64,000 bases of DNA from Tribonema minus (lineage: Eukaryota; Sar; Xanthophyceae; Tribonematales; Tribonemataceae): NCBI GenBank assembly GCA_017506865.1, contig JAFCMP010000083.1, forward strand, positions 1 to 64,000, written 5' to 3'. The position numbers were made by a program, and so were the translations under genes. Positions 1 to 64,000 of this stretch are shown here, piece after piece (the first letter of the stretch is position 1; each line of letters begins with the position of its first letter). The notes under the pieces are model-generated. The model had not been told where the DNA came from. It saw only the letters and a program-made list of their open reading frames with translations, and did no database searches.

Positions 1-2369
1 GCGCGCGGTCCACTGCGTGCAGGCACACACTTGTGCCTCCGAAGCGGTGCGTTCCTCTGCACTGTGAATACACACACCTGCGATTTTCGCATTGTCGGTA
101 CACAAAACTACCAGACGACCAGTTGGTTTGACATTCAGCACCACCAGGCGTTCTAGCGGCTGTGTGGGAAGGCACATCTGCGATGGCACTGTGGCGCGGT
201 GGTGCACTGGCAGCGGTTGCTGCAGCAGGGTCAAATTTACGCTAGGTCGAGGGCTGATGCGGCCAACTGCTTAAAGCGCGCTGCAGTGCTCAACCATCGT
301 GTACTGCAGCCCCCGCATGGCGCATCCTCCGTGTGTTTGCGTCAACCATGGAAGGCGGTGAAGGATCGCGGCAGCAGCGCGCACCTATTGGACACTGATG
401 CTGTATAACGTTTATGCCGTCAATCACATAAGGTGATGACAGATTGCGGCAGCGCCGCAGCGGCCTGACTGTACAATCTGGGCCCTGACCATGCTGCAGT
501 CACTGCGCTGCGCGCACTGGCAGCCAAACAAGTGGCTTGTGGAAGATACTGTGCCACGGACTCGTCCCCGCCTCATGTGCTGCGCCTGACGATGACAGCT
601 GCTACGCACCCACGTGCATGCTGAATTTACCTCCACCTGAGCGGTGGAGACCCTATGAAATATGTGGGATATGCAGTCCTCAAGTGTGCGCAGTGCGTGT
701 GTATGGCGCGCTGCATGCGGCGGCGCGTGCGTGCATTTGAGATTTGCATACAACCATGCTGAGCACTGAGTGCTGAGCACCCTCAATGCTCAGTTGGTGC
801 GTGCTGGGGCGGCGGCGCAGAAGTCACGCGACAGGCGCGTTGCTCGTGTAGCCCGTGGTGATTGCGTCGGCAGACTGAACTCTCTCTCTCTGGACAGCAA
901 AACAGGAACCACGCACGCGTGTACCTCTGCACAAGCATGCCACGGTGTTGGCTACGCACTCTTCTTACAATGGTCAGTATGTAGAGTTTTATGCAGTGCG
1001 CCTTCATAACTTATAACAATGGCCATACTTTAAATCAGAGAAGAACTTGTATGCAGTCTGTGCCACTGAGGAACGTGCTAGCAGCCCAGGAAGGGGGGCA
1101 CACAGGCGCACTTGGGTCTCAAGAGAAACTGTGCACTCAGGCACGGCACCCTCTAAACGGGAGCCTATGTTATGACTACTTCTGATACAGGTGTGCGACA
1201 ACATGCGATCTACGCGTGAAGCAAGTGTCGTGCAGCAATATTGCCCCTTGCAGAAACTTCACTGGAGGCGCTCGGCGACGCTCCGCATGTTGACGGTGGT
1301 TAGATCAAAGTATCAATCTACAAGCCCCCCCAGCTGAAAACACTTACAGAAATAGCTTGTCCTATGGGTCATTTTGTTGTCAGGTGCTTACATTGTAAAC
1401 AGATGCTGAACTTTCCGGATGCGCTATTCAAAGAAATGCCGCCGTGCAGTGGTTTTTTGTCGCACTTAGGCGTCGCCTGCGCGCGCGTCACCCGCGTCAC
1501 CGCGCGAGTGACGGCACGCAAGCGTCCACTCGCACTCTCACAGAGACGCACTGTCAGCGAAACGGGCACGCGAGCGCTGCACGCAATACTCATTCGATGT
1601 TTCGCAAAAGACCTCAAAGACACCGAGTCGTCGCCCGCCGCGCCGCGCCGGCGCCGGCGCGCGCACAGCACGGAGGAATGGACGACAACTTCAACTCGCA
1701 GCGCTCAACAGGCTGCAGCGCTGAACAGGTTGCAGTGCTCAGCAGATGCGCTTAATGGCAGCAAGTTGCAGTGCTCAGCAACATGCGTAGAGCACTGCCC
1801 GATCACATCACCATCTGACACAGGCCTGGCCCGGCCTCCAGTGGTGCCCGCCGCCCGCTGACGAGTATGGGGTAATTCACGTCACACTGCCGGCATGCAA
1901 CACCATGCGTACACTTCAACTATGCCTGCGTGTAGTACCATCCGTAGATAGCCGTATGAAATGGTGTGTGTGTTGTGTATACTCCAGGTCATAGCAGGGG
2001 AAGCGTGCACAAGCTCAGTAGGAGCATGCGTGTTGTATACGACGTGCGCTTCCGCCCCTCAAGCGGAAGTAAAGAAAGTAGAAGTAGAAGTACTACCGTA
2101 CTGTCCCTAAGGCATGCCAGATGCCGGCCACCGCCTGCCGCGACAGCAACTGACCGGTGCAGGTGGATGCCAATAGAAGGCGTCAGCTTACAGAGCAGTA
2201 GGAGTATAGTTCGTTCGAGCCAGACTGGCGAGGCGTTGCTGAACAACGAAGTGCAGCGGGGGCCGCCAGGCCTGATGCCCAGGTGACTCTGCTGAACTCG
2301 ACTCAATATTTTGCCTTCAGCGCAAGAACTGTGCAATCACTGAAACCTGTGGATGGCATTCTAACTGAC
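1..2369. other. No gene recognised; probable left part of a long myosin intron
   Basis: I see no open frame here with family resemblance. A frame at 1364-1861 (+) is Arg/Ala-rich low complexity without recognisable motifs. Short words of the GTGCTCAG type are frequent, for example around 755-785, 1736 and 1772. Because the exon at 2370-2605 on the minus strand ends in a good donor, this stretch is probably the first intron of that gene, with the remaining exons beyond the left edge or too short for me to spot. Confidence 0.4.
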
Positions 2370-2605
2370 CTGTTCTCATTGAGATCATCCAGGCTGGTCA
2401 GATTATCAACGTCAGGGTTCAGAGTCTGCGGCTCCGCTGGCGTACACTCCGCGCTCTCCGCCGTTGACAATGACCGGGGCTTCCCATCCAGCGTGACCTT
2501 GCCTGGCTCCCCCTTTTTGAAAGAGTTGACCACCTTAGCGGGAAGCACCACATGCTCCGCATCCGGTATCCAGATCCAGCGACCTGCTTCGAAGTAGGTC
2601 GCCAT
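2370..2605 (-). CDS. Probable myosin heavy chain, first coding exon only
   Basis: The exon starts at an ATG at 2605 (context GCGGCGATGG, favourable) and encodes 78 residues plus two bases before the donor AACAG|GTCAGT at 2369. Residues 8-20 carry an aromatic W-I-W-I-P stretch, followed by a K-V-V...G-K-V-T-L-D-G strand pattern like the SH3-like N-terminal subdomain of myosins. The end reads N-P-D-V, then D-N-L-T-S-L-D-D-L-N-E-N, which fits the NPD...DDL..L..LNE junction just before the myosin motor core. The P-loop, switch and relay elements are not in view. The expected next exon would begin with a Val/Ile-Leu-His-Asn-Leu-like segment, and I did not find it in the 2.3 kb to the left. The assignment rests on this N-terminal pattern alone; the exon could also be an orphan fragment of a larger gene. 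Confidence 0.6.
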
Positions 2606-3809
2606 CGCCGCTGCAGTGGCGCAGTGCCGGACCCCAACTGCTCCTTAGTATCGCACCAGAATAGCACTCCTATGCCTTGTCAGGCTCTCCCCCACCTAGC
2701 ACGCAGGATAAAATAACGACAGCGTTAATTGATGGTGATTGATCGAGCTTCCAGCATTCAATCGAAATAATACAGAACGATGCCGTGCTTATCGCCACAA
2801 TCAACGGGGAGGCTGTGACACTACGGGAGCTGTGTTGCAGTTCGGTGCTCTCGTGTTGTCCGACAAACACAAGCGAATAACTGGCACACCTTTCTTATCA
2901 GCTATCAGCAACAGGCCAGGTAAGCAGCCAGCTCAGGGCCTGCCCTGCAACAGGCACCGAGGTATGTGTTTATGCAGTCTTACCTGAGAGTAGCGTACGC
3001 CGGGTCAGAATGCCTCAAAACGTCCCCGAGCCGCACGAGGTCGCAGTTGTGCCTGCGCTAGTCTAGAGGGAATGTGCGAGGCGCTTAATGGGCTCCCTGT
3101 TAGGCGCTGCTGGAGGTTGCCTGTCTAGGTCCTCGAACAGGCAGCGGTTACAATAAAATTAGGTCTCTCACAGTAGGCACTTGCTAGGGTTTGGAACGCA
3201 TGCCGTTGTGCACGTGCGAAACTCACCTATTCTCAAATGTCCCACTGCAGCAATGCTGATGCACGTTTCAGCGCCGCTGCAAATACTGCAACAAGTATGC
3301 AAACAGAACAGCCAATAGTGCATCGTTGCAGTTTGACACCCCCTTGACCCCCTCATTCGCCTCGTCAGCAGGTCACCCTTCCAGGAATTTGTCAGCCTAA
3401 CCCTAGCCATTGACGTGCGAGTCTTCTTCGTGGATACATGTTACACAAATGCAATCACGCTTGGTCCTGTGATGCGGAGTATCTCTGCACATCAAAGGCA
3501 CTGCCATGCATTGATGTCCTATTGGATGAAATTCAGCATGTGAGTGAGCCAAGTTGCCGTGAGCCAGGTTTGCACAATGATGCGTCGTCACAACAAAAAA
3601 CTGCACGAACACTTCCAAGTGACAGCATGACATTCAACCCTCGCCTGCTTGCAGCTCTGTCCTTTAACCGATCTGTACATTTGCGCCCACGACGCGGACC
3701 CTGTACCACACACACACATACAATTACACACACACCGACTGCCACCGCACCGCGCCGGACCGCCACCGCGATACGCAGCTGCGGCGCGCCGCGGTGGCAG
3801 CGCGCGCCG
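2606..3809. other. Intergenic spacer, nothing recognised
   Basis: It separates the 5' end of the myosin-like exon from the 3' end of ARPC4. The region near 3705-3735 has a (CA)n-like microsatellite. Open frames on both strands here are short, or are antisense shadows of ARPC4. Confidence 0.5.
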
Positions 3810-4319
3810 CTACGGGCAGAACTGCCGGACGTACTCGCTCGCGACGATGCGCGCGCGCGCGTTGATGGCGATCTTCATCCCGCTGATCTCCTTGTCAATG
3901 TCCTCCATGAACTCAATGACAAAGTCCACGAGCTTGTGCTTCCACATGCCCTCGAGGTGCGCGTGCGTGATGAGGAAGGAGATGTCGTAGCCGGGCGCGG
4001 CCTTGCGCCGCATGACGATGAACTGCTCCGAGCGCTGCATGAGGAAGCGCGTGAACTTGCGGCACAGGATCGACTCGATCTCGTCCGCCTGCTTGACGCC
4101 GATGCTCACGCGCACCGAGTTGATGGAGCTCTCCACGAGGCAGCGCTCCTGCTCGTTGCGACAGATCGTGATGGGGTTCAGCAGCAGCTCCTTGCTGCTC
4201 TGGACCTCAACTTCCGGCTTGTTGTGACGCTCCACCGTCTGGCTCGGGAAGTTCCGCAGGCACAGCGACGCGTCCAGCGTGTGCCGGATCGTGGTCAGGT
4301 AGGGCCGCAGCGTGTTCGC
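3810..4319 (-). CDS. ARPC4: Arp2/3 complex subunit 4 (p20-ARC)
   Basis: This is the 20-kDa structural core subunit of the Arp2/3 complex, which nucleates branched actin filaments in the cytoplasm. The 169 residues from A-N-T-L-R-P-Y-L to a terminal F-C-P are collinear with the whole ARPC4 family. Hallmarks in order are [59 protein letters not shown] and N-A-R-A-R-I-V-A. The stop is the TAG at 3812-3810. The 5' end is not settled. A CCGCAG|GCGAAC acceptor lies exactly where similarity begins (4319/4320), so a tiny first exon carrying the ATG is likely upstream, but I could not find a matching donor. The frame also stays open to an ATG at 4460, which would add a 47-residue tail without family similarity. 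No insertions are seen in the core. Identity is secure; the start is not. Confidence 0.93.
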
Positions 4320-4460
4320 CTGCGGAAGAACGGAGGTGCGAAGCGCGCGAGCGGTGGCAGTGAGCTGCTGGATGCATAATTGAGAGCCGGTGCATGCCAG
4401 GGCGTGCAGAGACCGTGCGAGGGTGTTGAAGGTGGCGCCACCAGCCGCAGCACTGAGCAA

Positions 4461-5856
4461 TGAGGCTTCACTGCCGCGCTGGTGAGCTAGACGTCACACC
4501 GCGCGCGCCTGCGTAGCAGAATGTCAGGGTCATCAGCATGGCGGCCTGAGCAACAAGGGGCGCCATGCGCGACTTGCATAGACTTGCGTAGGCAGGCGGC
4601 TCGCAAATAGGTCGGCACAGCTGCTGTAGACGTCGCTTGGCGCCACTGCACGGGCCGCACTAGTTGAAGTTATGGAATGGCTCAGCAGAACTGCAACAAA
4701 GTCTTGTGCACAGGATACTGCTAAAGTTCAGCCCAGGCAGCCCAGCAGCACCAAGTGCACGGCCCTGATGAAAAGCCTGCATGCCTTGTGATGTTGGCAC
4801 AGTACACTAAAACTGCCGCTGTACTCTCTTCGCCAAAACACTGTGTGAGCAGTGCTTGCGCAGCCGGCTGAGCGGTTGCATAGGCGAATTCTGAGATGAT
4901 TGACAATGACGCAGAAGCATTTTCCGCTATGCTCTGAAGGGAAGAGTGTAGCAAGGTTTGCAGATCTGAGGCATCCCAAAGCCAATCACTGTTTGGGGAA
5001 GCTAAAATAATCTGTAAGGGATGGCGCAGACTACTAGTCTGAACTACTTGCTTGTCAGGCATACGGGAAAACTATAACTTGAGATGAAGCATAGCGTAAG
5101 GAGGCACAGCCAAATCCAGTAAAAACACAAGGTAGATAGCTGGAAGCTGCTGCTGTGTGTAGTTGGACAGGCTTGAGCAAGGCTGACTTTGCTGACTACA
5201 GAATCAATGTCAACAGTTTTGTCTTAAAGTTTATGCATCAGCGTGTTGTCAGATAAGCGTGTTCCTGTCAGACAATCCCTCCATGAACTTGCTGGTATCT
5301 CAAAATTGCAAGGGCCTGCTCACATAGGCGTGAAGCTGTCGCAAGACTACCCAAATGCACTCCCGGTGGGAGTTGAACTCAAAGAAATCTCTGTGCAGGC
5401 TTGCCAGACGGTGACACGATGAATGTTATATGTGGCATTGCTGGTGTTAGCGGTAAGCATGGCAGGCTCACCATGGTGCCTGTTGACTGTCACTCGCAGC
5501 GTGAGGCGCCCAGGCGAAGGCACACGCTCTTTGCTCCCCCTCCCGTCTCACCACCTTGCCAACAGCAGCCTGAACCACCAGCGCCCTCCCCACGTGCTTG
5601 GAAAAGAGACGCTGCCCAATCGCGCCTGCTCCTGCCTGCTTGCCGTGCGTCCGTCGCTTGTGCAGCTGTGTCTGCTGATTCGCCTCCCTGTGCTAAGATC
5701 TGCCTTAGTGTTAGGGGGTCTGAACACCTTGAAAGTGACGACGGCCAAAAAGTGTTTAGCCGAAGAGCAGAGGACCCCAATATACCTGGAACGCGAGTGA
5801 GCAGGCCGGCACACCCCCTTTGGATCTTTACAGTACTTCCGCATAGACAGTGAGGT
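4461..5856. other. Divergent spacer between ARPC4 (-) and the plastid rhodanese (+)
   Basis: About 1.4 kb without a supported gene. It should contain the promoter and 5' leader of the rhodanese, and the missing first exon of ARPC4 if there is one. Frames at 5401-5853 (+) and 5490-5993 (-) are compositional and match nothing I recognise. Confidence 0.4.
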
Positions 5857-8709
5857 ATGTTCCAGGTGCGGGCACTGGCAGCAGCGGTGGCGATGGCCGT
5901 CATGCTGGCGTGTACCTCGGCATTCTTAACGGCCTCCAGGGCCTTGCCATCTCGCGTGCGCACCGCGGCTGCAGGAATCAGGACGCTGAGCATGACTGTG
6001 CCCTTGATTACGCCTCAGGCGAGTTTGTGTGTTCGAGATGTGGCAATCGCACGCGTCATTTGATACATTGCTGGTTGCAGAATTCTTGCTGCTAAAGGTC
6101 GATAAAATAGAATGCCCATGAGGCTGCAATTTGGGCTTAAAACAAATCATGTCACATGTGCATCTGCACGTGGCGTTGCAGTGGCTTTCTTCTGAAGGCC
6201 CTCCGGGCTGCTTCAACACAGTCGTCTTTCAATTCACACAGGCAGCCGCTGCGCATGGCAAGACTTGCCTTGCAACGATCAAACAATTGACGAAGCCTGA
6301 TTGGATGAATGTCGATTCCACAAGCAGAACGAGGGCCTGTCGCAACACTTGCTGAAAGTAACAATGTGTCTGGCAACAACTCAATTGATGCCCACACAAC
6401 TGCGTGCGCAGCTGCCTCTCAACTTCTATCACTTCAACTTGATGGGAGAACTTCAACTTTCTTGAGAACAGGCCCCTTTTGGAGGAATACCCAATTACAC
6501 CAAACCTTTGTGGTTGAGTGCATGATTCTGATAGGTTGTAATTGACAGATGATCATCATTCCGAACACCACAATGTTGAGTGCATCGATGTCCGCAGACC
6601 CGAGCACTCAGCAGCGCCACGCGGCGTTATCAATGTCCCTTGGTGTTGACCAATGCTGAGCACAGGGTTGCTATTGCGGATAGAACTACTCATACACAAG
6701 AGTACGCATCTTATCTCACCTGCACACGCCAGCCGCTCTCAGCATGTGCCTATTGCAAAGCAAAAGGATGAGGGGAATAGGGGCTGATAGCCTATACAAC
6801 CTGCGGCGTAATCCTCGTGCCACTTGACTGCGCTCATCTGAGGCAATGCAGCACGCCTTTTTTGGTGGATGAGGCAAGTAACAGGTCGTGCTGAGCAGCA
6901 ACGTGATCGTGCAATACGAGTATCCCGAAGGGCGACGTCGGCCAGCAGCGCTGCTGCCCTCGGTCAAGGCTCAACCCACTCCATGAATAGCGCTACATGC
7001 CGTGGAGCGCCTGCTTGTGCTGACGCGTTGTGCTCGCGCCGCACGTCACGCAGGACGCGTATGAGATGATGAAGTCAAAGAGCGTGCCGTACGTCGACGT
7101 GCGCACGCAAGAAGAATTCTCACAGGGGCACCCCGAGGGCAGCGCCAATATCCCCGCGTTCTTCCCCGGTCCCACTGGCATGGCTCCCAACAGCGAATTC
7201 GTCAGTCAGGTAATGCGGCCGTTTGTGGTGCTTGATGCGCGCGAACTGATGTCAGCTTGTTGTCTGAGCCGTGTATCGGCGGCGACTACCATCTCTACAT
7301 TCATATGTGCTTGCAATTAAGGCTGGGAAAGGATGTTTGGCAATGTCCAGCCGCATGCGACTGGTGGTAGGGTCACTGGACTGGCTAACAGAACAGCGCA
7401 GACTGCCGCCAAACACGTGGCGCTCTCATACAGCATGCTATAACGTAGTGCAGCCAATGCGCCACCAACTTCTGGTACCAATGGCCTGGACCAAGCCAGC
7501 TTTTGTTAAGAAACCATCTCATGCACCACTGAGAGCGCGATGGACGTGCGCGACGGACCTGGCCTGCGGAGAATACGGGGGGCATGGCGGTGTTCACTGC
7601 TGAACTGCAGAGCTGCCGGGCTGCCATCACCTCGTTGACACCCCCTGTGGTGCTTGAGGGTGCGGCGCAGTGGCCACACTGTCGCATTAAGCGGTTAAGC
7701 CGCCGGCGCATTGACAACATGCCTGATTGCACTCTAAGGACTGTCATTGGCACTCAGTATTGGTGCAGTACATGTCGGTAACACAGCCTAAGGCTCCATG
7801 ATGCTGATTTGGTCGCAAACGCTGCGCATCGCTCATGCTCTTCCCATGACACGCCCGGGAGACTTCTTGCCAAGCAGTGAGAACTGCAGGCAGGGGCCAC
7901 TGATCGCACGCTGACACCTGCGCCATTCGCCAGAAGTAACGCGAGTGCTGTCCCCTCCATTGCTGCGCCAGGTCGAGCAGACATATCCCAAGGAGGAGCC
8001 ACTGATCGTGGGCTGTCAGGCAGGACCGCGGTCGACCAAGGCAGTGAGCATGCTGGAGGCAGCGGGATACTCAAATCTGATGAATGTCGAGGTAAGTGCT
8101 GCAACCTGGCCTGATGACATTGCGCTTTCGCTTCCCAAGAAAGTTACTTGTCTCCTGGCCTGCTGTCAAAGTGGTGCCGATCACAATTGACTACTTGAAG
8201 TACATGTATCCTCACTAAATTGCAACTTTAGCCACTTGAGCATGGAGTCGCATGTTGAATGCAGACGACGACCCTTTGTTCATGACTGTCGATGTCACGC
8301 TGGCCCTGATTGTGGTAATTTTCCTGCAGCTCTTGCTCGCTGTCTTCTGGGCGCTCACGAGATGTACGATACCTCAGCTGCTCTTGAATGTGACCGTGAC
8401 TGGTCTGGCAGAAGAAAGAGCCTGCCTTCAGAACCTGTTGGTGTACAGTAGCTTATAATGTGTTCGCGCCACACATGCGCTAGCGACCCACCGAGTGCGC
8501 ACACGCATTGCAGCTTGAGAAGAGGCGGCTATTGCACAACACATGTGTCAGTTTACTATATCTTCAATTCACTGGATTCTGAGCATATTTGCACCAGTGA
8601 TGGGCCAGCACCTGGCGTCAACAGACGTGCCATTGACGTTCGATCCTGTGCCGCGCAGGGCGGCTACGGCGCATGGGCCCGCGACGAGAACTTGCCGGTG
8701 TCGCGATGA
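5857..8709 (+). CDS. Plastid-targeted single-domain rhodanese (thiosulfate sulfurtransferase-like)
   Basis: Four exons: 5857-6018, 7054-7209, 7972-8091 and 8659-8709, all joined in phase 0, giving 162 residues. Residues 1-22 form a hydrophobic signal peptide ending T-S-A before Phe-23. A basic Ala/Ser/Arg stretch follows to about residue 45, together a bipartite secondary-plastid presequence. The mature part is one rhodanese domain: Y-V-D-V-R-T-Q-E-E-F (CH2A motif), G-S-A-N-I-P, the active-site loop I-V-G-C-Q-A-G-P-R-S with the persulfide-forming Cys, and a final G-G-Y-G-A-W. This resembles the plant STR16/STR18 type. The expected role is sulfane-sulfur transfer or a related redox function in the plastid; the substrate is unknown. 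Intron 1 starts with GC (CTCAG|GCGAGT); introns 2 and 3 are GT-AG. Exon 1 is assigned by phase, the presequence and a plausible GC donor, so it is the least certain part. Confidence 0.85.
6019..6020 (+). promoter_or_regulatory. GC 5' splice site, rhodanese intron 1
   Basis: The donor reads CCTCAG|GCGAGT. Using it keeps phase 0 from the plastid presequence into the rhodanese domain exon at 7054. I saw no alternative GT donor that does so. Confidence 0.6.
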
Positions 8710-10257
8710 TGGTTTGTGTATCCAGCGGCACGAGTGATGCCACACAGTATATCCTAGGGGGTACCAGCTCAAGGGCTATAGAACACTTTATTAACAGCAC
8801 ACAGTTTTGCCACAGGAATCAAAGCGCTTCAAATGTGAGCAGCCTGTCATGGTTTGTTTGTTTGTAAAGTGAAGTATTTGTGCCCATGCATGTTCCGCAC
8901 GGAAGCGGAAGCCAATTCGGGGCCGGGCGCAAGGCCAGCCTTGCAGTTTGAATCCTGCAGTTGAAAGCCTTGGCAGGTGCAGACATCGCGAGTTGCTTGT
9001 CTGGCAGATGCGTACCCAGTACTCGAGCATCGAAGCAACAGCAGTGGAGGAAGCAGGCAGCGGCTGAGGCTGCGGTAGTGTTTCAAGTGTCTCAGCACTA
9101 CCAGCTGCAGGCGGCGCCTTGCAGAGGGGAATTGAATCGAATACATATACTTCGAAGTAGCAACAGAAACGCTTGGTCGCCTCCCTTTCACACAGCACAT
9201 GGTCAAGTGGTGTGTGCCTCCTCCGGCAGTGACTCTCCACCTTCACCTTCAACTCTCCTCAACCACTCAAGTGCCGAGACTTGGGAGTGTGGCAGCAGCG
9301 CTGCTGCTCAAAACACCTGTTGGCGGTACAGATAGAGTGCTTATTTTGCACCGCAGGCAAACACAGTAGCTGCTGAGGCGCCGTAAACTCCACCGCCAGC
9401 CGCATCCATCTGGGAAGGACCCCCCTCCCGTGGGCCCCTCAAGTGCAATGCCTTCTGAGACGCAGCCACTCTAGCTGTGCACACATCTTGTGAAGTCTGT
9501 CGAAGGGCATGCATGATGCAGCATGCACACAGCACATGAGATGTCGTGCTGCACAAAGAACGCAAGCGGTGCAGCACGACAGTATACACGCAATATTGAC
9601 GTAGGTGTCTGACTATACATGGTTGCTGCTAGCATGTCAAGCAGAATTGATTGGGGCAGATGGTGCCACAGCAATGGCTGTATAGCATGCACGCTGCCGT
9701 ACAGTACTTCAACATGACGTGGCGCAACCACCGGCAGGTGCAGCAACAAGACATCAAACAAGCACAAGATCAAGTCCACTGGCCATGGCGCAGCAGTTGC
9801 AGGACAGTGAACAAGTACAAGATCCGTGGGTGACATGATGTGTTGTGATTTATCAGCATGGCGTCGCCCCACTCGCGTTTGCAGCCTCTTGAGCACTGTT
9901 GCCAGTTGACGCAGTGCCGAGCAATGCCGGCACTTGTGCGCGCCAGTGCTCCGGCGCCTAGTGAAATTCCGATTGGCCCTGGAAGGAACACAGATGCAAC
10001 AACAGCATCTTTGCATTGAGTGCGGCACATCGGTGATCACTGAACAGTAAGACTGCACTCAGGGACTTGTATTCACAAGTACAGGGCCCGTGTCCAGTGA
10101 GTGCCCCAGGGTTTGCGTCGTATGCAGCAACCTAGTCTGCACTCTGCAGAATGCGCAAAGTGCTCAGCTGGCCAGGTGTCAGTGTTCAGTGGGTTCGATG
10201 CAATGTAGCATGCAAAACCTACCTTCGGTGCGGTGCTCGTCTTCAACACAGGTTACT
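8710..10257. other. Convergent spacer between rhodanese (+) and TIM44 (-), no gene recognised
   Basis: Nothing supported as coding. It should hold the rhodanese 3' UTR and the missing last coding exon and 3' UTR of TIM44. Frames at 8791-9252 and 9471-10058 (minus) match no family I know. Confidence 0.35.
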
Positions 10258-10960
10258 TACCGCCACCGTGAAGTCCGCCACGCGCCAGCGCAGCAGCCCA
10301 CACTTTACGACAACGCATTGATGCTGAGCTTGGACGGAGCGGCACAGATGCACCCCGGAAATCGTGCGTGTCGTGATGGCTCAACGTTCACAGGCTTGTT
10401 GGCGACACTCCTGACTCGCGAACAGAAGGCGCGGGGGCGAAGCGAAAACCACTCACCGCGAGCATGAAGTCTGCCACCCCGCCAGCTGCCTGTGTCATGG
10501 GTTGGACGCCGCTGAACTACTTGCGCATCCGTTATGATATCTCGCTCCTCGTTGAGAGGCCAAACACACAAAAACGAAACTTACCATACAAATGTCCGTA
10601 TTCACCGCGAGCATGGAGTCCGCGACGCGCCAGCGAGCAATCCACGCTCCGACTCCATGATGATCATCAATCAATGCATTGCAAGTCCATAGATTCACAA
10701 CGATTTCTGTGTGCTCTTGACCGCGCGTGCGCGTGACAGGGGCGACGCAAAGACCAACTCACCGCGAGCATGAAGTCCGCAACGCGCCAGCTGCCCGTGT
10801 CATGGGTTTCACGCCGCTGAAACTTGCGCAGGCATCCCGATATCTCGCTGCTCGTGGAAAGGCAAAAGAACACACACACAAACACAAACGACCGCACTCA
10901 CTGCGAGCATGAAGTCCGCGACGCGCCAGCGCAGCTCCTGGTTCGCCTCCTCGTACTCGC
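10258..10960 (-). repeat. Exon-edge array: copies of the TIM44 exon 5 end plus donor
   Basis: The exon-5 end and its donor at about 10902-10940 recur at about 10759, 10606, 10463 and, more degraded, 10258. Each copy keeps the W-R-V-A-D-F-coding segment, a G/GTGAGT- or GTAAGT-like donor and, in two or more copies, the same intron start (compare 10495-10580 with 10798-10890). All copies lie on the intron side of the real exon. Confidence 0.85.
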
Positions 10961-13900
10961 GCCGCATCGCAAAGATGTAGTGGCACGCCGCGATGCGGTC
11001 CTCGCTGCCCGCGACGACCTCCCCCTTACTGTTGCGCACGCAGTCAATCTGCTGCACCATGAAGAGGACGAGCAGGACCGGGTTCGCGGCGTGCTCGCCC
11101 TCAATCTTGTACGCGATCACGTCGGCGTTCCGGATGTCCAGCACGTGCGGGTCTGCAGCAAGATGCACGGGGAATGCGCAGCACTTTGTGTGTAGTTGTA
11201 TATGGTACGCTTTGAAGTATCATAACCAAGAGATTAATGCGTGCTCGCCCTCGATCTTGTACGCGATCACGTCCGCGTTCCGGATGTCCAGCACGTGTGG
11301 GTCTACAGAACACACACGGGGAATGCTCAGCGCTTTGCCTGTACAGTAGTTATACAGGAAACACTTTGAAGCAAACGTGTACTTCGGAGTATCAAAACAA
11401 TAAGATTATTGCGTGCTGGCCCTCACTCTTGTACGCAATCGCGTCTGCGTTCCCAATGTGCAGCACGTGCGGTCTGCTTTCAGATACACGGGGCAAATGC
11501 TCAGCGCATTGTGTGCACTGATGAAACACATCAAGTAGCAGTTGAAGATTCTGATACAGGCTGCAGGTACTGGCGGCATTGACGAAAGAGGTATCAAACA
11601 CTCGCATCCATACAAACATACCCATGATGCGGTCCGCCGTCTTTCGCGCCTCCATTTCCGCCAGCAGCTTGCTGAGCACCGCGCTGCTGAGCCACTGACA
11701 CATGTGTACCCAAGATGCGCGTGCGACCTCGAGGGGTAGGTATACTCACAACACCTTGCATCCATCCATACATACGTACCCATGATGCGGTCCGCCTTCT
11801 TGCGCGCCTCCACCTCCGCCAGCAGCTTGCTGAGCACCGCGCCGCTGAGCCACTGACACAATGTACACATGTTTTGCGTGGGACCTCGAGGCGTAGGTAT
11901 GCTCACAACCTCGCAGCATACATACATGAAAAACGAGGTCAAACGATCGAAGAGCTCTAGGTGACAAGGGATGGTTAGCCGCAAGTGCCTTCCACCAATA
12001 ACCGTGGTCGCCACATACATACGTACCCATGATGCGGTCCGCCTTCTTGCGCGCCTCCACCTCCGCGAGCAGCTTGCTGAGCACCGCGCCGCTGAGCCAC
12101 TGGCGCAGCGTGTCGGCGTCGCCGCGCAGCCACGCGCCCATGACCTCCGGCAGCAGGTGCTGCACGAGGTCCGCCTTCCACTCCTCCACGTCAAAGTACG
12201 GGTCCAGGCGCCGCAGCAGGCGCTGCGCCGCGCCCGCCTCTGTCTCCGCCGTCATGCTGCGCGGCGCGCGCGGGCGCAGCGCAACAATGGAATTTGTAAC
12301 ATCGCCTAGGTCGAGTAAAAGTACAAAAAAACTAGCAGTCAGCGCCTGCCTCGCTGCAGAGGCGAAGCAGGTGGCCGCTTGCGCTGGAATGCGCTGCGCC
12401 GCGCTCGCCTCCGTCTCCGCCGTCATGCTGCGCGGCGGCGCGCGTTCAAAGGACAAGCGTGAAATAACCTACTTGAAGTTGAAGTACAAAAACACTAAGG
12501 GCGAAGAAAAGGGGACGGGCACCGGAAGGCGGTCAGCCGCCTTCGTCTCAGCCGTACATTGCGCGGTGCGCGCATTAGAGGGCAATGTTCAAATAGAAAT
12601 CATTAACTTCAAGCTGAGATACAAGAACACTGGCAATCATTGCCTGCCTTGCTGGAAACGCGAATGGCAGGTGCGTGCACCAGAAGCCGCCGCGCCGCGT
12701 GTGCCGTCGCAGTCGCGGCAAGCGCGTGCCTGGGCCACGGCAGCCTGCGCACGGCCGCTGCGTGCAGCAACGGTACCGGCTCAGGCGGCCCCATTGCGGT
12801 CTCCACGCGACAACAGTGTCGGATGGCATATACCTCAGAGAGGGCGACCACAGCCCCATGCGCGATGTGCCAACTGGCGCATGACGCCACTTCATGTGCC
12901 TACATGCGCCGGCGCTGCAGCGGGTGCCTCAGCGCTCAACACCAGATATACCAGCAGCAGATGCCGGCTCCATCACAACCCCCTGTTGTGGCCCCCTCCA
13001 GGCTCACTGCTGGACCCCCCCCCCCCCCCCAGCAGTGAACCCCCCCCCCCCCCCCCCCCCCCCGCATGTACGATGGGATACCATGCAGCGATACCTCGTA
13101 CCTGTCCACCACGCTCGAGCAGGTACGGTATGTAGTACGTAACACCAAGCTATACCTATGTACCTGTCCCACACGCTCGACGCCTGGTACACGAGCGGGT
13201 GCTGGCTCGTCTCCCACGTCTCCTTGGCGTCCTCCACCCTGTCGCTGACCTTTTCTCGCGCGCGCCGCACCACCTTGTCCGCGCCCGTGGTCTTGCCCAC
13301 AGCCTCGGTGCCCGCCAGTATGTCCTGTTGGGGGGGGGGGGAGGGAAGGGGGCGCATGTGAGTCAGGTCTAGGAAGGGGGGGGGGCGCATGTGAGTCAGG
13401 TCTACAGTCGGGGTCATGTCAATGAGGGGGGGGGGGGGGGGCGCATGCGCGTCAGGTCTACATTCGGGGTCATGTTACTTGGGGGGGGGGGTGGTGGTTG
13501 CGAGTCAAGTCTACGGTCGGGGTCATGTCACTGAGGGGAAGGGGGCGGGGGGGGGGGGGGGGGGGTGCATGTGCGTCAAGTCTGCAGTCGGGGTGGCATC
13601 ACTCGCAGTGGCGCGGTGAGAGGCATTGCTGCCCCTGAGGGATGGATGTACAGTCGCGGCCTACGAAGCGCCAGTGAGTCGTGTGGCAGAATAAGCGCCG
13701 CAAGTCTCCGTGCCAGTCGCATGTCCTGAAACGGGTACTCGAGTGCGTGCGCAAGACAAGTCTGCTCTAAGGGGGGCCGCGGCGCAGTTCAATCAAGGGG
13801 GCCGCACTTTCAGAAGCCCTTGGTCTGACGCGCCCGCGCAGCGGTTCCATGCAGAGCTTTCGAAGCCCGTCACTGTGCGCGCATCTGATGCACAGTAGTG

Positions 13901-16388
13901 GACATCTGCAGACTGGCCCGACCGTCAGCGTATTATACGTGCTGCCGCGAGAGCGCAGCGCACGATGCGCGTGACTGCCATGTGAACAGAGTCACACTGG
14001 CCTGATGAGATGATTGGTGATGGCTCGGTGATACTGAAACGCCGAGCTGGTGCCTGTTGCGCGCAGATTACTTCAGCGAGGCGCAGGATCGCACCGTGCA
14101 GTGTGTGACACTGCGCGTCTGCATGTCGGCCAAGAAGAGGACTGCATTTTCTGGGCTGAACAGCGTGAAAGGGTGTACTGAGGTGAAGATGAAAATGCAT
14201 GAGCCGCATGGTAACGCTGGCCCGCCGTAAACGAGAGACGGCGACCATTGCATGTTGCAAGGAATGAGCCGCAATAAATCCGCCTGCGCACACGAATGAC
14301 TTGAACTTCAAATCATGACTTGTGCTCGACTGCCTCAAAAGGAATGCGACCCATTGCATATTCTCGGTCGCATGCCATGTTGAAGTTGCACAGACTGGCG
14401 CGCGCAAATTCCTGGGCAATATTGCACCTTGTGGCCCGCCTTAAACGAAAAGTCAATCACTGCACATTCCTCAGGATTGAGCGGCAATGAACCGCCGTCG
14501 CTACGCAGGATGCCAACTGCAACTTCAACATTAGCATGCATAACTGCTGCAAAGATGCTGTTGTTCCTATGAGAGCAACAAATGCGCAGTCCACATGGAT
14601 GCCAGCAGGCCTACTTTACAGTTGGCGGTGACTGATATCTCTAACCAGATAACTTGATGTGCTTCGCCGGTAGATGCACTACACACTGGATGTAACCGTG
14701 GGATGGATGTTGATTTGTGAACTGAACAAACATTGGACTGCAGGTGGCACAAAGTGGGCACGGGGTTGATCCTGTGCGCAGCATCGTCAAACTCATTGTT
14801 GGTGGGCATTCCCACCCAGCTCATGGCTGGGCTCACATCTGACGTATGAAGCTACCGTATACCCAGACTACAGCAATGGTATCCGTGTCAACGAAATGTC
14901 TGCAGCTGCAGAGCCTTTATTGAACAGATGAGCCCCCCGCTCACCTGGCCCAGACTCAACAATCACCTGCCCCAGACTCAACAGACCAGACCCCCCTCGC
15001 CTGGCCCCGACTCAACACACCAGACCCCCCTCACCTGGCCCGGACTCAACAGACGAGACCCCCTCACATGGCCCGCACTCAACACACCAGACCCCCCCCC
15101 TCACCCCCTCACCTGGATGAGCTGCGACTGCCGCAGCCGCGCCTGCAGCTTCTCCCACACCTCCGCGGCCGTCTTCACCAGCACCATCGCGCCCGACGCC
15201 TCCAGCGGCTCCACCTGCCCCGGCAGTACCTCCTTCACGTCGTCATTGGGGTTGCCCGCCGGCGCGTCGTCGCCCTCCTTCTTCTCCACCGGCCGCAGCT
15301 TCCGCACGATGGTGCTCTTCTCCTTGGGCTTCGCCCCTACGAGCTCGTACGCCGACTCCTTCAGCCCCGCCTGGAAGCGCGCCCACCACGTCTGCGGCTG
15401 CTCGGCGGCGCTTTCGTCGCCCCCCCCCCCCGCCGCCGCGCCCTCCGCTTCCGCGCCCCCCTGCTCTGCCCCCCCCCGCGTGAACTTTTTCTTGCTGGCC
15501 TTGACGAAACTGTTGGCGTCGTCGTCTGCGGCGCCGCTTGCGCGGGCCTGCTGCTCGACCTGCTGCTTGAGGCTCTCGCTCGCCTCCTCCACTCTGGCGG
15601 ATGCTCTGTCTACGACCTCGTGGATGGCTTTTGCAGCGGCCGCCAGGCGCGCATTCGCCGCCGCGGTGAACTGAGACGCGCGCCCGCGCGCCTTGCCAAA
15701 CCCGCTCTCCGCTTGACTAGAGGCTTGCTGGCCCTGCTCCCGCAGCTTGTCGACCTGCACAAGGGAGGAGGAAAACGACACCAGGTGTAAGTGATTTCAG
15801 CATGCGCTGATAAGGCCTGTATGACACAGAAGGAAAGTGTGCCAAAGCACGACTCGTTACTTTAAGAGTTGAAGATTTTGCGGAGGTGCCGGGGTGATGA
15901 ATGCCTTGCGCATCTGCCGCAAGCCACACGAGCACTGTAGGATGTGAACATCTTAACTCCACTCCACATTAGATGCACAAAGTCAGTCAACCGCCCGCAT
16001 CGGTGTGTAGTCGATCCGCTAGTGTTAATCCGCTCCAGTGCATCCCAGCCACGTTTAGATTCAATTTCGACGCACTGCACTGACAATGGTCACAGTTTGG
16101 CGGCTGTGCACCGTTTCTGCTCAAGTTGGACGCGAAAACTATAGGCACGTGCTGTGATGGACTTGCCTGTTCCTTGAATTGAGGGTTTTTGGACACCGCG
16201 TCGTTGAACTGAGATTTGAGGTCCTCAAATACGCCCTTCTCGGGCTCTTTCTTGCCGCCTCCATTGCTGGATAATAACCGACGCTGATGTATCAAGCAGA
16301 GTCGGCACGCCGTCGCAGCCGCGGGCACAGCCCTCCTTGTCAGGTCTGCATGTCGCAACCGCGCCACTGCCTGGGCGTGCCGGATCAT
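10902..16388 (-). CDS. TIM44: Mitochondrial import inner membrane translocase subunit Tim44 (C-terminal end not found)
   Basis: Tim44 tethers mtHsp70 to the TIM23 channel on the matrix side. Exons in transcript order: 16388-16167, 15754-15113, 13324-13164, 12256-12027 and 11152-10902; phases agree at every junction. Residues 1-41 are Arg/Ala-rich with no acidic residue except one Asp and end R-R-L-L-S-S, a mitochondrial presequence. Exon 2 encodes the charged, coiled, Ala-rich N-terminal half. Exon 3 ends near W-E-T-S-Q-H-P-L-V. Exons 4-5 carry the Tim44 C-terminal domain: R-R-L-D-P-Y-F, H-V-L-D-I-R-N-A-D-V, V-R-N-S-K-G-E-V-V, and W-R-V-A-D-F at the end. Intron 1 has a GC donor (AACAG|GCAAGT). 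The last exon, probably only a few codons, was not found: downstream lie only degraded copies of the exon-5 end. Reading through that donor would stop at 10809. The gene is head to head with the gene at 16594. Confidence 0.93.
11085..11480 (-). repeat. Exon-edge array: copies of the TIM44 exon 5 start plus acceptor
   Basis: The first 60 or so bases of exon 5, with the preceding CAG acceptor (about 11095-11160), recur at about 11235-11306 and 11410-11478. These copies lie upstream in the transcript, inside intron 4. Each keeps the V-L-D-I-R-N-A-D-coding segment, with decay rising with distance. Confidence 0.85.
11617..12110 (-). repeat. Exon-edge array: copies of the TIM44 exon 4 end plus donor
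   Basis: The end of exon 4 (real copy 12027-12110, donor ATGG|GTACGT) recurs at about 11775-11862 and 11617-11700. Each copy includes the A-D-R-I-M-coding end, the G|GTA donor region and a shared intron start with a TACATACGTAC-like run. Confidence 0.88.
12200..12580 (-). repeat. Exon-edge array: copies of the TIM44 exon 4 start plus acceptor
   Basis: The exon-4 start with its GCGCAG acceptor (12200-12262) recurs at about 12380-12440 and, weaker, at 12525-12575. The segments between copies also match one another: a TTGAAGTT-type word followed by a TACAAAAAC-like run. Confidence 0.75.
13327..13610. repeat. G-run minisatellite in TIM44 intron 2
   Basis: About five units, each a long G run followed by GCATGTGAGTCAGGTCTAC or a variant and then a GTCGGGGTCATG-like end. 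On the transcript strand this becomes repeated poly-C blocks just upstream of the exon-3 acceptor at 13325, so the pyrimidine tract itself is part of the repeat. Confidence 0.8.
14926..15112 (-). repeat. Donor-bearing minisatellite at the start of TIM44 intron 2
   Basis: Units of about 30-35 bases, read on + as CTCACCTGGCCC, then ACTCAACA, then CCAGACCCCC, are repeated about five times beside the exon-2 donor. On the transcript strand most units contain CCAGGTGAG, a copy of the true donor at 15113/15112. Confidence 0.8.
16167..16168 (-). promoter_or_regulatory. GC 5' splice site, TIM44 intron 1
   Basis: The donor reads GAACAG|GCAAGT on the minus strand. It follows codon 74 and joins in phase 0 to exon 2 at 15754, whose acceptor is CCCTTGTGCAG. 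GCAAGT is the best-known GC-donor consensus. Confidence 0.8.
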
Positions 16389-16593
16389 GATGTATGATTT
16401 GCAAGAAACGTCTCCAGCCCCCACACTACTGCATGCTCCAACTATGCCCTGTGTCTGCGTGTGCGATGGCCGGCGCGGTCGCGAACCAGCGCCCTTCAAA
16501 TAGCATCGTTCTCGAAGCCATGAACTTCAAGTGACGTGGTCGAAGTTGACGTAAATGATGGTAGATCTATAGACCTTCGGCCACTGCAGCGCC
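16389..16593. promoter_or_regulatory. Divergent promoter between TIM44 and the plastid zinc protein
   Basis: Only 205 bases separate the two ATGs. Within it, TGACGT occurs twice on + (16532-16537 and 16547-16552), the core of bZIP sites, embedded in AACTTCAAG and GAAGTTGAC words. No TATA box is obvious. A shared bidirectional promoter is an inference from spacing. Confidence 0.45.
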
Positions 16594-17844
16594 ATGGTGC
16601 AGCGTAAACGAGTAGCGGCTATCGTTGCGGCCTCTTTGCTCGTCGAGCAGCCCTCGCACGCTTTCACAGCCAGGCGACCCAACTTAGTTCGTATACAGCC
16701 TGGGCAGTGCCGTGGGTGTCAGATCACGGCCATGCACGCTGAGCTGGGGGATGCGTTGTCCGCAGTCACACTGCTGGCAGAATCTTTGAAAGAGGTGCCA
16801 GGGCTGGGTATTCCCGCTCAGCCCCAAAATGTCTACGTGCCACCTGATCAAGTGGACAACTTTCCTCAAATCGTGGCAGGGAGTGCTGCGGGGGTGCTGG
16901 TGTACCTATGGGCTCTGTACGAGTTCGGAAGTGTAAGTGCCCGATGACGTTTAGCGCAGCAGCATGAAATATGCGCTTGGCAAACCTTCACAGAGCATGC
17001 AAAGGATGGCAGATGCGCGATGCTGCTGAGCGCCCATTCCAGCAGTCGCCTGCTGCCTGCTTGTAGGCTGCCGGCATTGTATCATCCTGCCTGCATGTGC
17101 ATCTGCACTAACCTCACGTAGCGCGTAGAGAGGCATCACTGCAGCCGCACTCTGGCCGGTAATCGTGCATCTATCCACTGCTACGCACACTCGCGCGCTC
17201 AACCGGTGTGGCTGATTAACCTCTGCTGTGCCATTCCTGCTGCGTGTTTGCCCTGCGCAGCGCATCGTGACGCAGCGCGCCTGTGCAGTGTGCAACGGCA
17301 GCGGGCTGGTGACGGTCAGCCGCACGGGCAGGAAGCTCATGCAGCCACGGAAGTGCTACGCCTGCGGAGGCTTCCTGCCATGGGAGAGCTGGTCGCGATT
17401 CTGGGTGGCCAATAAGGTGCGTACTGCATGCGCGTCCCTGTCACAGTGCTCAGCCGCACACCATTCAGCAGGATATCAATGATTTTACCACATTGGCACT
17501 GCGCTATCTTTGCCAGATGCTGAGTGCCACGTTGAGTTCCTACTGCTGTTGCACCTTCAACACTGCAGCAGATGGAGGCGTTGTTGTGTCCTTGCGTGTT
17601 GATGACTGTGTATTCCCTCCGCTCTACTGCTACATGTCACCCCATGCCTCTAGCAGTCAACCTCACCAGCTCTCCACAACGCTCCTTTCTCCTTTTGGTT
17701 TTGCTGCAGTATGTCGGCAATGGCGGCATCCTACGGCGGCCCGCAGCTGACTATGACGAGCTTAATGCTAAGGCACGAGAGGCGCAGGCCAAGCAGGCAG
17801 CAGCAGACCAGGAGCCCGGCGCAGCAGACGCGGATGCTCAGTGA
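16594..17844 (+). CDS. Plastid-targeted Cys-rich (DnaJ-type zinc finger) small protein
   Basis: Three phase-0 exons (16594-16932, 17261-17416, 17710-17844) encode 209 residues. Residues 1-23 form a signal peptide ending P-S-H-A, and Phe-24 begins a transit peptide rich in Arg: the red secondary-plastid bipartite leader. A hydrophobic segment around residues 93-110 (V-A-G-S-A-A-G-V-L-V-Y-L-W-A-L-Y) could be one membrane helix. Exon 2 holds a zinc-binding pattern C-A-V-C-N-G-S-G, then C-Y-A-C-G-G-F-L-P-W-E-S-W, i.e. two CxxC knuckles of the DnaJ Cys-rich kind without a J domain. Exon 3 adds Y-V-G-N-G-G-I-L-R-R-P and a short Ala/Gln-rich acidic tail. Related small plastid proteins act in photosystem or Rubisco assembly, but I cannot name this one. 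Donor for exon 1 was taken as AGT|GTAAGT. Confidence 0.85.
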
Positions 17845-18914
17845 TGCCGAATAGCAGTGCAAATGTACACATATATTTCAAAGTATCACACCACAGCGCC
17901 CCTGGCCCACATGACACAACGCCTGAGGGAGGGGCTGAATATACATGGAAGTGTGACGCAATTTTGTTAAGCCCATCAGCACTTGCTGTCGTCGGCAGCA
18001 AAGTGTTGCCATGACCAAGCGGATGATGATGAGATTTCCGGCCTTGGCAGTAGTGCCACCGCTGCTTTGTGGGGCACAATTGACCATGAGTTTGTGTACA
18101 TCTTTGATGATGAGTTGTGCATCCCTCTCTGTGCAATATGTTACTGCTGCAGTTTCAAATGCAGTGAGTGCACGCTAGTTTGTCTGTGCGGAGCATGGCA
18201 TACTTACAAATGCTGCTGCTTGTTTCTCCTCTGGTGTGGTAAAAACTTTGTGGTCAACATCATTTCTGTTTTGTCTCTGGCTGACAGCAGTGACAATGAT
18301 GCACATTCAGCCTCTTGCTGCGGTAATCTTCAAAAAAAGGCATCCATGAGGGCAACAACACCTACAGAGTGCAAGTAGTATCCTGATCCTGACGTGCACT
18401 CTATGTGCCCAACACGCACAATCATGTAGGGCATGGAATGCTGAGCATCACCGGACAACCGCAGCTGCCGTTTATACGATGTTTGCAGGGGCAACCGATA
18501 GGAAGACTCACAGTGACGGCACATGTGGACAGAGTGGAAGTGCATCAGCGATTTGCACATGCATGTACTGTATGAGGACATGGTCACACTCACATCACAG
18601 GTGTGATAGATGGAAGGATCACCGGCCATGGCTTCTATGGGGTACACAAGCACCAGGCTGCCGTGCTGTGAATCTCAGCGGCTGGCGTTTCTTGGGGGGA
18701 GTGTTTACATGGCCAGAAACTGGCCTAGGCAAAACTTGGGGAGCACGCAGCCGCCTGCGCAATGCGTACCGTAGCGCAGCTTTCGCCAACGCCCTGAACT
18801 CACACAGCCAAAAGCACGGGCGCACGCGCAGCAGCAGCTGCAGCGGCGCCGCTGCCGCATGCGCGCAGGCGCCAGCTAGAGCTGCTGCTGCTGCTGCCGC
18901 GGCCCGCGCCCGCG
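17845..18914. other. Convergent spacer, no gene recognised
   Basis: It lies between the 3' ends of the plastid zinc protein (+) and PRP39 (-). The Cys-rich frame at 17983-18378 (+) lacks any ordered motif or start context, and I do not accept it as a gene. Confidence 0.4.
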
Positions 18915-21305
18915 TCATGATGCATCCTGCGCCGCGCCGCCCGCTGCAGCGTCCCCCGCCTCCATCGCCGCCGCAAACTGCTGCAGCTCCAGCATGTCGC
19001 GCTCCTCAGCGCTCAGCTCATGCGGCTGCTGCTCCGTCGCGCTCACTTCATGCGCCTGCTGCTGCTGCTGCTGCGGCGGCGGCGCTGCTGCTGGCGCGTC
19101 TACCGCCTTTGCATCCGGCAGCGCAGCGCCGCCGGCGCCGCTGCCTGAATGCGGCCGTATTTTTGCACTGTTGGCGGCGTCCTTTGCAGTGACGTCGCCG
19201 TTGCAGCCGGGTGGCGGGTCCGCTGGAGTAGCGGGTGCGCCGTTGAGGCGTGGTCGCGGCGCATCAGGCGCTGCGGTTGCGCCCCCTTCAGCGCGTTGTG
19301 GCGGCTCTCCGGTCCCCTCTACAATGCTCGACTCGCCACCGTCCGCGGCTGCGGCGGGCGCAGCGCTGAGAGCTTGCGGCGGATGCTCCAGCAGCTGTGC
19401 TGCCTCGTGAGCAATGAAGCTCCCTCCTCTGCTGGCTATCGTCTGTTTCTGCTCTTCGTCGCCTGCAACACTGCTGCTGCTACCGTTGTTGCTTGCACCA
19501 CCACCGGCACCGGCGCTACCGTCGCTGAGTGCGCCGCCATCAGGTTCTCTAGCTACCGCTTTGACTCCGGCTGTTGGACTATCTGCTGACGCTGGTGCTG
19601 ATCGTTCTTCTGGCGCAGGACTAGTTGAAACGGGCGCACCACGCGGCGCAGCACTGTGACCGCCAGCCCCTTGTTGCGGCGGTTCTGCGGCAACAGCGGC
19701 GCCACCCGCTGCGTCATCGGCAGCGTCAGCCGCTGTACCGCCCCCGCTGCTGCCCTCCTCTGCGTCTGAGTCAGAGTAGTCGCCGAGCAGGCCCACCAGC
19801 GCCCCGGCCGCCGGCGCATCGCTGTCGGCGTCGCTTCCGCCTCCGCCCGCCGTTGCTACTGCCGCTTGCGGAGGCGCAGAAGCGACCCCCTCGCCATTGC
19901 ATGTCGCACTTGACGGCGCCGTGCCGTCAGCAGCGCCGCTGGCGACCGCAACTGCCTCTGTTCTGGCCACTTTTGCTGGCGGCAAGCCCGCGTCACCCTC
20001 CGCGTCGCTGCCGTCCCTCTCCGCAGCGCGTTTCAACGCCCCCCGACCCCCGGCTGCCCCCTCCCCCTCGTCAACATCCATCTTATCGCCCTCCGGAGGC
20101 GGCGGCGGCGGCGCTCCTGCGGCGGACTCATCCGCCTCTGCTGCTGCCGCAGCTTCCGCTGCTGCGGCTTCCGCCGCCGCCGCTGCCTCGGCAGCCGCCG
20201 CCGCCTCCGCGGCGGCGCGCGCCGCGCGCTCCCCCTCCCAGCCCGTCACGGCCTCCGCGACCGCCGCCGCCATCGCCTGCTCGCGCGCCGCCTCGTCCGC
20301 GATGCCCGCGGCGGCGAACCAGCGCGCGCGCGCGGCGCGCGCCGCCAGCAGGTGCCCCACCCCCTCCCCCAGATCCTCGCAGAACTCCAGGTACCACTCC
20401 CAGAGGTCCGCGCGGTCCTCGGCGCTCAGCGCGAGCCCCCCCGTTGCGGCGCGGATCTCCCCGTCCTCGTCGCCGTCCTCGCCCTCCGCGCGCCCCAGGT
20501 TCGGCTCCGCGCGCCGCCGCGCCGCGTGCGCGGCGGCGAACACCGCGCGCACCCTCGCCGAACGCGGCTGCTCACTGCCGGCGCCACCGTCACCACCGGC
20601 GCCGCCGCCGCCGCTGCTGCCGCCGCCGCCGCCCCTGTCGCCCGCCTCCAGCTCCAGCCAGGCGAGCCAGAGCTCGCGGCTGCACGCCGCGTCGCACGTG
20701 CCCTCCGCGAGCACCGCGCGCGCCGCGTTCAGATCCCCCAGCCCCGCCCCCAGGCAGCGTGCCATGTGTGCGTACAGGAACGCGCGCGTCGCCTCCGACG
20801 GCGCCGGCGCCGGCGGCGGCGGCCGCAGCGCGCAGCGGTACGCGGCGACGGCGGCGGCGGCGTCGCCGCGGCGGCGCTCGAGCGCGGCGAGCCGCACCGC
20901 CGCCTCCAGCAGGCCCGGCGCGAGGTCGGACAGGACGCGCGCGTACATGCCGCGCGCGGCGTCGCCGTAGCCCGCCGCCTCGAGCAGCTCCGCGCACAGG
21001 AGGTGGACGTCGGGGCGCCGCCGCAGCACCGCGCACGCGCGGCCGGCGACGTTGCACGCGGCGGCGGCGCCGACGGCGCGCGCCGTCCACAGCGCGTAGC
21101 GCGCCCAGAACTCGGCGTAGTTGGCACACGCGACGAGGCAGCGCTCGTACGCCGCCGCCACGCGCGCGGCGCCGCTCGCCGCCTCCTCGAGGTCGAGCAG
21201 TGCGCGCCACGCCGCCAGCTGCGTCGCGTCGAGCGGCTTGACGTGGAAGAAGGGGCGCACGAGGCGCGCCTCCAGGGGGGCGCGGCGCGCGACCTCCGCG
21301 GCGCT

Positions 21306-21336
<31 letters not shown>

Positions 21337-21962
21337 CGCGGCGCCGCCGCCTCCTCCGCGCCGAGGCTCTCCGCCGCGGCGACGGCGCGCAGCTCGTCCA
21401 ATAGGCGTGGCAGGTCGGTGAGGTACTCGGAGAGCGCGCGCGTGTAGATGTCGCACACGCGCTCCCACCCCGCCCCCGCGGCCCTCTCGAACACGGCGAA
21501 CATGCTCCACAGCGGGCCGGCGCTGGGGTTGGCGCCGACGGCCGCGAGCGCCGCCTCGAAGACGGCGCGGGTGGCGCCGGCGTCGGCGCTGTGCGCCTGC
21601 ATGTAGGTGCAGTAGCCCTGCCACATGTCGACGCTGTACCTGGAGGCGCCCTCCGCAACGCCCCTCTCGTAGATGGCGACGACGGCGGCGTGCTCCGCCG
21701 GCGACGGCGGCGCGTCGCCGCAGGCGAGCCGCCTGTAGAGGTCCGCGTACTTACACCAGTAGCCCCAGCAGAGCGGGAAGTGGCCCAGGAACCAGTCAAA
21801 GGCTCTGACGGCGGGGTGTATCGTGGTGGCGTGCTGTTCCACGTGGTTGAGCAGAGCGGTCCAGCTAATGAAATCCAAGGGATCCGCCAAGATAGCCGCC
21901 TCCAGATGCGGATGTATGCCCGGAGCCGCCAGGCTCTCTGCGCTGGGCTTGCCGTCGCTCAT
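18915..21962 (-). CDS. PRP39: Pre-mRNA-processing factor 39 (U1 snRNP-associated HAT-repeat protein)
   Basis: Prp39 helps U1 snRNP commit to the 5' splice site. The gene is a single uninterrupted frame of 1015 residues from the ATG at 21962 (context CAAACATGAGC). The frame is open to another ATG at 22067, but the added 35 residues look like untranslated leader. Residues 10-500 contain HAT (half-TPR) repeats with the usual aromatic pattern: W-T-A-L-L-N-H-V-E, A-F-D-W-F-L-G-H-F-P-L-C-W-G-Y-W, W-Q-G-Y-C-T-Y-M, and F-F-H-V-K-P-L-D...Q-L-A-A-W. From about residue 500 on, the sequence is Ala/Gly/Ser/Glu-rich low complexity with long Ala-Glu and Gly runs, ending in D-A-S before TGA. It is the only long gene here without introns. 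It is head to head with TNPO3, also a splicing-factor gene in function. Confidence 0.92.
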
Positions 21963-22393
21963 GTTTGCTGCTGCTGAAGCTGCCTGTGCGAAGCACGCAG
22001 TGCAGGTGGCAAGCGAGTGTCGCTGGTGGCCGGAAGCGCGCACTAGGTGCACAGCTTGAAGGATCAAGCAGATGTGTCGTGCCAGGTCAAAACAGGACAG
22101 CAGCGCGCTTCTTTGGATCTGCCTCCCTCCGCGGCGTCGAAGGTCATAAGATCAACAGCTTGCTCGTTTCGCCGCCACTCAATGCATGCCACCTGTCGAA
22201 CTGGTGACTGCCCATTAACATCTGAGGTTCTCCAGATGACATCATCGATCGGATCCTGGCCAACACTTCAACTCTCAAACTTCACTTAGATGTGATTCCT
22301 CACAAAAGCAAACAGCTAGAATGCCCACATAGTCAGCATTAGGAGAGGTTTCAATTGACCGCTGCTGCCCGCTGAGCCAGTGGCTCCGCCACC
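21963..22393. promoter_or_regulatory. Divergent promoter between PRP39 and TNPO3
   Basis: 431 bases between two opposed ATGs. It contains CACTTCAACTCTC and AAACTTCAC words (22265-22290), relatives of the TTGAAGTT word. No TATA element is clear. Co-regulation of the two genes is inferred from arrangement and function. Confidence 0.45.
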
Positions 22394-25300
22394 ATGACCA
22401 TGGACGTCCAGATCAGGGAGGTGAAGAAGGCCCTGGACCTGGTGTACAACGGCAGTGGCGCCGACCATCGCAAGGCAGACAAGTGGCTGCAGCAGTTCCA
22501 GCAGACGGCGGAGGCCTGGCAGGTGGCGGATTCTCTGCTCATGATGCCGGATGCGGAGCTCCAGGTCACCTTCTTCGGTGCCATGACGATCCATTCCAAG
22601 ATCCGCTTCGACTTCCACGAACTGCCATCAGCGACCCTCCCGTCCCTCAAATCCTCCCTGACCGCCCACCTCACGCGCTGGGCCACGGCCAAGGACCTGA
22701 GGCCTGCCGTTGTCACCAGGCTCTGCCTGGCCCTGGCCGCCCTGGCGGTGCAGACCAACTGGACGGGAGCCGTGCAGGAGCTCAGCTCCGCCATCATGCA
22801 GTCGGCGCCGCGGGACCAGCAGGGGCGGGCGGCGCGCGTCGTGCTGGAGCTCATGAAGGTGCTGCCGGAGGAGTGCTGCAACAAGAACGTGGCGGTGGCG
22901 GACGACCTGCGTGAGGCCTTCAGGCAGCACCTCGATGCCAGCGCGCCGCTGCTGCTGGGGTTCCTGAGCGAGGTGGCGGCGGGGCCCCTGGGCCAGGACG
23001 TCATGGTGCAGGAGACGATATTCCAGTGCCTGCAGAGCTGGGTGCGCTACACAAGCATACCGCCGGCGGACCTGGCGGCGCACCCGCTGTTCCCCGCGGC
23101 ATTCGACGCGCTGCGCACGCCAGACCTGTTTGAGGCGGCAGCGGACTTGTTAGTGCAGGTGAGCGGAAGTCAGTTGATTGTCGTGATCGTATGGAGAAAG
23201 TGTAGACAGCTGTGGCCAATCCTGAGAGCCTGAAGCTGTTTGGAAGCTCTCAGGTAACATCAACTGTCAGTCATGGCACCGGCAGTGACCATGACGTTGG
23301 CTGTGAAGGATGATGCCGAGTAGCCATTGCTGTGACTATCTTCAAAGGACCAACCCATTCAGCAGCTGTTGTGACTGAGTCATCTCACTCCTATCTTGAG
23401 ACGAGGTATGGGGTTTGGGTTAGGGTGAGGCGCGCTGTCATGCAGCTCTGACAGGCAAGCTGCGGCCATGTTGGTGAGCAGGCCTGACTAAGTGCTTCCA
23501 GCTGCGCAGTTGCGCAACTGCTGAGTCTGTGCACTTGACCTTGACTGAATGAGACCGAATTACACTGCACAACGATGCAGCACATCAGCTAACAAGCATG
23601 CACCACAATCACAAGTAGAAGTATGGGCTTGTTCAGCGTCGGAGTCAACAGTGCTCATCCAGAGGACTCGCTGAGTTGAAGGCAATACGCCAACCGCACC
23701 GTGATGCAGTGCTGGCTGCGTTGCGCGTGTTGCCAATCACCTTGCTGCAGCAAACGTTATCGCTGCACCACTTCGCTGTGTCACTGCATCATCACAAGCG
23801 CCGCTCACGTGCGCGCCCCGCAGGTGCTGCGCACGTACTGCCACCCCGAGGACTCCATGCCCATCGTCAAGATCATGGTGCCGCGGGCCATGGCGCTGGA
23901 CGCGGCGTACGCCGCGAGCGTGGCGGAGGAGGACGAGGACACGGCGCGGGGGCTCTGCCGCTTGTTTACGGAGATGGGGGAGAGCTATCTGGAGATGCTG
24001 CTGTGGGGCGAGGTGAGCGGGGGGGTGGCAAAACGCGCTGCTGCAGCAAGTAGCGCAGGCTCGGATATGCCAGTTTTCTGAAGCACGAAGCGAGGGCCGA
24101 ACAGTGCCGCTCGCGTGTGTGGCCGCCGTACTGATGGCGAACCTTGCGGGCATCGGTCGCGCTGCTTCGAACGGCTGCAAGACAAGCTATGCTCCGACAG
24201 TCAACTGCTGGGGGACTGCGCCGACACAGCGGAGAAATGCGATCGCCCACTACACTGTCGGCAGTGCCGCGGGGGCTCCGCCGCGCGTAGCTGGCGCACG
24301 CGCCCGCCACCGCGCATGACGTACCGGACGCTGTGTGTATACATAGAGGCTGCCGGTATGCTGATGGCAAGCACAACTTGTGCACAACGGGCTTGACCTG
24401 TACACCCTCAGCCCATACATGCTGTACCGAATCTGTTTCAGAGTACTTGCTTCAGACTCAAGCAAAGTTCAGCACCACCCATCGCTCACGCATTGCGCCA
24501 CTTAGCACAGAACCCTTAACCGGACACTTCACAGCAGGTAACCCAATGATTCTCGTTCAACGTCGCGTCACGCTGCTGCCGCCGTCGCCGCCGCCCCGCA
24601 GGAGCTCGGCCAGCTGTCGCTCGTGCGCATGCTGCTCGCGTGCACGGCGCACCCGACGCCGGAGATCGCGGCGATACCGCTGCAGTTCTGGTTCCCGTTC
24701 TGCGAGGCGCTGGGGGAGCTGCAGCCGCAGGAGCTGCGCGCGCACAAGCTCGCCGTGTTCGGGCCGACCTTGGACGAGCTGGTCATGGTGTTGGTGCGGC
24801 TCATGCGGTTCCCCGAGGACCTGGACCAGCGCACGGAGGATCAGGTAGGGGGCGGGAGGGGGAGTGTGCCCGCTCTCGCATGGTTGAAGTTAGGGGTGCT
24901 GCGTGCGTGTGTAGTTGAAGTGTCGGAGGGGAGCTGGCTTTGACGCCGCCGTGCTGTGAGGGGGGCGTAAGGGGGGGTGGGGGGGGGGGGTGGAGGTGTG
25001 CACGGACGTGGCGGCAGTGCTCATGCTGACCACGGATTGGTACTGAGTGGTGCTGGTGCGGCTGCGAACGTCCCGGAGGACGTAGATCAGCACGGAGGAG
25101 ACAGGGTACGTACACATGCCGCCAAAGCGCAACGCGGCTGCTGCTTCTCACCGCGCAGCTGACGCTGCCGTTTCCAAAACGCGCTGCCCGGAGCCGACCG
25201 CTGATGCGCTCTAGTACGGCTGGCGGCGGCGGCGGCAATGAGGATAGTGCAGCGCCTGTGGGCAAAGTGATGCGCCAGAAGCAAGAGCTGCTTCAGCAAA

Positions 25301-28300
25301 AGCCTCAGCGGCAACAGGAGGCGCAGCGGCAGCAGACGCGGCACTATCAGCAGCAGCGCTCAGCAGCAGCAGGTCGCGCTGCTGCCGCCCAATCACCTGC
25401 CCGCGGCGTCTTGACCACAGCCCCCTTGTAGCTCCCGCAAGTCTTACCAGCGCGCTGCGGCGGTGCGCGTTGTCCAAATGAGGAGCGTCGCGTGCATGGC
25501 GAGCAGGGGCTGACTTGTCTGCATGTGCATGTGGTGCGCGCTTGCTGTACGAAGGCAGTGCTCAGAGCAGGCAGGTGAGCATGTGACTGTAAGCCAGGGT
25601 GGCGTCCGTCGTGGTGTTGGCCATGCCCTTGGCAGCCGACTCGGTCCAGACTTCGCAGGGAAGGGTTTAAATTAGAGTCAGGCCAGGCGCTGCCGCTGCC
25701 GTGCTTGCGGCCAACAATATTGAAGAAATTGAAGTCTGCAATCCAATTAAACAAAGCAGCGCTCAGGTACGTTTACAACTTCAACTTCAGTTGCCGCCAT
25801 GAGGTCACCGTGGTGCTCAGCGGTGTCTGCAGTATCAACGAGAGCTGCCAGTGCTATCACGCCCCTGCCAGGTCTGCAATTGTGCGCGCTCGGTGCGCGC
25901 TCAGCGCCCGCACGCGTGCACTGCGCGAGCGTGCCCGCACAATGTGGCGCGCCAGACCGGTGCAGGCACAGCACTGCGCGCCAGAAACAGCACGCAGAGC
26001 CGAACACGCACATTACGCGCTTCACACGCGCGATGCGCACGCACGCATCACGACGCTACGCCACCTGCCTGGGCCCTGCGGAACCGCGCCGCGTCGATGA
26101 TGCTCAACATGCGCACCTCCCCCCCCCCCCCCCCCGCCCACGAAAAACCCCACGACGAACGACCCCCCACAGGTCAGCGACATCAAGCAACACCGCTACG
26201 ACGTTGCGGACGTCCTGCGCGACTGCTGCCAGGTCCTCGGCGCCGTGCACTGCCTCGGGCGCGCGGTGGCGGCGCTCGAGGGCGAGCTCGCGGCGCTGCG
26301 CGCGGCGCCCGGCGGCGCGGAGGCGTGGCACATGGCGGAGGCGTGCCTGTTCGCGGCGCGCTCCGTCGCGCAGGGCGTGCCGTCGCACGACGAGGACGCG
26401 GTGCCGCGCCTGCTCGCGGCGCTGCCGCGGCTGCCGCCGTCGTCGCCGCACCTGCGCTACACGGCGAACCTCGTGGTTGGCCGCTACAGGTGCGAATGCA
26501 GGGCAATGTATTGAATTGTACTTAAAGTTCTTGCAGTTGTGCTGTGAGGGGCCGTGCTGCGACGCCATGAGGTTCCTGTGCCGCAGCTGCTTGCGACGCC
26601 GCCGCCGCTGTCGCCGCACCTGCGCTATACGGCGAACGTCGTGGTCGGCCGCTACAGGTGCGCGCGCGGGGGGGGGAGTGATGTATCCACTCAAGTTCTT
26701 GAGGTTGTTCTGTGCGGGGCCGCGTTGTAACGCTGTGAGGACCCTGTGCCGCGGCTGCTGGCGACACTGCCGCCGTCGTCGCCGCACCTGCGCTACACGG
26801 CGAACCTCGTGGTGGGCCGCTACAGGTGCGTGCACACGGAGGGGGGGGTGGGGTGGGGGGGGGGGGGGTGCATCCTTGAGTTCTTGAAGTTGTACTGTGC
26901 GGGGCTATGCTGGATCCTGTGCCGCAGCTGCTCGCAACGCTGCCGCCGCCACCGCCGCACCTGCGCTACACGGCGAACCTTGTGGTCGGCCGCTACAGGT
27001 GCGTGCACACGAGGAGGGGGGTGGGGAGGGGGGGGGGGGGGGGGGATGTATCCTCGAGTTCTTGAAGTTGTACTGTGCAGGGCTGTGCTGGATCCTGTGC
27101 CGCAGCTGCTCGCAACGCTGCCGACGCCGTCGCCGCACCTGCGCTACAGGTGCGCGCGCGGGGAGGGGTGTTGTATCTTCAAGTTCTTGATGTTCTACTG
27201 TGAGGGCCTGCGCTGTAACGCCACGAGCATCCTGTGCCGCAGCTGCTAGCGATGCTGCCGTCGCCGTCGCCGCAATTGCGCTACATGGCGAACCGCGTGG
27301 TCGGCCGCTACAGATGCGTGCGCAGGGCAATGATCTTCAAGTGTTTGATGTTGTTCTGTGAGTGTGTGCTGTAACGCCACAAGGATCCTGTGCCGCGGCT
27401 GCTCGCGGCGCTGCCGCAGCTGCCGCTTTGGTCGACGTACCTGCGCTACACAGCGAACCTCGTGGTCGGCCGTTACAGGTGCACTTCCGGTAGAGCACCG
27501 TACCGGAGTGCGTGAAGCACGGTGTGTAGTGGTGCAACGCAGGAACGAGCTGTTGCGCGAGACGGGTGCTGTGCTGCGGCTGCGTGCATCGCTGGCGCTG
27601 CCGGTGCTGCGGTCGGCGCCACACCTGTGCTGCACGGTCAACCTTCTCCTTCGGCCTGATGTTTGCACGGATCTGTGGCGAGGGCGCACTACTTCCAGGT
27701 CCTTCAACTTGCAACGGGAGCTCCGCCCTCATCACTCATACTCACCATCAGCACGCCCCCCACCCCCCCTCAACGTGCCGCCCCCTCTCGCAGTCGGTGG
27801 CTCAAACATCACCCCGACACGCTGGGGCCCATGTTCAACTATCTGATGGGGGGGTTCCAGACGCGCGACTGCGCCGCCGCGGCGGCGACGGCGATAAAGC
27901 AAGTCTGTCACAACTGCGCGGCGCTCATGGGGGAGCCCGCGCTGGCCCTGTACGACCACTTGCAGGCCGCCAAGGCAAACATACAGGTGAGTGAGTCAGT
28001 GAGTGAGTGAGTCTGTTACAATTGCGCGGCGTTCATGGGCGAGCCCGCGCTGGCCCTGGAAGACCACTTGCAGGCCGCCAAGGCAAATATACAGGTGAGT
28101 GGGTGAGTGAGTGAGTGAGTGAGTCTGTCACAACTGCACGGCGCTCATGGGTAAGCCCGCGCTCGCCCTGTATGACCACTTGCAGGCCGCCAAGGCAATT
28201 ATACAGGTGAGTGAGTCAGTGAGTGAGTGAGTCTTGGGAGTGAGTGGGGCAGCAAGCATTGCTGGTGTGTCCGGCACCATGGCCCTGTGAGACCACCTGC

Positions 28301-31135
28301 AGGCCGCCAGGGCCAACATACAGGTGAGCGAGTGAGTGAGTGAGTCTGGGGTTTGAGTAGTGCAGCAAGCGTTGCTGGCGTGTCCGGCAGCAGGCATCGG
28401 TCACGCATGGGTGCTTGTCTTCACATGTGTGACGCAGCACTGCGCCGCTCGTGGTGGGGAGTCTCAGCTCGTCAGTGCGCTCCCGCTTGTAGTTGAGGCG
28501 ACAAAGGCAAGATGTATCGCCGCTATGTGTCTCAAGTCGCTTGATTTTAAGAGGCGGTTCCAGCTGCCACCCCCCCCTTACCCCCCCCCCCTCATCCCAC
28601 TCTGTCCCCCTCGCCCCCCCCCCCCCCCCCCCCCCGCGCAGTTCCACGACGAGATAGAGATACTGGAGGGCCTGTGCCACGTCGCGAGCGCGCTGCCGCT
28701 GCAGACGGCGCTCCCCGCGCTGCACCGCATGGCGGCGCCCATCGCGGCGGGGCTCTCGGCGCCGCCGTCGCTGCGCGGCGCGCTGCAGGACCTCGACCGC
28801 CTCTGCGTCCTCCTCGAGCACGCGGCGCCGGCGCTCGGCGCGCACGACGCGCACCCCGCCGTGGCGCTGCTCAGCGGCGTCTGGGCGGCGCTCGACGCGC
28901 TGCCGTCGCGCTGGCCCGAGAGCGCCGCCCTTGCCGAGAAGCTGTGCCGCTGCCACAAGCACGCGGTGCGCGCGGCGGGCGCGGCGCGCGCGGAGCCGCT
29001 GCTGGCGCCGCTGGCGGCGCGCGTCGCGCGCGCGTTCGCCGCGCCGCCGCACCACTCGCCGTACCTGTACTGCGCGAGCGTGTGCGTGGGGGTGTTCGGG
29101 GGGGACGCGCGCCTCGCGCCGGCGCTGGGCGGCGTGCTGGTCGAGATGAGCGGCGCGGTGTTTGCGATGATGGCGGGGGGCTTGCCGCAGGTGCGTGCGA
29201 ACACGCGTGCGCGCACCGTGCGTTGAGTATGGAGGAGCAGGTCTGCTGCGCCGCCTGATGCGGCCGTTCTCCAATGCATTGAGTATGGAGCGGAAAGTCT
29301 GTGCTGCTGCCTGTTGCTGCCGTTGCGAGCTGCTGGCGGCAAGGCCTGATGTCATCATCGCATCGTCACTGCGATGACGGCTGGGCGCAGTTGCAGCAGC
29401 AGTCGCTCTCCGCCGTCGCTTGTGTGCGCGCCGCAGTGGCCGATCGGCAGTACCTCCGTCAAATCGCTGCCTCAGTGACAATGACTTGCACGCCTCCTGA
29501 CCCCCCCCCCCCCCCCCCCGCCTCCCCCTCACCGCTGCAGTTAGTCGCAAATCCCGACGTCGTAGAAGAGTATTACTACCTGCTGGCGCGCTTCGTGCAG
29601 CACTGCCCGCGGCCGCTGCTGGAGGCGCTGCTGCTGCCCGACGCCATGCGGCTGGCGCAGCTCGGGCTGCAGCTGCAGCACCGCGAGGCGCACTCCGGGG
29701 TGATGCACTTCTTGGGGGAGGTGAGGGCGCACACGGACAATGATTATGTTGCATGTCACTTCGCGGTTTCGTGTTACAGCACACTTTTGAAGCTCTTTGT
29801 GCCTGATGATGTTGAAGACGGGCACGCTCAGCCTTTGCCCAAGGATGTTGCGCCGATTCTTCAAGCCTTTGTCGTCCCCAGAGCAGTTTTGGTGTGTTTG
29901 ATTGGAGTTAGGGCTAGGGTCAGGGCTGGGCAGGTCCCACCTGCCAGCCTTTGCAGTGCCCATTTAAGCACGCTTCATTGAAGCGCATCCAAAAGTTTAT
30001 GTGGGCGCACGCGGCTCCTGCACTGCCGTCTGCTGCCGCCACACACGCATCCCCTCGCGCATCAGTCGTCGACGCGCCGCGCATGAACCCGCTTCACCTT
30101 CCCCCTGCTGCCGTTGCGCCGCGCCGCTGCGCAGTTCGTCGACCTCGGCACCAAGGGCCGCGACGCGGAGCAGTACCGGCCCGCCGTCGCCGCCGTCATG
30201 GGCGCGCACGGCGAGCCCATCATACGCGTCCTGCTTGAGCGCATCATCTCGCGCGACGCGCCCGCGTACGCGTCCGATGACGGCAACGGCGGCGGCGGCA
30301 GCGGCGGAGGGGGCGGAGGCAGCGCGGCCGGCAACGGCGGCGGTGGCGGTGGCGGCGGCAGCAGCGCCGACGAGCGGGGGGTGGGGGGGAAGAGCGTGGT
30401 GACGCTGCTGTGGCGGCTGCGGCGGCTTAACGTGCAGTGGCTGCGGCAGTGGCTGGAGGGCGCGGTGGCGACGGCACCGCCGGCGGCGGCGCCGCAGGTA
30501 TGCTCGCTGCTGCGCGCCCGTATTGAAATACATGCTAGCCTGCCAGTTACTTGGTACTCTGCTGCAGCCGTGTGCCAATCCTTGCTGGTCGGTGCCATGC
30601 AAGCAGTGCTGCACACGCTGCTGCCTCTCCCAGACTCTTTGCACGAACTTCACACTCTGTAAGGCCTGTGCCCCGTTTGTTCATGAAGAACCAACTGCTG
30701 CAAAGCACGTGTTGAGCCAATGTGGTCTGGTCAGCAGTGCCAGATCTCTTACATTCGCCTGTCATCATGGTCGTCATACTTCACGGACACGGTACGCAGC
30801 GCTGGTACATGAAACGCACCCAGCATCAGCGATGCTCATGAGCCTGACTGCCGTGGCGTGGTGCTCTGAACTTTGCAAATGCCAAGCGACCTCCGCGCAT
30901 GTCCCAGCTACTGCAACGCCGCGCCGACGCGATCGCCACGTTTCAAAGCAATGCCCTTCATCACGCTGCTCTCGCCGCGCCGCTGTGCGCTCCGCTGCTG
31001 CTGCTGCTGCTGCTGCAGGGGGCGGCGCTGGTGGATGCGGCGTGCGCGGAGGGCGCCACGCGCGACAGCCTCAGCGACGTGATGCGGCGCTTCGAGCGCA
31101 GCTGCGCGTTGCATGCGCGGCGCGGCGCGAGATGA
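22394..31135 (+). CDS. TNPO3: Transportin-3 / transportin-SR (importin-beta family importer of SR proteins)
   Basis: A nuclear import receptor that carries phosphorylated RS-domain splicing factors into the nucleus (yeast Mtr10, plant MOS14). Nine exons: 22394-23158, 23824-24012, 24602-24844, 26173-26489, 27794-27986, 28642-29190, 29541-29720, 30135-30497 and 31019-31135, all in matching phase, giving 971 residues against about 920 in animals. The start GCCACCATGACC is strong. Family features: N-terminal A-D-K-W-L-Q-Q-F-Q, the G-A-M-T-I-H-S-K-I-R-F-D-F helix, L-A-L-A-A-L-A-V-Q-T-N-W, P-L-Q-F-W-F-P-F-C-E at about 340, and A-A-A-T-A-I-K-Q-V-C-H-N-C. The rest is HEAT-repeat helical. An expanded Gly-rich loop lies in exon 8 (about 30275-30390). 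Introns 3, 4 and 5 hold exon-edge arrays, and several acceptors follow poly-C runs. Exon 4 leaves phase 2 and is completed in exon 5 (Tyr-Ser-Arg-Trp-Leu). Confidence 0.95.
25040..25110 (+). repeat. Degraded copy of the TNPO3 exon 3 end plus donor
   Basis: GTGGTGCTGGTGCGGCT, then CGGAGGACGTAGATCAGC, then ACGGAGGAGACAGGGTACGT resembles the exon-3 end at 24780-24850, with a donor-like end. It sits inside intron 3, about 200 bases past the real donor. Confidence 0.65.
26520..27660 (+). repeat. Exon-edge array: six or seven copies of the TNPO3 exon 4 end plus intron start
   Basis: The last ~80 bases of exon 4 and the first ~90 of intron 4 recur with tails ending at about 26659, 26826, 27000, 27149 (with an internal deletion), 27315 and 27480, plus a divergent one around 27590-27650. 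Each keeps C-G-C-TACAG|GTGCG or a close variant. The spacers share TTCTTGAAGTTGTACTGTG. Four copies have GTGCCGCAGCTGCT where the exon has GTGCCGCGCCTGCT, so they have gained an acceptor-like CAG and resemble 71-base pseudo-exons. Confidence 0.92.
27900..28335 (+). repeat. Exon-edge array: copies of the TNPO3 exon 5 end plus donor
   Basis: Units of about 110 bases. The real exon end (27900-27986) is followed by copies at about 28010-28094 and 28121-28206, which differ at few positions, and a shorter, more decayed one at about 28276-28322. Every copy ends ATACAG|GTGAG and is followed by a (GTGA)n run, which may have primed the duplications. Confidence 0.93.
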
Positions 31136-33381
31136 GGCAGCGGCGGCGGCGGCGGCGCGGTGTGTTGTGTGTGTTATTACGGGGGTTTGCAGCTCACCAG
31201 TATGGGCACAACCCCCCATGTGTTCCTCTCCCGGGGGGGAGGGGCTGTACATTTCGGGGGAGGGGGCGCGCACGGCGCGGCGAAACGGCGCAGGCGCCAG
31301 CAGCACAGATCACAGATGCATACAATCACAGGCTTCAAGGTTCAGTTATGCCTGGCGTGAGGCTTCATTTGGGTCGCTCCTCCTGTCTTCTTCGTACACT
31401 AGTGCATGATTACTACTGCATACCTGTTTCAAGATGCGTCGACAAGGTTTGAGAACGCCGTTTGCAACCGATGACGCACATGTTGGCGTCTACTGCTCCT
31501 TCGAAGCACATGCTCACATCATGTTTGTGCTATGAATCGTGTCCATGCTTCGTGCAATGTGAAGTGCAGAAGGACGGATCGTGATCGTTGAACAAACTGC
31601 GACTGTACAAGCTTGATCATGGTGATTCTCAGGAGCTCTTCTGCATTCTTCAAGTGTGAGTTGATGACACGATGAGATTCAGTAAAAGCTGTATGGTGAC
31701 GCACTACCATCAACACCCGATGCAGGCGCTTTCAACGCCACGAGTCAGGATGTCTGACATAATGAGAGCTGTGGCACACAGCATCAGACCTGCGCGCCCA
31801 GAGTCTCCGGAAACTCCGCAAATGGCAGGCAGGAAAATTTGGCCTACCAGCTCCTTTGACAAACTTCAGCTCAAAACTCCAAGCCGAAGAAATCAGATCA
31901 AAGCCTGCGTAGGTCAGTTTCGGCTCCGATGCGATGCTTGCAGTGCCGTGAACCGCCATGTGATGATCGCAGTGCATGTGTGCGTGCATGCACATGTACC
32001 AACTGCCACTTTCGCCAACTGCCATTTCGTCCCCCCCTTGCGGGCCTCCCCTTGCTAAGAATATGCATTTCAAATACATCAGGCTTCAACCTGATCAGTC
32101 CATTGCATGGACAAACAGCTGTGACTCGAACAATATTGCATATGCCTCCTGTAGTCGAGCGTAAACTGGAGTCGAGCGTAAACCGCCTACTTTAGTTATC
32201 ATGTTGGTGCCATACTCACTGTGTTATAGGTGACCACTGGCACGCCGGCCACCATGGTGCACACCAATGACTGAGGCATGCCACACGGCGTTCGACCTGG
32301 CAGCCATTACAACATGCAGAAGATGAAACGAAAAGATGTTGGGGTTTCAACGAAAGCTACAGTAACTACGGCGCATGACTCCATGCAAGTGAAATTGTGT
32401 ATGTGAAATGGTATTTCGTCAAGAAATGCGCAACTCAAGACAACTCTCTGTGCGCACCATTGCAGGCAAAGTAGATGCAGCACTTTTTGCAGCAAGAGCT
32501 GATGCAAAATGTTCCCAGTTCTCACATTGATGCAGTGCACTGCGGCGTTCAGTCACTGTGGCAGCAGTGGCTTTGGATGCGGCTGATATATGCACGACGC
32601 TTTTTTCCCAGCCAGCTCAGACCACTCGCCTCTTGCCGCCCCTGCTAATCCACCAACAGACAAGTGCATTCTTACCCCCTCATGTTCACGTTTATAAAGG
32701 CACGCACGTGCTCATAAATGCGGAACACATGTAGCACCTGTGACACCAACGCATCCGAATGGAGTTTGCATGCAAGTAGCAAGCATTTCAGCCACAGGCT
32801 GCACAGCAATGCATGTGAACTGCCAAGCACGAAATGGGCAATCATGCACAAGGCCGTCGGCCGGCGCTCATTGATGCCAGCGTGGCTGCTGGACCCCTGA
32901 GGCTGAGACAACCACGCTTACAAAATGGATGATCGATGGAATCTGCACCTGACCCTTGGAATCTGCACCTGACCCTTCTCACACAGCACCAGGCAAAAGC
33001 GCCAATGCGGTCGTCCACATGAGTCACACAAAGAGCATTTAAAAACAAAAGGGACGAACTTCCTGTGGGTATAACCAGTATTTTGTGACCAAATGGCCGT
33101 GGGGTGCAAGTCAGGACGAGTGCCACTGTGACGCACTGCCTGAGCACTGTCGCATGGTCTGTAAGGTTTTTTTTGCAAAGGTGTCCATCAGGGTTCAACG
33201 CATACCTTTTGTGTCATGCATTGGCACCGTGCAAACAGGCACCCACTGGCACTTCAAAAAAGTTTTTGAGAATCCAGCGCCCAGTCTGAGTGGTGCACCC
33301 TACTGTGGTGGTGACACGAAGAGTTCTGCAAAGCGTGCTCTCGGTACAGTACAGCGTTGTTGCCAATTTGGGTCGGATTGC
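31136..33381. other. Spacer, no gene recognised
   Basis: This is the start of a stretch that looks less GC-rich than the flanking genes. I see no frame with family resemblance. Words of the TTGAAGTT type are present but no ordered array. Confidence 0.4.
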
Positions 33382-36300
33382 CTATGCGTCATCGCCAGCG
33401 ATGCAGGACGCAGCGCGCTTCATCATGGCTCGTTGGCGTGCGGCACCTGACAGTATTGCATTGGAGGAGTAGAGGCCACTGAGATTTGACAGCCCAGCCC
33501 GGTTAAGAAGATCGCCGATACGGGCAGCGTGCACATACACTGCAAGCTGACGTCTGTTGCCAGTGTCCGCCGCGGTCAGGTTTTCAGGTTTCTTTATAAC
33601 TGCAACGGCTGAAGTTGATGCGGGTCGCTGGGCGCTTTGGTGGCCAGAGGCTGAAGCAGATACGCTGCGCTGCTGCCGGGCTCCGTCGCTGCTGCTGGTC
33701 GGAGTGTCGTGCTTGGATGACTGATCACGTGGCCACATGAAGTTGGCATTGGTGTCCATGCGCTGCTTGGGCGCTTGTTCCTGCTCAGCAGACGTTGTGA
33801 GTCTCGTCAGCGCAGGGCAAAATGACTTCATTCAGTGAACCTGACATGCATGCATGGCAACGGAAAGGCTATGTATACAAACGTGAGCAGATGATGTCAC
33901 TCTCGACCAGATATGTCAGTTGCGGCAGATCCAGGTAGAAATTGGAAGTGTAATCGTGTCCGTTACGCTGCAACTCCGTTCAAAAGTACGGTCTGGATCT
34001 GATATAAATTGAAGTCCTACCTGAAACTGTCAGTGAAACAACAGTAACTTCAAATGTTAAATTGTTCGATGCGCACGGTATGGTAGATTCTGGAGTCAAG
34101 GTTGCGCTCAGCACGCCTCGTGCTGTGCCAGGGTGTTTGGCTCTGTAAATGGTAAGAGTCTCCGGCACGAGTGCACTGTGAGTGTAGCTTGCTGGCGTGG
34201 GAGAAGTGCTGGCAGTGCAAGTCAAGTGCTGTTCAGGCACTCTTGGAGCTGTACACAGCATATCGTTCATTGAGATGTGGCATAGATTATGCTTCATAAA
34301 GCGTAATTTATCGGCATGCCATATCAGGCGTACAGGACCTCAAATTCTTTGAAAGGGAAACAGGGCATTAAACTTCAACGTGCATTCAAGAAATGCAAGG
34401 GCGATGCATGCAAGCAATGAAGTTGATTGTTGCCAATAGTGCATGGATTGTACGGGTCATGAGTGAAGTGACTCGCGAGTGACTCACTCCTATAATCCGC
34501 CTGAACGCGCCATGCGGACTTGAAGATACGAAACAGTTTTCTGATTGCCAGATGCTGGCATGATGCTTTTCATCAGAGTGGATGTCTCGGAAACATTAAG
34601 CCCCGTTGATTTATGACATTGGGCTGGCACTCGTACCCCTCGATCTACTGAGGCCAATGCTGTCTGACTTGATGCTGGCATGTTGCGATAGAGCTGGTAC
34701 GTTGGGATAAAGAGTACTGCCGTATCAACGCATGTGCCCGCAAAGCTGGGATGCCGATCAGGTAGGTGTAAATGCTGCGGAAGAGGCAAGCAGCTCTACT
34801 TTTCAGACGCAGAGGCTTCAATGCTGAAGAGGGAAATGATTACCGTTGCCCTTCGGTACGCATAGTCGCCCTTCCACAGACATGCTCACCGCATTGTACA
34901 TGGACGCATTGCGCACCCACTGTCACGCTAACGACAGTTTATGCGTATTGTGAACATGCTTGATGTTATGTGCCAGTAGAGCAGTGAATGACATGGTAAG
35001 GAAGGGTGCTCTGGCTGCTGTGGAATTTGGGGCAATCTCACTACTGACTGACGTCAACGTTGAGTCAATGGCGTCCCAATGACATCACCAGTAATGGTCG
35101 CAAGGCTGAGTGCTGACGATCGTGAGCCAGGCGGACCAGCTGAACTGGCAGCTACTAATGCGGGTGCGCGATCTGAGGAGGTGTTCTCACTGGTGCATCT
35201 GCAGTAAATGCCATCGTCACCAGTTGGCACAAACAGCAACGCACTGGAATCATACCACATTTCTGGGGTCAGCAACCTAGCTCTTCGCTCACCTCCGAGT
35301 CCTCGACCACTGGCATGTTAGTCGTGGTGTGAACTCAAATGGTCTTGAGGTGCATGCCCGCCAACACTCTCAAGTTGTGAAGTACTGGAGCTCCGGACGA
35401 GTCTGGCATTGCTGCGCAGCACAAAAACAGAAAAGCAGCGCGATCACACGGGGAACAATGCAACACAATCAGGCTCACGACAAAGTGATCAAAGCAACGT
35501 CAAGCAGCAGCATTGGGACTCTATTGCCAGCCTGCTACTATAGTATACCGTCATGCAACAATGACTGGCTGAGATGGCTACATTCATCTGGCAGCGGTAT
35601 TGGCATCGGCTATCTGCATACATGCAGCTGCACGTATGAAAATTGCTACCGCTACCATATTTGAATCAGCTTCTTTTGTTTCCTTGGGGCCAGTCTTTCA
35701 AATTATTGGCTTTCTTCCGGCTTGGGGAAGTTGGTGTATGTATGCATATCATGTTTTTCCCCCATGTTACTGACCCTGTCGAGTATAGAGGACGGCCATT
35801 TTTATAACGCACACGTCATCAAGTGCGGCACCAGCACTGATGCTATTACTGAAGTACTGTCGTGTAGAGCAACATGCCACAGTGCAATTGTGTTCGTGCA
35901 CGCCTGGCGGCAGGCCCAGCAACTCGCATTTTTCATGCGCCTAAGGGACTGACATTGAGCAACTTAGCACGCAATCCTTCACATACCTGCATGAAAGTCT
36001 GCTGCCACAACCCATGGCGTAACAACCACCATCTTGCCATTGGCGATCGCTGGGCGCACGGCGTTCAAATCCTCGGCGGACACTGGTTCAACTCGTTCGT
36101 GAACGTCATTCTGAAGGTCCTGCGGGTAGGTCAGCATCATCACTTCCTGTCCGGGCGCATCTGTATAGCGCTCTGGCAGCAACCTGAAAGAGTCGCCGGC
36201 GGGACCTGCGTTCACCAGACAATGTGCCATTCCGCAGGCAACGGCAAGATCAGTGGTATGTGCTTGTCTAAATGCTGTTGCCATGGAAGCGCAGTCCATG

Positions 36301-37516
36301 CCAACCAGCAACACAATGTCATGTTTCAGCAAAGAAACGCCAAAGGTACAAAAGTCTAATGACATAGAAGTATGAAAGGGGTCACCGCAGATCTCACATC
36401 CAACGCAGGCAACAGATGCCGTGCAGGCCTGCATTGGAGACATTTTCAGGTACATATTCAAGGTATGAAACACTGACCTTCCAGGAAAATGTAGTCATAG
36501 CCAGGGAAACTGGCCTTGAGCTTCAGCTGTTCTCCAAATGCGCTGGCCTCCACCATGCGGCCGTCTTCGACCCAGACACGGGTAGCACTCATTATTAACC
36601 CCCGCTCGATGCCCTGCTCATTGGTATAAATGCCAACGCGAAAGGCAGTGCCAATCACTTGAACCCCGTCCTTACAAGGTCGTGTGACCGTGCTGACTCT
36701 CCCATACAGTGCCTGGAGCGTGTCCGCGTCAACTAACTTCAAGTTGGGGTAGCACGATGGTGAGCCTGCGTAACCGAGGCAACAAATATATGCAAGGAAA
36801 GAGTGCCAGAGGCAATCACGAGCTTGGTAGCAGGACAACGAGTGAAAATGCCAGACCATCTTTTGCTCACGGATGCTGCACAGTGCGCACCAGTGCGTGA
36901 CAGGTCTGCTGTTATGTATGTCTCATGCGCGCTCACAAGGGAAGGCGAGAATGGTGGCAGCTACTAGTGCTTTGTCCAGTACCGCGGACATGATCGACAA
37001 CATGCGCTCGCTGAAGCACTTGTGGAGGGTTCGGTGCGGTGCCGTCCATAGCAGCAGCTGCATGCCTAGCAATCACAGCCGTTACGGTGTGCAGTGTAGT
37101 GACACCCCTGCCGCTGAGGCATTCTATCACCGTTTCGTGGCGAGCTGCAGCGCAGAGGACTTGATAAGTTTTATGACCATGCAATCACCTGGAAACAGTT
37201 TTCTGAGCGCTATTGCAGCAGTCATGGTAGAAAGTAGTTCCACACTCAATGTGGCATCGACTGTCTGCAGCGCTTCCGTTGTGGCGGCGTGTTTTACTGC
37301 TGCAACCTCGGCAGGTGTCAGACAGTCCCACTTTTCCTGCGGCACAGACCTGAAAAAATCCTCAACTTGAGCCTCAGAGGTCATGCGTGCTGTACCACGA
37401 CGACACGCAGGGACTGGTAAAACACAGGCAGTCGTGCTGGAAGTGAGGACGCTGGTGGTTTTTGATGTCTTCTTCTCAACAAGCAAGCACTCGCCTGCTG
37501 GGCCTGACGAGGCCAT
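33382..37516 (-). CDS. Uncharacterised multi-exon gene with weak trypsin-fold resemblance
   Basis: Not recognised as a named gene. Three exons join cleanly in phase 1: 37516 (ATG) to 37189, 36765-36478 and 36355-35987, with donors CCAG|GTGATT, GAAG|GTCAGT and GCAG|GTATGT. A fourth exon starting at 35258 (CCCCAG|AAATG) also fits in phase but runs to a stop at 35054; further possible exons lie at about 34490-34789, 33980-34297 and 33382-33797. Exon 2 reads V-I-G-T-A-F-R-V-G, then G-L-I-M-S-A-T-R-V. Exon 3 reads K-H-D-I-V-L-L-V-G, then P-G-Q-E-V-M-M-L-T-Y-P-Q. The order resembles trypsin-2/HtrA proteases (GSGF, TNAHVV, DLALLKV, vGYP), but the catalytic His position would be Arg, and no GNSGGP loop is visible. 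A non-protease identity is quite possible. The exons are visibly less GC-rich than those of neighbouring genes. Confidence 0.45.
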
Positions 37517-38607
37517 AGAGAGCCGTGCTGTGGTGCTGATGGAGCCTCAATCAAAACAGTGGGCGTGATGCTGCTCGTTCGTGGGACGACGTATTTATTC
37601 TAAGGCTTTTTCCCCTTTTTGGGGGGCAATTCGCGATGCCAGATGCCGTCTAATTGCACGCACATAAATCAGGGTTGGGGCATGCGCAGGGCAACTTTGA
37701 TGAGGTGTCAGCTATTCAGTCCGTGCACGGCCTTCACGTCTGCATGGACAATGGTGAGGGGAGTCAGCATGCACCGCACTTGAACAAGTTAAAGTCTCCA
37801 TGTTGCATTCCAGGTTCTACCGACTCCGTGCTGAAACACACCAATAGGCTGCAGCTACGCTCAGCGCATCTGTACACACGGCGCCGCTGCACCACGCCTG
37901 ATGCGCCTGCGCCCTGTTACTTGGAAGTCCAGGCATGTACCCGCTGGCTACATCTGGCACACTGTTGAACTCCTTGTGCTCCCTCCTTCATTCTGCGCCA
38001 GGCTGTGCCTATTTGGCAGCGGCGGCGGCAAGTCTGCGCTGGTGCGGCTGTGGCTGCGGCTGCTGCTGCCGGCAAATGAACTCGCAAGCGAAGTGTGCGC
38101 TGCAGTACTTGCAAATCTGCGTGGAACACAGTTGCTGACTCTTGTTGAGTAGCGGCAATGCTGAGCACTGCTTACACCTGCACCATTGCAGGAACCTGTT
38201 GAAGCGCCACGCACGTGCAAAGCGATACTTGTATTGCACATGGATGTCCTAGGGGACATGTAGTCAGGGCCAAAGTGGTTTTGGCGGCAACGCTTTAGCG
38301 CTTTTCAAGCAACGGCCGTCGTTCTAGCTCCAGTTGCAGTTTGACTGCAGGCAACTTGCAGGTACAGGGGAACATGTTGCGCAGTGTCAACAAGGACTGG
38401 AGCAGACAAGGAACTTTTGCCGGTCTCTGCGAATGATCAACAACAAGGAAATTTTGCCGGTCTCTGCGAATGATCAACAACAGCAAACGTGCGCAATTTT
38501 CTTGCTCATGGCCACAGCAGCAGGACACACTTAACACTGTATGGCTCAGAGAGACATTGCACAAGCCGCATCCCATTAAAAAGCAACCTTCCCTGGGCAA
38601 ACAAGTG
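37517..38607. other. Spacer between the uncharacterised gene and AP4E1, no gene recognised
   Basis: It should contain the promoter of the minus-strand gene to the left and the 3' UTR of AP4E1 to the right. The Cys-rich frame at 37935-38138 (+) is low complexity (GCT/GCG repeats). Confidence 0.4.
38400..38485. repeat. Two-copy 37-base direct repeat
   Basis: TTTTGCCGGTCTCTGCGAAT followed by GATCAACAACA occurs twice, back to back, with almost no differences, just beyond the stop codon of AP4E1. It shows that very recent short tandem duplication also happens outside introns. Confidence 0.9.
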
Positions 38608-41600
38608 TCACGCTGCAAATGCCTCGCGCGCAAAGCTCAACACCGCTGCTGCCAGCTCTGGGCTGCCGCTCCTGACGGTGACGTCAGCCGAGCGCCGCTG
38701 TGGCCACAGCTTCACGTGCACCAGCGCGGGCACCGCCGCTGCGCCGCTTGCGGGAGTCCACGTGCCAGCCCAGATGCCCTCCATGGTCGCTGCATGAAAA
38801 CGCGATCGACACAAACATGACGTGGGTTTGCCAGTGACTTGGGTGGTGGCGGTGAGCAAGCAGAGTAACATGTGCCCTGCAGCAGTGGAATCACAGGCAC
38901 AACAGAAAAGCGCTGACGGGTTGGTAAAGGCTCGCCAGCACAGGTGCGCAGCGTTGGCTGCACTTCAAGACCACCCCTGCGCTCGCCCTTGTCACTGAAA
39001 ACTTTGTGACTCTCCCTGCCGGCAGGGTTCCAAAGCCACAGCGCTTGCACCACGAGCTCCCTAAACTGTAACATCACGAGCCGCTGCGCCCTCATTTGCA
39101 ACTGTCGGACGACGGCGCAATCTCTGCGCGCCACACGACGATCGCTGCCTCACCTGCGATGAGCTCCACGGAGTGGAGCCGCAGGCCGGGCGCCGCGGTG
39201 AGCCGCTGCGACGCCGCCTGCAGCGTCGGCAGCGCCGGCGCCGCGCAGCCCGCAGCAGCGCGCTCCTGCAGGCCGCCGCCGACCCACGCGCGGCCAAAGT
39301 CGGGCGTGGCGATGCGCAGCGGCGCGAGGCGCGCGCCGCCGAACGCAAAGTCTCTCGGCGGCGGCGGCGGCAGCGCGCCGCTGCCGCCGCTGCTGCCGCC
39401 GCCGCCGCCGCCGCTCAGCAGCGACATGAGGTCGTCGCCGGCGCCGCCCGCGGAGTGCGGCTGAGGTGCGGCGGGCGGTCCGGCAGCGGCGGCGGCGGGC
39501 CCGTTTGCCGCCGGCGCAGGGCGCGGTGATGTGCCGCCGAAGTCCAGCAGGGGCGCGGGCGAAGGCGCCTGCGGGGGGGTCTTGCGCGCTCCGTCCCCCC
39601 CCGACGCTCCCGCTGCGCCCAGCGCACCGAGCGCTGCTGCTGCTGCTGCTGCTGCTGGTGGCGGATGCTGCTGCTGCTGCTGCTGCTGCTGAGCCGACGC
39701 AGGCGGCAGCGAGGCCGGCGTCTCAAAGCTCATCATATCAAGCAGGTCCATGGACCGCGCAGGCTCTGCAGGCACGCTGGATTGCGGCGGCGGCGGCGGC
39801 GCCTGCTGCGGCGACGCAGTGGCGTCGCCGGCAGCAGCGGCAGTGGCAGCGGCTGCAGCAGCCCTGGTGCGCACAGGTCTCAAGCGCGACACGCCTGCGC
39901 CGCCGCCGCCACCGCCGCCGCCGTTGCTGCTGCTCAGCCCCAGCCCTCCGAAGAGCGCTGCGGCCTGCCGCTCGCGTTCAAGCTCTGCGGCAGTCTTCTG
40001 AGGCGCCGCGGGCGCTGGCGGCGACGCGGCAGCGGACGCCCTGCTGCTGCTGCTGTAGGGGCTGGAGGCGGCGACAAGCGACTGCGCGGGGGGCAGCGCT
40101 CCGGCGGGCTGCTGCGGAGGACAGCGCGCGACATGACACGTGTTCGATCAGCAGCTCGCATCCATTGATTGACGTGTCTTGTGTTGTGACGAAAGACAAG
40201 GTGGACTGGCTGCTGCGATGTCCTATTGTTCGAGACTATGATGTGCGCAAGCAGCGAACGCCGTGCAGTTTGTGATTGCGACATGGCATTGAGATGGGGG
40301 ACCAGGCGTACAATGGGTACTTTTTTGCAAGCCCCCGGGGGAAGTTGGCAGTGTGCCAAATCACATCTCGTGCTGACAAACAGCCAACGAGTGTTGGGCG
40401 CAGCTGCAGTAGAGGCGATAGCTGGTAGGCACAGTTGAAAGCCCACCCACCTGCCCTTCTTGCACTGAGGGGGTAGGGTACAGGCGAAAAAAGGGGGGGG
40501 GCATTTGGAGGTGCTGGGGTACCCAGGTGGTTTCGCCCCTAGCTCCTTGCCATTTAGTTCCCTTTCCCCCGCAGCCAGCAAGCGACAATACATCTGTGTT
40601 ATAGTGAGTCATTTGCTCTGTTGTTTGTGCCCGGCCTGCTATCCCCCAAAGCTTGTAAAACCTCTTTAGTAACAGCTGTCAACGCTGGACCCCAGGCCAG
40701 CTCAGGCCTCACTGCGCGTACCACACAAATCAGACATGTGATGAGTGTCTGCATGTTTCATGTACTCATGCAGGTAGCGTCAGTTGTGCAGGGCCCCGAA
40801 ATGGTGCAGCAGCCAACACGCCGGGCAACAAGGTGTGCTGCGCTATCCATACATGTCGTTGCACGCACTCATTGGCGGCGTGGCGGGTCGTGCGTGATAC
40901 TCTAATGAAACTTGCAAATACCGCTTCAGTGAGACTGTCTCAGCTTTTAAGGATATTGTAATTTCCATCACGGTAGACGCGCCAGACAGTGGCTGCTGCC
41001 TAATCCTACGCCTATTTTATGGCATTGACCACAAAGCTCACCGTTGGCGCAGTGCCGGGCTGCTGCGCAGCAGCGATGACGGCCGCCGTGTGTCTGCCCC
41101 AGACCTGCGGTGGCGGCGGCGGCAGCGGCAGCAGCAGCAGCAGCAGTAGCAGCAGGCAGCAGTGAGCATCAACCAACAGGGTGGCACGAGGTGACCGTAG
41201 TGCATGTGCAGAGGTCTCCAAGCGTCATCACAGGTTTGCTTGCGATGTGAACGAATGCTGCCTGTCACAAACTGGGGCGCACCCAGCCCAGATAATGACC
41301 AGCATCAGCAACAGGATAAGCGTCGGACAGCAGCGCCGGCGGAGACAGCGGCAGAAGCTGCGGCGGCTGCAGCGTGCATAAGCACAAGTATAACGCGACA
41401 ACGCTCACAACGGGCGTTGAGGCAGCGAACGGGGCAATCGTGGCAGTGCGCAGGCTCTGACCCCGCTAAAAAATCATCATGAATGCGTTGCTGAGCCATG
41501 CAGTGAGCTGATGAGGAGCAAGTGTAACAATGAACATGAAGAGCAACTGTTGCGCGCTGGCATAACGCCACGACATGACCTAAATCCCGCACTCCAGCTC

Positions 41601-44600
41601 TCACGTGCCACCACAGGCATTCCCATGTAAGCACACTAGACACCTGCGCGCTGGCCGCCCGCTCGACAAGCTACCTACCTCCAACTCAGCAACTTCAACA
41701 GCGACATGCCGTACCTGCGTGGCCGCCTTCAGGTTCGGGCGCGACTTGTAGCCGAAGCCGCTGCCGGCGCCGAGCGGCGGCGTGCCTGCAGCAGGCGGTG
41801 AGGAAGTGCTCGACGGCGGTTGAGCACTGTCACCGCCACCGCTGCCGCCCATGCCTGCAAAGAGGCCCTGGACAGAGGGCGGCACCGGCGACGGCTTCGC
41901 GTACGGCGCGAGCTGCAAGAACACGAGAGAGGATGCGTGATGCTCATGAGTCATTAGGGCAAGAACTGCTCGTGCAAACTGGCGAGACTCACAAGGCACA
42001 GAGCAGTCATAAACAAAATTGATAAGTCCGGCGACGGCTTGGCGTACGGCTCGAGCTGCAACAGAGGTTGCAACAGTGCGCGATACTTGTCAGTCAACAT
42101 GCTCGTAAGTGGCGAGACTCATGAGGCACAGATCAGGGATAATGTGATGTGGTGTGTCCGGCGACGGCTTGGCGTGCTGCGCGAGCTGCAACAGCGGTTG
42201 CAACAGTGAGCGATGGTCGTGAGTCAACAAGGCAAGAACTGCTCGTGAGAGCTGGCGAGGCTCATGAGGCACAGATCAGGGATGAATCAAGTAATACTTG
42301 CTTGTATTCTCTAGGAATTAGAGGGCGATCATGGGTTTCATTGTCAGGTGTTTACAAAAAAACGAACTCACCTGTGACAGCTCTTGTTGAAGTTGCAAGA
42401 GGTTGGCTGAGGTCTAGCACTCTGCATCTGTTGTGACACCAGCGGACGCCCGCTATACAGCGGCGCTCAGAAACCAGCTGAGCGGCGCTGGTTCAAGGGT
42501 GCACTGCCAGCGCCGCCGTGCCTACACACGCAGCACAGCTCCCTCAACGGTCGGCGCTGACGATACAATTCGCATACAGGTCCATAAAACGTGCATGACT
42601 TGTGTGCATGAGCAGACATTGTTGATGAGAAAGAGGGGCTGTGCGCTTCATGTTGCAGTTCGATGTGGTGGTACAACAGCGGACGTGTGGCATTGCTCGG
42701 CAGCGCCGAGCAACGTGCTCAATTCATGGCGTGCTTTCAGCGCCGCATACGCACGTGCCGTAACGCCGCTGGGTGATGAACGGCGCGGCATGCGCCGCAA
42801 GCTGCAGGACGATATAGGGCACACTCTCTCTAATGTGTGTACCGCACATGCCTTCTGTAAAGTGTGTACCCATCTGCGTTTTGCAAGATGACCTCAATCA
42901 GATGTGATGCTGGGCGCGGCGTTGTGCACCAACACTTTGGTGCCGAACAACACTGTAAACCCTCAAGATTGGGCACCGGGGCCTGCCACTCAGAGGCTCC
43001 TCTCGGTTGCACTTGAAGCAGCCGCTACACGTCTCAGCCTCGGGTGAGTGGCACTGAAGCGTGCGGCCGCGGCGGCCCTGGTCCCGTGCACCGCTCCTCG
43101 ACACAGCCAACCATAATCTGTTGAGAATGAATCCCTGCCCACACAGGGTACAGGTTCTGTATATACACCTGACCCTACCTCTAACCCGAACCACAGGGTA
43201 CATATTTGACAGCGGATGAGCGCTGACGTACCTTAAGCGTCACGGGCGCGGCCGCGGCGCCCCTGTTGGGAGCCAAATTGTCATCATCCACGTCCAGAGG
43301 GGGGTTATAGGGGGCCGCGCCTGCATCCACGGCGCGCGCGACGTAGCCGTCCAGGAAGCTCAGGCTGTCGTCGACCTGCAGGTCTTCGCAGCTGCGGCGG
43401 TTGATAGAGACGAGCAGCATGGATGGCGTTAGTGAGCGAGTAGGTTGTGAGGTTCAGGGGCGACAGTTGTATGAAGGCACCATGAACTTTGCAGCTAAGG
43501 CGGTGTCCATGGCAGAAATGAGCAGCATGGTCGGCATCAGTGAGCGCATGGTCTGTCAGGGTTATGTGTGACGGTTTCATGAATTCACCATGAATTCACC
43601 TGCGAGTTTGATCCACTGAGCGTCATGGAACCAGCATTAGCGACCTCAGACGCCATCCAACCCTGTGCAGCCTCTTACACGGTGGGAACAGTCTCACACA
43701 TGTAGTGGCACCGCACTGACAGCCAACGCCGACCCCGCAGCGCCGCCGCGGCATCACGATCACCACCAGGCCGCCAACCCCCCCCCCCCCCCCCCCCCCC
43801 TCCCCCCCTCGCGACACCCACACGCCGCGCGTCAAAACTACCCTCGTTTCAAGTAGGCACACGCCAGCAGCAGGCGAGGGACACCAGAACAGGGGGGGGG
43901 GGGGGTCGGCGTACCTGGCGTCCACCGGCAGTGCGGCGACCATGACGCCGCCGCGGCGCTCGAGCGCGGTGGAAAACACGATAAAAAACACGAATTATCA
44001 TCGTGTTTTCCTGGTTTTGTTTTCACCAAAGGTCTCATCCACTGTGAAATACGCAGTATGTAGCATAGGAAGGCCAGCGGTCAGCGTACCTGGCGTCCAC
44101 CGGCAGCGCGGCGACCATGACGGCGCCGCGGCGCGCGAGCGCGGTGAACTCGAGGCAGCGCTGCTGCAGGTCCGTCTGTTGAGAAGCGGACAGGTCCTCC
44201 ACCAGCTGAGCCGTGCCGGCGGCGACGGCGCCGCGCTGCGCCGCCAGCTTCATGAGCGCCGTCACAATGTAGCCGCGCGTGCACGGGTCCTTGAAGGTTC
44301 TGCAGGGGCAGGGGGGCGGGGAGGGGGGGTCGGGGGGGGGAGGAGGTTGTGAGTCAGCGTCTGGCATCTGAAAGAGGGACCGGGTGGGAGAGGTGTGCGC
44401 AGCTGTTGCGTCGATAGAGAGCTTACAAATGCAGTGTGATGCTCCACGGTTCTGTTCGCCCTCTGACACTACCTTCAGCATATGCGCATGCCCCCCACCG
44501 GGACCGCGCCATCGCGCACAGCTATGCTTCTAGCCTGTCAGGGTCCAGCGCGACGTATGCAGATCGCCAGTTGGTATACTCACACACTTTGTTATATGAT

Positions 44601-45494
44601 TTGATGGCTTGTCACCTACACAGTGCTCTACAATCTTTTGAAGCGGTTTCATGATGTTCTCAATTTTGAGTGCATACCGCCTCCAAAATCGCACAAGATC
44701 CATGATGAAGATATTGGATGCGCATGGCGCTTTAGCGAGCATGTCACGATCACGCCTTTCCGGCGCGACGTGCGCACTCTCGCCCCCAAACTTCAACGAT
44801 TCATTGTACTCAGCTTCTGCATATATATACAGTACCTTCGAGGCACATAACACCTTTGTACCATTCTTCAGGATAATGTGGTGATACTCCGAATCTGGCA
44901 TGCAGCCTCTCGGCCACCGTGTCCAGGTCGAGCGCGCGTCCGGCGCGACACATGCACACTCGTTTGTATACGTATATACTCATCAAATCTGAACTACACC
45001 GCCGTTTAAGGACAAGGCAACATCTATGATGATGACACGCACCCCCACCTGGACCGTGCCATCGCGCACAGCTCCTCGGCGAGCTTATCGGAGTCGAGCG
45101 CGTCTGGCGCAATGAACTGTATACGCACACACTTGCTCCAATCCGACCGACATTGCGTTGAAGGAAAGCAACGTATACACACACACATACACGTCTGGAC
45201 CGCGCCATCGCGCGCAGCTCCTCGGCCAGCTTGTCGGGGTCCAGTGCGTCCGGCGCAATGCATGCACTCTCGTTTGCACACATATGCACTGCCACAGATT
45301 TGAACCACACCGTCTTTCGACAACAAAGTAGTTGAAGTATCTACGATGATGACATGCCTGGACCGCGCCATGGCGCACAGCTCCTCTGCCAGCTTGTCGG
45401 CGTCGAGGGCGTCCGGCGCGATGCATGCACCCTCGTATACATGTATACATAGTTCCTCCCATTTGAACAACACTGCCTTGAACCAAAAACGCAT

Positions 45495-45525
<31 letters not shown>

Positions 45526-48500
45526 CACCTGGACCGCGCCATCGCGCACAGCTCCTCGGCCAGCTTGTCAGCATCGAGCGCGTCCGGCGCGAGGTACGCG
45601 TACTCGCCCAGCACCCACGCCATGATCTGCACGAGCCTGTCGGGCAGGCGCGGCCGCTCAAATAGCGTGGCCAGCGTCTCCACGGCGTCGCGGCGCAGCT
45701 GCACGCAGCAGAGGGTGCAAACAGTCCAGTGGTGGCTGGTGAGAGTGGCTGCTGTGCGATCCTGTTGTTCCCTATGACCCACTATATTCATACGTGAGGT
45801 TAACTTGTGCTCTCCTGGTGACCGTGAAGCAGTGCAGAGAGGAGTTGGCACGCGCGGCGCGGCCGAACGCATGTATGTGTGCAGCCGTAGCGCGCACGGC
45901 TGTCGCGTGTCTCTCCAACGCGGGCGATGTCGGCGCATACGCGCACCGCTGATCCACATGTGTGTGGCTGTGTCATGCCTTTCAGGACACGCTGCGACGG
46001 AGAAAGCAGCCTATGCAAACGCCCAGATCTCAACCGCTGCTGACGACGACCAGCTTAGCAATACCACTGCCACAGGCTTGGGAACAGCTGCACCTCCCGG
46101 CAGCGGCGCACAGCGCAAGCGCAGTACCATCAGTAACAAAACCGTTACGTCGGCTATAACCGCACCTGCTCCGCGCCCTCCTCCTCGCCCTCGTCGCCGC
46201 CCACATTACAAACGCTGTTGACAATGCGCTACCAAATGCTTGACAACTGCAGCACCCCGCTGCACACTGCACGAGCACAGCATCATCAGTCATGAGACCA
46301 TCATTGTCATCAAAGACAGTTACGGCGGCCGTAATTGCACCTGCTCCGCGCCCTCCTCCTCGCCCTCGTCGCCGCCCAGACCACAATCACCGCTGACAAC
46401 AACCACGATAGCGATCACGACCACAGGCTCGGCACCAGCAGCGCCTCTCGGCGCACTGCGCGAGCACAGCACCATCGCCACCAGCAGCCATAAGAAAACG
46501 TGTTACGCCATAAAAGACTGGTACGCCAGCCGTAACCGCACCTGCTCCGCGCCCTCCTCCTGGCCCTCGTCGCCGCCCACATTACAAACGCCGTTGACAA
46601 TGCGCTACCAAACGCTTGACAACTGCAGCACCCCGCTGCACACTGCACGAGCACAGCAGTCATTGTCATCAAAGACGGTTACGCCGGCCGCAACCGCACC
46701 TGCTCTGCGCCCTCCTCCTCGCCCTTGCAGCGCCCCGATCACAATCACCGCTGACACAACAACCAGCTCAGCAATTGCTACCACATGCTCGGCACCGCGG
46801 CGGCGGTGCACTGCGCACGCACAGCACCATAATGAGCAAGTCACGAAACCGTTACGCCGGCCGTAACCGCACCTGCTCCGCGCCCTCCTCCTCGCCCTCG
46901 TCGCCGCCCTCCGCGATGAGCTGCATGAGGTTGTGCGCGACCTCCGGCTGCACCAGGTCGCCCGCAAGGACGAAGACGCGTGCCATGACGCCCACGTACC
47001 TGCACGCACAGCGCGCGAGAGCACGGCGTATAGCGAGGGTCATGTAAGCAGCACGCAGGCGAACACGCATCAATGTACACGGACCGTGCAGCTGGACGCA
47101 CGCGCTGCGATGCGAGTATACGTATGATCTCCGGCTGCACCAGGTCGCCCGCGAGCACAAACATGCGCGCCATCACGCCCACGTCCCTGCACGCACCGCG
47201 CGCGAGCACGGCTTGTAGCGGAGTTAGCAGGCGTTGAGTTGAGCGCAATGCAAGCGGTCGGCGCACACTCTGAGGCGGTGGGCGGCGCGCGGGGGAACGC
47301 GCGGCAGTGCACACGAACCCCTGAAGAAGGATACATTATGCATGTGCGCCGCAGTGTAAAGGGACACGTGCGGGATCATACCCAAGCATGCACACCTGCT
47401 CAGCGTGCGCGCGCGGCGTAGCGGATGGGCGCAATTGAAGCGGACAATGCGCAGGAACCCTAACCCTAAGGCGCTCGCGCATCGTGTTGTGAGGGCTTTG
47501 CGCGTGCCGCAGCATTCAGAACAAAACATTGCTTGAGCACACAGCATTGCGCAACTATACGGGCATTCGCGCGTTTTGAGAGGACCATTGAGCACTCTTT
47601 TTCAAGTACATACAACTTCCCTAGATATCTGCGCAGACGAAACACCAAGTCAGACAAACACAGCGGCGGCGGCGCAGTAGCTGCACCAGCGCCGCAGCAG
47701 CGTCCCGCACAACAATCCATACGAACAACACAGTGATGACGCGCAGCAACCACAGCCGTGAAGCGTAACGCCCGACAGCAGCTGAGCACTGATGACTCAC
47801 CAGCTGCTGCTGGGCGCGAAGCGCTCCGCGCACTGCGTGATGCGCTTGGCCAGGTCCGCGCGCCAGAACGTGTCGCCGGCGCCCTCCAGGAAGCTGCGCG
47901 GCGGAGACGGCGACGGCGACGGAGTTTGTTCTGAGCACAAGGGCGATGGCGAGAGTGAACCCCAACCCTAACTCATACAAGATAAATCCTAAACCTTCTG
48001 AGCACGCGGCTGGTGCGAATAAGGGGGCGATGCGGTGTTGCAAGGGGGCGAGCGCTGCTGCCAGAATCAGAGAGCTGCGCGCGCGGCGAAGACGGCGGCG
48101 GAGGCGAATTGGGGTGTTGCGCTGAGCGTGCGGCTAGTGCACATGACTAGGGGGGCGACGGTGTGTTGCCAGGCGTCGAGTGCGCATGACTGAGAGGGAG
48201 CGATGCGTTGCGAGCGCGCGATACCGCAGCACGTGTCACCCGCGACCTCGCCCCCCATGGGGGGCATCACTTCCTCAACTAAACGCGCCTGCACGACCTG
48301 TGCCGTGCTGCAGGGCGTGCACGCCGCACCAGCACCCACACTGATACAAACGCACAGAGTCTGTGAGCAGACCGAGCAATACAATAACCAAAAGAGAATT
48401 GTGGCGTGCGCAGCATCAAACACGGTGCCCGTGGCGCCCATCGTGAGCGGAATATATTCATGTCGGTGGAAGGCACTTGCGGCTAACCATCCCTTCTCAC

Positions 48501-51500
48501 CTAGAGCTCTACGATCTTCTGATTCGTTTTCATTCATATACAGGGGTTAAGCTGAGCGCTGGTTACGAGCATCAATGGCCATGTGACGATGATCGCGTGC
48601 ATCCATGCCGAAAGCGCTCCGCCCAAGGTCACTTGGAATGATCGGCACTGATGATGACGGCGATGACGGCGCAGTGCAGAACCAACACAAAACCCAAGAA
48701 ATGCAATGGCTGCTGCGGATGCGGGTCAAGTTGGGCGCTGCGGCGCAGACTGTTGCTGGAGCACCCGTAGCACATCGAGGTCGCGGTGGTGCACTTGACG
48801 CTGCGGCGGTGTTCCAGAGTCTGCTTGAAGCCCTGAGAAAGTAACCTTTTTGAAGAGTTGCTGGCGAATTGACAAAGCTAACCCTAACCCTAACCCTGAC
48901 CCAGCCATTCACGCCCGGCGGCTAGCCTGTGCCCTGGACGGCGATGCTATCATGTACATCACACATACGTGCGAAGCACTTGTGCACTGAAGAACGTGGG
49001 ATGTACCATGCACCAAACGGAATCAGAACATACTTCTATACGACGGAACTGACCACCGTGGCAGAGTCGAACACCCAACATAGACCCCAATGCAGAAGTG
49101 CAGAACAAAACAAAACAGACTATTCAAGGATGAACGCTCACCTGAGGAGCTTCTCTGTGATGAACTCAACGTTCACGGGGTTGACCATGCTGTACAGCAG
49201 GTCCAGCGTGCGGCGCTTGAGGGTCTCGTCAGGGTCCTCCAGGCAGTCTATGACCGCCAGCTGATGCTCAGCGGCGTACTTGGGATGATCCTGTGAATGA
49301 TAGCAACATCAACATAGTGCAATTTGAGTCGTATTGCAGTTTGAGTCGTATTGCAGTTTGAGTCTATCACCGCCAGCTGGTGCTCCGCGGCGTACTTGGA
49401 ATGATCCTGCGCATCATAGCAAGATCACGTTTCATGTTGCAGGTTAAATTTATCACCGCCAGTGCGGTATCGCAGATTGCGTCTGTCACCGCCAGTGCGG
49501 ACGAAGCGGCATCATCCTACAGATGGAGTCCATCACCGCCAGCTGATGCTCAGCAGCGTACTTGGGATGGTCCTGCGCACGATAGCAAACTCATCATAGA
49601 GAAGTTTGAGTTGATAGCACAATCATTGTAGTGCAGTCTGAGTCGATCACCGCCAGCTGGTGCTCCGCGGCGCAACGATGGCAAAATGATCGTATTGCAG
49701 TTTGTAGGTACACGCGCTGTCCAGGGCTGGCGCGACATACGTAGTGTACGCCAGTGCGCTTCCTCCTTCGGTCTGCTACTGCCGGGTACAATGCTGCGCC
49801 ACAAGCGGCATCACTGCTCGAGGGAGAATGAGATCTGCACGAAAATCCGATGCGTCATAGAGAGCTGGTGCTTACTAGACTGTTGTTGTACGCCGTCAGA
49901 GGTAGCCATCAAGTTGACAAATACAACAGTGAACTGATGCCAGTCGCGTGCTGCTAGAAGTTGATCATTCGTAGTCTGTCAATCCCGACGAGTGTAACTG
50001 CCGTGACCAGCAAGCGCGCACGCCGCATGAGCATGTAACCGCCAATGCGCCAACAAGAGCCACACCCACAAAACAACAAGAAACAAGAACAAAAAACACC
50101 AAGACACACCTTGACAATGGCGGCGAGGCCCGTGACGCCGACGTACTTGAGGTTGTGGTTGTCGCTGGACAGGAAGCGGCTGATGCTCGCTGCCGCCAGG
50201 TCCAGCAGCGACGGCTCGGGGTAGATGGTCGTGACGGTACGCACGCACTCGTACACAATCTGCGGCGCCGTCGCGCATTATGACGATCGGTGGCAGCGTG
50301 AGCAGCAGCAGCGGCGGTGCGCGCGCGCATAGGGAACACGCCTCGAAATGTTCATGTACTCAAAGACTGTAATAAGAATGGTGTTATATATACAAGTGCA
50401 CGATCTGCGGTGCCGGCGCGCGTTGCAGCGGTTGGTGGCAGCGTCAGCAGCAGCAGCAGCAGAGGCAGAGGCAGTGCGCGCATGACGTTTTCGTGTGCTG
50501 GCACTTTGCGGCCGGCGGCGTGAGCAGCAGCAGCAGCGTTAGTGCGCGCGCACGCGGACCACGCCTTTAAATGTGTACTTCGAAGCTTGTACTTTTGCAA
50601 AGACTAAAATGGAATGGTATCATATAAACGTGCATTGCAACGTGACGGCGGTCGGCGGCGTAAGCAGCAGCAGCGGCGGTGCACGCGTGGGACGTGCGTT
50701 TAGTGTGTTGGCACTCTGCGGGGAGCGCGCCGCGTGTGCCATAGGCACATGTATAGTTCTATTCTTCAAGCGAACGATGCGGCAGCGAGGTTCTGGTGCA
50801 ATAGCAACTTCAGCACACTCGAGTTTACTGGCGGCTACTGATACGATACTGAAGAAGAAAGAGGAATGACCAGCGCGTTTGCACTGCACCAGTCTGAGTT
50901 GCATGCGGCCAGTTGATGCCAGGCCTGTTGACGCCATTTGACGCAATGCGCTGATTGCAAACGCGTCGGTGCAAACGCGCCGTCCAATCGCCTTGCACCT
51001 GATTGTACAGACGCACTTGTTCCATGGTCAACGCGCGACTTGTAGCCTTCCGTCGCCAATGGATCGCACGCTCCTTCGAGAGCGCGCAGTTGGTGAGAGG
51101 TGCAATACGCGACGTCATATGCGGCTCGGCTGCAGCAGGCGCTACGCAAAAAGGCAAGAAACACAGCTGTAGGTGCAAAAGTCAAGTAGTCAAAGTAGTC
51201 GTGCGCGCGTTTGACGTGCAGCACCGCTCAACCAGGTCCTTAGGCGATGCCCATCTTGCAGCGCGCAGCAGACAAGTCGCTGCGCGCACTGTGGACGGCA
51301 GCAATCTGAGCACTACCACAAAGCGCAGAGACTCACCGCATAGCCGACGTTGATGCCGGTGTCGGCGCGCCGCTTCAGCACTGCGTGCACACCCGCCGCT
51401 TGACACTAAACAACAGGCGTTCCAGACACGCAGTGCCACGTGGAAACCGCGTACGCCTACTGACGACGGCGGGAGGCTGAGGCGCTGCCACAACGAGCAG

Positions 51501-54500
51501 AGACTCACCGCGTAGCCCACGTTGATGCCCGTGTCGGCGCGCCGCATCACATCGCGCAGCACCTCGTAGATGCCCTCGCTGGCGGCGCGGTCCGCCCTGC
51601 CGAGTATGGCGAGCACCTGCGGAGCGCGCGCGAGCAGTGCACAGCAGGGGTTTCATGAGCAGCGTAGTGCACGGCAGGGGGCTTCATGAATAGCATGACG
51701 CCTTATGCGGTGGTCAGTGCTTTGAGAGCTTCACCCAGCCATACATGAATGCAGCGTTATCGAGCCGCGCTGGCGGCGCGGTCCGCCCTGCCGGGTATGG
51801 CGAGCGCCTGCAGAGCATCAAGATGCGCAGCAGCTTAGGGTTAGGGTTTAGGGTTAGCGTTTCAGCGGCACAGCCTGGTAGTGCACACCGGCGCCAAACA
51901 ATGGTGGTGTACGGTTTGTGATGAGTGCACACCGGGCGCCAACAACGGTGGTACCGTTTGTGATTGCAACCTCACAGACTAGATTTCAAAAAAAAATGTA
52001 GGCGCCACGTGATAATGAATCAGAATTACAATTTTGTTGAGCCATTTCTGTGCAGCAGTTCAAAGAGGCCTCAGTGCAAATACGGCTGCCACAAAAAGTA
52101 TTGATAGGACATGGACAGTACCCCATAGCAACAATCAACTGAATAGCAAGTGGCAATCTTATCACACCGCCATCCTAGATCTGGTTGATGCGTAACTGCA
52201 CACTTGTGCTTTAGGGCAGCACGGACATCTTAGCTTCATGCTCCTGACATGCTGCTGTCATGTCATCTGATGATTACAAAGTTCCCCGCAAGGGAAGACC
52301 TCCACATTGAATAGTTCAACTTGAAGTAATAAATGTTGGAGTCCAGTTTTCTGCTTACAAGGATTGATGATGGACGGTGGCTGTCCACATCCGCGTCCGC
52401 ACAGCGCTACAAAGCACAGCTTGCTCTGTTCCGCAAAAGCTGGCACGTGTCGCTGAACATCCACACAAATATTTCGAGAGGCACGGGAGAATGCTCAGAA
52501 ATGCGGACGCCGTACATGCATGCGTGCACAACCCTTCATGTCACTGACACACAATACAGCAGAGCCACCTGACTGTCAGGGGCCAGAGAAAGAAAACCCG
52601 GCCCGTGTTGCGACTCGCATTCAAATTTCACTCACAGATCGACTTAAGTGCGTAATGACACACAGGGGCGGACCAGCCTCGCAAACACCACGCGCCCCTC
52701 GCCTGCAGCAGGCGCATCTGTATGTATGCATGCACATGCAAGTAGGGCATGTAGGTATCATACTCCGTCACTGACAAACATCACGCGCCGCTCACCTGCA
52801 GCAGGCGCATCTGGATCCAGGGCGCGGGCATGCGGTGGTAGTCGTACTCCCTGCGGCAGCGCACGCGCATCGCAAAAGCAAACCGGTGCTAAATACTTTT
52901 AGCTTTTTACTACACTGAGGGGAAGGCAGCAGATTGGCACACAAAAATCATGCAAAAACATATGTGGCAATGATGCACTGTCGTTGCGCTGGTATGGGGG
53001 GGAAGGGGCCGAAGCCGCTGACAGTGGTGGCGTTTCTACTGCCGCACGGTGATGGAGGGGGTGACGTGCCGCGTCCGCACTCCGCAGCGGCGTCTGCCGC
53101 GTGTCGTACGCAGGCGCATTCAAATGGCGTACCAGCAGGACCGCCAGAGTGCAGCAGCGGTGCCAACACACGTGCTCGACGAGCGCACACATGACTGGTG
53201 GCCGTGCATACTTGAAAGTGTTGTCGGCTCGCTGAACTTAGGGTTAGGGTTAGGCTGGGGGAGGCCTCGCTCTCATCACAGAGGGCGCGTGCAGTGACCA
53301 GCGATAAAATGAATCCGCCTTGGCCAGTGCTTTCGCAGGTGAACTTGCAACTTAGTACAGAGTGGATGATGTAGGCTACTGTCAGCAGACTGTGCTGCTG
53401 CAAGGTTTGATAACAAGCATATTGTACATGCACGGTTGAAACAGCCAGACTCTAAATGCATGGTGGTGCATCAGCCCCCGAACCAGCGTAGCCCCCTGTC
53501 AGTACCCCGCCAGAGCAGCTTCACAGCATGTCAAGCGGCAGCGCTCCGCAGCACGCATGCATTGCCTGCGTCTGATGCTCAAAATTGTCATGCAGATAAG
53601 ACAGAAGCTGGGGACCAGCACCCTCTACGCAAGGCCGCGACTATGTATCAAGTGCATGTGCACTCCCGCACTGGCGCTCAAGTAACCTAACCCTAACCCT
53701 AACCCTAACCCTAACCCTAAGTTCGCAATGCATACATACCTCGGCAGGCGGTGCTCCGTTATCTGCTTGAGGATGGAGACGAAGCTCGGGACGAGGTCCT
53801 TGTACGCGGGCGGGTCCGCGCGCACGAGGTCGTGCAGCAGGCACAGCGCCGCCCCCATCACGCTGCAGCAAACGGAGAGTCGAGTCAATTCACCGGAGAG
53901 TGAGCGATGACCCGGGGGGGCAGCGGCACGCGCGCGATTGTCGCGCTGGTGTCGAACTGATAGAGTCAAATCGGATCACTATTGATGGAGTTGAAATCAC
54001 CGGAGCGTGAGCGATGACACATGAGGCACACGAGCAGCTGCTGCGCTGCTGTCGGTGTCGGCGGCAGCGACGGCTGGACGCGTGTTTACAGACAAGGGCT
54101 GACGGAGGCAGGCGGCAAAGACGGATGCAGCGGAGGGTGGCGGCGGTTGGCAGCCGGGCGCATTGCTCAGCAATGGATGGAGGCGCGGGGGGGGGGGGGG
54201 GGGGGGGGAGGGGGGGGGCAGAGCGCGTGCGTACGCGCAAGGCAATCTGGCCGCCGCCTTCGATGATTGATGACCGTGAGGCTGGGATACACAGATCATC
54301 GGCATGTTCGACAGAAAGGGTATGCCTGAATTCTCCCTGCAGGTGAGGGTTCACAGGGGGCTTGCAGCACTTTGACAGCTGCGCCATGTGGTTCTGTGCA
54401 GCAATCCTTTCGGCGTGAGGTAGATCCTGATCTGAGGCAACTATGCTCAGGGTTAGGGTTAGGTTTAGATTAACATTACACTGCGGCCTGAAATGAGCGC

Positions 54501-57500
54501 GTCGTCACTGTGTCCAGCGAACATGCATGTGCGCCTAAGAGCGACATCACGAGACGCGTGAGCGGTGCACTGTTTGCTGCGCACGGTGAACGGAGGGTCA
54601 TCCTGCTGGCGGTTGCGCTGAACAATCAGCAGCAACAAGTTGAAGTTCAAAGCGCCGCCGCAGCCGAGACAATCTGGCGAATGGCTCGCCAATTCACGCC
54701 GATCCAGCTACCCATTTTGATGTAGTACCTTACATCAGCGGCAACGGCGCACAGGTATCAGCTAGTACTGTACAAAAGTGCCTGATCCAAATCCTAATTT
54801 TCGAAGTGCAGAAGCGCTGTTGCGGCGGCAGACAAACGCGCAGCGCCTGCGCCGCTGCCGGAGCATCAGGCGCGGCGCTGCACGCAACGCATGCGGCACG
54901 CCACCGCAGAGCAGCACGCACCAGCCTTTGCACAAGTAACATTTTGGGGTACTTCGATTACAACAAACTAAAGTTATAGTCATAGTAAATATTGAAGTAG
55001 TTTGAAGTATGAGGTTGCATGGTCACAGGCAGGTGCTTGGGGGTCAGCAGACTGCCGAGCTCGGGCGTCACCTGAGGCCCCTGACGCAGAGCATCCTGCG
55101 CCACCGCAGAGCAGCACGCACCAGCCTCTGCCACAAGCGACTCTTTATAAATAGTCACATCAGAAGCAAGAGAAATTTAAGTTCTTAGTCATGAGCTCGG
55201 GCGTCACCTGGGGTCCTTGTCGCAGAGCAGTCTGCGCACCGCGTCGCCGAGGTGCGCGATGCTGCCAGGCTCCAGCTGGTGCAGCCGCTGCAGCACCATC
55301 ACCGCCTGCAGTGGTAGTGGCAGACAGTTTTGCAGCGCGTCAACCTTGTCTGTCGCTGCCTCAATGCAGACAGCACCATCGCCGCTGCCTGCGCCTCATG
55401 ATTGATGTGGGTCAGTATCACATGTCAGTGCTTCTTCGGCGGCAAGTGCCGTCTCATGTTCATGACGTGCTCATAGCAGCTGCATGGCAGAGCATGGGAT
55501 CCCGCCCCAAAATCGCACTCTCTGCTCACTAAGGTGATAACTTCACACGGGGTCCATGCGCAGCCACGGTTGGAAATGGGGCTGCACTGACTCTCCCAAC
55601 AATACCATGTTGGAGCTGGAAGGCGGCAGAAGGCATTTGACCATGGAAGTGTGTAAACTTCCACCTTCATGTAAAAAGTCAAGTTGCACCATGAAAACTG
55701 GTCAAGGCAGTGTGAGCGGTTGCATTTTTTCTACTTTGGCGCGCAACCTTGTCTCATGACTGACTGGTCACGCTGCGAGTCGGCATCCGCGCACCAAGCA
55801 GGGTACAGTGCGATCCTCTGCGTCGAGCCGCTGTTGCTGCGCTAAGCTCTTTGTCATGGAGCACCAGCTTCAGTTTCTTCTTAACTGCTGCTCAGGCAAC
55901 CTTAACGGCGAGCTCTGTCGCACCACCAATTTCCAGCACAGAGGACATTCCGCCCAGGACTGCAGGGTTGGTATGTATGACAATTCTGGTCATTATACAT
56001 GCCTCACCTTCTTCCGCACGAGTTCCTTGTCGTGGCGTAGCAGCTTGACGACCTCCCCGATGACGGCCGGTATCATGTCCGCCGTCAGCAGCTTGGTCAG
56101 CGCGCACAGCGCTGCGCACGCCTCCAGGTGATTTGAGCTGTGCAATAAGGGGGGGTTGATGCGCGCATTGAGCATTGGCTCGAAGCCCGTGTAAGAACCA
56201 CAACAATCGCGGTGCATGTATGCAGTGTGGATTCGGCAGCTTGGTCAGCGCGCGCAGCGCCGCGCACGCCTCCAGGTGGTTCGAGCTGCGCAGTGAGGGG
56301 GGTGCGGACACGTTTTGAGCATTGGCTCGGAGCGAGAGTGAAACCCACAACAACATAGCGACGCGACCGCGCTGCCATCAGACACAACACTAATTAGCTC
56401 TTACATGAAGCTGGTGTTAACACGCGTCTAAAGGGACAAGCGCTGCACGCCAATGGGCCGGCAGTGGGCAGACACGAACCCCAGCATCGGAGGGGTTTGC
56501 GATTGCACACAATAATGATCTTGAAGTTGAAGTTGAAGTTGCAGGGGCAACTGCGGCGCACCTCGCGAGGTCCCTCTGCAGCTGGTTGACGAGCATGAAG
56601 CGGAACTCGTGCTCCGGGCTGAGGCACAGCGCGCTGCACAGGTACCCCGTCTTCTTCTGCGCGAGGTTCTGGCTCGCCGTGAGCTCAATCGCCTTGATGT
56701 AGCCGAAGCTCGCGTCGTGGCCGAGCATCTCCACGTACACGAGCCGCACCAGGAACTCCTTCATCTGCGACCAGCAGCAGCACAGGGGCGCTGGTGTTAG
56801 GAGCCGTGGGTCTCTGCGCGGCTTTGGAAATTGCTTCATATGATGCGGCCATCGGCACAGGCGCTCGTCCGTTGTATCGTCGTCGCGCAGGCATAGATGT
56901 AGGTCTTTTTTTGAACAGCAGCAGCTCCTTCAGGGGGGCGCCTGCGAGGTTCCATTTTTCTGTGTGCAGCTGTAAGAAGTCCTGCACGAGCCTCACCGTC
57001 AGACCCGTCGTTGGGTGTGGTGGTCAGGGGGTGGTTGTTTATGCAGTGCGCAGCTTGAAGGCGATGTCTTGGCACACACGATGTGGCCATATACATGACT
57101 GCTGCCATGGTGCCGTTCATCTGTAGGTGCTAGCCAATATGAATTCTACTTGGTGCCGTATATTATAGGCAAACTGCCGCCTGCTGCTGCGGCGGCGTGT
57201 AGTCACAGCACAGTTGGCATGTAACTGTGAATCATGGAGTTGGAGTTACGGCACAGCGTCTGCACAGTGTGAGCCACGGCTGAATGTATTTCAGGCACAG
57301 GAAGCGGTGGCCGACATTCCATCTGAATGTATGTGCAGTGCTGCACATGAAAGTAGACGTACAACCGACATCGCCTGTAGTGCTGATAACGGTGTTTTTG
57401 ATTACACCTCTAAACCATTTGTTGTGAAAAAGTTTCTTATGCAGTGAGCCTGTGGACATGCGTAGGCCGCGCCAGCAGTGGTCCATGCAGATAAGCGCGC

Positions 57501-58034
57501 GCAACCAGGAATGTTTTAACCCCTGCACGCCACGGAACTGGTGACCGAAGCACGAAAGCCATGCTACTGCTCTTACAGGTTGATTGCTGTCATCTGCTGA
57601 CCATCGATGCTAGACTGTGACTCGGTCAGCACTGCATGTACGCCAGTGTCCCAGATAGGATACCGAAGGTCAATGGCTGTTTAGCACTTATGAATGTCCC
57701 TGGTTCCACACCAGGGACGCTCAGGGACGGTGACGCGACAGCGACACGCCGGCAAAATGGAACCAGTTTGCAACACACAGCAGCGCATCGAATCTGGCGA
57801 GAAAGCAGGGCGTCAGGTACTGATGCAGCGAGGCTGATGGGCACAAAGAAAAGCACAGGAAATGTTTGATCGTAAAGAACTTGCCTTTTTGCGAGTGACT
57901 GTCGCCTCCGGCATCTTCTTTTTCAGGATCTGCACCTCGTCCATGATGATCCTGTCCTCCTCCTGCTTGGATTTACTTTCTCCTATCGCCTTCACCAGCT
58001 CGAAAAAGTCCTTGCTCAGATGGCTGCCGCTCAT
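38608..58034 (-). CDS. AP4E1: AP-4 complex subunit epsilon (adaptin)
   Basis: Large subunit of the AP-4 coat adaptor, which sorts cargo at the trans-Golgi network without clathrin. Eighteen exons in transcript order: 58034-57885, 56764-56562, 56137-56008, 55305-55208, 53862-53740, 52850-52796, 51616-51509, 50259-50110, 49290-49142, 47893-47801, 46999-46873, 45698-45529, 44299-44090, 43391-43232, 41912-41715, 41104-41042, 40111-39154 and 38789-38608. Every phase matches, giving 1108 residues (human about 1137). The trunk is full length: E-E-D-R-I-I, Y-V-E-M-L-G-H-D-A-S-F-G-Y-I, L-C-D-K-D-P, Y-K-D-L-V-P-S-F-V-S-I-L-K-Q, H-N-L-K-Y-V-G, L-A-V-I-D-C-L-E-D-P-D-E-T-L-K-R, V-A-H-N-L-M-Q-L-I-A-E-G, W-V-L-G-E-Y, and C-E-D-L-Q-V-D. 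The hinge (about residues 645-1000) has Gln, Gly and Ala runs and L-L-D-M-M and L-L-D-F-G motifs; a short ear ends the protein. Intron 1 has a GC donor. More than four fifths of the gene is intron, much of it exon-edge arrays. Confidence 0.95.
41870..42290 (-). repeat. Exon-edge array: copies of the AP4E1 exon 15 start plus acceptor
   Basis: The exon-15 start with its GCAG acceptor (about 41876-41925) recurs at 42024-42070 and 42154-42200. The neighbouring intron stretch with GTGAGTC-type words, GGCAAGAACTGCTCGTG and GAGGCACAGATCAGGGAT is repeated along with it. Confidence 0.88.
43405..43570 (-). repeat. Intronic repeat beside the AP4E1 exon 14 acceptor
   Basis: GAGCAGCATGG, then GTTAGTGAGCG or CATCAGTGAGCG, then a TGTGAGGTTCAGGG-like end occurs twice (about 43408-43455 and 43520-43565). 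It is an intron-only pair, more decayed than the exon-edge copies. Confidence 0.6.
43779..43808. repeat. Poly-C tract in AP4E1 intron 13
   Basis: A run of about 22 C with one following T and more C on +, so a G-run in the transcript. It lies between the exon-13 copy and exon 14. Confidence 0.9.
43912..44160 (-). repeat. Exon-edge pair: copy of the AP4E1 exon 13 end plus donor
   Basis: The exon-13 end (44090-44150; V-M-V-A-A-L-P-V-D-A-coding, donor CCAG|GTACGC) has a near-identical copy at 43912-43975, downstream in the transcript. The copy also keeps the CCAG|GTACGC donor. Confidence 0.92.
44500..45610 (-). repeat. Exon-edge array: five copies of the AP4E1 exon 12 end plus donor
   Basis: The real exon end is at 45529-45600. 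Copies lie at about 45355-45425, 45197-45265, 45050-45118, 44905-44960 (partial) and 44505-44570 (decayed), with a period of about 150-175 bases. Each keeps the segment coding L-A-E-E-L-C-A-M-A-R-S and a CCAG|GTG- or CCAGGCATG-type end; the linking intron has TGTATAC/ATATAC and (CA)n runs. Confidence 0.93.
45490..45528. repeat. (CA)n microsatellite abutting the AP4E1 exon 12 donor
   Basis: ACACAC units directly follow the exon-12 donor (GTGTGTGTG in the transcript). Such runs recur beside several copies of the array. Confidence 0.9.
46140..46935 (-). repeat. Exon-edge array: four copies of the AP4E1 exon 11 end plus donor
   Basis: The acidic exon-11 end (46873-46920; donor GAGCAG|GTGCGG) recurs at about 46155-46200, 46335-46380, 46535-46580 and 46690-46735. 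Period is about 190 bases. The linking intron piece CAACTGCAGCACCCCGCTGC, then ACTGCACGAGCACAG, is repeated too. Confidence 0.92.
46930..47215 (-). repeat. Exon-edge pair: copy of the AP4E1 exon 11 start plus acceptor
   Basis: The exon-11 start and acceptor (about 46940-47030) have a copy at about 47125-47215: ATCTCCGGCTGCACCAGGTC, then CGCCATCACGCCCACGTCCC, then TGCACGCAC. It lies upstream in the transcript, inside intron 10. Confidence 0.9.
48879..48897. repeat. Interstitial telomere-like repeat
   Basis: Three CTAACC-type units in AP4E1 intron 9; shorter pieces are at 47455-47469 and near 47950. Confidence 0.8.
49240..49690 (-). repeat. Exon-edge array: copies of the AP4E1 exon 9 start plus acceptor
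   Basis: The exon-9 start (49250-49300; H-P-K-Y-A-A-E-H-Q-L-A-V-coding) recurs at about 49367-49425, 49530-49590 and 49645-49690, with shorter CACCGCCAGTGCGG pieces at 49455 and 49488. All lie upstream in the transcript. Confidence 0.9.
50240..50720 (-). repeat. Exon-edge array at the AP4E1 exon 8 acceptor
   Basis: The acceptor region (GATCTGCGGCGCC-like) and the GTGGCAGCGTGAGCAGCAGC stretch of intron 7 recur at about 50260-50400, 50400-50530 and 50640-50710, with an AAGACTAAAATGG- or AAGACTGTAATAAG-like block in between. It consists mostly of intron with little exon. Confidence 0.75.
51330..51816 (-). repeat. Exon-edge copies on both sides of AP4E1 exon 7
   Basis: The exon-7 end with donor (51505-51550; I-N-V-G-Y-A-coding, GCG|GTGAGTC) has a copy at 51331-51376. 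The exon-7 start with acceptor (51580-51620) has a copy at about 51773-51816. Each copy sits on the intron side of its own junction. Confidence 0.9.
51835..51857. repeat. Interstitial telomere-like repeat
   Basis: TTAGGG twice, then a TTTAGGG unit and TTAG, in AP4E1 intron 6. Confidence 0.85.
52680..52830 (-). repeat. Exon-edge pair: copy of the AP4E1 exon 6 end plus donor
   Basis: The exon-6 end (52796-52812; M-R-L-L-Q-coding) has a copy at about 52696-52712. The flanking intron words CAAACACCACGCGCCCCTCG and CAAACATCACGCGCCGCTCA also match. Confidence 0.85.
53238..53254. repeat. Interstitial telomere-like repeat
   Basis: TTAGGGTTAGGGTTAGG in AP4E1 intron 5. Confidence 0.8.
53684..53720. 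repeat. Interstitial telomere-like repeat, (CCCTAA) about six units
   Basis: An exact run of TAACCC units ends 20 bases from the AP4E1 exon 5 donor, inside intron 5. It is the longest of several such runs in this gene. Confidence 0.95.
54186..54218. repeat. Poly-G tract in AP4E1 intron 4
   Basis: A run of about 30 G interrupted by one A, so poly-C on the transcript strand, upstream of the exon-5 acceptor at 53862. Confidence 0.9.
54450..54467. repeat. Interstitial telomere-like repeat
   Basis: GGGTTAGGGTTAGGTTTAG in AP4E1 intron 4. Confidence 0.8.
55060..55260 (-). repeat. Exon-edge pair: copy of the AP4E1 exon 4 end plus donor
   Basis: GAGCTCGGGCGTCACCTG followed by the segment coding R-L-L-C-D-K-D-P (55193-55245) has a copy at about 55057-55110 in which that segment is decayed. 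The donor CCAG|GTGACGCCC is changed to TCAG|GTGACGCCC. Confidence 0.85.
56075..56340 (-). repeat. Exon-edge pair: copy of the AP4E1 exon 3 start plus acceptor
   Basis: The exon-3 start (about 56086-56137) and the intron end before it, including GCATTGAGCATTGGCTCG, have a copy at about 56231-56335. Exon segment and intron segment are duplicated as one block. Confidence 0.92.
57884..57885 (-). promoter_or_regulatory. GC 5' splice site, AP4E1 intron 1
   Basis: The donor is CAAAAAG|GCAAGT. It is well supported because family similarity is continuous across the junction: exon 1 ends T-R-K-K and exon 2 begins M-K-E-F-L-V-R-L-V-Y in phase 0. Confidence 0.85.
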
Positions 58035-58375
58035 GGTGCCGCTCTCTTACGGTATAGACTAGGACTAGAGAGGTGCAGTTCAAGATCAAAATCCCTCAGG
58101 TGTTTCGGCGAGGCTTTCCGGCGTTGCGCCGCCGACGTCGCAGGCAGCGACCAGCTGCGGTATGTACAGCGTCTAGTTGTCAACGCTTATCAGCACACCT
58201 GGTCAAAGCAACGTGGATCTCATCAAAGTTGCACTTCAAACTTGCACTTTGGATGTGAGCAGCCAAAACCAGGACGGGATCGTTGTGTTGAGAACGAGCA
58301 ATACACGGAGGACGACAGGAGACTTTCCTGCGCTGGACACAGTGGAGTGGAGGCGGCCGTAGCGCAGCGGGCCGC
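58035..58375. promoter_or_regulatory. Divergent promoter between AP4E1 and the TFIIB-like gene
   Basis: 341 bases between the two proposed ATGs. It contains CACTTCAAACTTGCACTTTG (about 58227-58246), again a TTGAAGTT-type word. No TATA element is seen. Shared use is inferred from spacing. Confidence 0.35.
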
Positions 58376-61300
58376 ATGCAAGCCTCTGCTGCACCCGGAG
58401 GCTATGCAGGAGCAGCACCAGGTTTCGGAGCTGGAGGAGCTTACGCAAGCAGTGCTGGCAGAGTCCTTGCTGCCAAGGGCGGTGGCATTGATTCCGCCTC
58501 CATTGAGCTGCCTGAGAAGGTCAGGCAGGCCATCGAGGAGAAGTGCGAGCGGGTTCGGAGCTACATGGTGCCTGACAAGCCCATGAGAGGTGAGACACTG
58601 GCGTCACTTGCCCAACTTAGCAGGCAGCATCCGCTTGCCACTAAGTTAATACTCCGGAAGCGGTCCCCTCACGCAAGGAGCCCATCCATGAAGGTCTTCG
58701 GAGTCACGCATGCTTCGTTGCGATGCGCCCTTGCGCAACTGCGACAGTCATAGATTTTTCTGTAAGCAAGCGGGGTGATGCCAACAGGAACCTGCAGCAA
58801 GTTGGCGTATTCTGCAGCCGTCAGTCTAGGCTGCCATTGACTATGATGTTCGGAATAACTGTACTGAAGCGCTCGCAACGTGGGATTGAAACAACGCGGT
58901 GGCGCTTCTGCTGTGACATGAGTCACATGACATGAAAGCCCGACCCGATAGGCATTTTCTTCAGTTGCATTGATTTCTCAAATGGTGAATTATGCCTGTC
59001 TGTATATCACTTGATCCATGAGATGCCATCACCCCTACCGTACACATCCCAGATTCAGTCACCCCTTCAGAGCTGCGCCTTGATACCCTCAGCCCCGGCG
59101 CTGCTATCCACCACTCCCTCTGCATCATTACACAGTACACCGGCTAAGCATTCGCTCGCCACAACTTGCTGCCGCTGCGAGACGCTCATCACACCTGCAC
59201 GCTCTATGGTGCGTGCCGCGCCGCTCTAGAAATCGACATGCACGCGATGAGGGTCCTGGAGGTGGACGCGAGCATACAGGCGGGGACGGCGTACGCGACC
59301 GCGGCGGAGGAGTTCACCTTCGTGCTGCCGGAGGTCGCGGTGCCCATACACACATGTAGCGTGTGCGGCAACAAGGACCAGCAGGTGCGACCCGCCTCGG
59401 CGCCTAGAGAGCCTCTGGTTGCAGATGCGACGGCGGTTGTGGTTGTTTACACTTGTTGAAGTTCTTTGCGCTTGCTGAGCACGATGGCGTTGAGCGGCCT
59501 GCAAGAGCGCGCCTTCAGGCCCGCAGTCTTTTGCCCTCCTCCATGACCCGGACTGATACGGGGTGCGACGGTCGACCCGTACGCAGTACGCGGTCGTGTT
59601 GCGTGGTCGTTGTTAGCAAGCCAAGCTGCGTTGTTCCGTTTGTGTCAAACGAGGTATCGCTCGTATGCAGAGCGCGTGTACCACAAGCTGAGTGCAGGAG
59701 TCTGTCGTCTTTCAGCTTTCTGACGGCATGGTGTGCGCGGTGTATCTGCGTCGGCAATCACGGGCGTCCACCGCACGAGAGACATCGCTGTGACAGTGAC
59801 TAACTGTGTTTGCCCTGTAGACAACGGACCTCGCAATGATCGCAAGCGGTGAGAGCAGTCCCATCATATGGAAGGGCACTCGTAGCGCCACGATCTGCCT
59901 AGGCGCCCGTACGTGCAGACGCGGCCGCGCGGTTGGGCGCTCTTGCAGGGGACCACAACCAGATGCCTAGACCGCGTGTCGACGTTCATCTGTGCCTCAC
60001 AACTGCGCTCTGCAGTTTTATCGCTGGGGGTTTGTTGAGGGCGTACAGTAAGTACCGAAATTATGCGAGGCCCCCGCTGTCACAGCGCAGCGGCGGCCAT
60101 GGCTGAAAGAGCCGACAGGCGCGCTGCCGCCTCCAGCCCCGAGCCCGCTGCAGCATGTCTTCTCACTCTGGTCTACCCTAGAGTCAGGGTTTTGGCTAGG
60201 AGTGGGGTCAAGGTTAGAGGCAGGGCTAGGCTTGCCCGCCGTTTGTGCACTGCACACCAATCCGCTCCTTGAACCGAACGGAGCGTCACCCTGCGCAATC
60301 TTCATGTTCACCCCCCCCCCCCCCCCGCAGTTCTTTGTGCTGGACGCCAAGCAAGGGGACACCATCTGCATGGGCGTGGGCGGCGCCGGCTGCGGAGCTG
60401 TTGTGGAGGACCACAAGGTGCGCCTCGTATGCCACCGCTGACTGCTGCACTGCTGCGGCATGGGTCAGGTTTAGGGTAAGGATTACGGTTAAAATCAGGG
60501 GTAGCGTTACGATGCGAGGTCAGGATTATGGAATCATTCTCCCCCTTGAGCGCGCTGCGGCGCTGCTGGTGTGTGGCGGCTGCAGCGTCGTTGTCGAGGA
60601 CCAAAATGGCGCATTATGTGCCGCCGCTGACTGCTGAAGGGCGAGGCGAGGATTGGGGTAAAAGGGGGGGTCAGGACATTGCTTGCGGTTAGGGTCAGGG
60701 TTTAGAGTTAGGTCGACCTTACCGTACCTTTACTCCCCCCCCCCCCGCCCATTGCGGCACCGCTGCCGTGTGAGAGATGCCGCCAACGTCTCGCAATGAA
60801 CGCTTCAGAACAGTCCATAAGAGCTGCAGTCATAAGACGATGCCTTGTAGCTGCTGCCGCGGACTACAAGACGTGTCTGCCCGCACGTGGCAGCTGAGGC
60901 GCTGCGGCGCTGAACGCGCGATGCAGCGCAGCTGCGCGAGCGATGCCACAGGGGCCTTGCGTCGACTGCTGTAGGCAGCCTATTGCCCAGCAGATGAGGG
61001 CCCAGTGATGCCCAGCCGCTGTGGAGGACCGGATTGCGCGCCTGCGCCTGCATGCTGGCAGCTGAGACGTGCTGCACCGGGGGCCGCTGGCCAATGTCGT
61101 CCCTGGATAAAATTCCCGTCAACTTTTGCAGGGCCATGCGGCAGTCCCTTACGATAAGGTTGTCAGTGCGCAGTTGCATGTCAGTGAACCCCCCCCCCCC
61201 CCCCCCTGTAGCTGCGAGGTGCTTCCGACAGCCGTGCTGAACTGCGTGATGACCGCGTGATTGGGTACGTAGGTATGTACAGGGCGCCCCGCGCATCTGA

Positions 61301-63451
61301 GCGCTGAGTACACATACGGCATGTACTGCTGTCACGACTACATATGCGGATTTGTCGCCAACTCCACTTCAACTCCGCTTCGGCCGCAGCGGACTTGATG
61401 TTCGAGTCGTTTGGGTCTTTTCACTCAGCGGAGTCGGAGTCGTACAGTGATTGATGCCAGCTCCGCAGAGCAGAGTCGTGAGTCGTGAGCGCACCAGTCA
61501 CAGCCTCTGGAGCGGAGTCGGAGTCATTCAGATATTGTGGAGTCGTGACAAGCTCTGCAAAAGTTGCGCCGTGCTGACTGTTGCTCGAATTAAAGTTTCG
61601 CATGCGTGTTTTTTGCCTTTCGCTAAGCGCACGAGGGCCGCAGCAACTTTCACTCTTGAAGCGCAACCTTCAAGTGCAGGTCAAGTGTCGTGGGAAATGA
61701 CATGCCATTTCCCACCTTCTTCGCGTCGTTTTCTCTTGTAGTGTGTCCGCGCCCGCGTGCGCCCCTGTTTTCCACCCTCCTCACATCATCGTTCTTTGTG
61801 TGCGTGCCCACATGCGCGTGTGCCCTTGTTTGCCAGGCGCACGAGGGCAACATGTACCGGCAGTTTGAGGGCGAGGTCGACCGCAGCCACCACGGCCTGC
61901 CGCCGGACAAGCTCTACTCCACGGCGTACAACATGCGCACGCAGATCAGCAAGGGCGCGCTGGTGAGCAGCGCCTGAGCGATGCCTCGGCTGCTGAGCAC
62001 TGGTGGGCATCGCCCTCGCTGTTGATCGTTGCTCGCAATGACATGACGACAAGCGTTCTCGTGCATGCGACAGCCATGCGCACGCAGATCAGCAAGGGCG
62101 CTCTGGTGAGCGCCTGAGGGATGCCGCGGTTGCTGAGCATCCGCCTCCAATGACGGGCAGCGCCCCCGTTGACGAGCATCACCCACAACGCTATTACGCT
62201 TTTCGCGCCCTCATCTTTGTTCACGCAGTAGGCTGTGTGTACTACAAAGAGAAGTATGAAGGTTACACCGACCGCATTGTTGTCATGGCGGTCATCGCCC
62301 GCCACGCTGGCGGCGAACGCGTGGCGCCATCTGTGCGCCACAGCATGGTGCTGCGCACCGCTCGTGTGGCTGCTGCTCCCATAGTACTCTTTCTCCCAGC
62401 CCTGACTCCCCTTCGCGCGCCCCTTCTCTGCGATGCTCCCACAATGCTGATTCGCGGAGCACCTGACCCCTGTTTGCGCTCCGGTCGCCTTGGAAGTTAT
62501 GATGCTTCAGTAGTGCTGATTTGCTCAACCCCCGACTCCTCGTTACGCCCCGCCTGCTCTAGGGTTTTGATGATCCCATGGTGTTGATTTGCCAAGCATG
62601 TGAGCCCCCTTTGCCCCCCCTCCTTCCCTAGGACTCGGCACGGTTGGCAAACCTCAGCAGCTACGTCGAGATGAACCTGAGCCAGATGGGGAAGGACGAC
62701 AAGCGCACCAGGGTGGGCTACAAGGACCAGGTGCGTCGCCCGGCGAAGTTGAAGATGCGTGTCCCCTTCAGGTGATCTTTAACAAGGGTTCCATCATTCA
62801 TCAGCATCCAGCAGTAGACCTGGATCGCGATCGGCCTGCCTCCCTCTTTGACTCCGCCGCTTGGTGTGAAGTTGAAGATGTGCACACACCTTTTCAGGTT
62901 AATCTTCACAATTTCCATAAGTTATCGCCATCAAGTCAGTAGAAGCGGCCTGCATTCGCTTGAGCGCTGTAGCTGGGTGTGTTCTGCAACTGTGCCCCAC
63001 TCCCTGTTTTGGCCAGCTCATTTTGCCAGGTGTTGTCTGCACAGCACATCAATGTCAACTGAATTGCGCGGGCATGCACTGCTCACAGCCCCCCCCCCTC
63101 CCTTCCCTTCCTCATGGTGGGAGGTACGCTGCCGCCCCGAGCTGCGCATCCGCTGATTGTCAGACAGTTACTTTACCCGCAAAACGTCTTTGTGTGTTCC
63201 TCCCATTGCTGTCCCCACCCATCCACCCCGCCCCCCCCCCCCCCCCCTCCCCTCCCCCACCCGCCCCCCTCGCGCGTCGCGCAGATGAAGAAGCAGGCGT
63301 TCGACGTCATCGACCACATGGCGGCCAACTGCGACCTGCACGGCACCGTGACGGAGCGCGCCAAGGAGCTCTTCGCGGGCTGGCGCAACGTCAAGGAGCA
63401 CGTCCACCACAAGAACGCCGTCATCTGCGCGTGCATCGTGGCGGCGTACAG
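58376..63451 (+). CDS. TFIIB-like transcription factor (3' end beyond the window)
   Basis: Six exons seen: 58376-58589, 59230-59384, 60331-60417, 61837-61962, 62632-62730 and 63285-63451; all phases match, giving 282 residues so far. Exon 1 is Gly/Ala-rich, then helical (E-L-P-E-K-V-R-Q-A-I-E-E-K). A zinc-ribbon-like unit spans exons 2-3: C-S-V-C-G-N, F-F-V-L-D-A-K-Q-G-D-T-I-C, then G-C-G-A-V-V-E-D-H. This is TFIIB-like, but the second pair of Cys is spaced C-x7-C instead of C-x2-C. Exon 4 has E-G-N-M-Y-R-Q-F-E-G-E-V-D-R-S-H-H-G, a segment of TFIIB relatives in algae and protists as I recall it. Exon 6 begins the first cyclin fold: A-K-E-L-F-A-G-W, then N-A-V-I-C-A-C-I-V-A-A-Y-R. It probably acts in nuclear transcription initiation; whether it serves Pol II or Pol III is unknown. 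The start at 58376 is provisional. Confidence 0.8.
60311..60326 (+). repeat. Poly-C pyrimidine tract immediately before an acceptor
   Basis: A run of about 16 C, then GCAG, directly before exon 3 of the TFIIB-like gene at 60331. Similar C runs precede or lie near acceptors at 13325 (as G on +), 26172, 28641, 29540 and 63284. Confidence 0.85.
60380..60650 (+). repeat. Exon-edge pair: copy of the TFIIB-like exon 3 end plus intron start
   Basis: The exon-3 end and intron start (about 60377-60450) have a decayed copy at about 60565-60640: GGCGGCTGCAGCGTCGTTGT, then CGAGGACCAAAATG, then GCCGCCGCTGACTGCTG. The intron piece GCCACCGCTGACTGCTGCAC is shared. Telomere-like GGTTTAGGGTAAGG words lie between. 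Confidence 0.75.
61930..62145 (+). repeat. Exon-edge pair: copy of the TFIIB-like exon 4 end plus donor
   Basis: ATGCGCACGCAGATCAGCAA followed by GGGCGCTCTGGTGAGC at about 62073-62107 copies the exon-4 end (61932-61966); the following GCCTGAGGGATGCCGCGG matches the intron start. Confidence 0.93.
62735..62900 (+). repeat. Intronic two-copy repeat in the TFIIB-like gene, intron 5
   Basis: GAAGTTGAAGATG, then a CCTTTTCAGGT-like block, then ATCTTHACAA-like sequence and CATCA occur at about 62737-62810 and 62868-62940. It is the TTGAAGTT word in a longer unit. Confidence 0.65.
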
Positions 63452-63975
63452 GTGAGCCGCGGCAGCGGCGGCAGTGGCACATTCTTCAAGTTTACTTTTG
63501 GAGCACTGCCACCAAACCAAATGAAGTAGTGAACAACAGCGCACGTTGAGGCTTGCGTGTGGAGCACGTCCACCACAAGAACGCCGTCATCTGCCCGTGC
63601 ATCGTGGCGGCATACAGGTGGGCCGCGGCAGCAGCGGAAGCGGCAGCGGCAGCGGCGGCGCAGCGCTCATCTGTTGGCAACAGTGCCACTGCTGCTTTTC
63701 TGCTGTGAAGCGGGGGGTACGTATCACATGTAGCCCTACCTTACATACCACGGCAGGGACGCCGTCATCTGCGCGTGCATCGTGGCGGCGTACAGGTGAG
63801 CCGGGCAGCGGCGGCAGCGGCAGCGGCGGCGCTCAGTCTTGAAGTTCGCTATAGGAGCACACTAACACAACTGGTGAGCAGCAGCGCGCTCAGCCCACAA
63901 GGTTTGTGTCTGGGGCCTTGCCACGGCAGAAAACGCCGTCGTCTGCGCATGCATCGTGGCGGCGTATTAGGCGAG
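63400..63975 (+). repeat. Exon-edge array: copies of the TFIIB-like exon 6 end plus donor
   Basis: The exon-6 end (63400-63460; N-A-V-I-C-A-C-I-V-A-A-Y-coding, donor TACAG|GTGAGCCG) recurs at about 63566-63628, 63757-63805 and 63930-63977. In the last copy the donor region has decayed to TATTAGGCGAGCCG. The array runs toward the window edge. Confidence 0.93.
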
Positions 63976-64000
63976 CCGCGCGGCAGCAGCAGTGCTCAGT

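Follow-up and report, generated by a model that had tools for sequence, protein, structure and literature searches.

Why should the edges of exons be copied, again and again, into the introns beside them? The question is raised by a 64-kb stretch of Tribonema minus DNA (the window, by which we mean the whole of the 64,000 nucleotides analyzed), in which genes with long introns carry repeated blocks that straddle their splice junctions. How introns come to lengthen, and why long introns are a feature of certain lineages, are open questions that such arrays address, and in the sampled parts of the genome roughly 1 in 5 long-intron junctions carry stacked self-copies, as if exon edges were recurrent sites of duplication.

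We analyzed 314 kb, consisting of the window and 250 kb from four contigs, in which HMM ab initio gene models gave 436 junctions. Predicted exons of <25 bp and genes with <300 coding bp were left out before counting; introns shorter than 200, 560, 680 or 760 bp were left out depending on the test and, in some tests, exons of <60 bp. Forty-six of the 347 predicted exons were taken out as being copies themselves, which indicates that annotation pipelines may mistake such copies for exons. Matches that did not cross a junction (14) were excluded from the count of spanning copies. PsaD was matched only by a plastid-type fragment, and on that ground a green-alga identity was dropped.

Junction-spanning copies in the window

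Self-comparison of the plus strand of the window gave 46 direct off-diagonal matches, every one no more than 1,030 bp apart, which group into 22 clusters that begin inside the window. Two copies lie beyond these clusters, one at junction 60417 and one in a block at about 12391-12497. The original prediction of about twenty affected junctions was therefore correct, and direct reading together with self-comparison bore out its claim that the TIM44, TNPO3, adaptin and TFIIB-like genes contain junction-spanning copies and that, over the set, donors as well as acceptors are affected. The Pfam match of the adaptin gene is Adaptin_N, its putative AP4E1 name being taken from that earlier reading, as is the putative name of the TFIIB-like gene, whose match to the Pfam TFIIB zinc ribbon falls below the cut-off.

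In TIM44 (minus strand), the donor array at 10243..10931 belongs to the real donor 10902/10901 and has two copies, located at about 10745-10791 and 10588-10635, besides a similar block at 10243-10290. One intron of this gene carries arrays at both ends, an acceptor array at 11089..11515 (real acceptor 11152; copies 11239-11337 and 11411-11515) and a donor array at 11605..12102 (real donor 12022; copies 11767-11855, which is 99% identical, and 11609-11697). Inside the first unit of the latter array, at about 11926-12012, is a SINE-like element. An acceptor-side copy at 12220..12497 pairs block 12391-12497 with 12220-12334 (score of 92 against a shuffle maximum of 33); the gene finder absorbed block 12391-12497 into exon 12023-12468, and the real exon start is putative. 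Also on the minus strand, a weak cluster of 56-bp units with no clear exon part lies at 13376..13594, just within acceptor 13324, and 34-bp units at 14923..15097, several of them with CAGGTGA, adjoin donor 15112. TNPO3 (plus strand) has two donor arrays. The array at 26377..27482 (real donor 26489/26490) has six more copies up to 27482, with GT intact in five, and the array at 27902..28392 (real donor 27986/27987) has three more, with GT at 28095, 28207 and 28324.

The adaptin gene (minus strand) has acceptor arrays at 41885..42283 (acceptor 41912), 49235..49672 (acceptor 49290) and, with a short overlap, 50251..50687 (acceptor 50259), and acceptor copies at 43384..43594 (weak; acceptor 43391), 46939..47220 (acceptor 46999) and 56085..56353 (acceptor 56137). 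On the donor side, an array occupies 54882..55242 (donor 55207) and copies are found at 43904..44146 (donor 44100; 46 exon and 20 intron bases), 51288..51549 (donor 51508) and 52682..52816 (donor 52795; 21 exon and 21 intron bases). The same gene contains five similar blocks at 44492..45592, where the donor of exon 45529-45698 is presumed to be the real edge, and another five at 46020..46909, spaced by 158-201 bp and not tied to one real exon. A 52-bp pair (92%) at 51574..51816 has its edge near 51807, at a break in the gene model. The TFIIB-like gene (plus strand) shows donor copies at 60387..60636 (donor 60417) and 61932..62139 (donor 61962) and a donor array at 63395..64000 (donor 63451), which runs past the window to about position 64276 of the contig.

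Extent and structure of the copies in the larger sample

Junction-spanning copies are real and are found beyond the window too. In the 314-kb sample, 81 copies with the exon-intron boundary inside the repeat unit were counted; they affect 31 donors and 21 acceptors, 52 of 378 junctions in all, and each is placed at an intron end, over the junction of that same intron. The gap from the real junction to the first copy is 60-505 bp, with a median of 153 bp, and the stretches that run from a junction to its last copy account for ∼11% of the modelled intron sequence. That the duplication is local and at the DNA level, as had been predicted, is supported by 160 direct against 5 inverted self-matches within 600 bp in the 314 kb, by no matches for 378 reverse-complemented junction windows, and by no matches of 250 junction windows to the introns of other genes in this sample, where dispersed, near-identical introns of the introner type were likewise not found.

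The exon parts of the copies are 72-100% identical to the real exon, most being several percent diverged. Past the splice site, similarity of the intron part persists in 54 of the 77 testable copies, sometimes out of register or shorter, and clean tandem arrays exist, such as one with 209 aligned bp at a period of 210. In the other 23 no intron remainder is recognizable (4 further copies were too short), and some copies may therefore be short insertions instead of tandem duplications. As a general origin we rejected short-copy insertion, given the similar remainder in 3 of 7 inspected examples and in the 54/77 overall.

Distribution of copies relative to gene structure

Under a single rule for a local direct copy, 45 of 197 junctions were positive in the 314 kb, compared to 16 of 993 positions in intron interiors that did not resemble the junctions of their own intron. 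In a smaller interior set, 82 of 640 positions resembled such junctions and were set aside; retaining them gives a generous interior count of 40/640, and the contrast is then less than 4-fold. Outside the window the figures were 31/153 junctions and 15/857 interior positions (P = 1.7e-16). The position profile reached 43/219 between -40 and +40, with 0/82 at -200 in the exon and ∼4% deep in the intron. Since a conserved exon part could ease recognition, visibility was checked with intron-only windows, which also detected 22 of 34 arrays. These comparisons show a several-fold enrichment of junctions over intron interiors, ∼9-fold after visibility correction. Array placement is thus tied to gene structure, unlike that of location-independent tandems of the minisatellite type, and junctions are favored in either birth or persistence.

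The original prediction had held tolerance responsible, with duplications over a junction surviving and those inside exons purged. The latter part is supported, with 15 pairs lying within exons against 24.5 expected in a shift test. As the full cause, tolerance would give like rates in intron interiors, and equal rates were seen neither in the 314 kb nor in its part outside the window; with interiors so far below junctions, tolerance alone fails to predict the junction bias. Pure neutral tolerance combined with better visibility, in which duplications arise everywhere, are purged in exons and are recognized more easily where the exon copy is conserved, does fit the apparent neutrality of the copies and the deficit within exons, but the enrichment left after the visibility correction and the contrast outside the window make us disfavor it as improbable.

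The same rule applied to coding ends gave raw counts of 2/32 for stop edges and 2/25 for start edges. Both start-edge matches were judged to be model breaks, located within arrays of the adaptin and TFIIB-like genes, and a doubtful gene was judged to contain one of the two stop-edge matches. The contrast between junctions and stop edges has a P value of 0.033, few coding-end edges standing behind the splice-specific claim.

The shift test, in which match pairs needed 10 bp on both sides of the junction and 300 shifts were made, is cruder than the same-rule test. It gave 84 junction pairs where 44.8 were expected (maximum of 68 in 300 shifts), and for pairs of at least 88% identity it gave 9 where 4.1 were expected (maximum of 11), which is within the null range. 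When shorter overlaps were counted, 21 of 36 pairs with at least 88% identity and no more than 1,500 bp apart included a called junction.

Several correlates of the bias were searched. Arrays had no link to weak real splice sites (P = 0.95 for donors and 0.79 for acceptors) or, in the 314-kb sample, to exon length, and clustering by gene was not detected (dispersion P = 0.15). Fragility of homopolymers (G/C runs) was rejected as a cause, arrays showing no association with them. In first introns, 6 of 62 junctions had copies, compared to 46 of 316 other junctions.

Polarity and fate of the copies

In 13 of 20 multicopy arrays, resemblance to the exon is highest in the copy that lies nearest to it; 2 arrays show the opposite and 5 are tied (P = 0.007). 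For 42 copy pairs, distances to the real exon at codon positions 1 and 2 total 196, while copy-to-copy differences come to 170; changes common to the copies number 9 at these positions and 38 over all positions. With this polarity and so few common changes, arrays seem to be replenished repeatedly from the real exon edge. Among 39 pairs from the same array, 15 have exon breakpoints no more than 3 bp apart, compared to 8.8% between arrays, showing re-use of the breakpoint within arrays. For minisatellite-type expansion, in which copies would be related to each other, the common breakpoints speak one way and the few common changes and the polarity from the exon the other. Gene conversion by the real exon could be another source of the polarity and star-like descent. 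Polarity would also allow duplications to be ordered from a single genome.

The copies look nonfunctional. Between copies, change at codon positions 1, 2 and 3 is.165,.138 and.187 (P = 0.08 for the excess at position 3), and from real exon to copy it is.093,.091 and.161. Distances of copies modulo 3 are distributed as 29/31/21 with no frame bias, and 22 of 81 copies have a stop or an indel. Tandem exons would retain coding constraint and frame; the near-equal codon positions, the even distances and the stops and indels do not fit this. Inner copies are thus shown, as far as their substitutions can tell, to drift as noncoding DNA does, in keeping with the near-neutrality that had been proposed for them. 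Where homology allowed a check, it supports the outer, exon-attached copy as the one that codes: TNPO3 with its copies omitted is colinear with transportin-3, and the match to an AMP-binding domain covers 8-384 of 384 once a copy peptide was omitted.

The splice sites of the copies are largely intact in appearance, with 47 of 52 donors and 25 of 29 acceptors scoring at least 0, and this genome is therefore a natural test of spliceosome site choice. The suggestion that the decoy sites have a use found weak support in their splice dinucleotides, which are mismatched in 6 of 125 where 9.4% would be expected (P = 0.045), and none in coding constraint, frame bias or weak real sites. Selection for functional decoys, for instance in splicing tuning or in U1 snRNP binding along long introns, would explain both the strong sites and the dinucleotide deficit. 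We nevertheless regard it as quite unlikely, given exon parts without clear coding constraint, distances without frame bias, no relation to weak real sites, and donors and acceptors alike affected.

Possible origin of the arrays

We favor, with a probability of roughly 55%, the reading that the arrays arise as short pieces of genomic DNA are duplicated recurrently, locally and in direct orientation, each duplication starting about 10-100 bp inside the exon and reaching into the intron. Splicing would stay with the outermost site, and with that site still in use the insertion would be tolerated and the intron lengthened. A first tandem duplication would seed the array and later rounds would be guided by homology between the real edge and an existing copy, so that the array would grow at its exon end, with older copies being pushed inward and decaying. 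Junctions might be targeted because a factor tied to transcription or splicing makes staggered breaks there, this being the least certain step and one that we put forward tentatively. Candidates are polymerase pausing, R-loops, or paired nicks that are filled in and joined. If the junction bias is mutational, splicing or transcription would be linked to DNA breakage at exon edges. It is possible, though we would not yet lean on it, that junctions are a directed duplication hotspot of this lineage, transcription- or splicing-coupled copying of the exon-intron edge into the intron leaving a polar, datable record, newest by the exon, as introns grow from their ends.

An unlikely but serious alternative is that births are even and that arrays with a conserved exon edge are maintained by gene conversion or unequal exchange, while interior arrays drift beyond recognition. 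Such persistence would produce the polarity, the common exon breakpoints and the few changes common to copies, and also the situation at 12022, where a 99%-identical exon part lies beside a far less similar intron remainder; the weak shift test for young pairs (9 against 4.1) is what it would predict. Stop-codon edges, on the other hand, are equally anchored and gave only 2/32, intron sequence by itself is enough to reveal 22 of 34 junction arrays, with interiors at 16/993, and a called junction lies inside 21 of the 36 most similar pairs.

Recurrent duplication also has to be weighed against mobile elements, whether the repeats are long target-site duplications of inserted or excised elements or the products of introners. 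The end of a terminal-inverted-repeat element (43995-44059) does lie between adaptin repeats, in the stretch 43972-44078, and 1 of 7 other places with that end is flanked by 48-bp direct repeats in a genome-wide search that covered three stretches. As a general cause mobile elements were rejected, two element families being found near arrays and most arrays being unexplained by them. Similarity carries on into the intron remainder in most testable copies, the SINE at 11926-12012 entered an already existing unit, and the 250 junction windows have no match in the sampled introns of other genes, all of which makes this origin very improbable. Least probable of all, and barely credible, is an artifact of assembly or gene models. 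The models are ab initio, and in addition to the 46 copies predicted as exons one more copy, in TIM44, was left in as an exon and one TNPO3 donor was placed 14 bp off. Most copies, however, are several percent diverged, unlike duplicated reads, and homology backs the exons of TNPO3, TIM44 and an AMP-binding enzyme.

Comparison with known systems

Mutually exclusive tandem exons are whole exons used alternately, unlike the copies in Tribonema minus, which are partial, decaying exon edges. The likeness, in the passages compared, is that tandem exon duplication with mutually exclusive splicing also places tandem coding copies within one gene (PMC9013439). Junction arrays are not described among the matches listed in open-licence PubMed Central text, and the expectation that no system of this kind has been described thus held among those papers.

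A structural resemblance is to human segmental-duplication paralogs, where internal tandem repeats at exon-intron boundaries are reported and 27 intron modifications were found in recent paralogs (PMC2812944). In the passages compared, these too are tandem units across the boundary with consequences for splicing, and those passages do not mention an excess over intron interiors, growth polarity or decoys at many junctions, which are present here. Small tandem duplications can result from breaks with protruding ends, as by nicks on opposite strands (PMC8355091); the passages compared concern induced 43- to 50-bp overhangs in animal cells, where our units are usually larger, and do not refer to splice junctions.

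The birth of introns by duplication of an exonic AGGT, as covered in the parts compared of a review (PMC3443670) and of a report on Drosophila cases (PMC2891723), is likewise a short DNA tandem duplication that carries splice sites and is hidden by splicing. There a new intron is born, whereas in Tribonema minus an existing junction is duplicated and an existing intron grows. In potato RdRp, the passages compared describe how an acceptor and the start of an exon were duplicated in tandem, and also an 83-bp duplication within an intron (PMC4974935). That case concerns one gene, in which an intron newly arose and exon sequence was inserted, whereas the duplications in Tribonema minus are recurrent and affect many junctions.

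Sample and gene models

Beside the window, we sampled C83:64001-104000 on the same contig and C4:200001-280000, C257:200001-280000, and C550:300001-350000 on three other contigs, which together with the window came to 314 kb. The full assembly comprises 554 contigs and 158.18 Mb, of which the sample covers 0.2%. Genes were modelled ab initio with a small hidden Markov gene finder trained on the sample sequence itself, and 46 of 347 predicted exons were discarded as copies of a longer neighbor. After filtering, the 314 kb held 41 confident genes with 259 exons, 218 introns, and 436 junctions.

Where checked, the predicted models are supported by sequence homology. Without its array copies and two doubtful exons, TNPO3 aligned to transportin-3 (structure 4c0p) over residues 11 to 858 (E = 1.8e-84). 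The alignment is ungapped at the junction of the first array (donor 26489/26490) and has a one-residue gap at that of the second (27986/27987). In TIM44, the match to the Tim44 domain (positions 5-144 of 147) spans the donor and acceptor arrays, and on C257 a match to the AMP-binding domain (positions 8-384 of 384) spans an array when the copy peptide is omitted. The gene finder erred at the first TNPO3 array, calling the donor at 26475 where sequence and homology place it at 26489, and in TIM44, where the acceptor-side copy at 12391-12497 was called as an exon.

Enrichment of copies at junctions

Under a uniform scoring rule, with 80-bp windows and a copy sought within the next 400 bp for every position class alike, 45/197 junctions had a local copy. 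Random intron-interior positions had one in 40/640 cases, or 7/558 without positions resembling the intron's own junctions, and a regular pass over interiors with junction-like positions excluded gave 16/993, in 10 clusters. Outside the 64-kb window, the figures were 31/153 for junctions versus 15/857 for interiors (odds ratio, 14; P = 1.7e-16), and inside it they were 14/44 versus 1/136. Start-codon edges scored in 2/25 cases and stop-codon edges in 2/32. One of the two stop-edge matches stems from a 331-bp tandem pair, 97% identical, in a short and doubtful C257 gene (sample 15496-16160; contig about 215496).

An earlier rule gave 59/378 junctions, 35/873 intron-interior tiles (all tiles), and 11/586 intergenic tiles. 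By that rule, a copy was found for 1/200 windows lying 65 to 165 bp into the exon, none of 378 reverse complements of junction windows matched, and none of 250 junction windows matched introns of other genes in the sample. The copy rate was maximal at the splice site and zero in windows beginning at least 160 bp inside the exon. A cruder shift test counted 84 hit pairs that overlapped a junction by at least 10 bp in both directions versus 44.8 expected; restricted to pairs of at least 88% identity, it gave 9 versus 4.1 expected, within the null maximum of 11. With shorter overlaps allowed, 21 of 36 pairs of at least 88% identity and at most 1,500 bp apart included a called junction.

A copy facing a conserved exon stays recognizable longer than two drifting intron copies, and such visibility explains only part of the bias. 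Intron-only windows recovered 22/34 junction arrays, and 5/151 junctions were seen solely from intron-only windows. Even distribution would then predict copies in ∼15% of interiors (22/151), whereas 1.6% was observed, about nine-fold less, a shortfall that shrinks to about two-fold with the most generous interior count (40/640). Stop-codon edges share the visibility advantage, yet their rate was below that of junctions (P = 0.033; small sample).

Structure and growth of the arrays

Self-matches at most 600 bp apart in the 314 kb were direct in 160 cases and inverted in 5, and direct matches at most 1.5 kb apart formed 82 clusters, some away from junctions. On C550, two predicted genes (sample 14408-15446 and 28080-28984; contig about 314408 and 328080) have ∼81-bp exon repeats, as expected of proteins with 27-residue repeats.

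Introns of at least 200 bp held 81 junction-spanning copies at 52/378 junctions (31 donors and 21 acceptors). Next to exons of 150 bp or longer, copies carried 10 to 100 bp of exon sequence (median, 46; maximum of 100 exon bases examined), and the first copy lay 60 to 505 bp from the real junction (median, 153). The remainder of the unit was similar in 54/77 testable copies, beating 100 shuffles, with register and full length not always kept; 23/77 had no similarity there, and 4 further copies were too short for the test. The stretches reaching from a junction to its last copy account for ∼11% of the intron sequence in the gene models.

By codon position (1, 2, and 3), the real exon (the outermost, exon-attached copy) and its copies differed by 9.3, 9.1, and 16.1%, and copies differed from one another by 16.5, 13.8, and 18.7% (position 3 excess, P = 0.08). 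This pattern is expected when the exon is conserved and its copies drift freely. Junction-copy distances modulo 3 were distributed 29/31/21, and 22/81 copies contained a stop or indel. Splice dinucleotides were slightly better kept (6 mismatches in 125 versus 9.4% expected; P = 0.045), and copy splice sites scored at least zero in 47/52 donors and 25/29 acceptors, with no sign among these scored copies of purging of decoy sites.

Among 20 arrays offering at least two copies for comparison, the exon-proximal copy was more like the real exon in 13, less in 2, and equally so in 5 (P = 0.007). For 42 copy pairs, those within an array being non-independent, differences from the real exon at codon positions 1 and 2 summed to 196 and those between copies to 170, with 9 shared changes; at all positions, 38 changes were common to copies, as expected with silent-site change in the real exon itself. 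The few shared changes and the polarity suggest that copies derive mostly from the real edge and less from each other. Exon breakpoints agreed within 3 bp in 15/39 within-array pairs, compared to 8.8% between arrays. In the simplest reading, an array would be seeded by one duplication, after which homology would guide further duplications at the real edge while older copies moved inward. The same picture could come from gene conversion by the real exon, and one genome cannot tell the two apart.

Mobile elements near the arrays

The first TIM44 unit contains a SINE-like element of ∼90 to 130 bp (11926-12012), which recurs at C83:93690-93825; 39 other genomic matches were found among 40 scored, from 1,937 first-look candidates genome-wide. 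The TIM44 insertion has an apparent ATGTATG flanking repeat. In the adaptin gene, the end of a terminal-inverted-repeat element (43995-44059) sits in the stretch between the repeats (43972-44078). This end has seven other genomic matches, one of them also between direct repeats; the element measures ∼555 bp, and its terminal inverted repeats ∼80 to 115 bp (loci L035, L036, and L038), and ∼64-bp ends also occur solitarily elsewhere. The match between direct repeats, at locus L039 (447-661), has repeats of 48 bp and resembles the adaptin-gene array at 43904-44146. These elements help account for the loss of tandem appearance in some units, not for the arrays as a class.

Possible origin of the bias

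Donors were affected more than acceptors (37/189 versus 22/189; P = 0.047), and among the sampled junctions the bias had no correlate in splice-site strength, exon length, homopolymer runs, or particular genes. Its presence at both intron ends and its fading in interiors would point to a process that is coupled to splicing or transcription and produces staggered breaks. In animal cells, breaks with protruding ends are an established source of small tandem duplications (PMC8355091); in this genome, we infer the link of the break process to splicing. The main rival is exon-anchored persistence of the copies.

The individual event resembles an ordinary tandem duplication, and tandem duplication over exon-intron boundaries is known from single genes and human paralogs (PMC4974935, PMC3443670, PMC2891723, and PMC2812944). 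Among the matches listed from the open-license literature, we did not find polar, junction-centered arrays affecting one in five long-intron junctions; what would be new is their placement, scale, and polarity.

Other observations

A plastid-type psaD fragment with in-frame stops, the sole PsaD match in the assembly, lies on contig C99 (C99:197190-197384; L040 1501-1695) with local direct repeats on either side. It suggests that psaD is plastid-encoded and that the plastid is of the red lineage. Taken with the ASAFVLP stretch and the TTAGGG-type words described below, it is a lead toward an alga of the red-plastid lineage, perhaps a stramenopile. The predicted protein at C83:95871-102435 (minus strand), which had no Pfam match at 0.001, carries an ASAFVLP stretch, a plastid-targeting motif of algae with red-lineage plastids. 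Interstitial TTAGGG-type repeats occur at 53686-53720 of the window and in sampled non-coding DNA, where the word TAACCCTA was found 94 times versus 1.8 expected.
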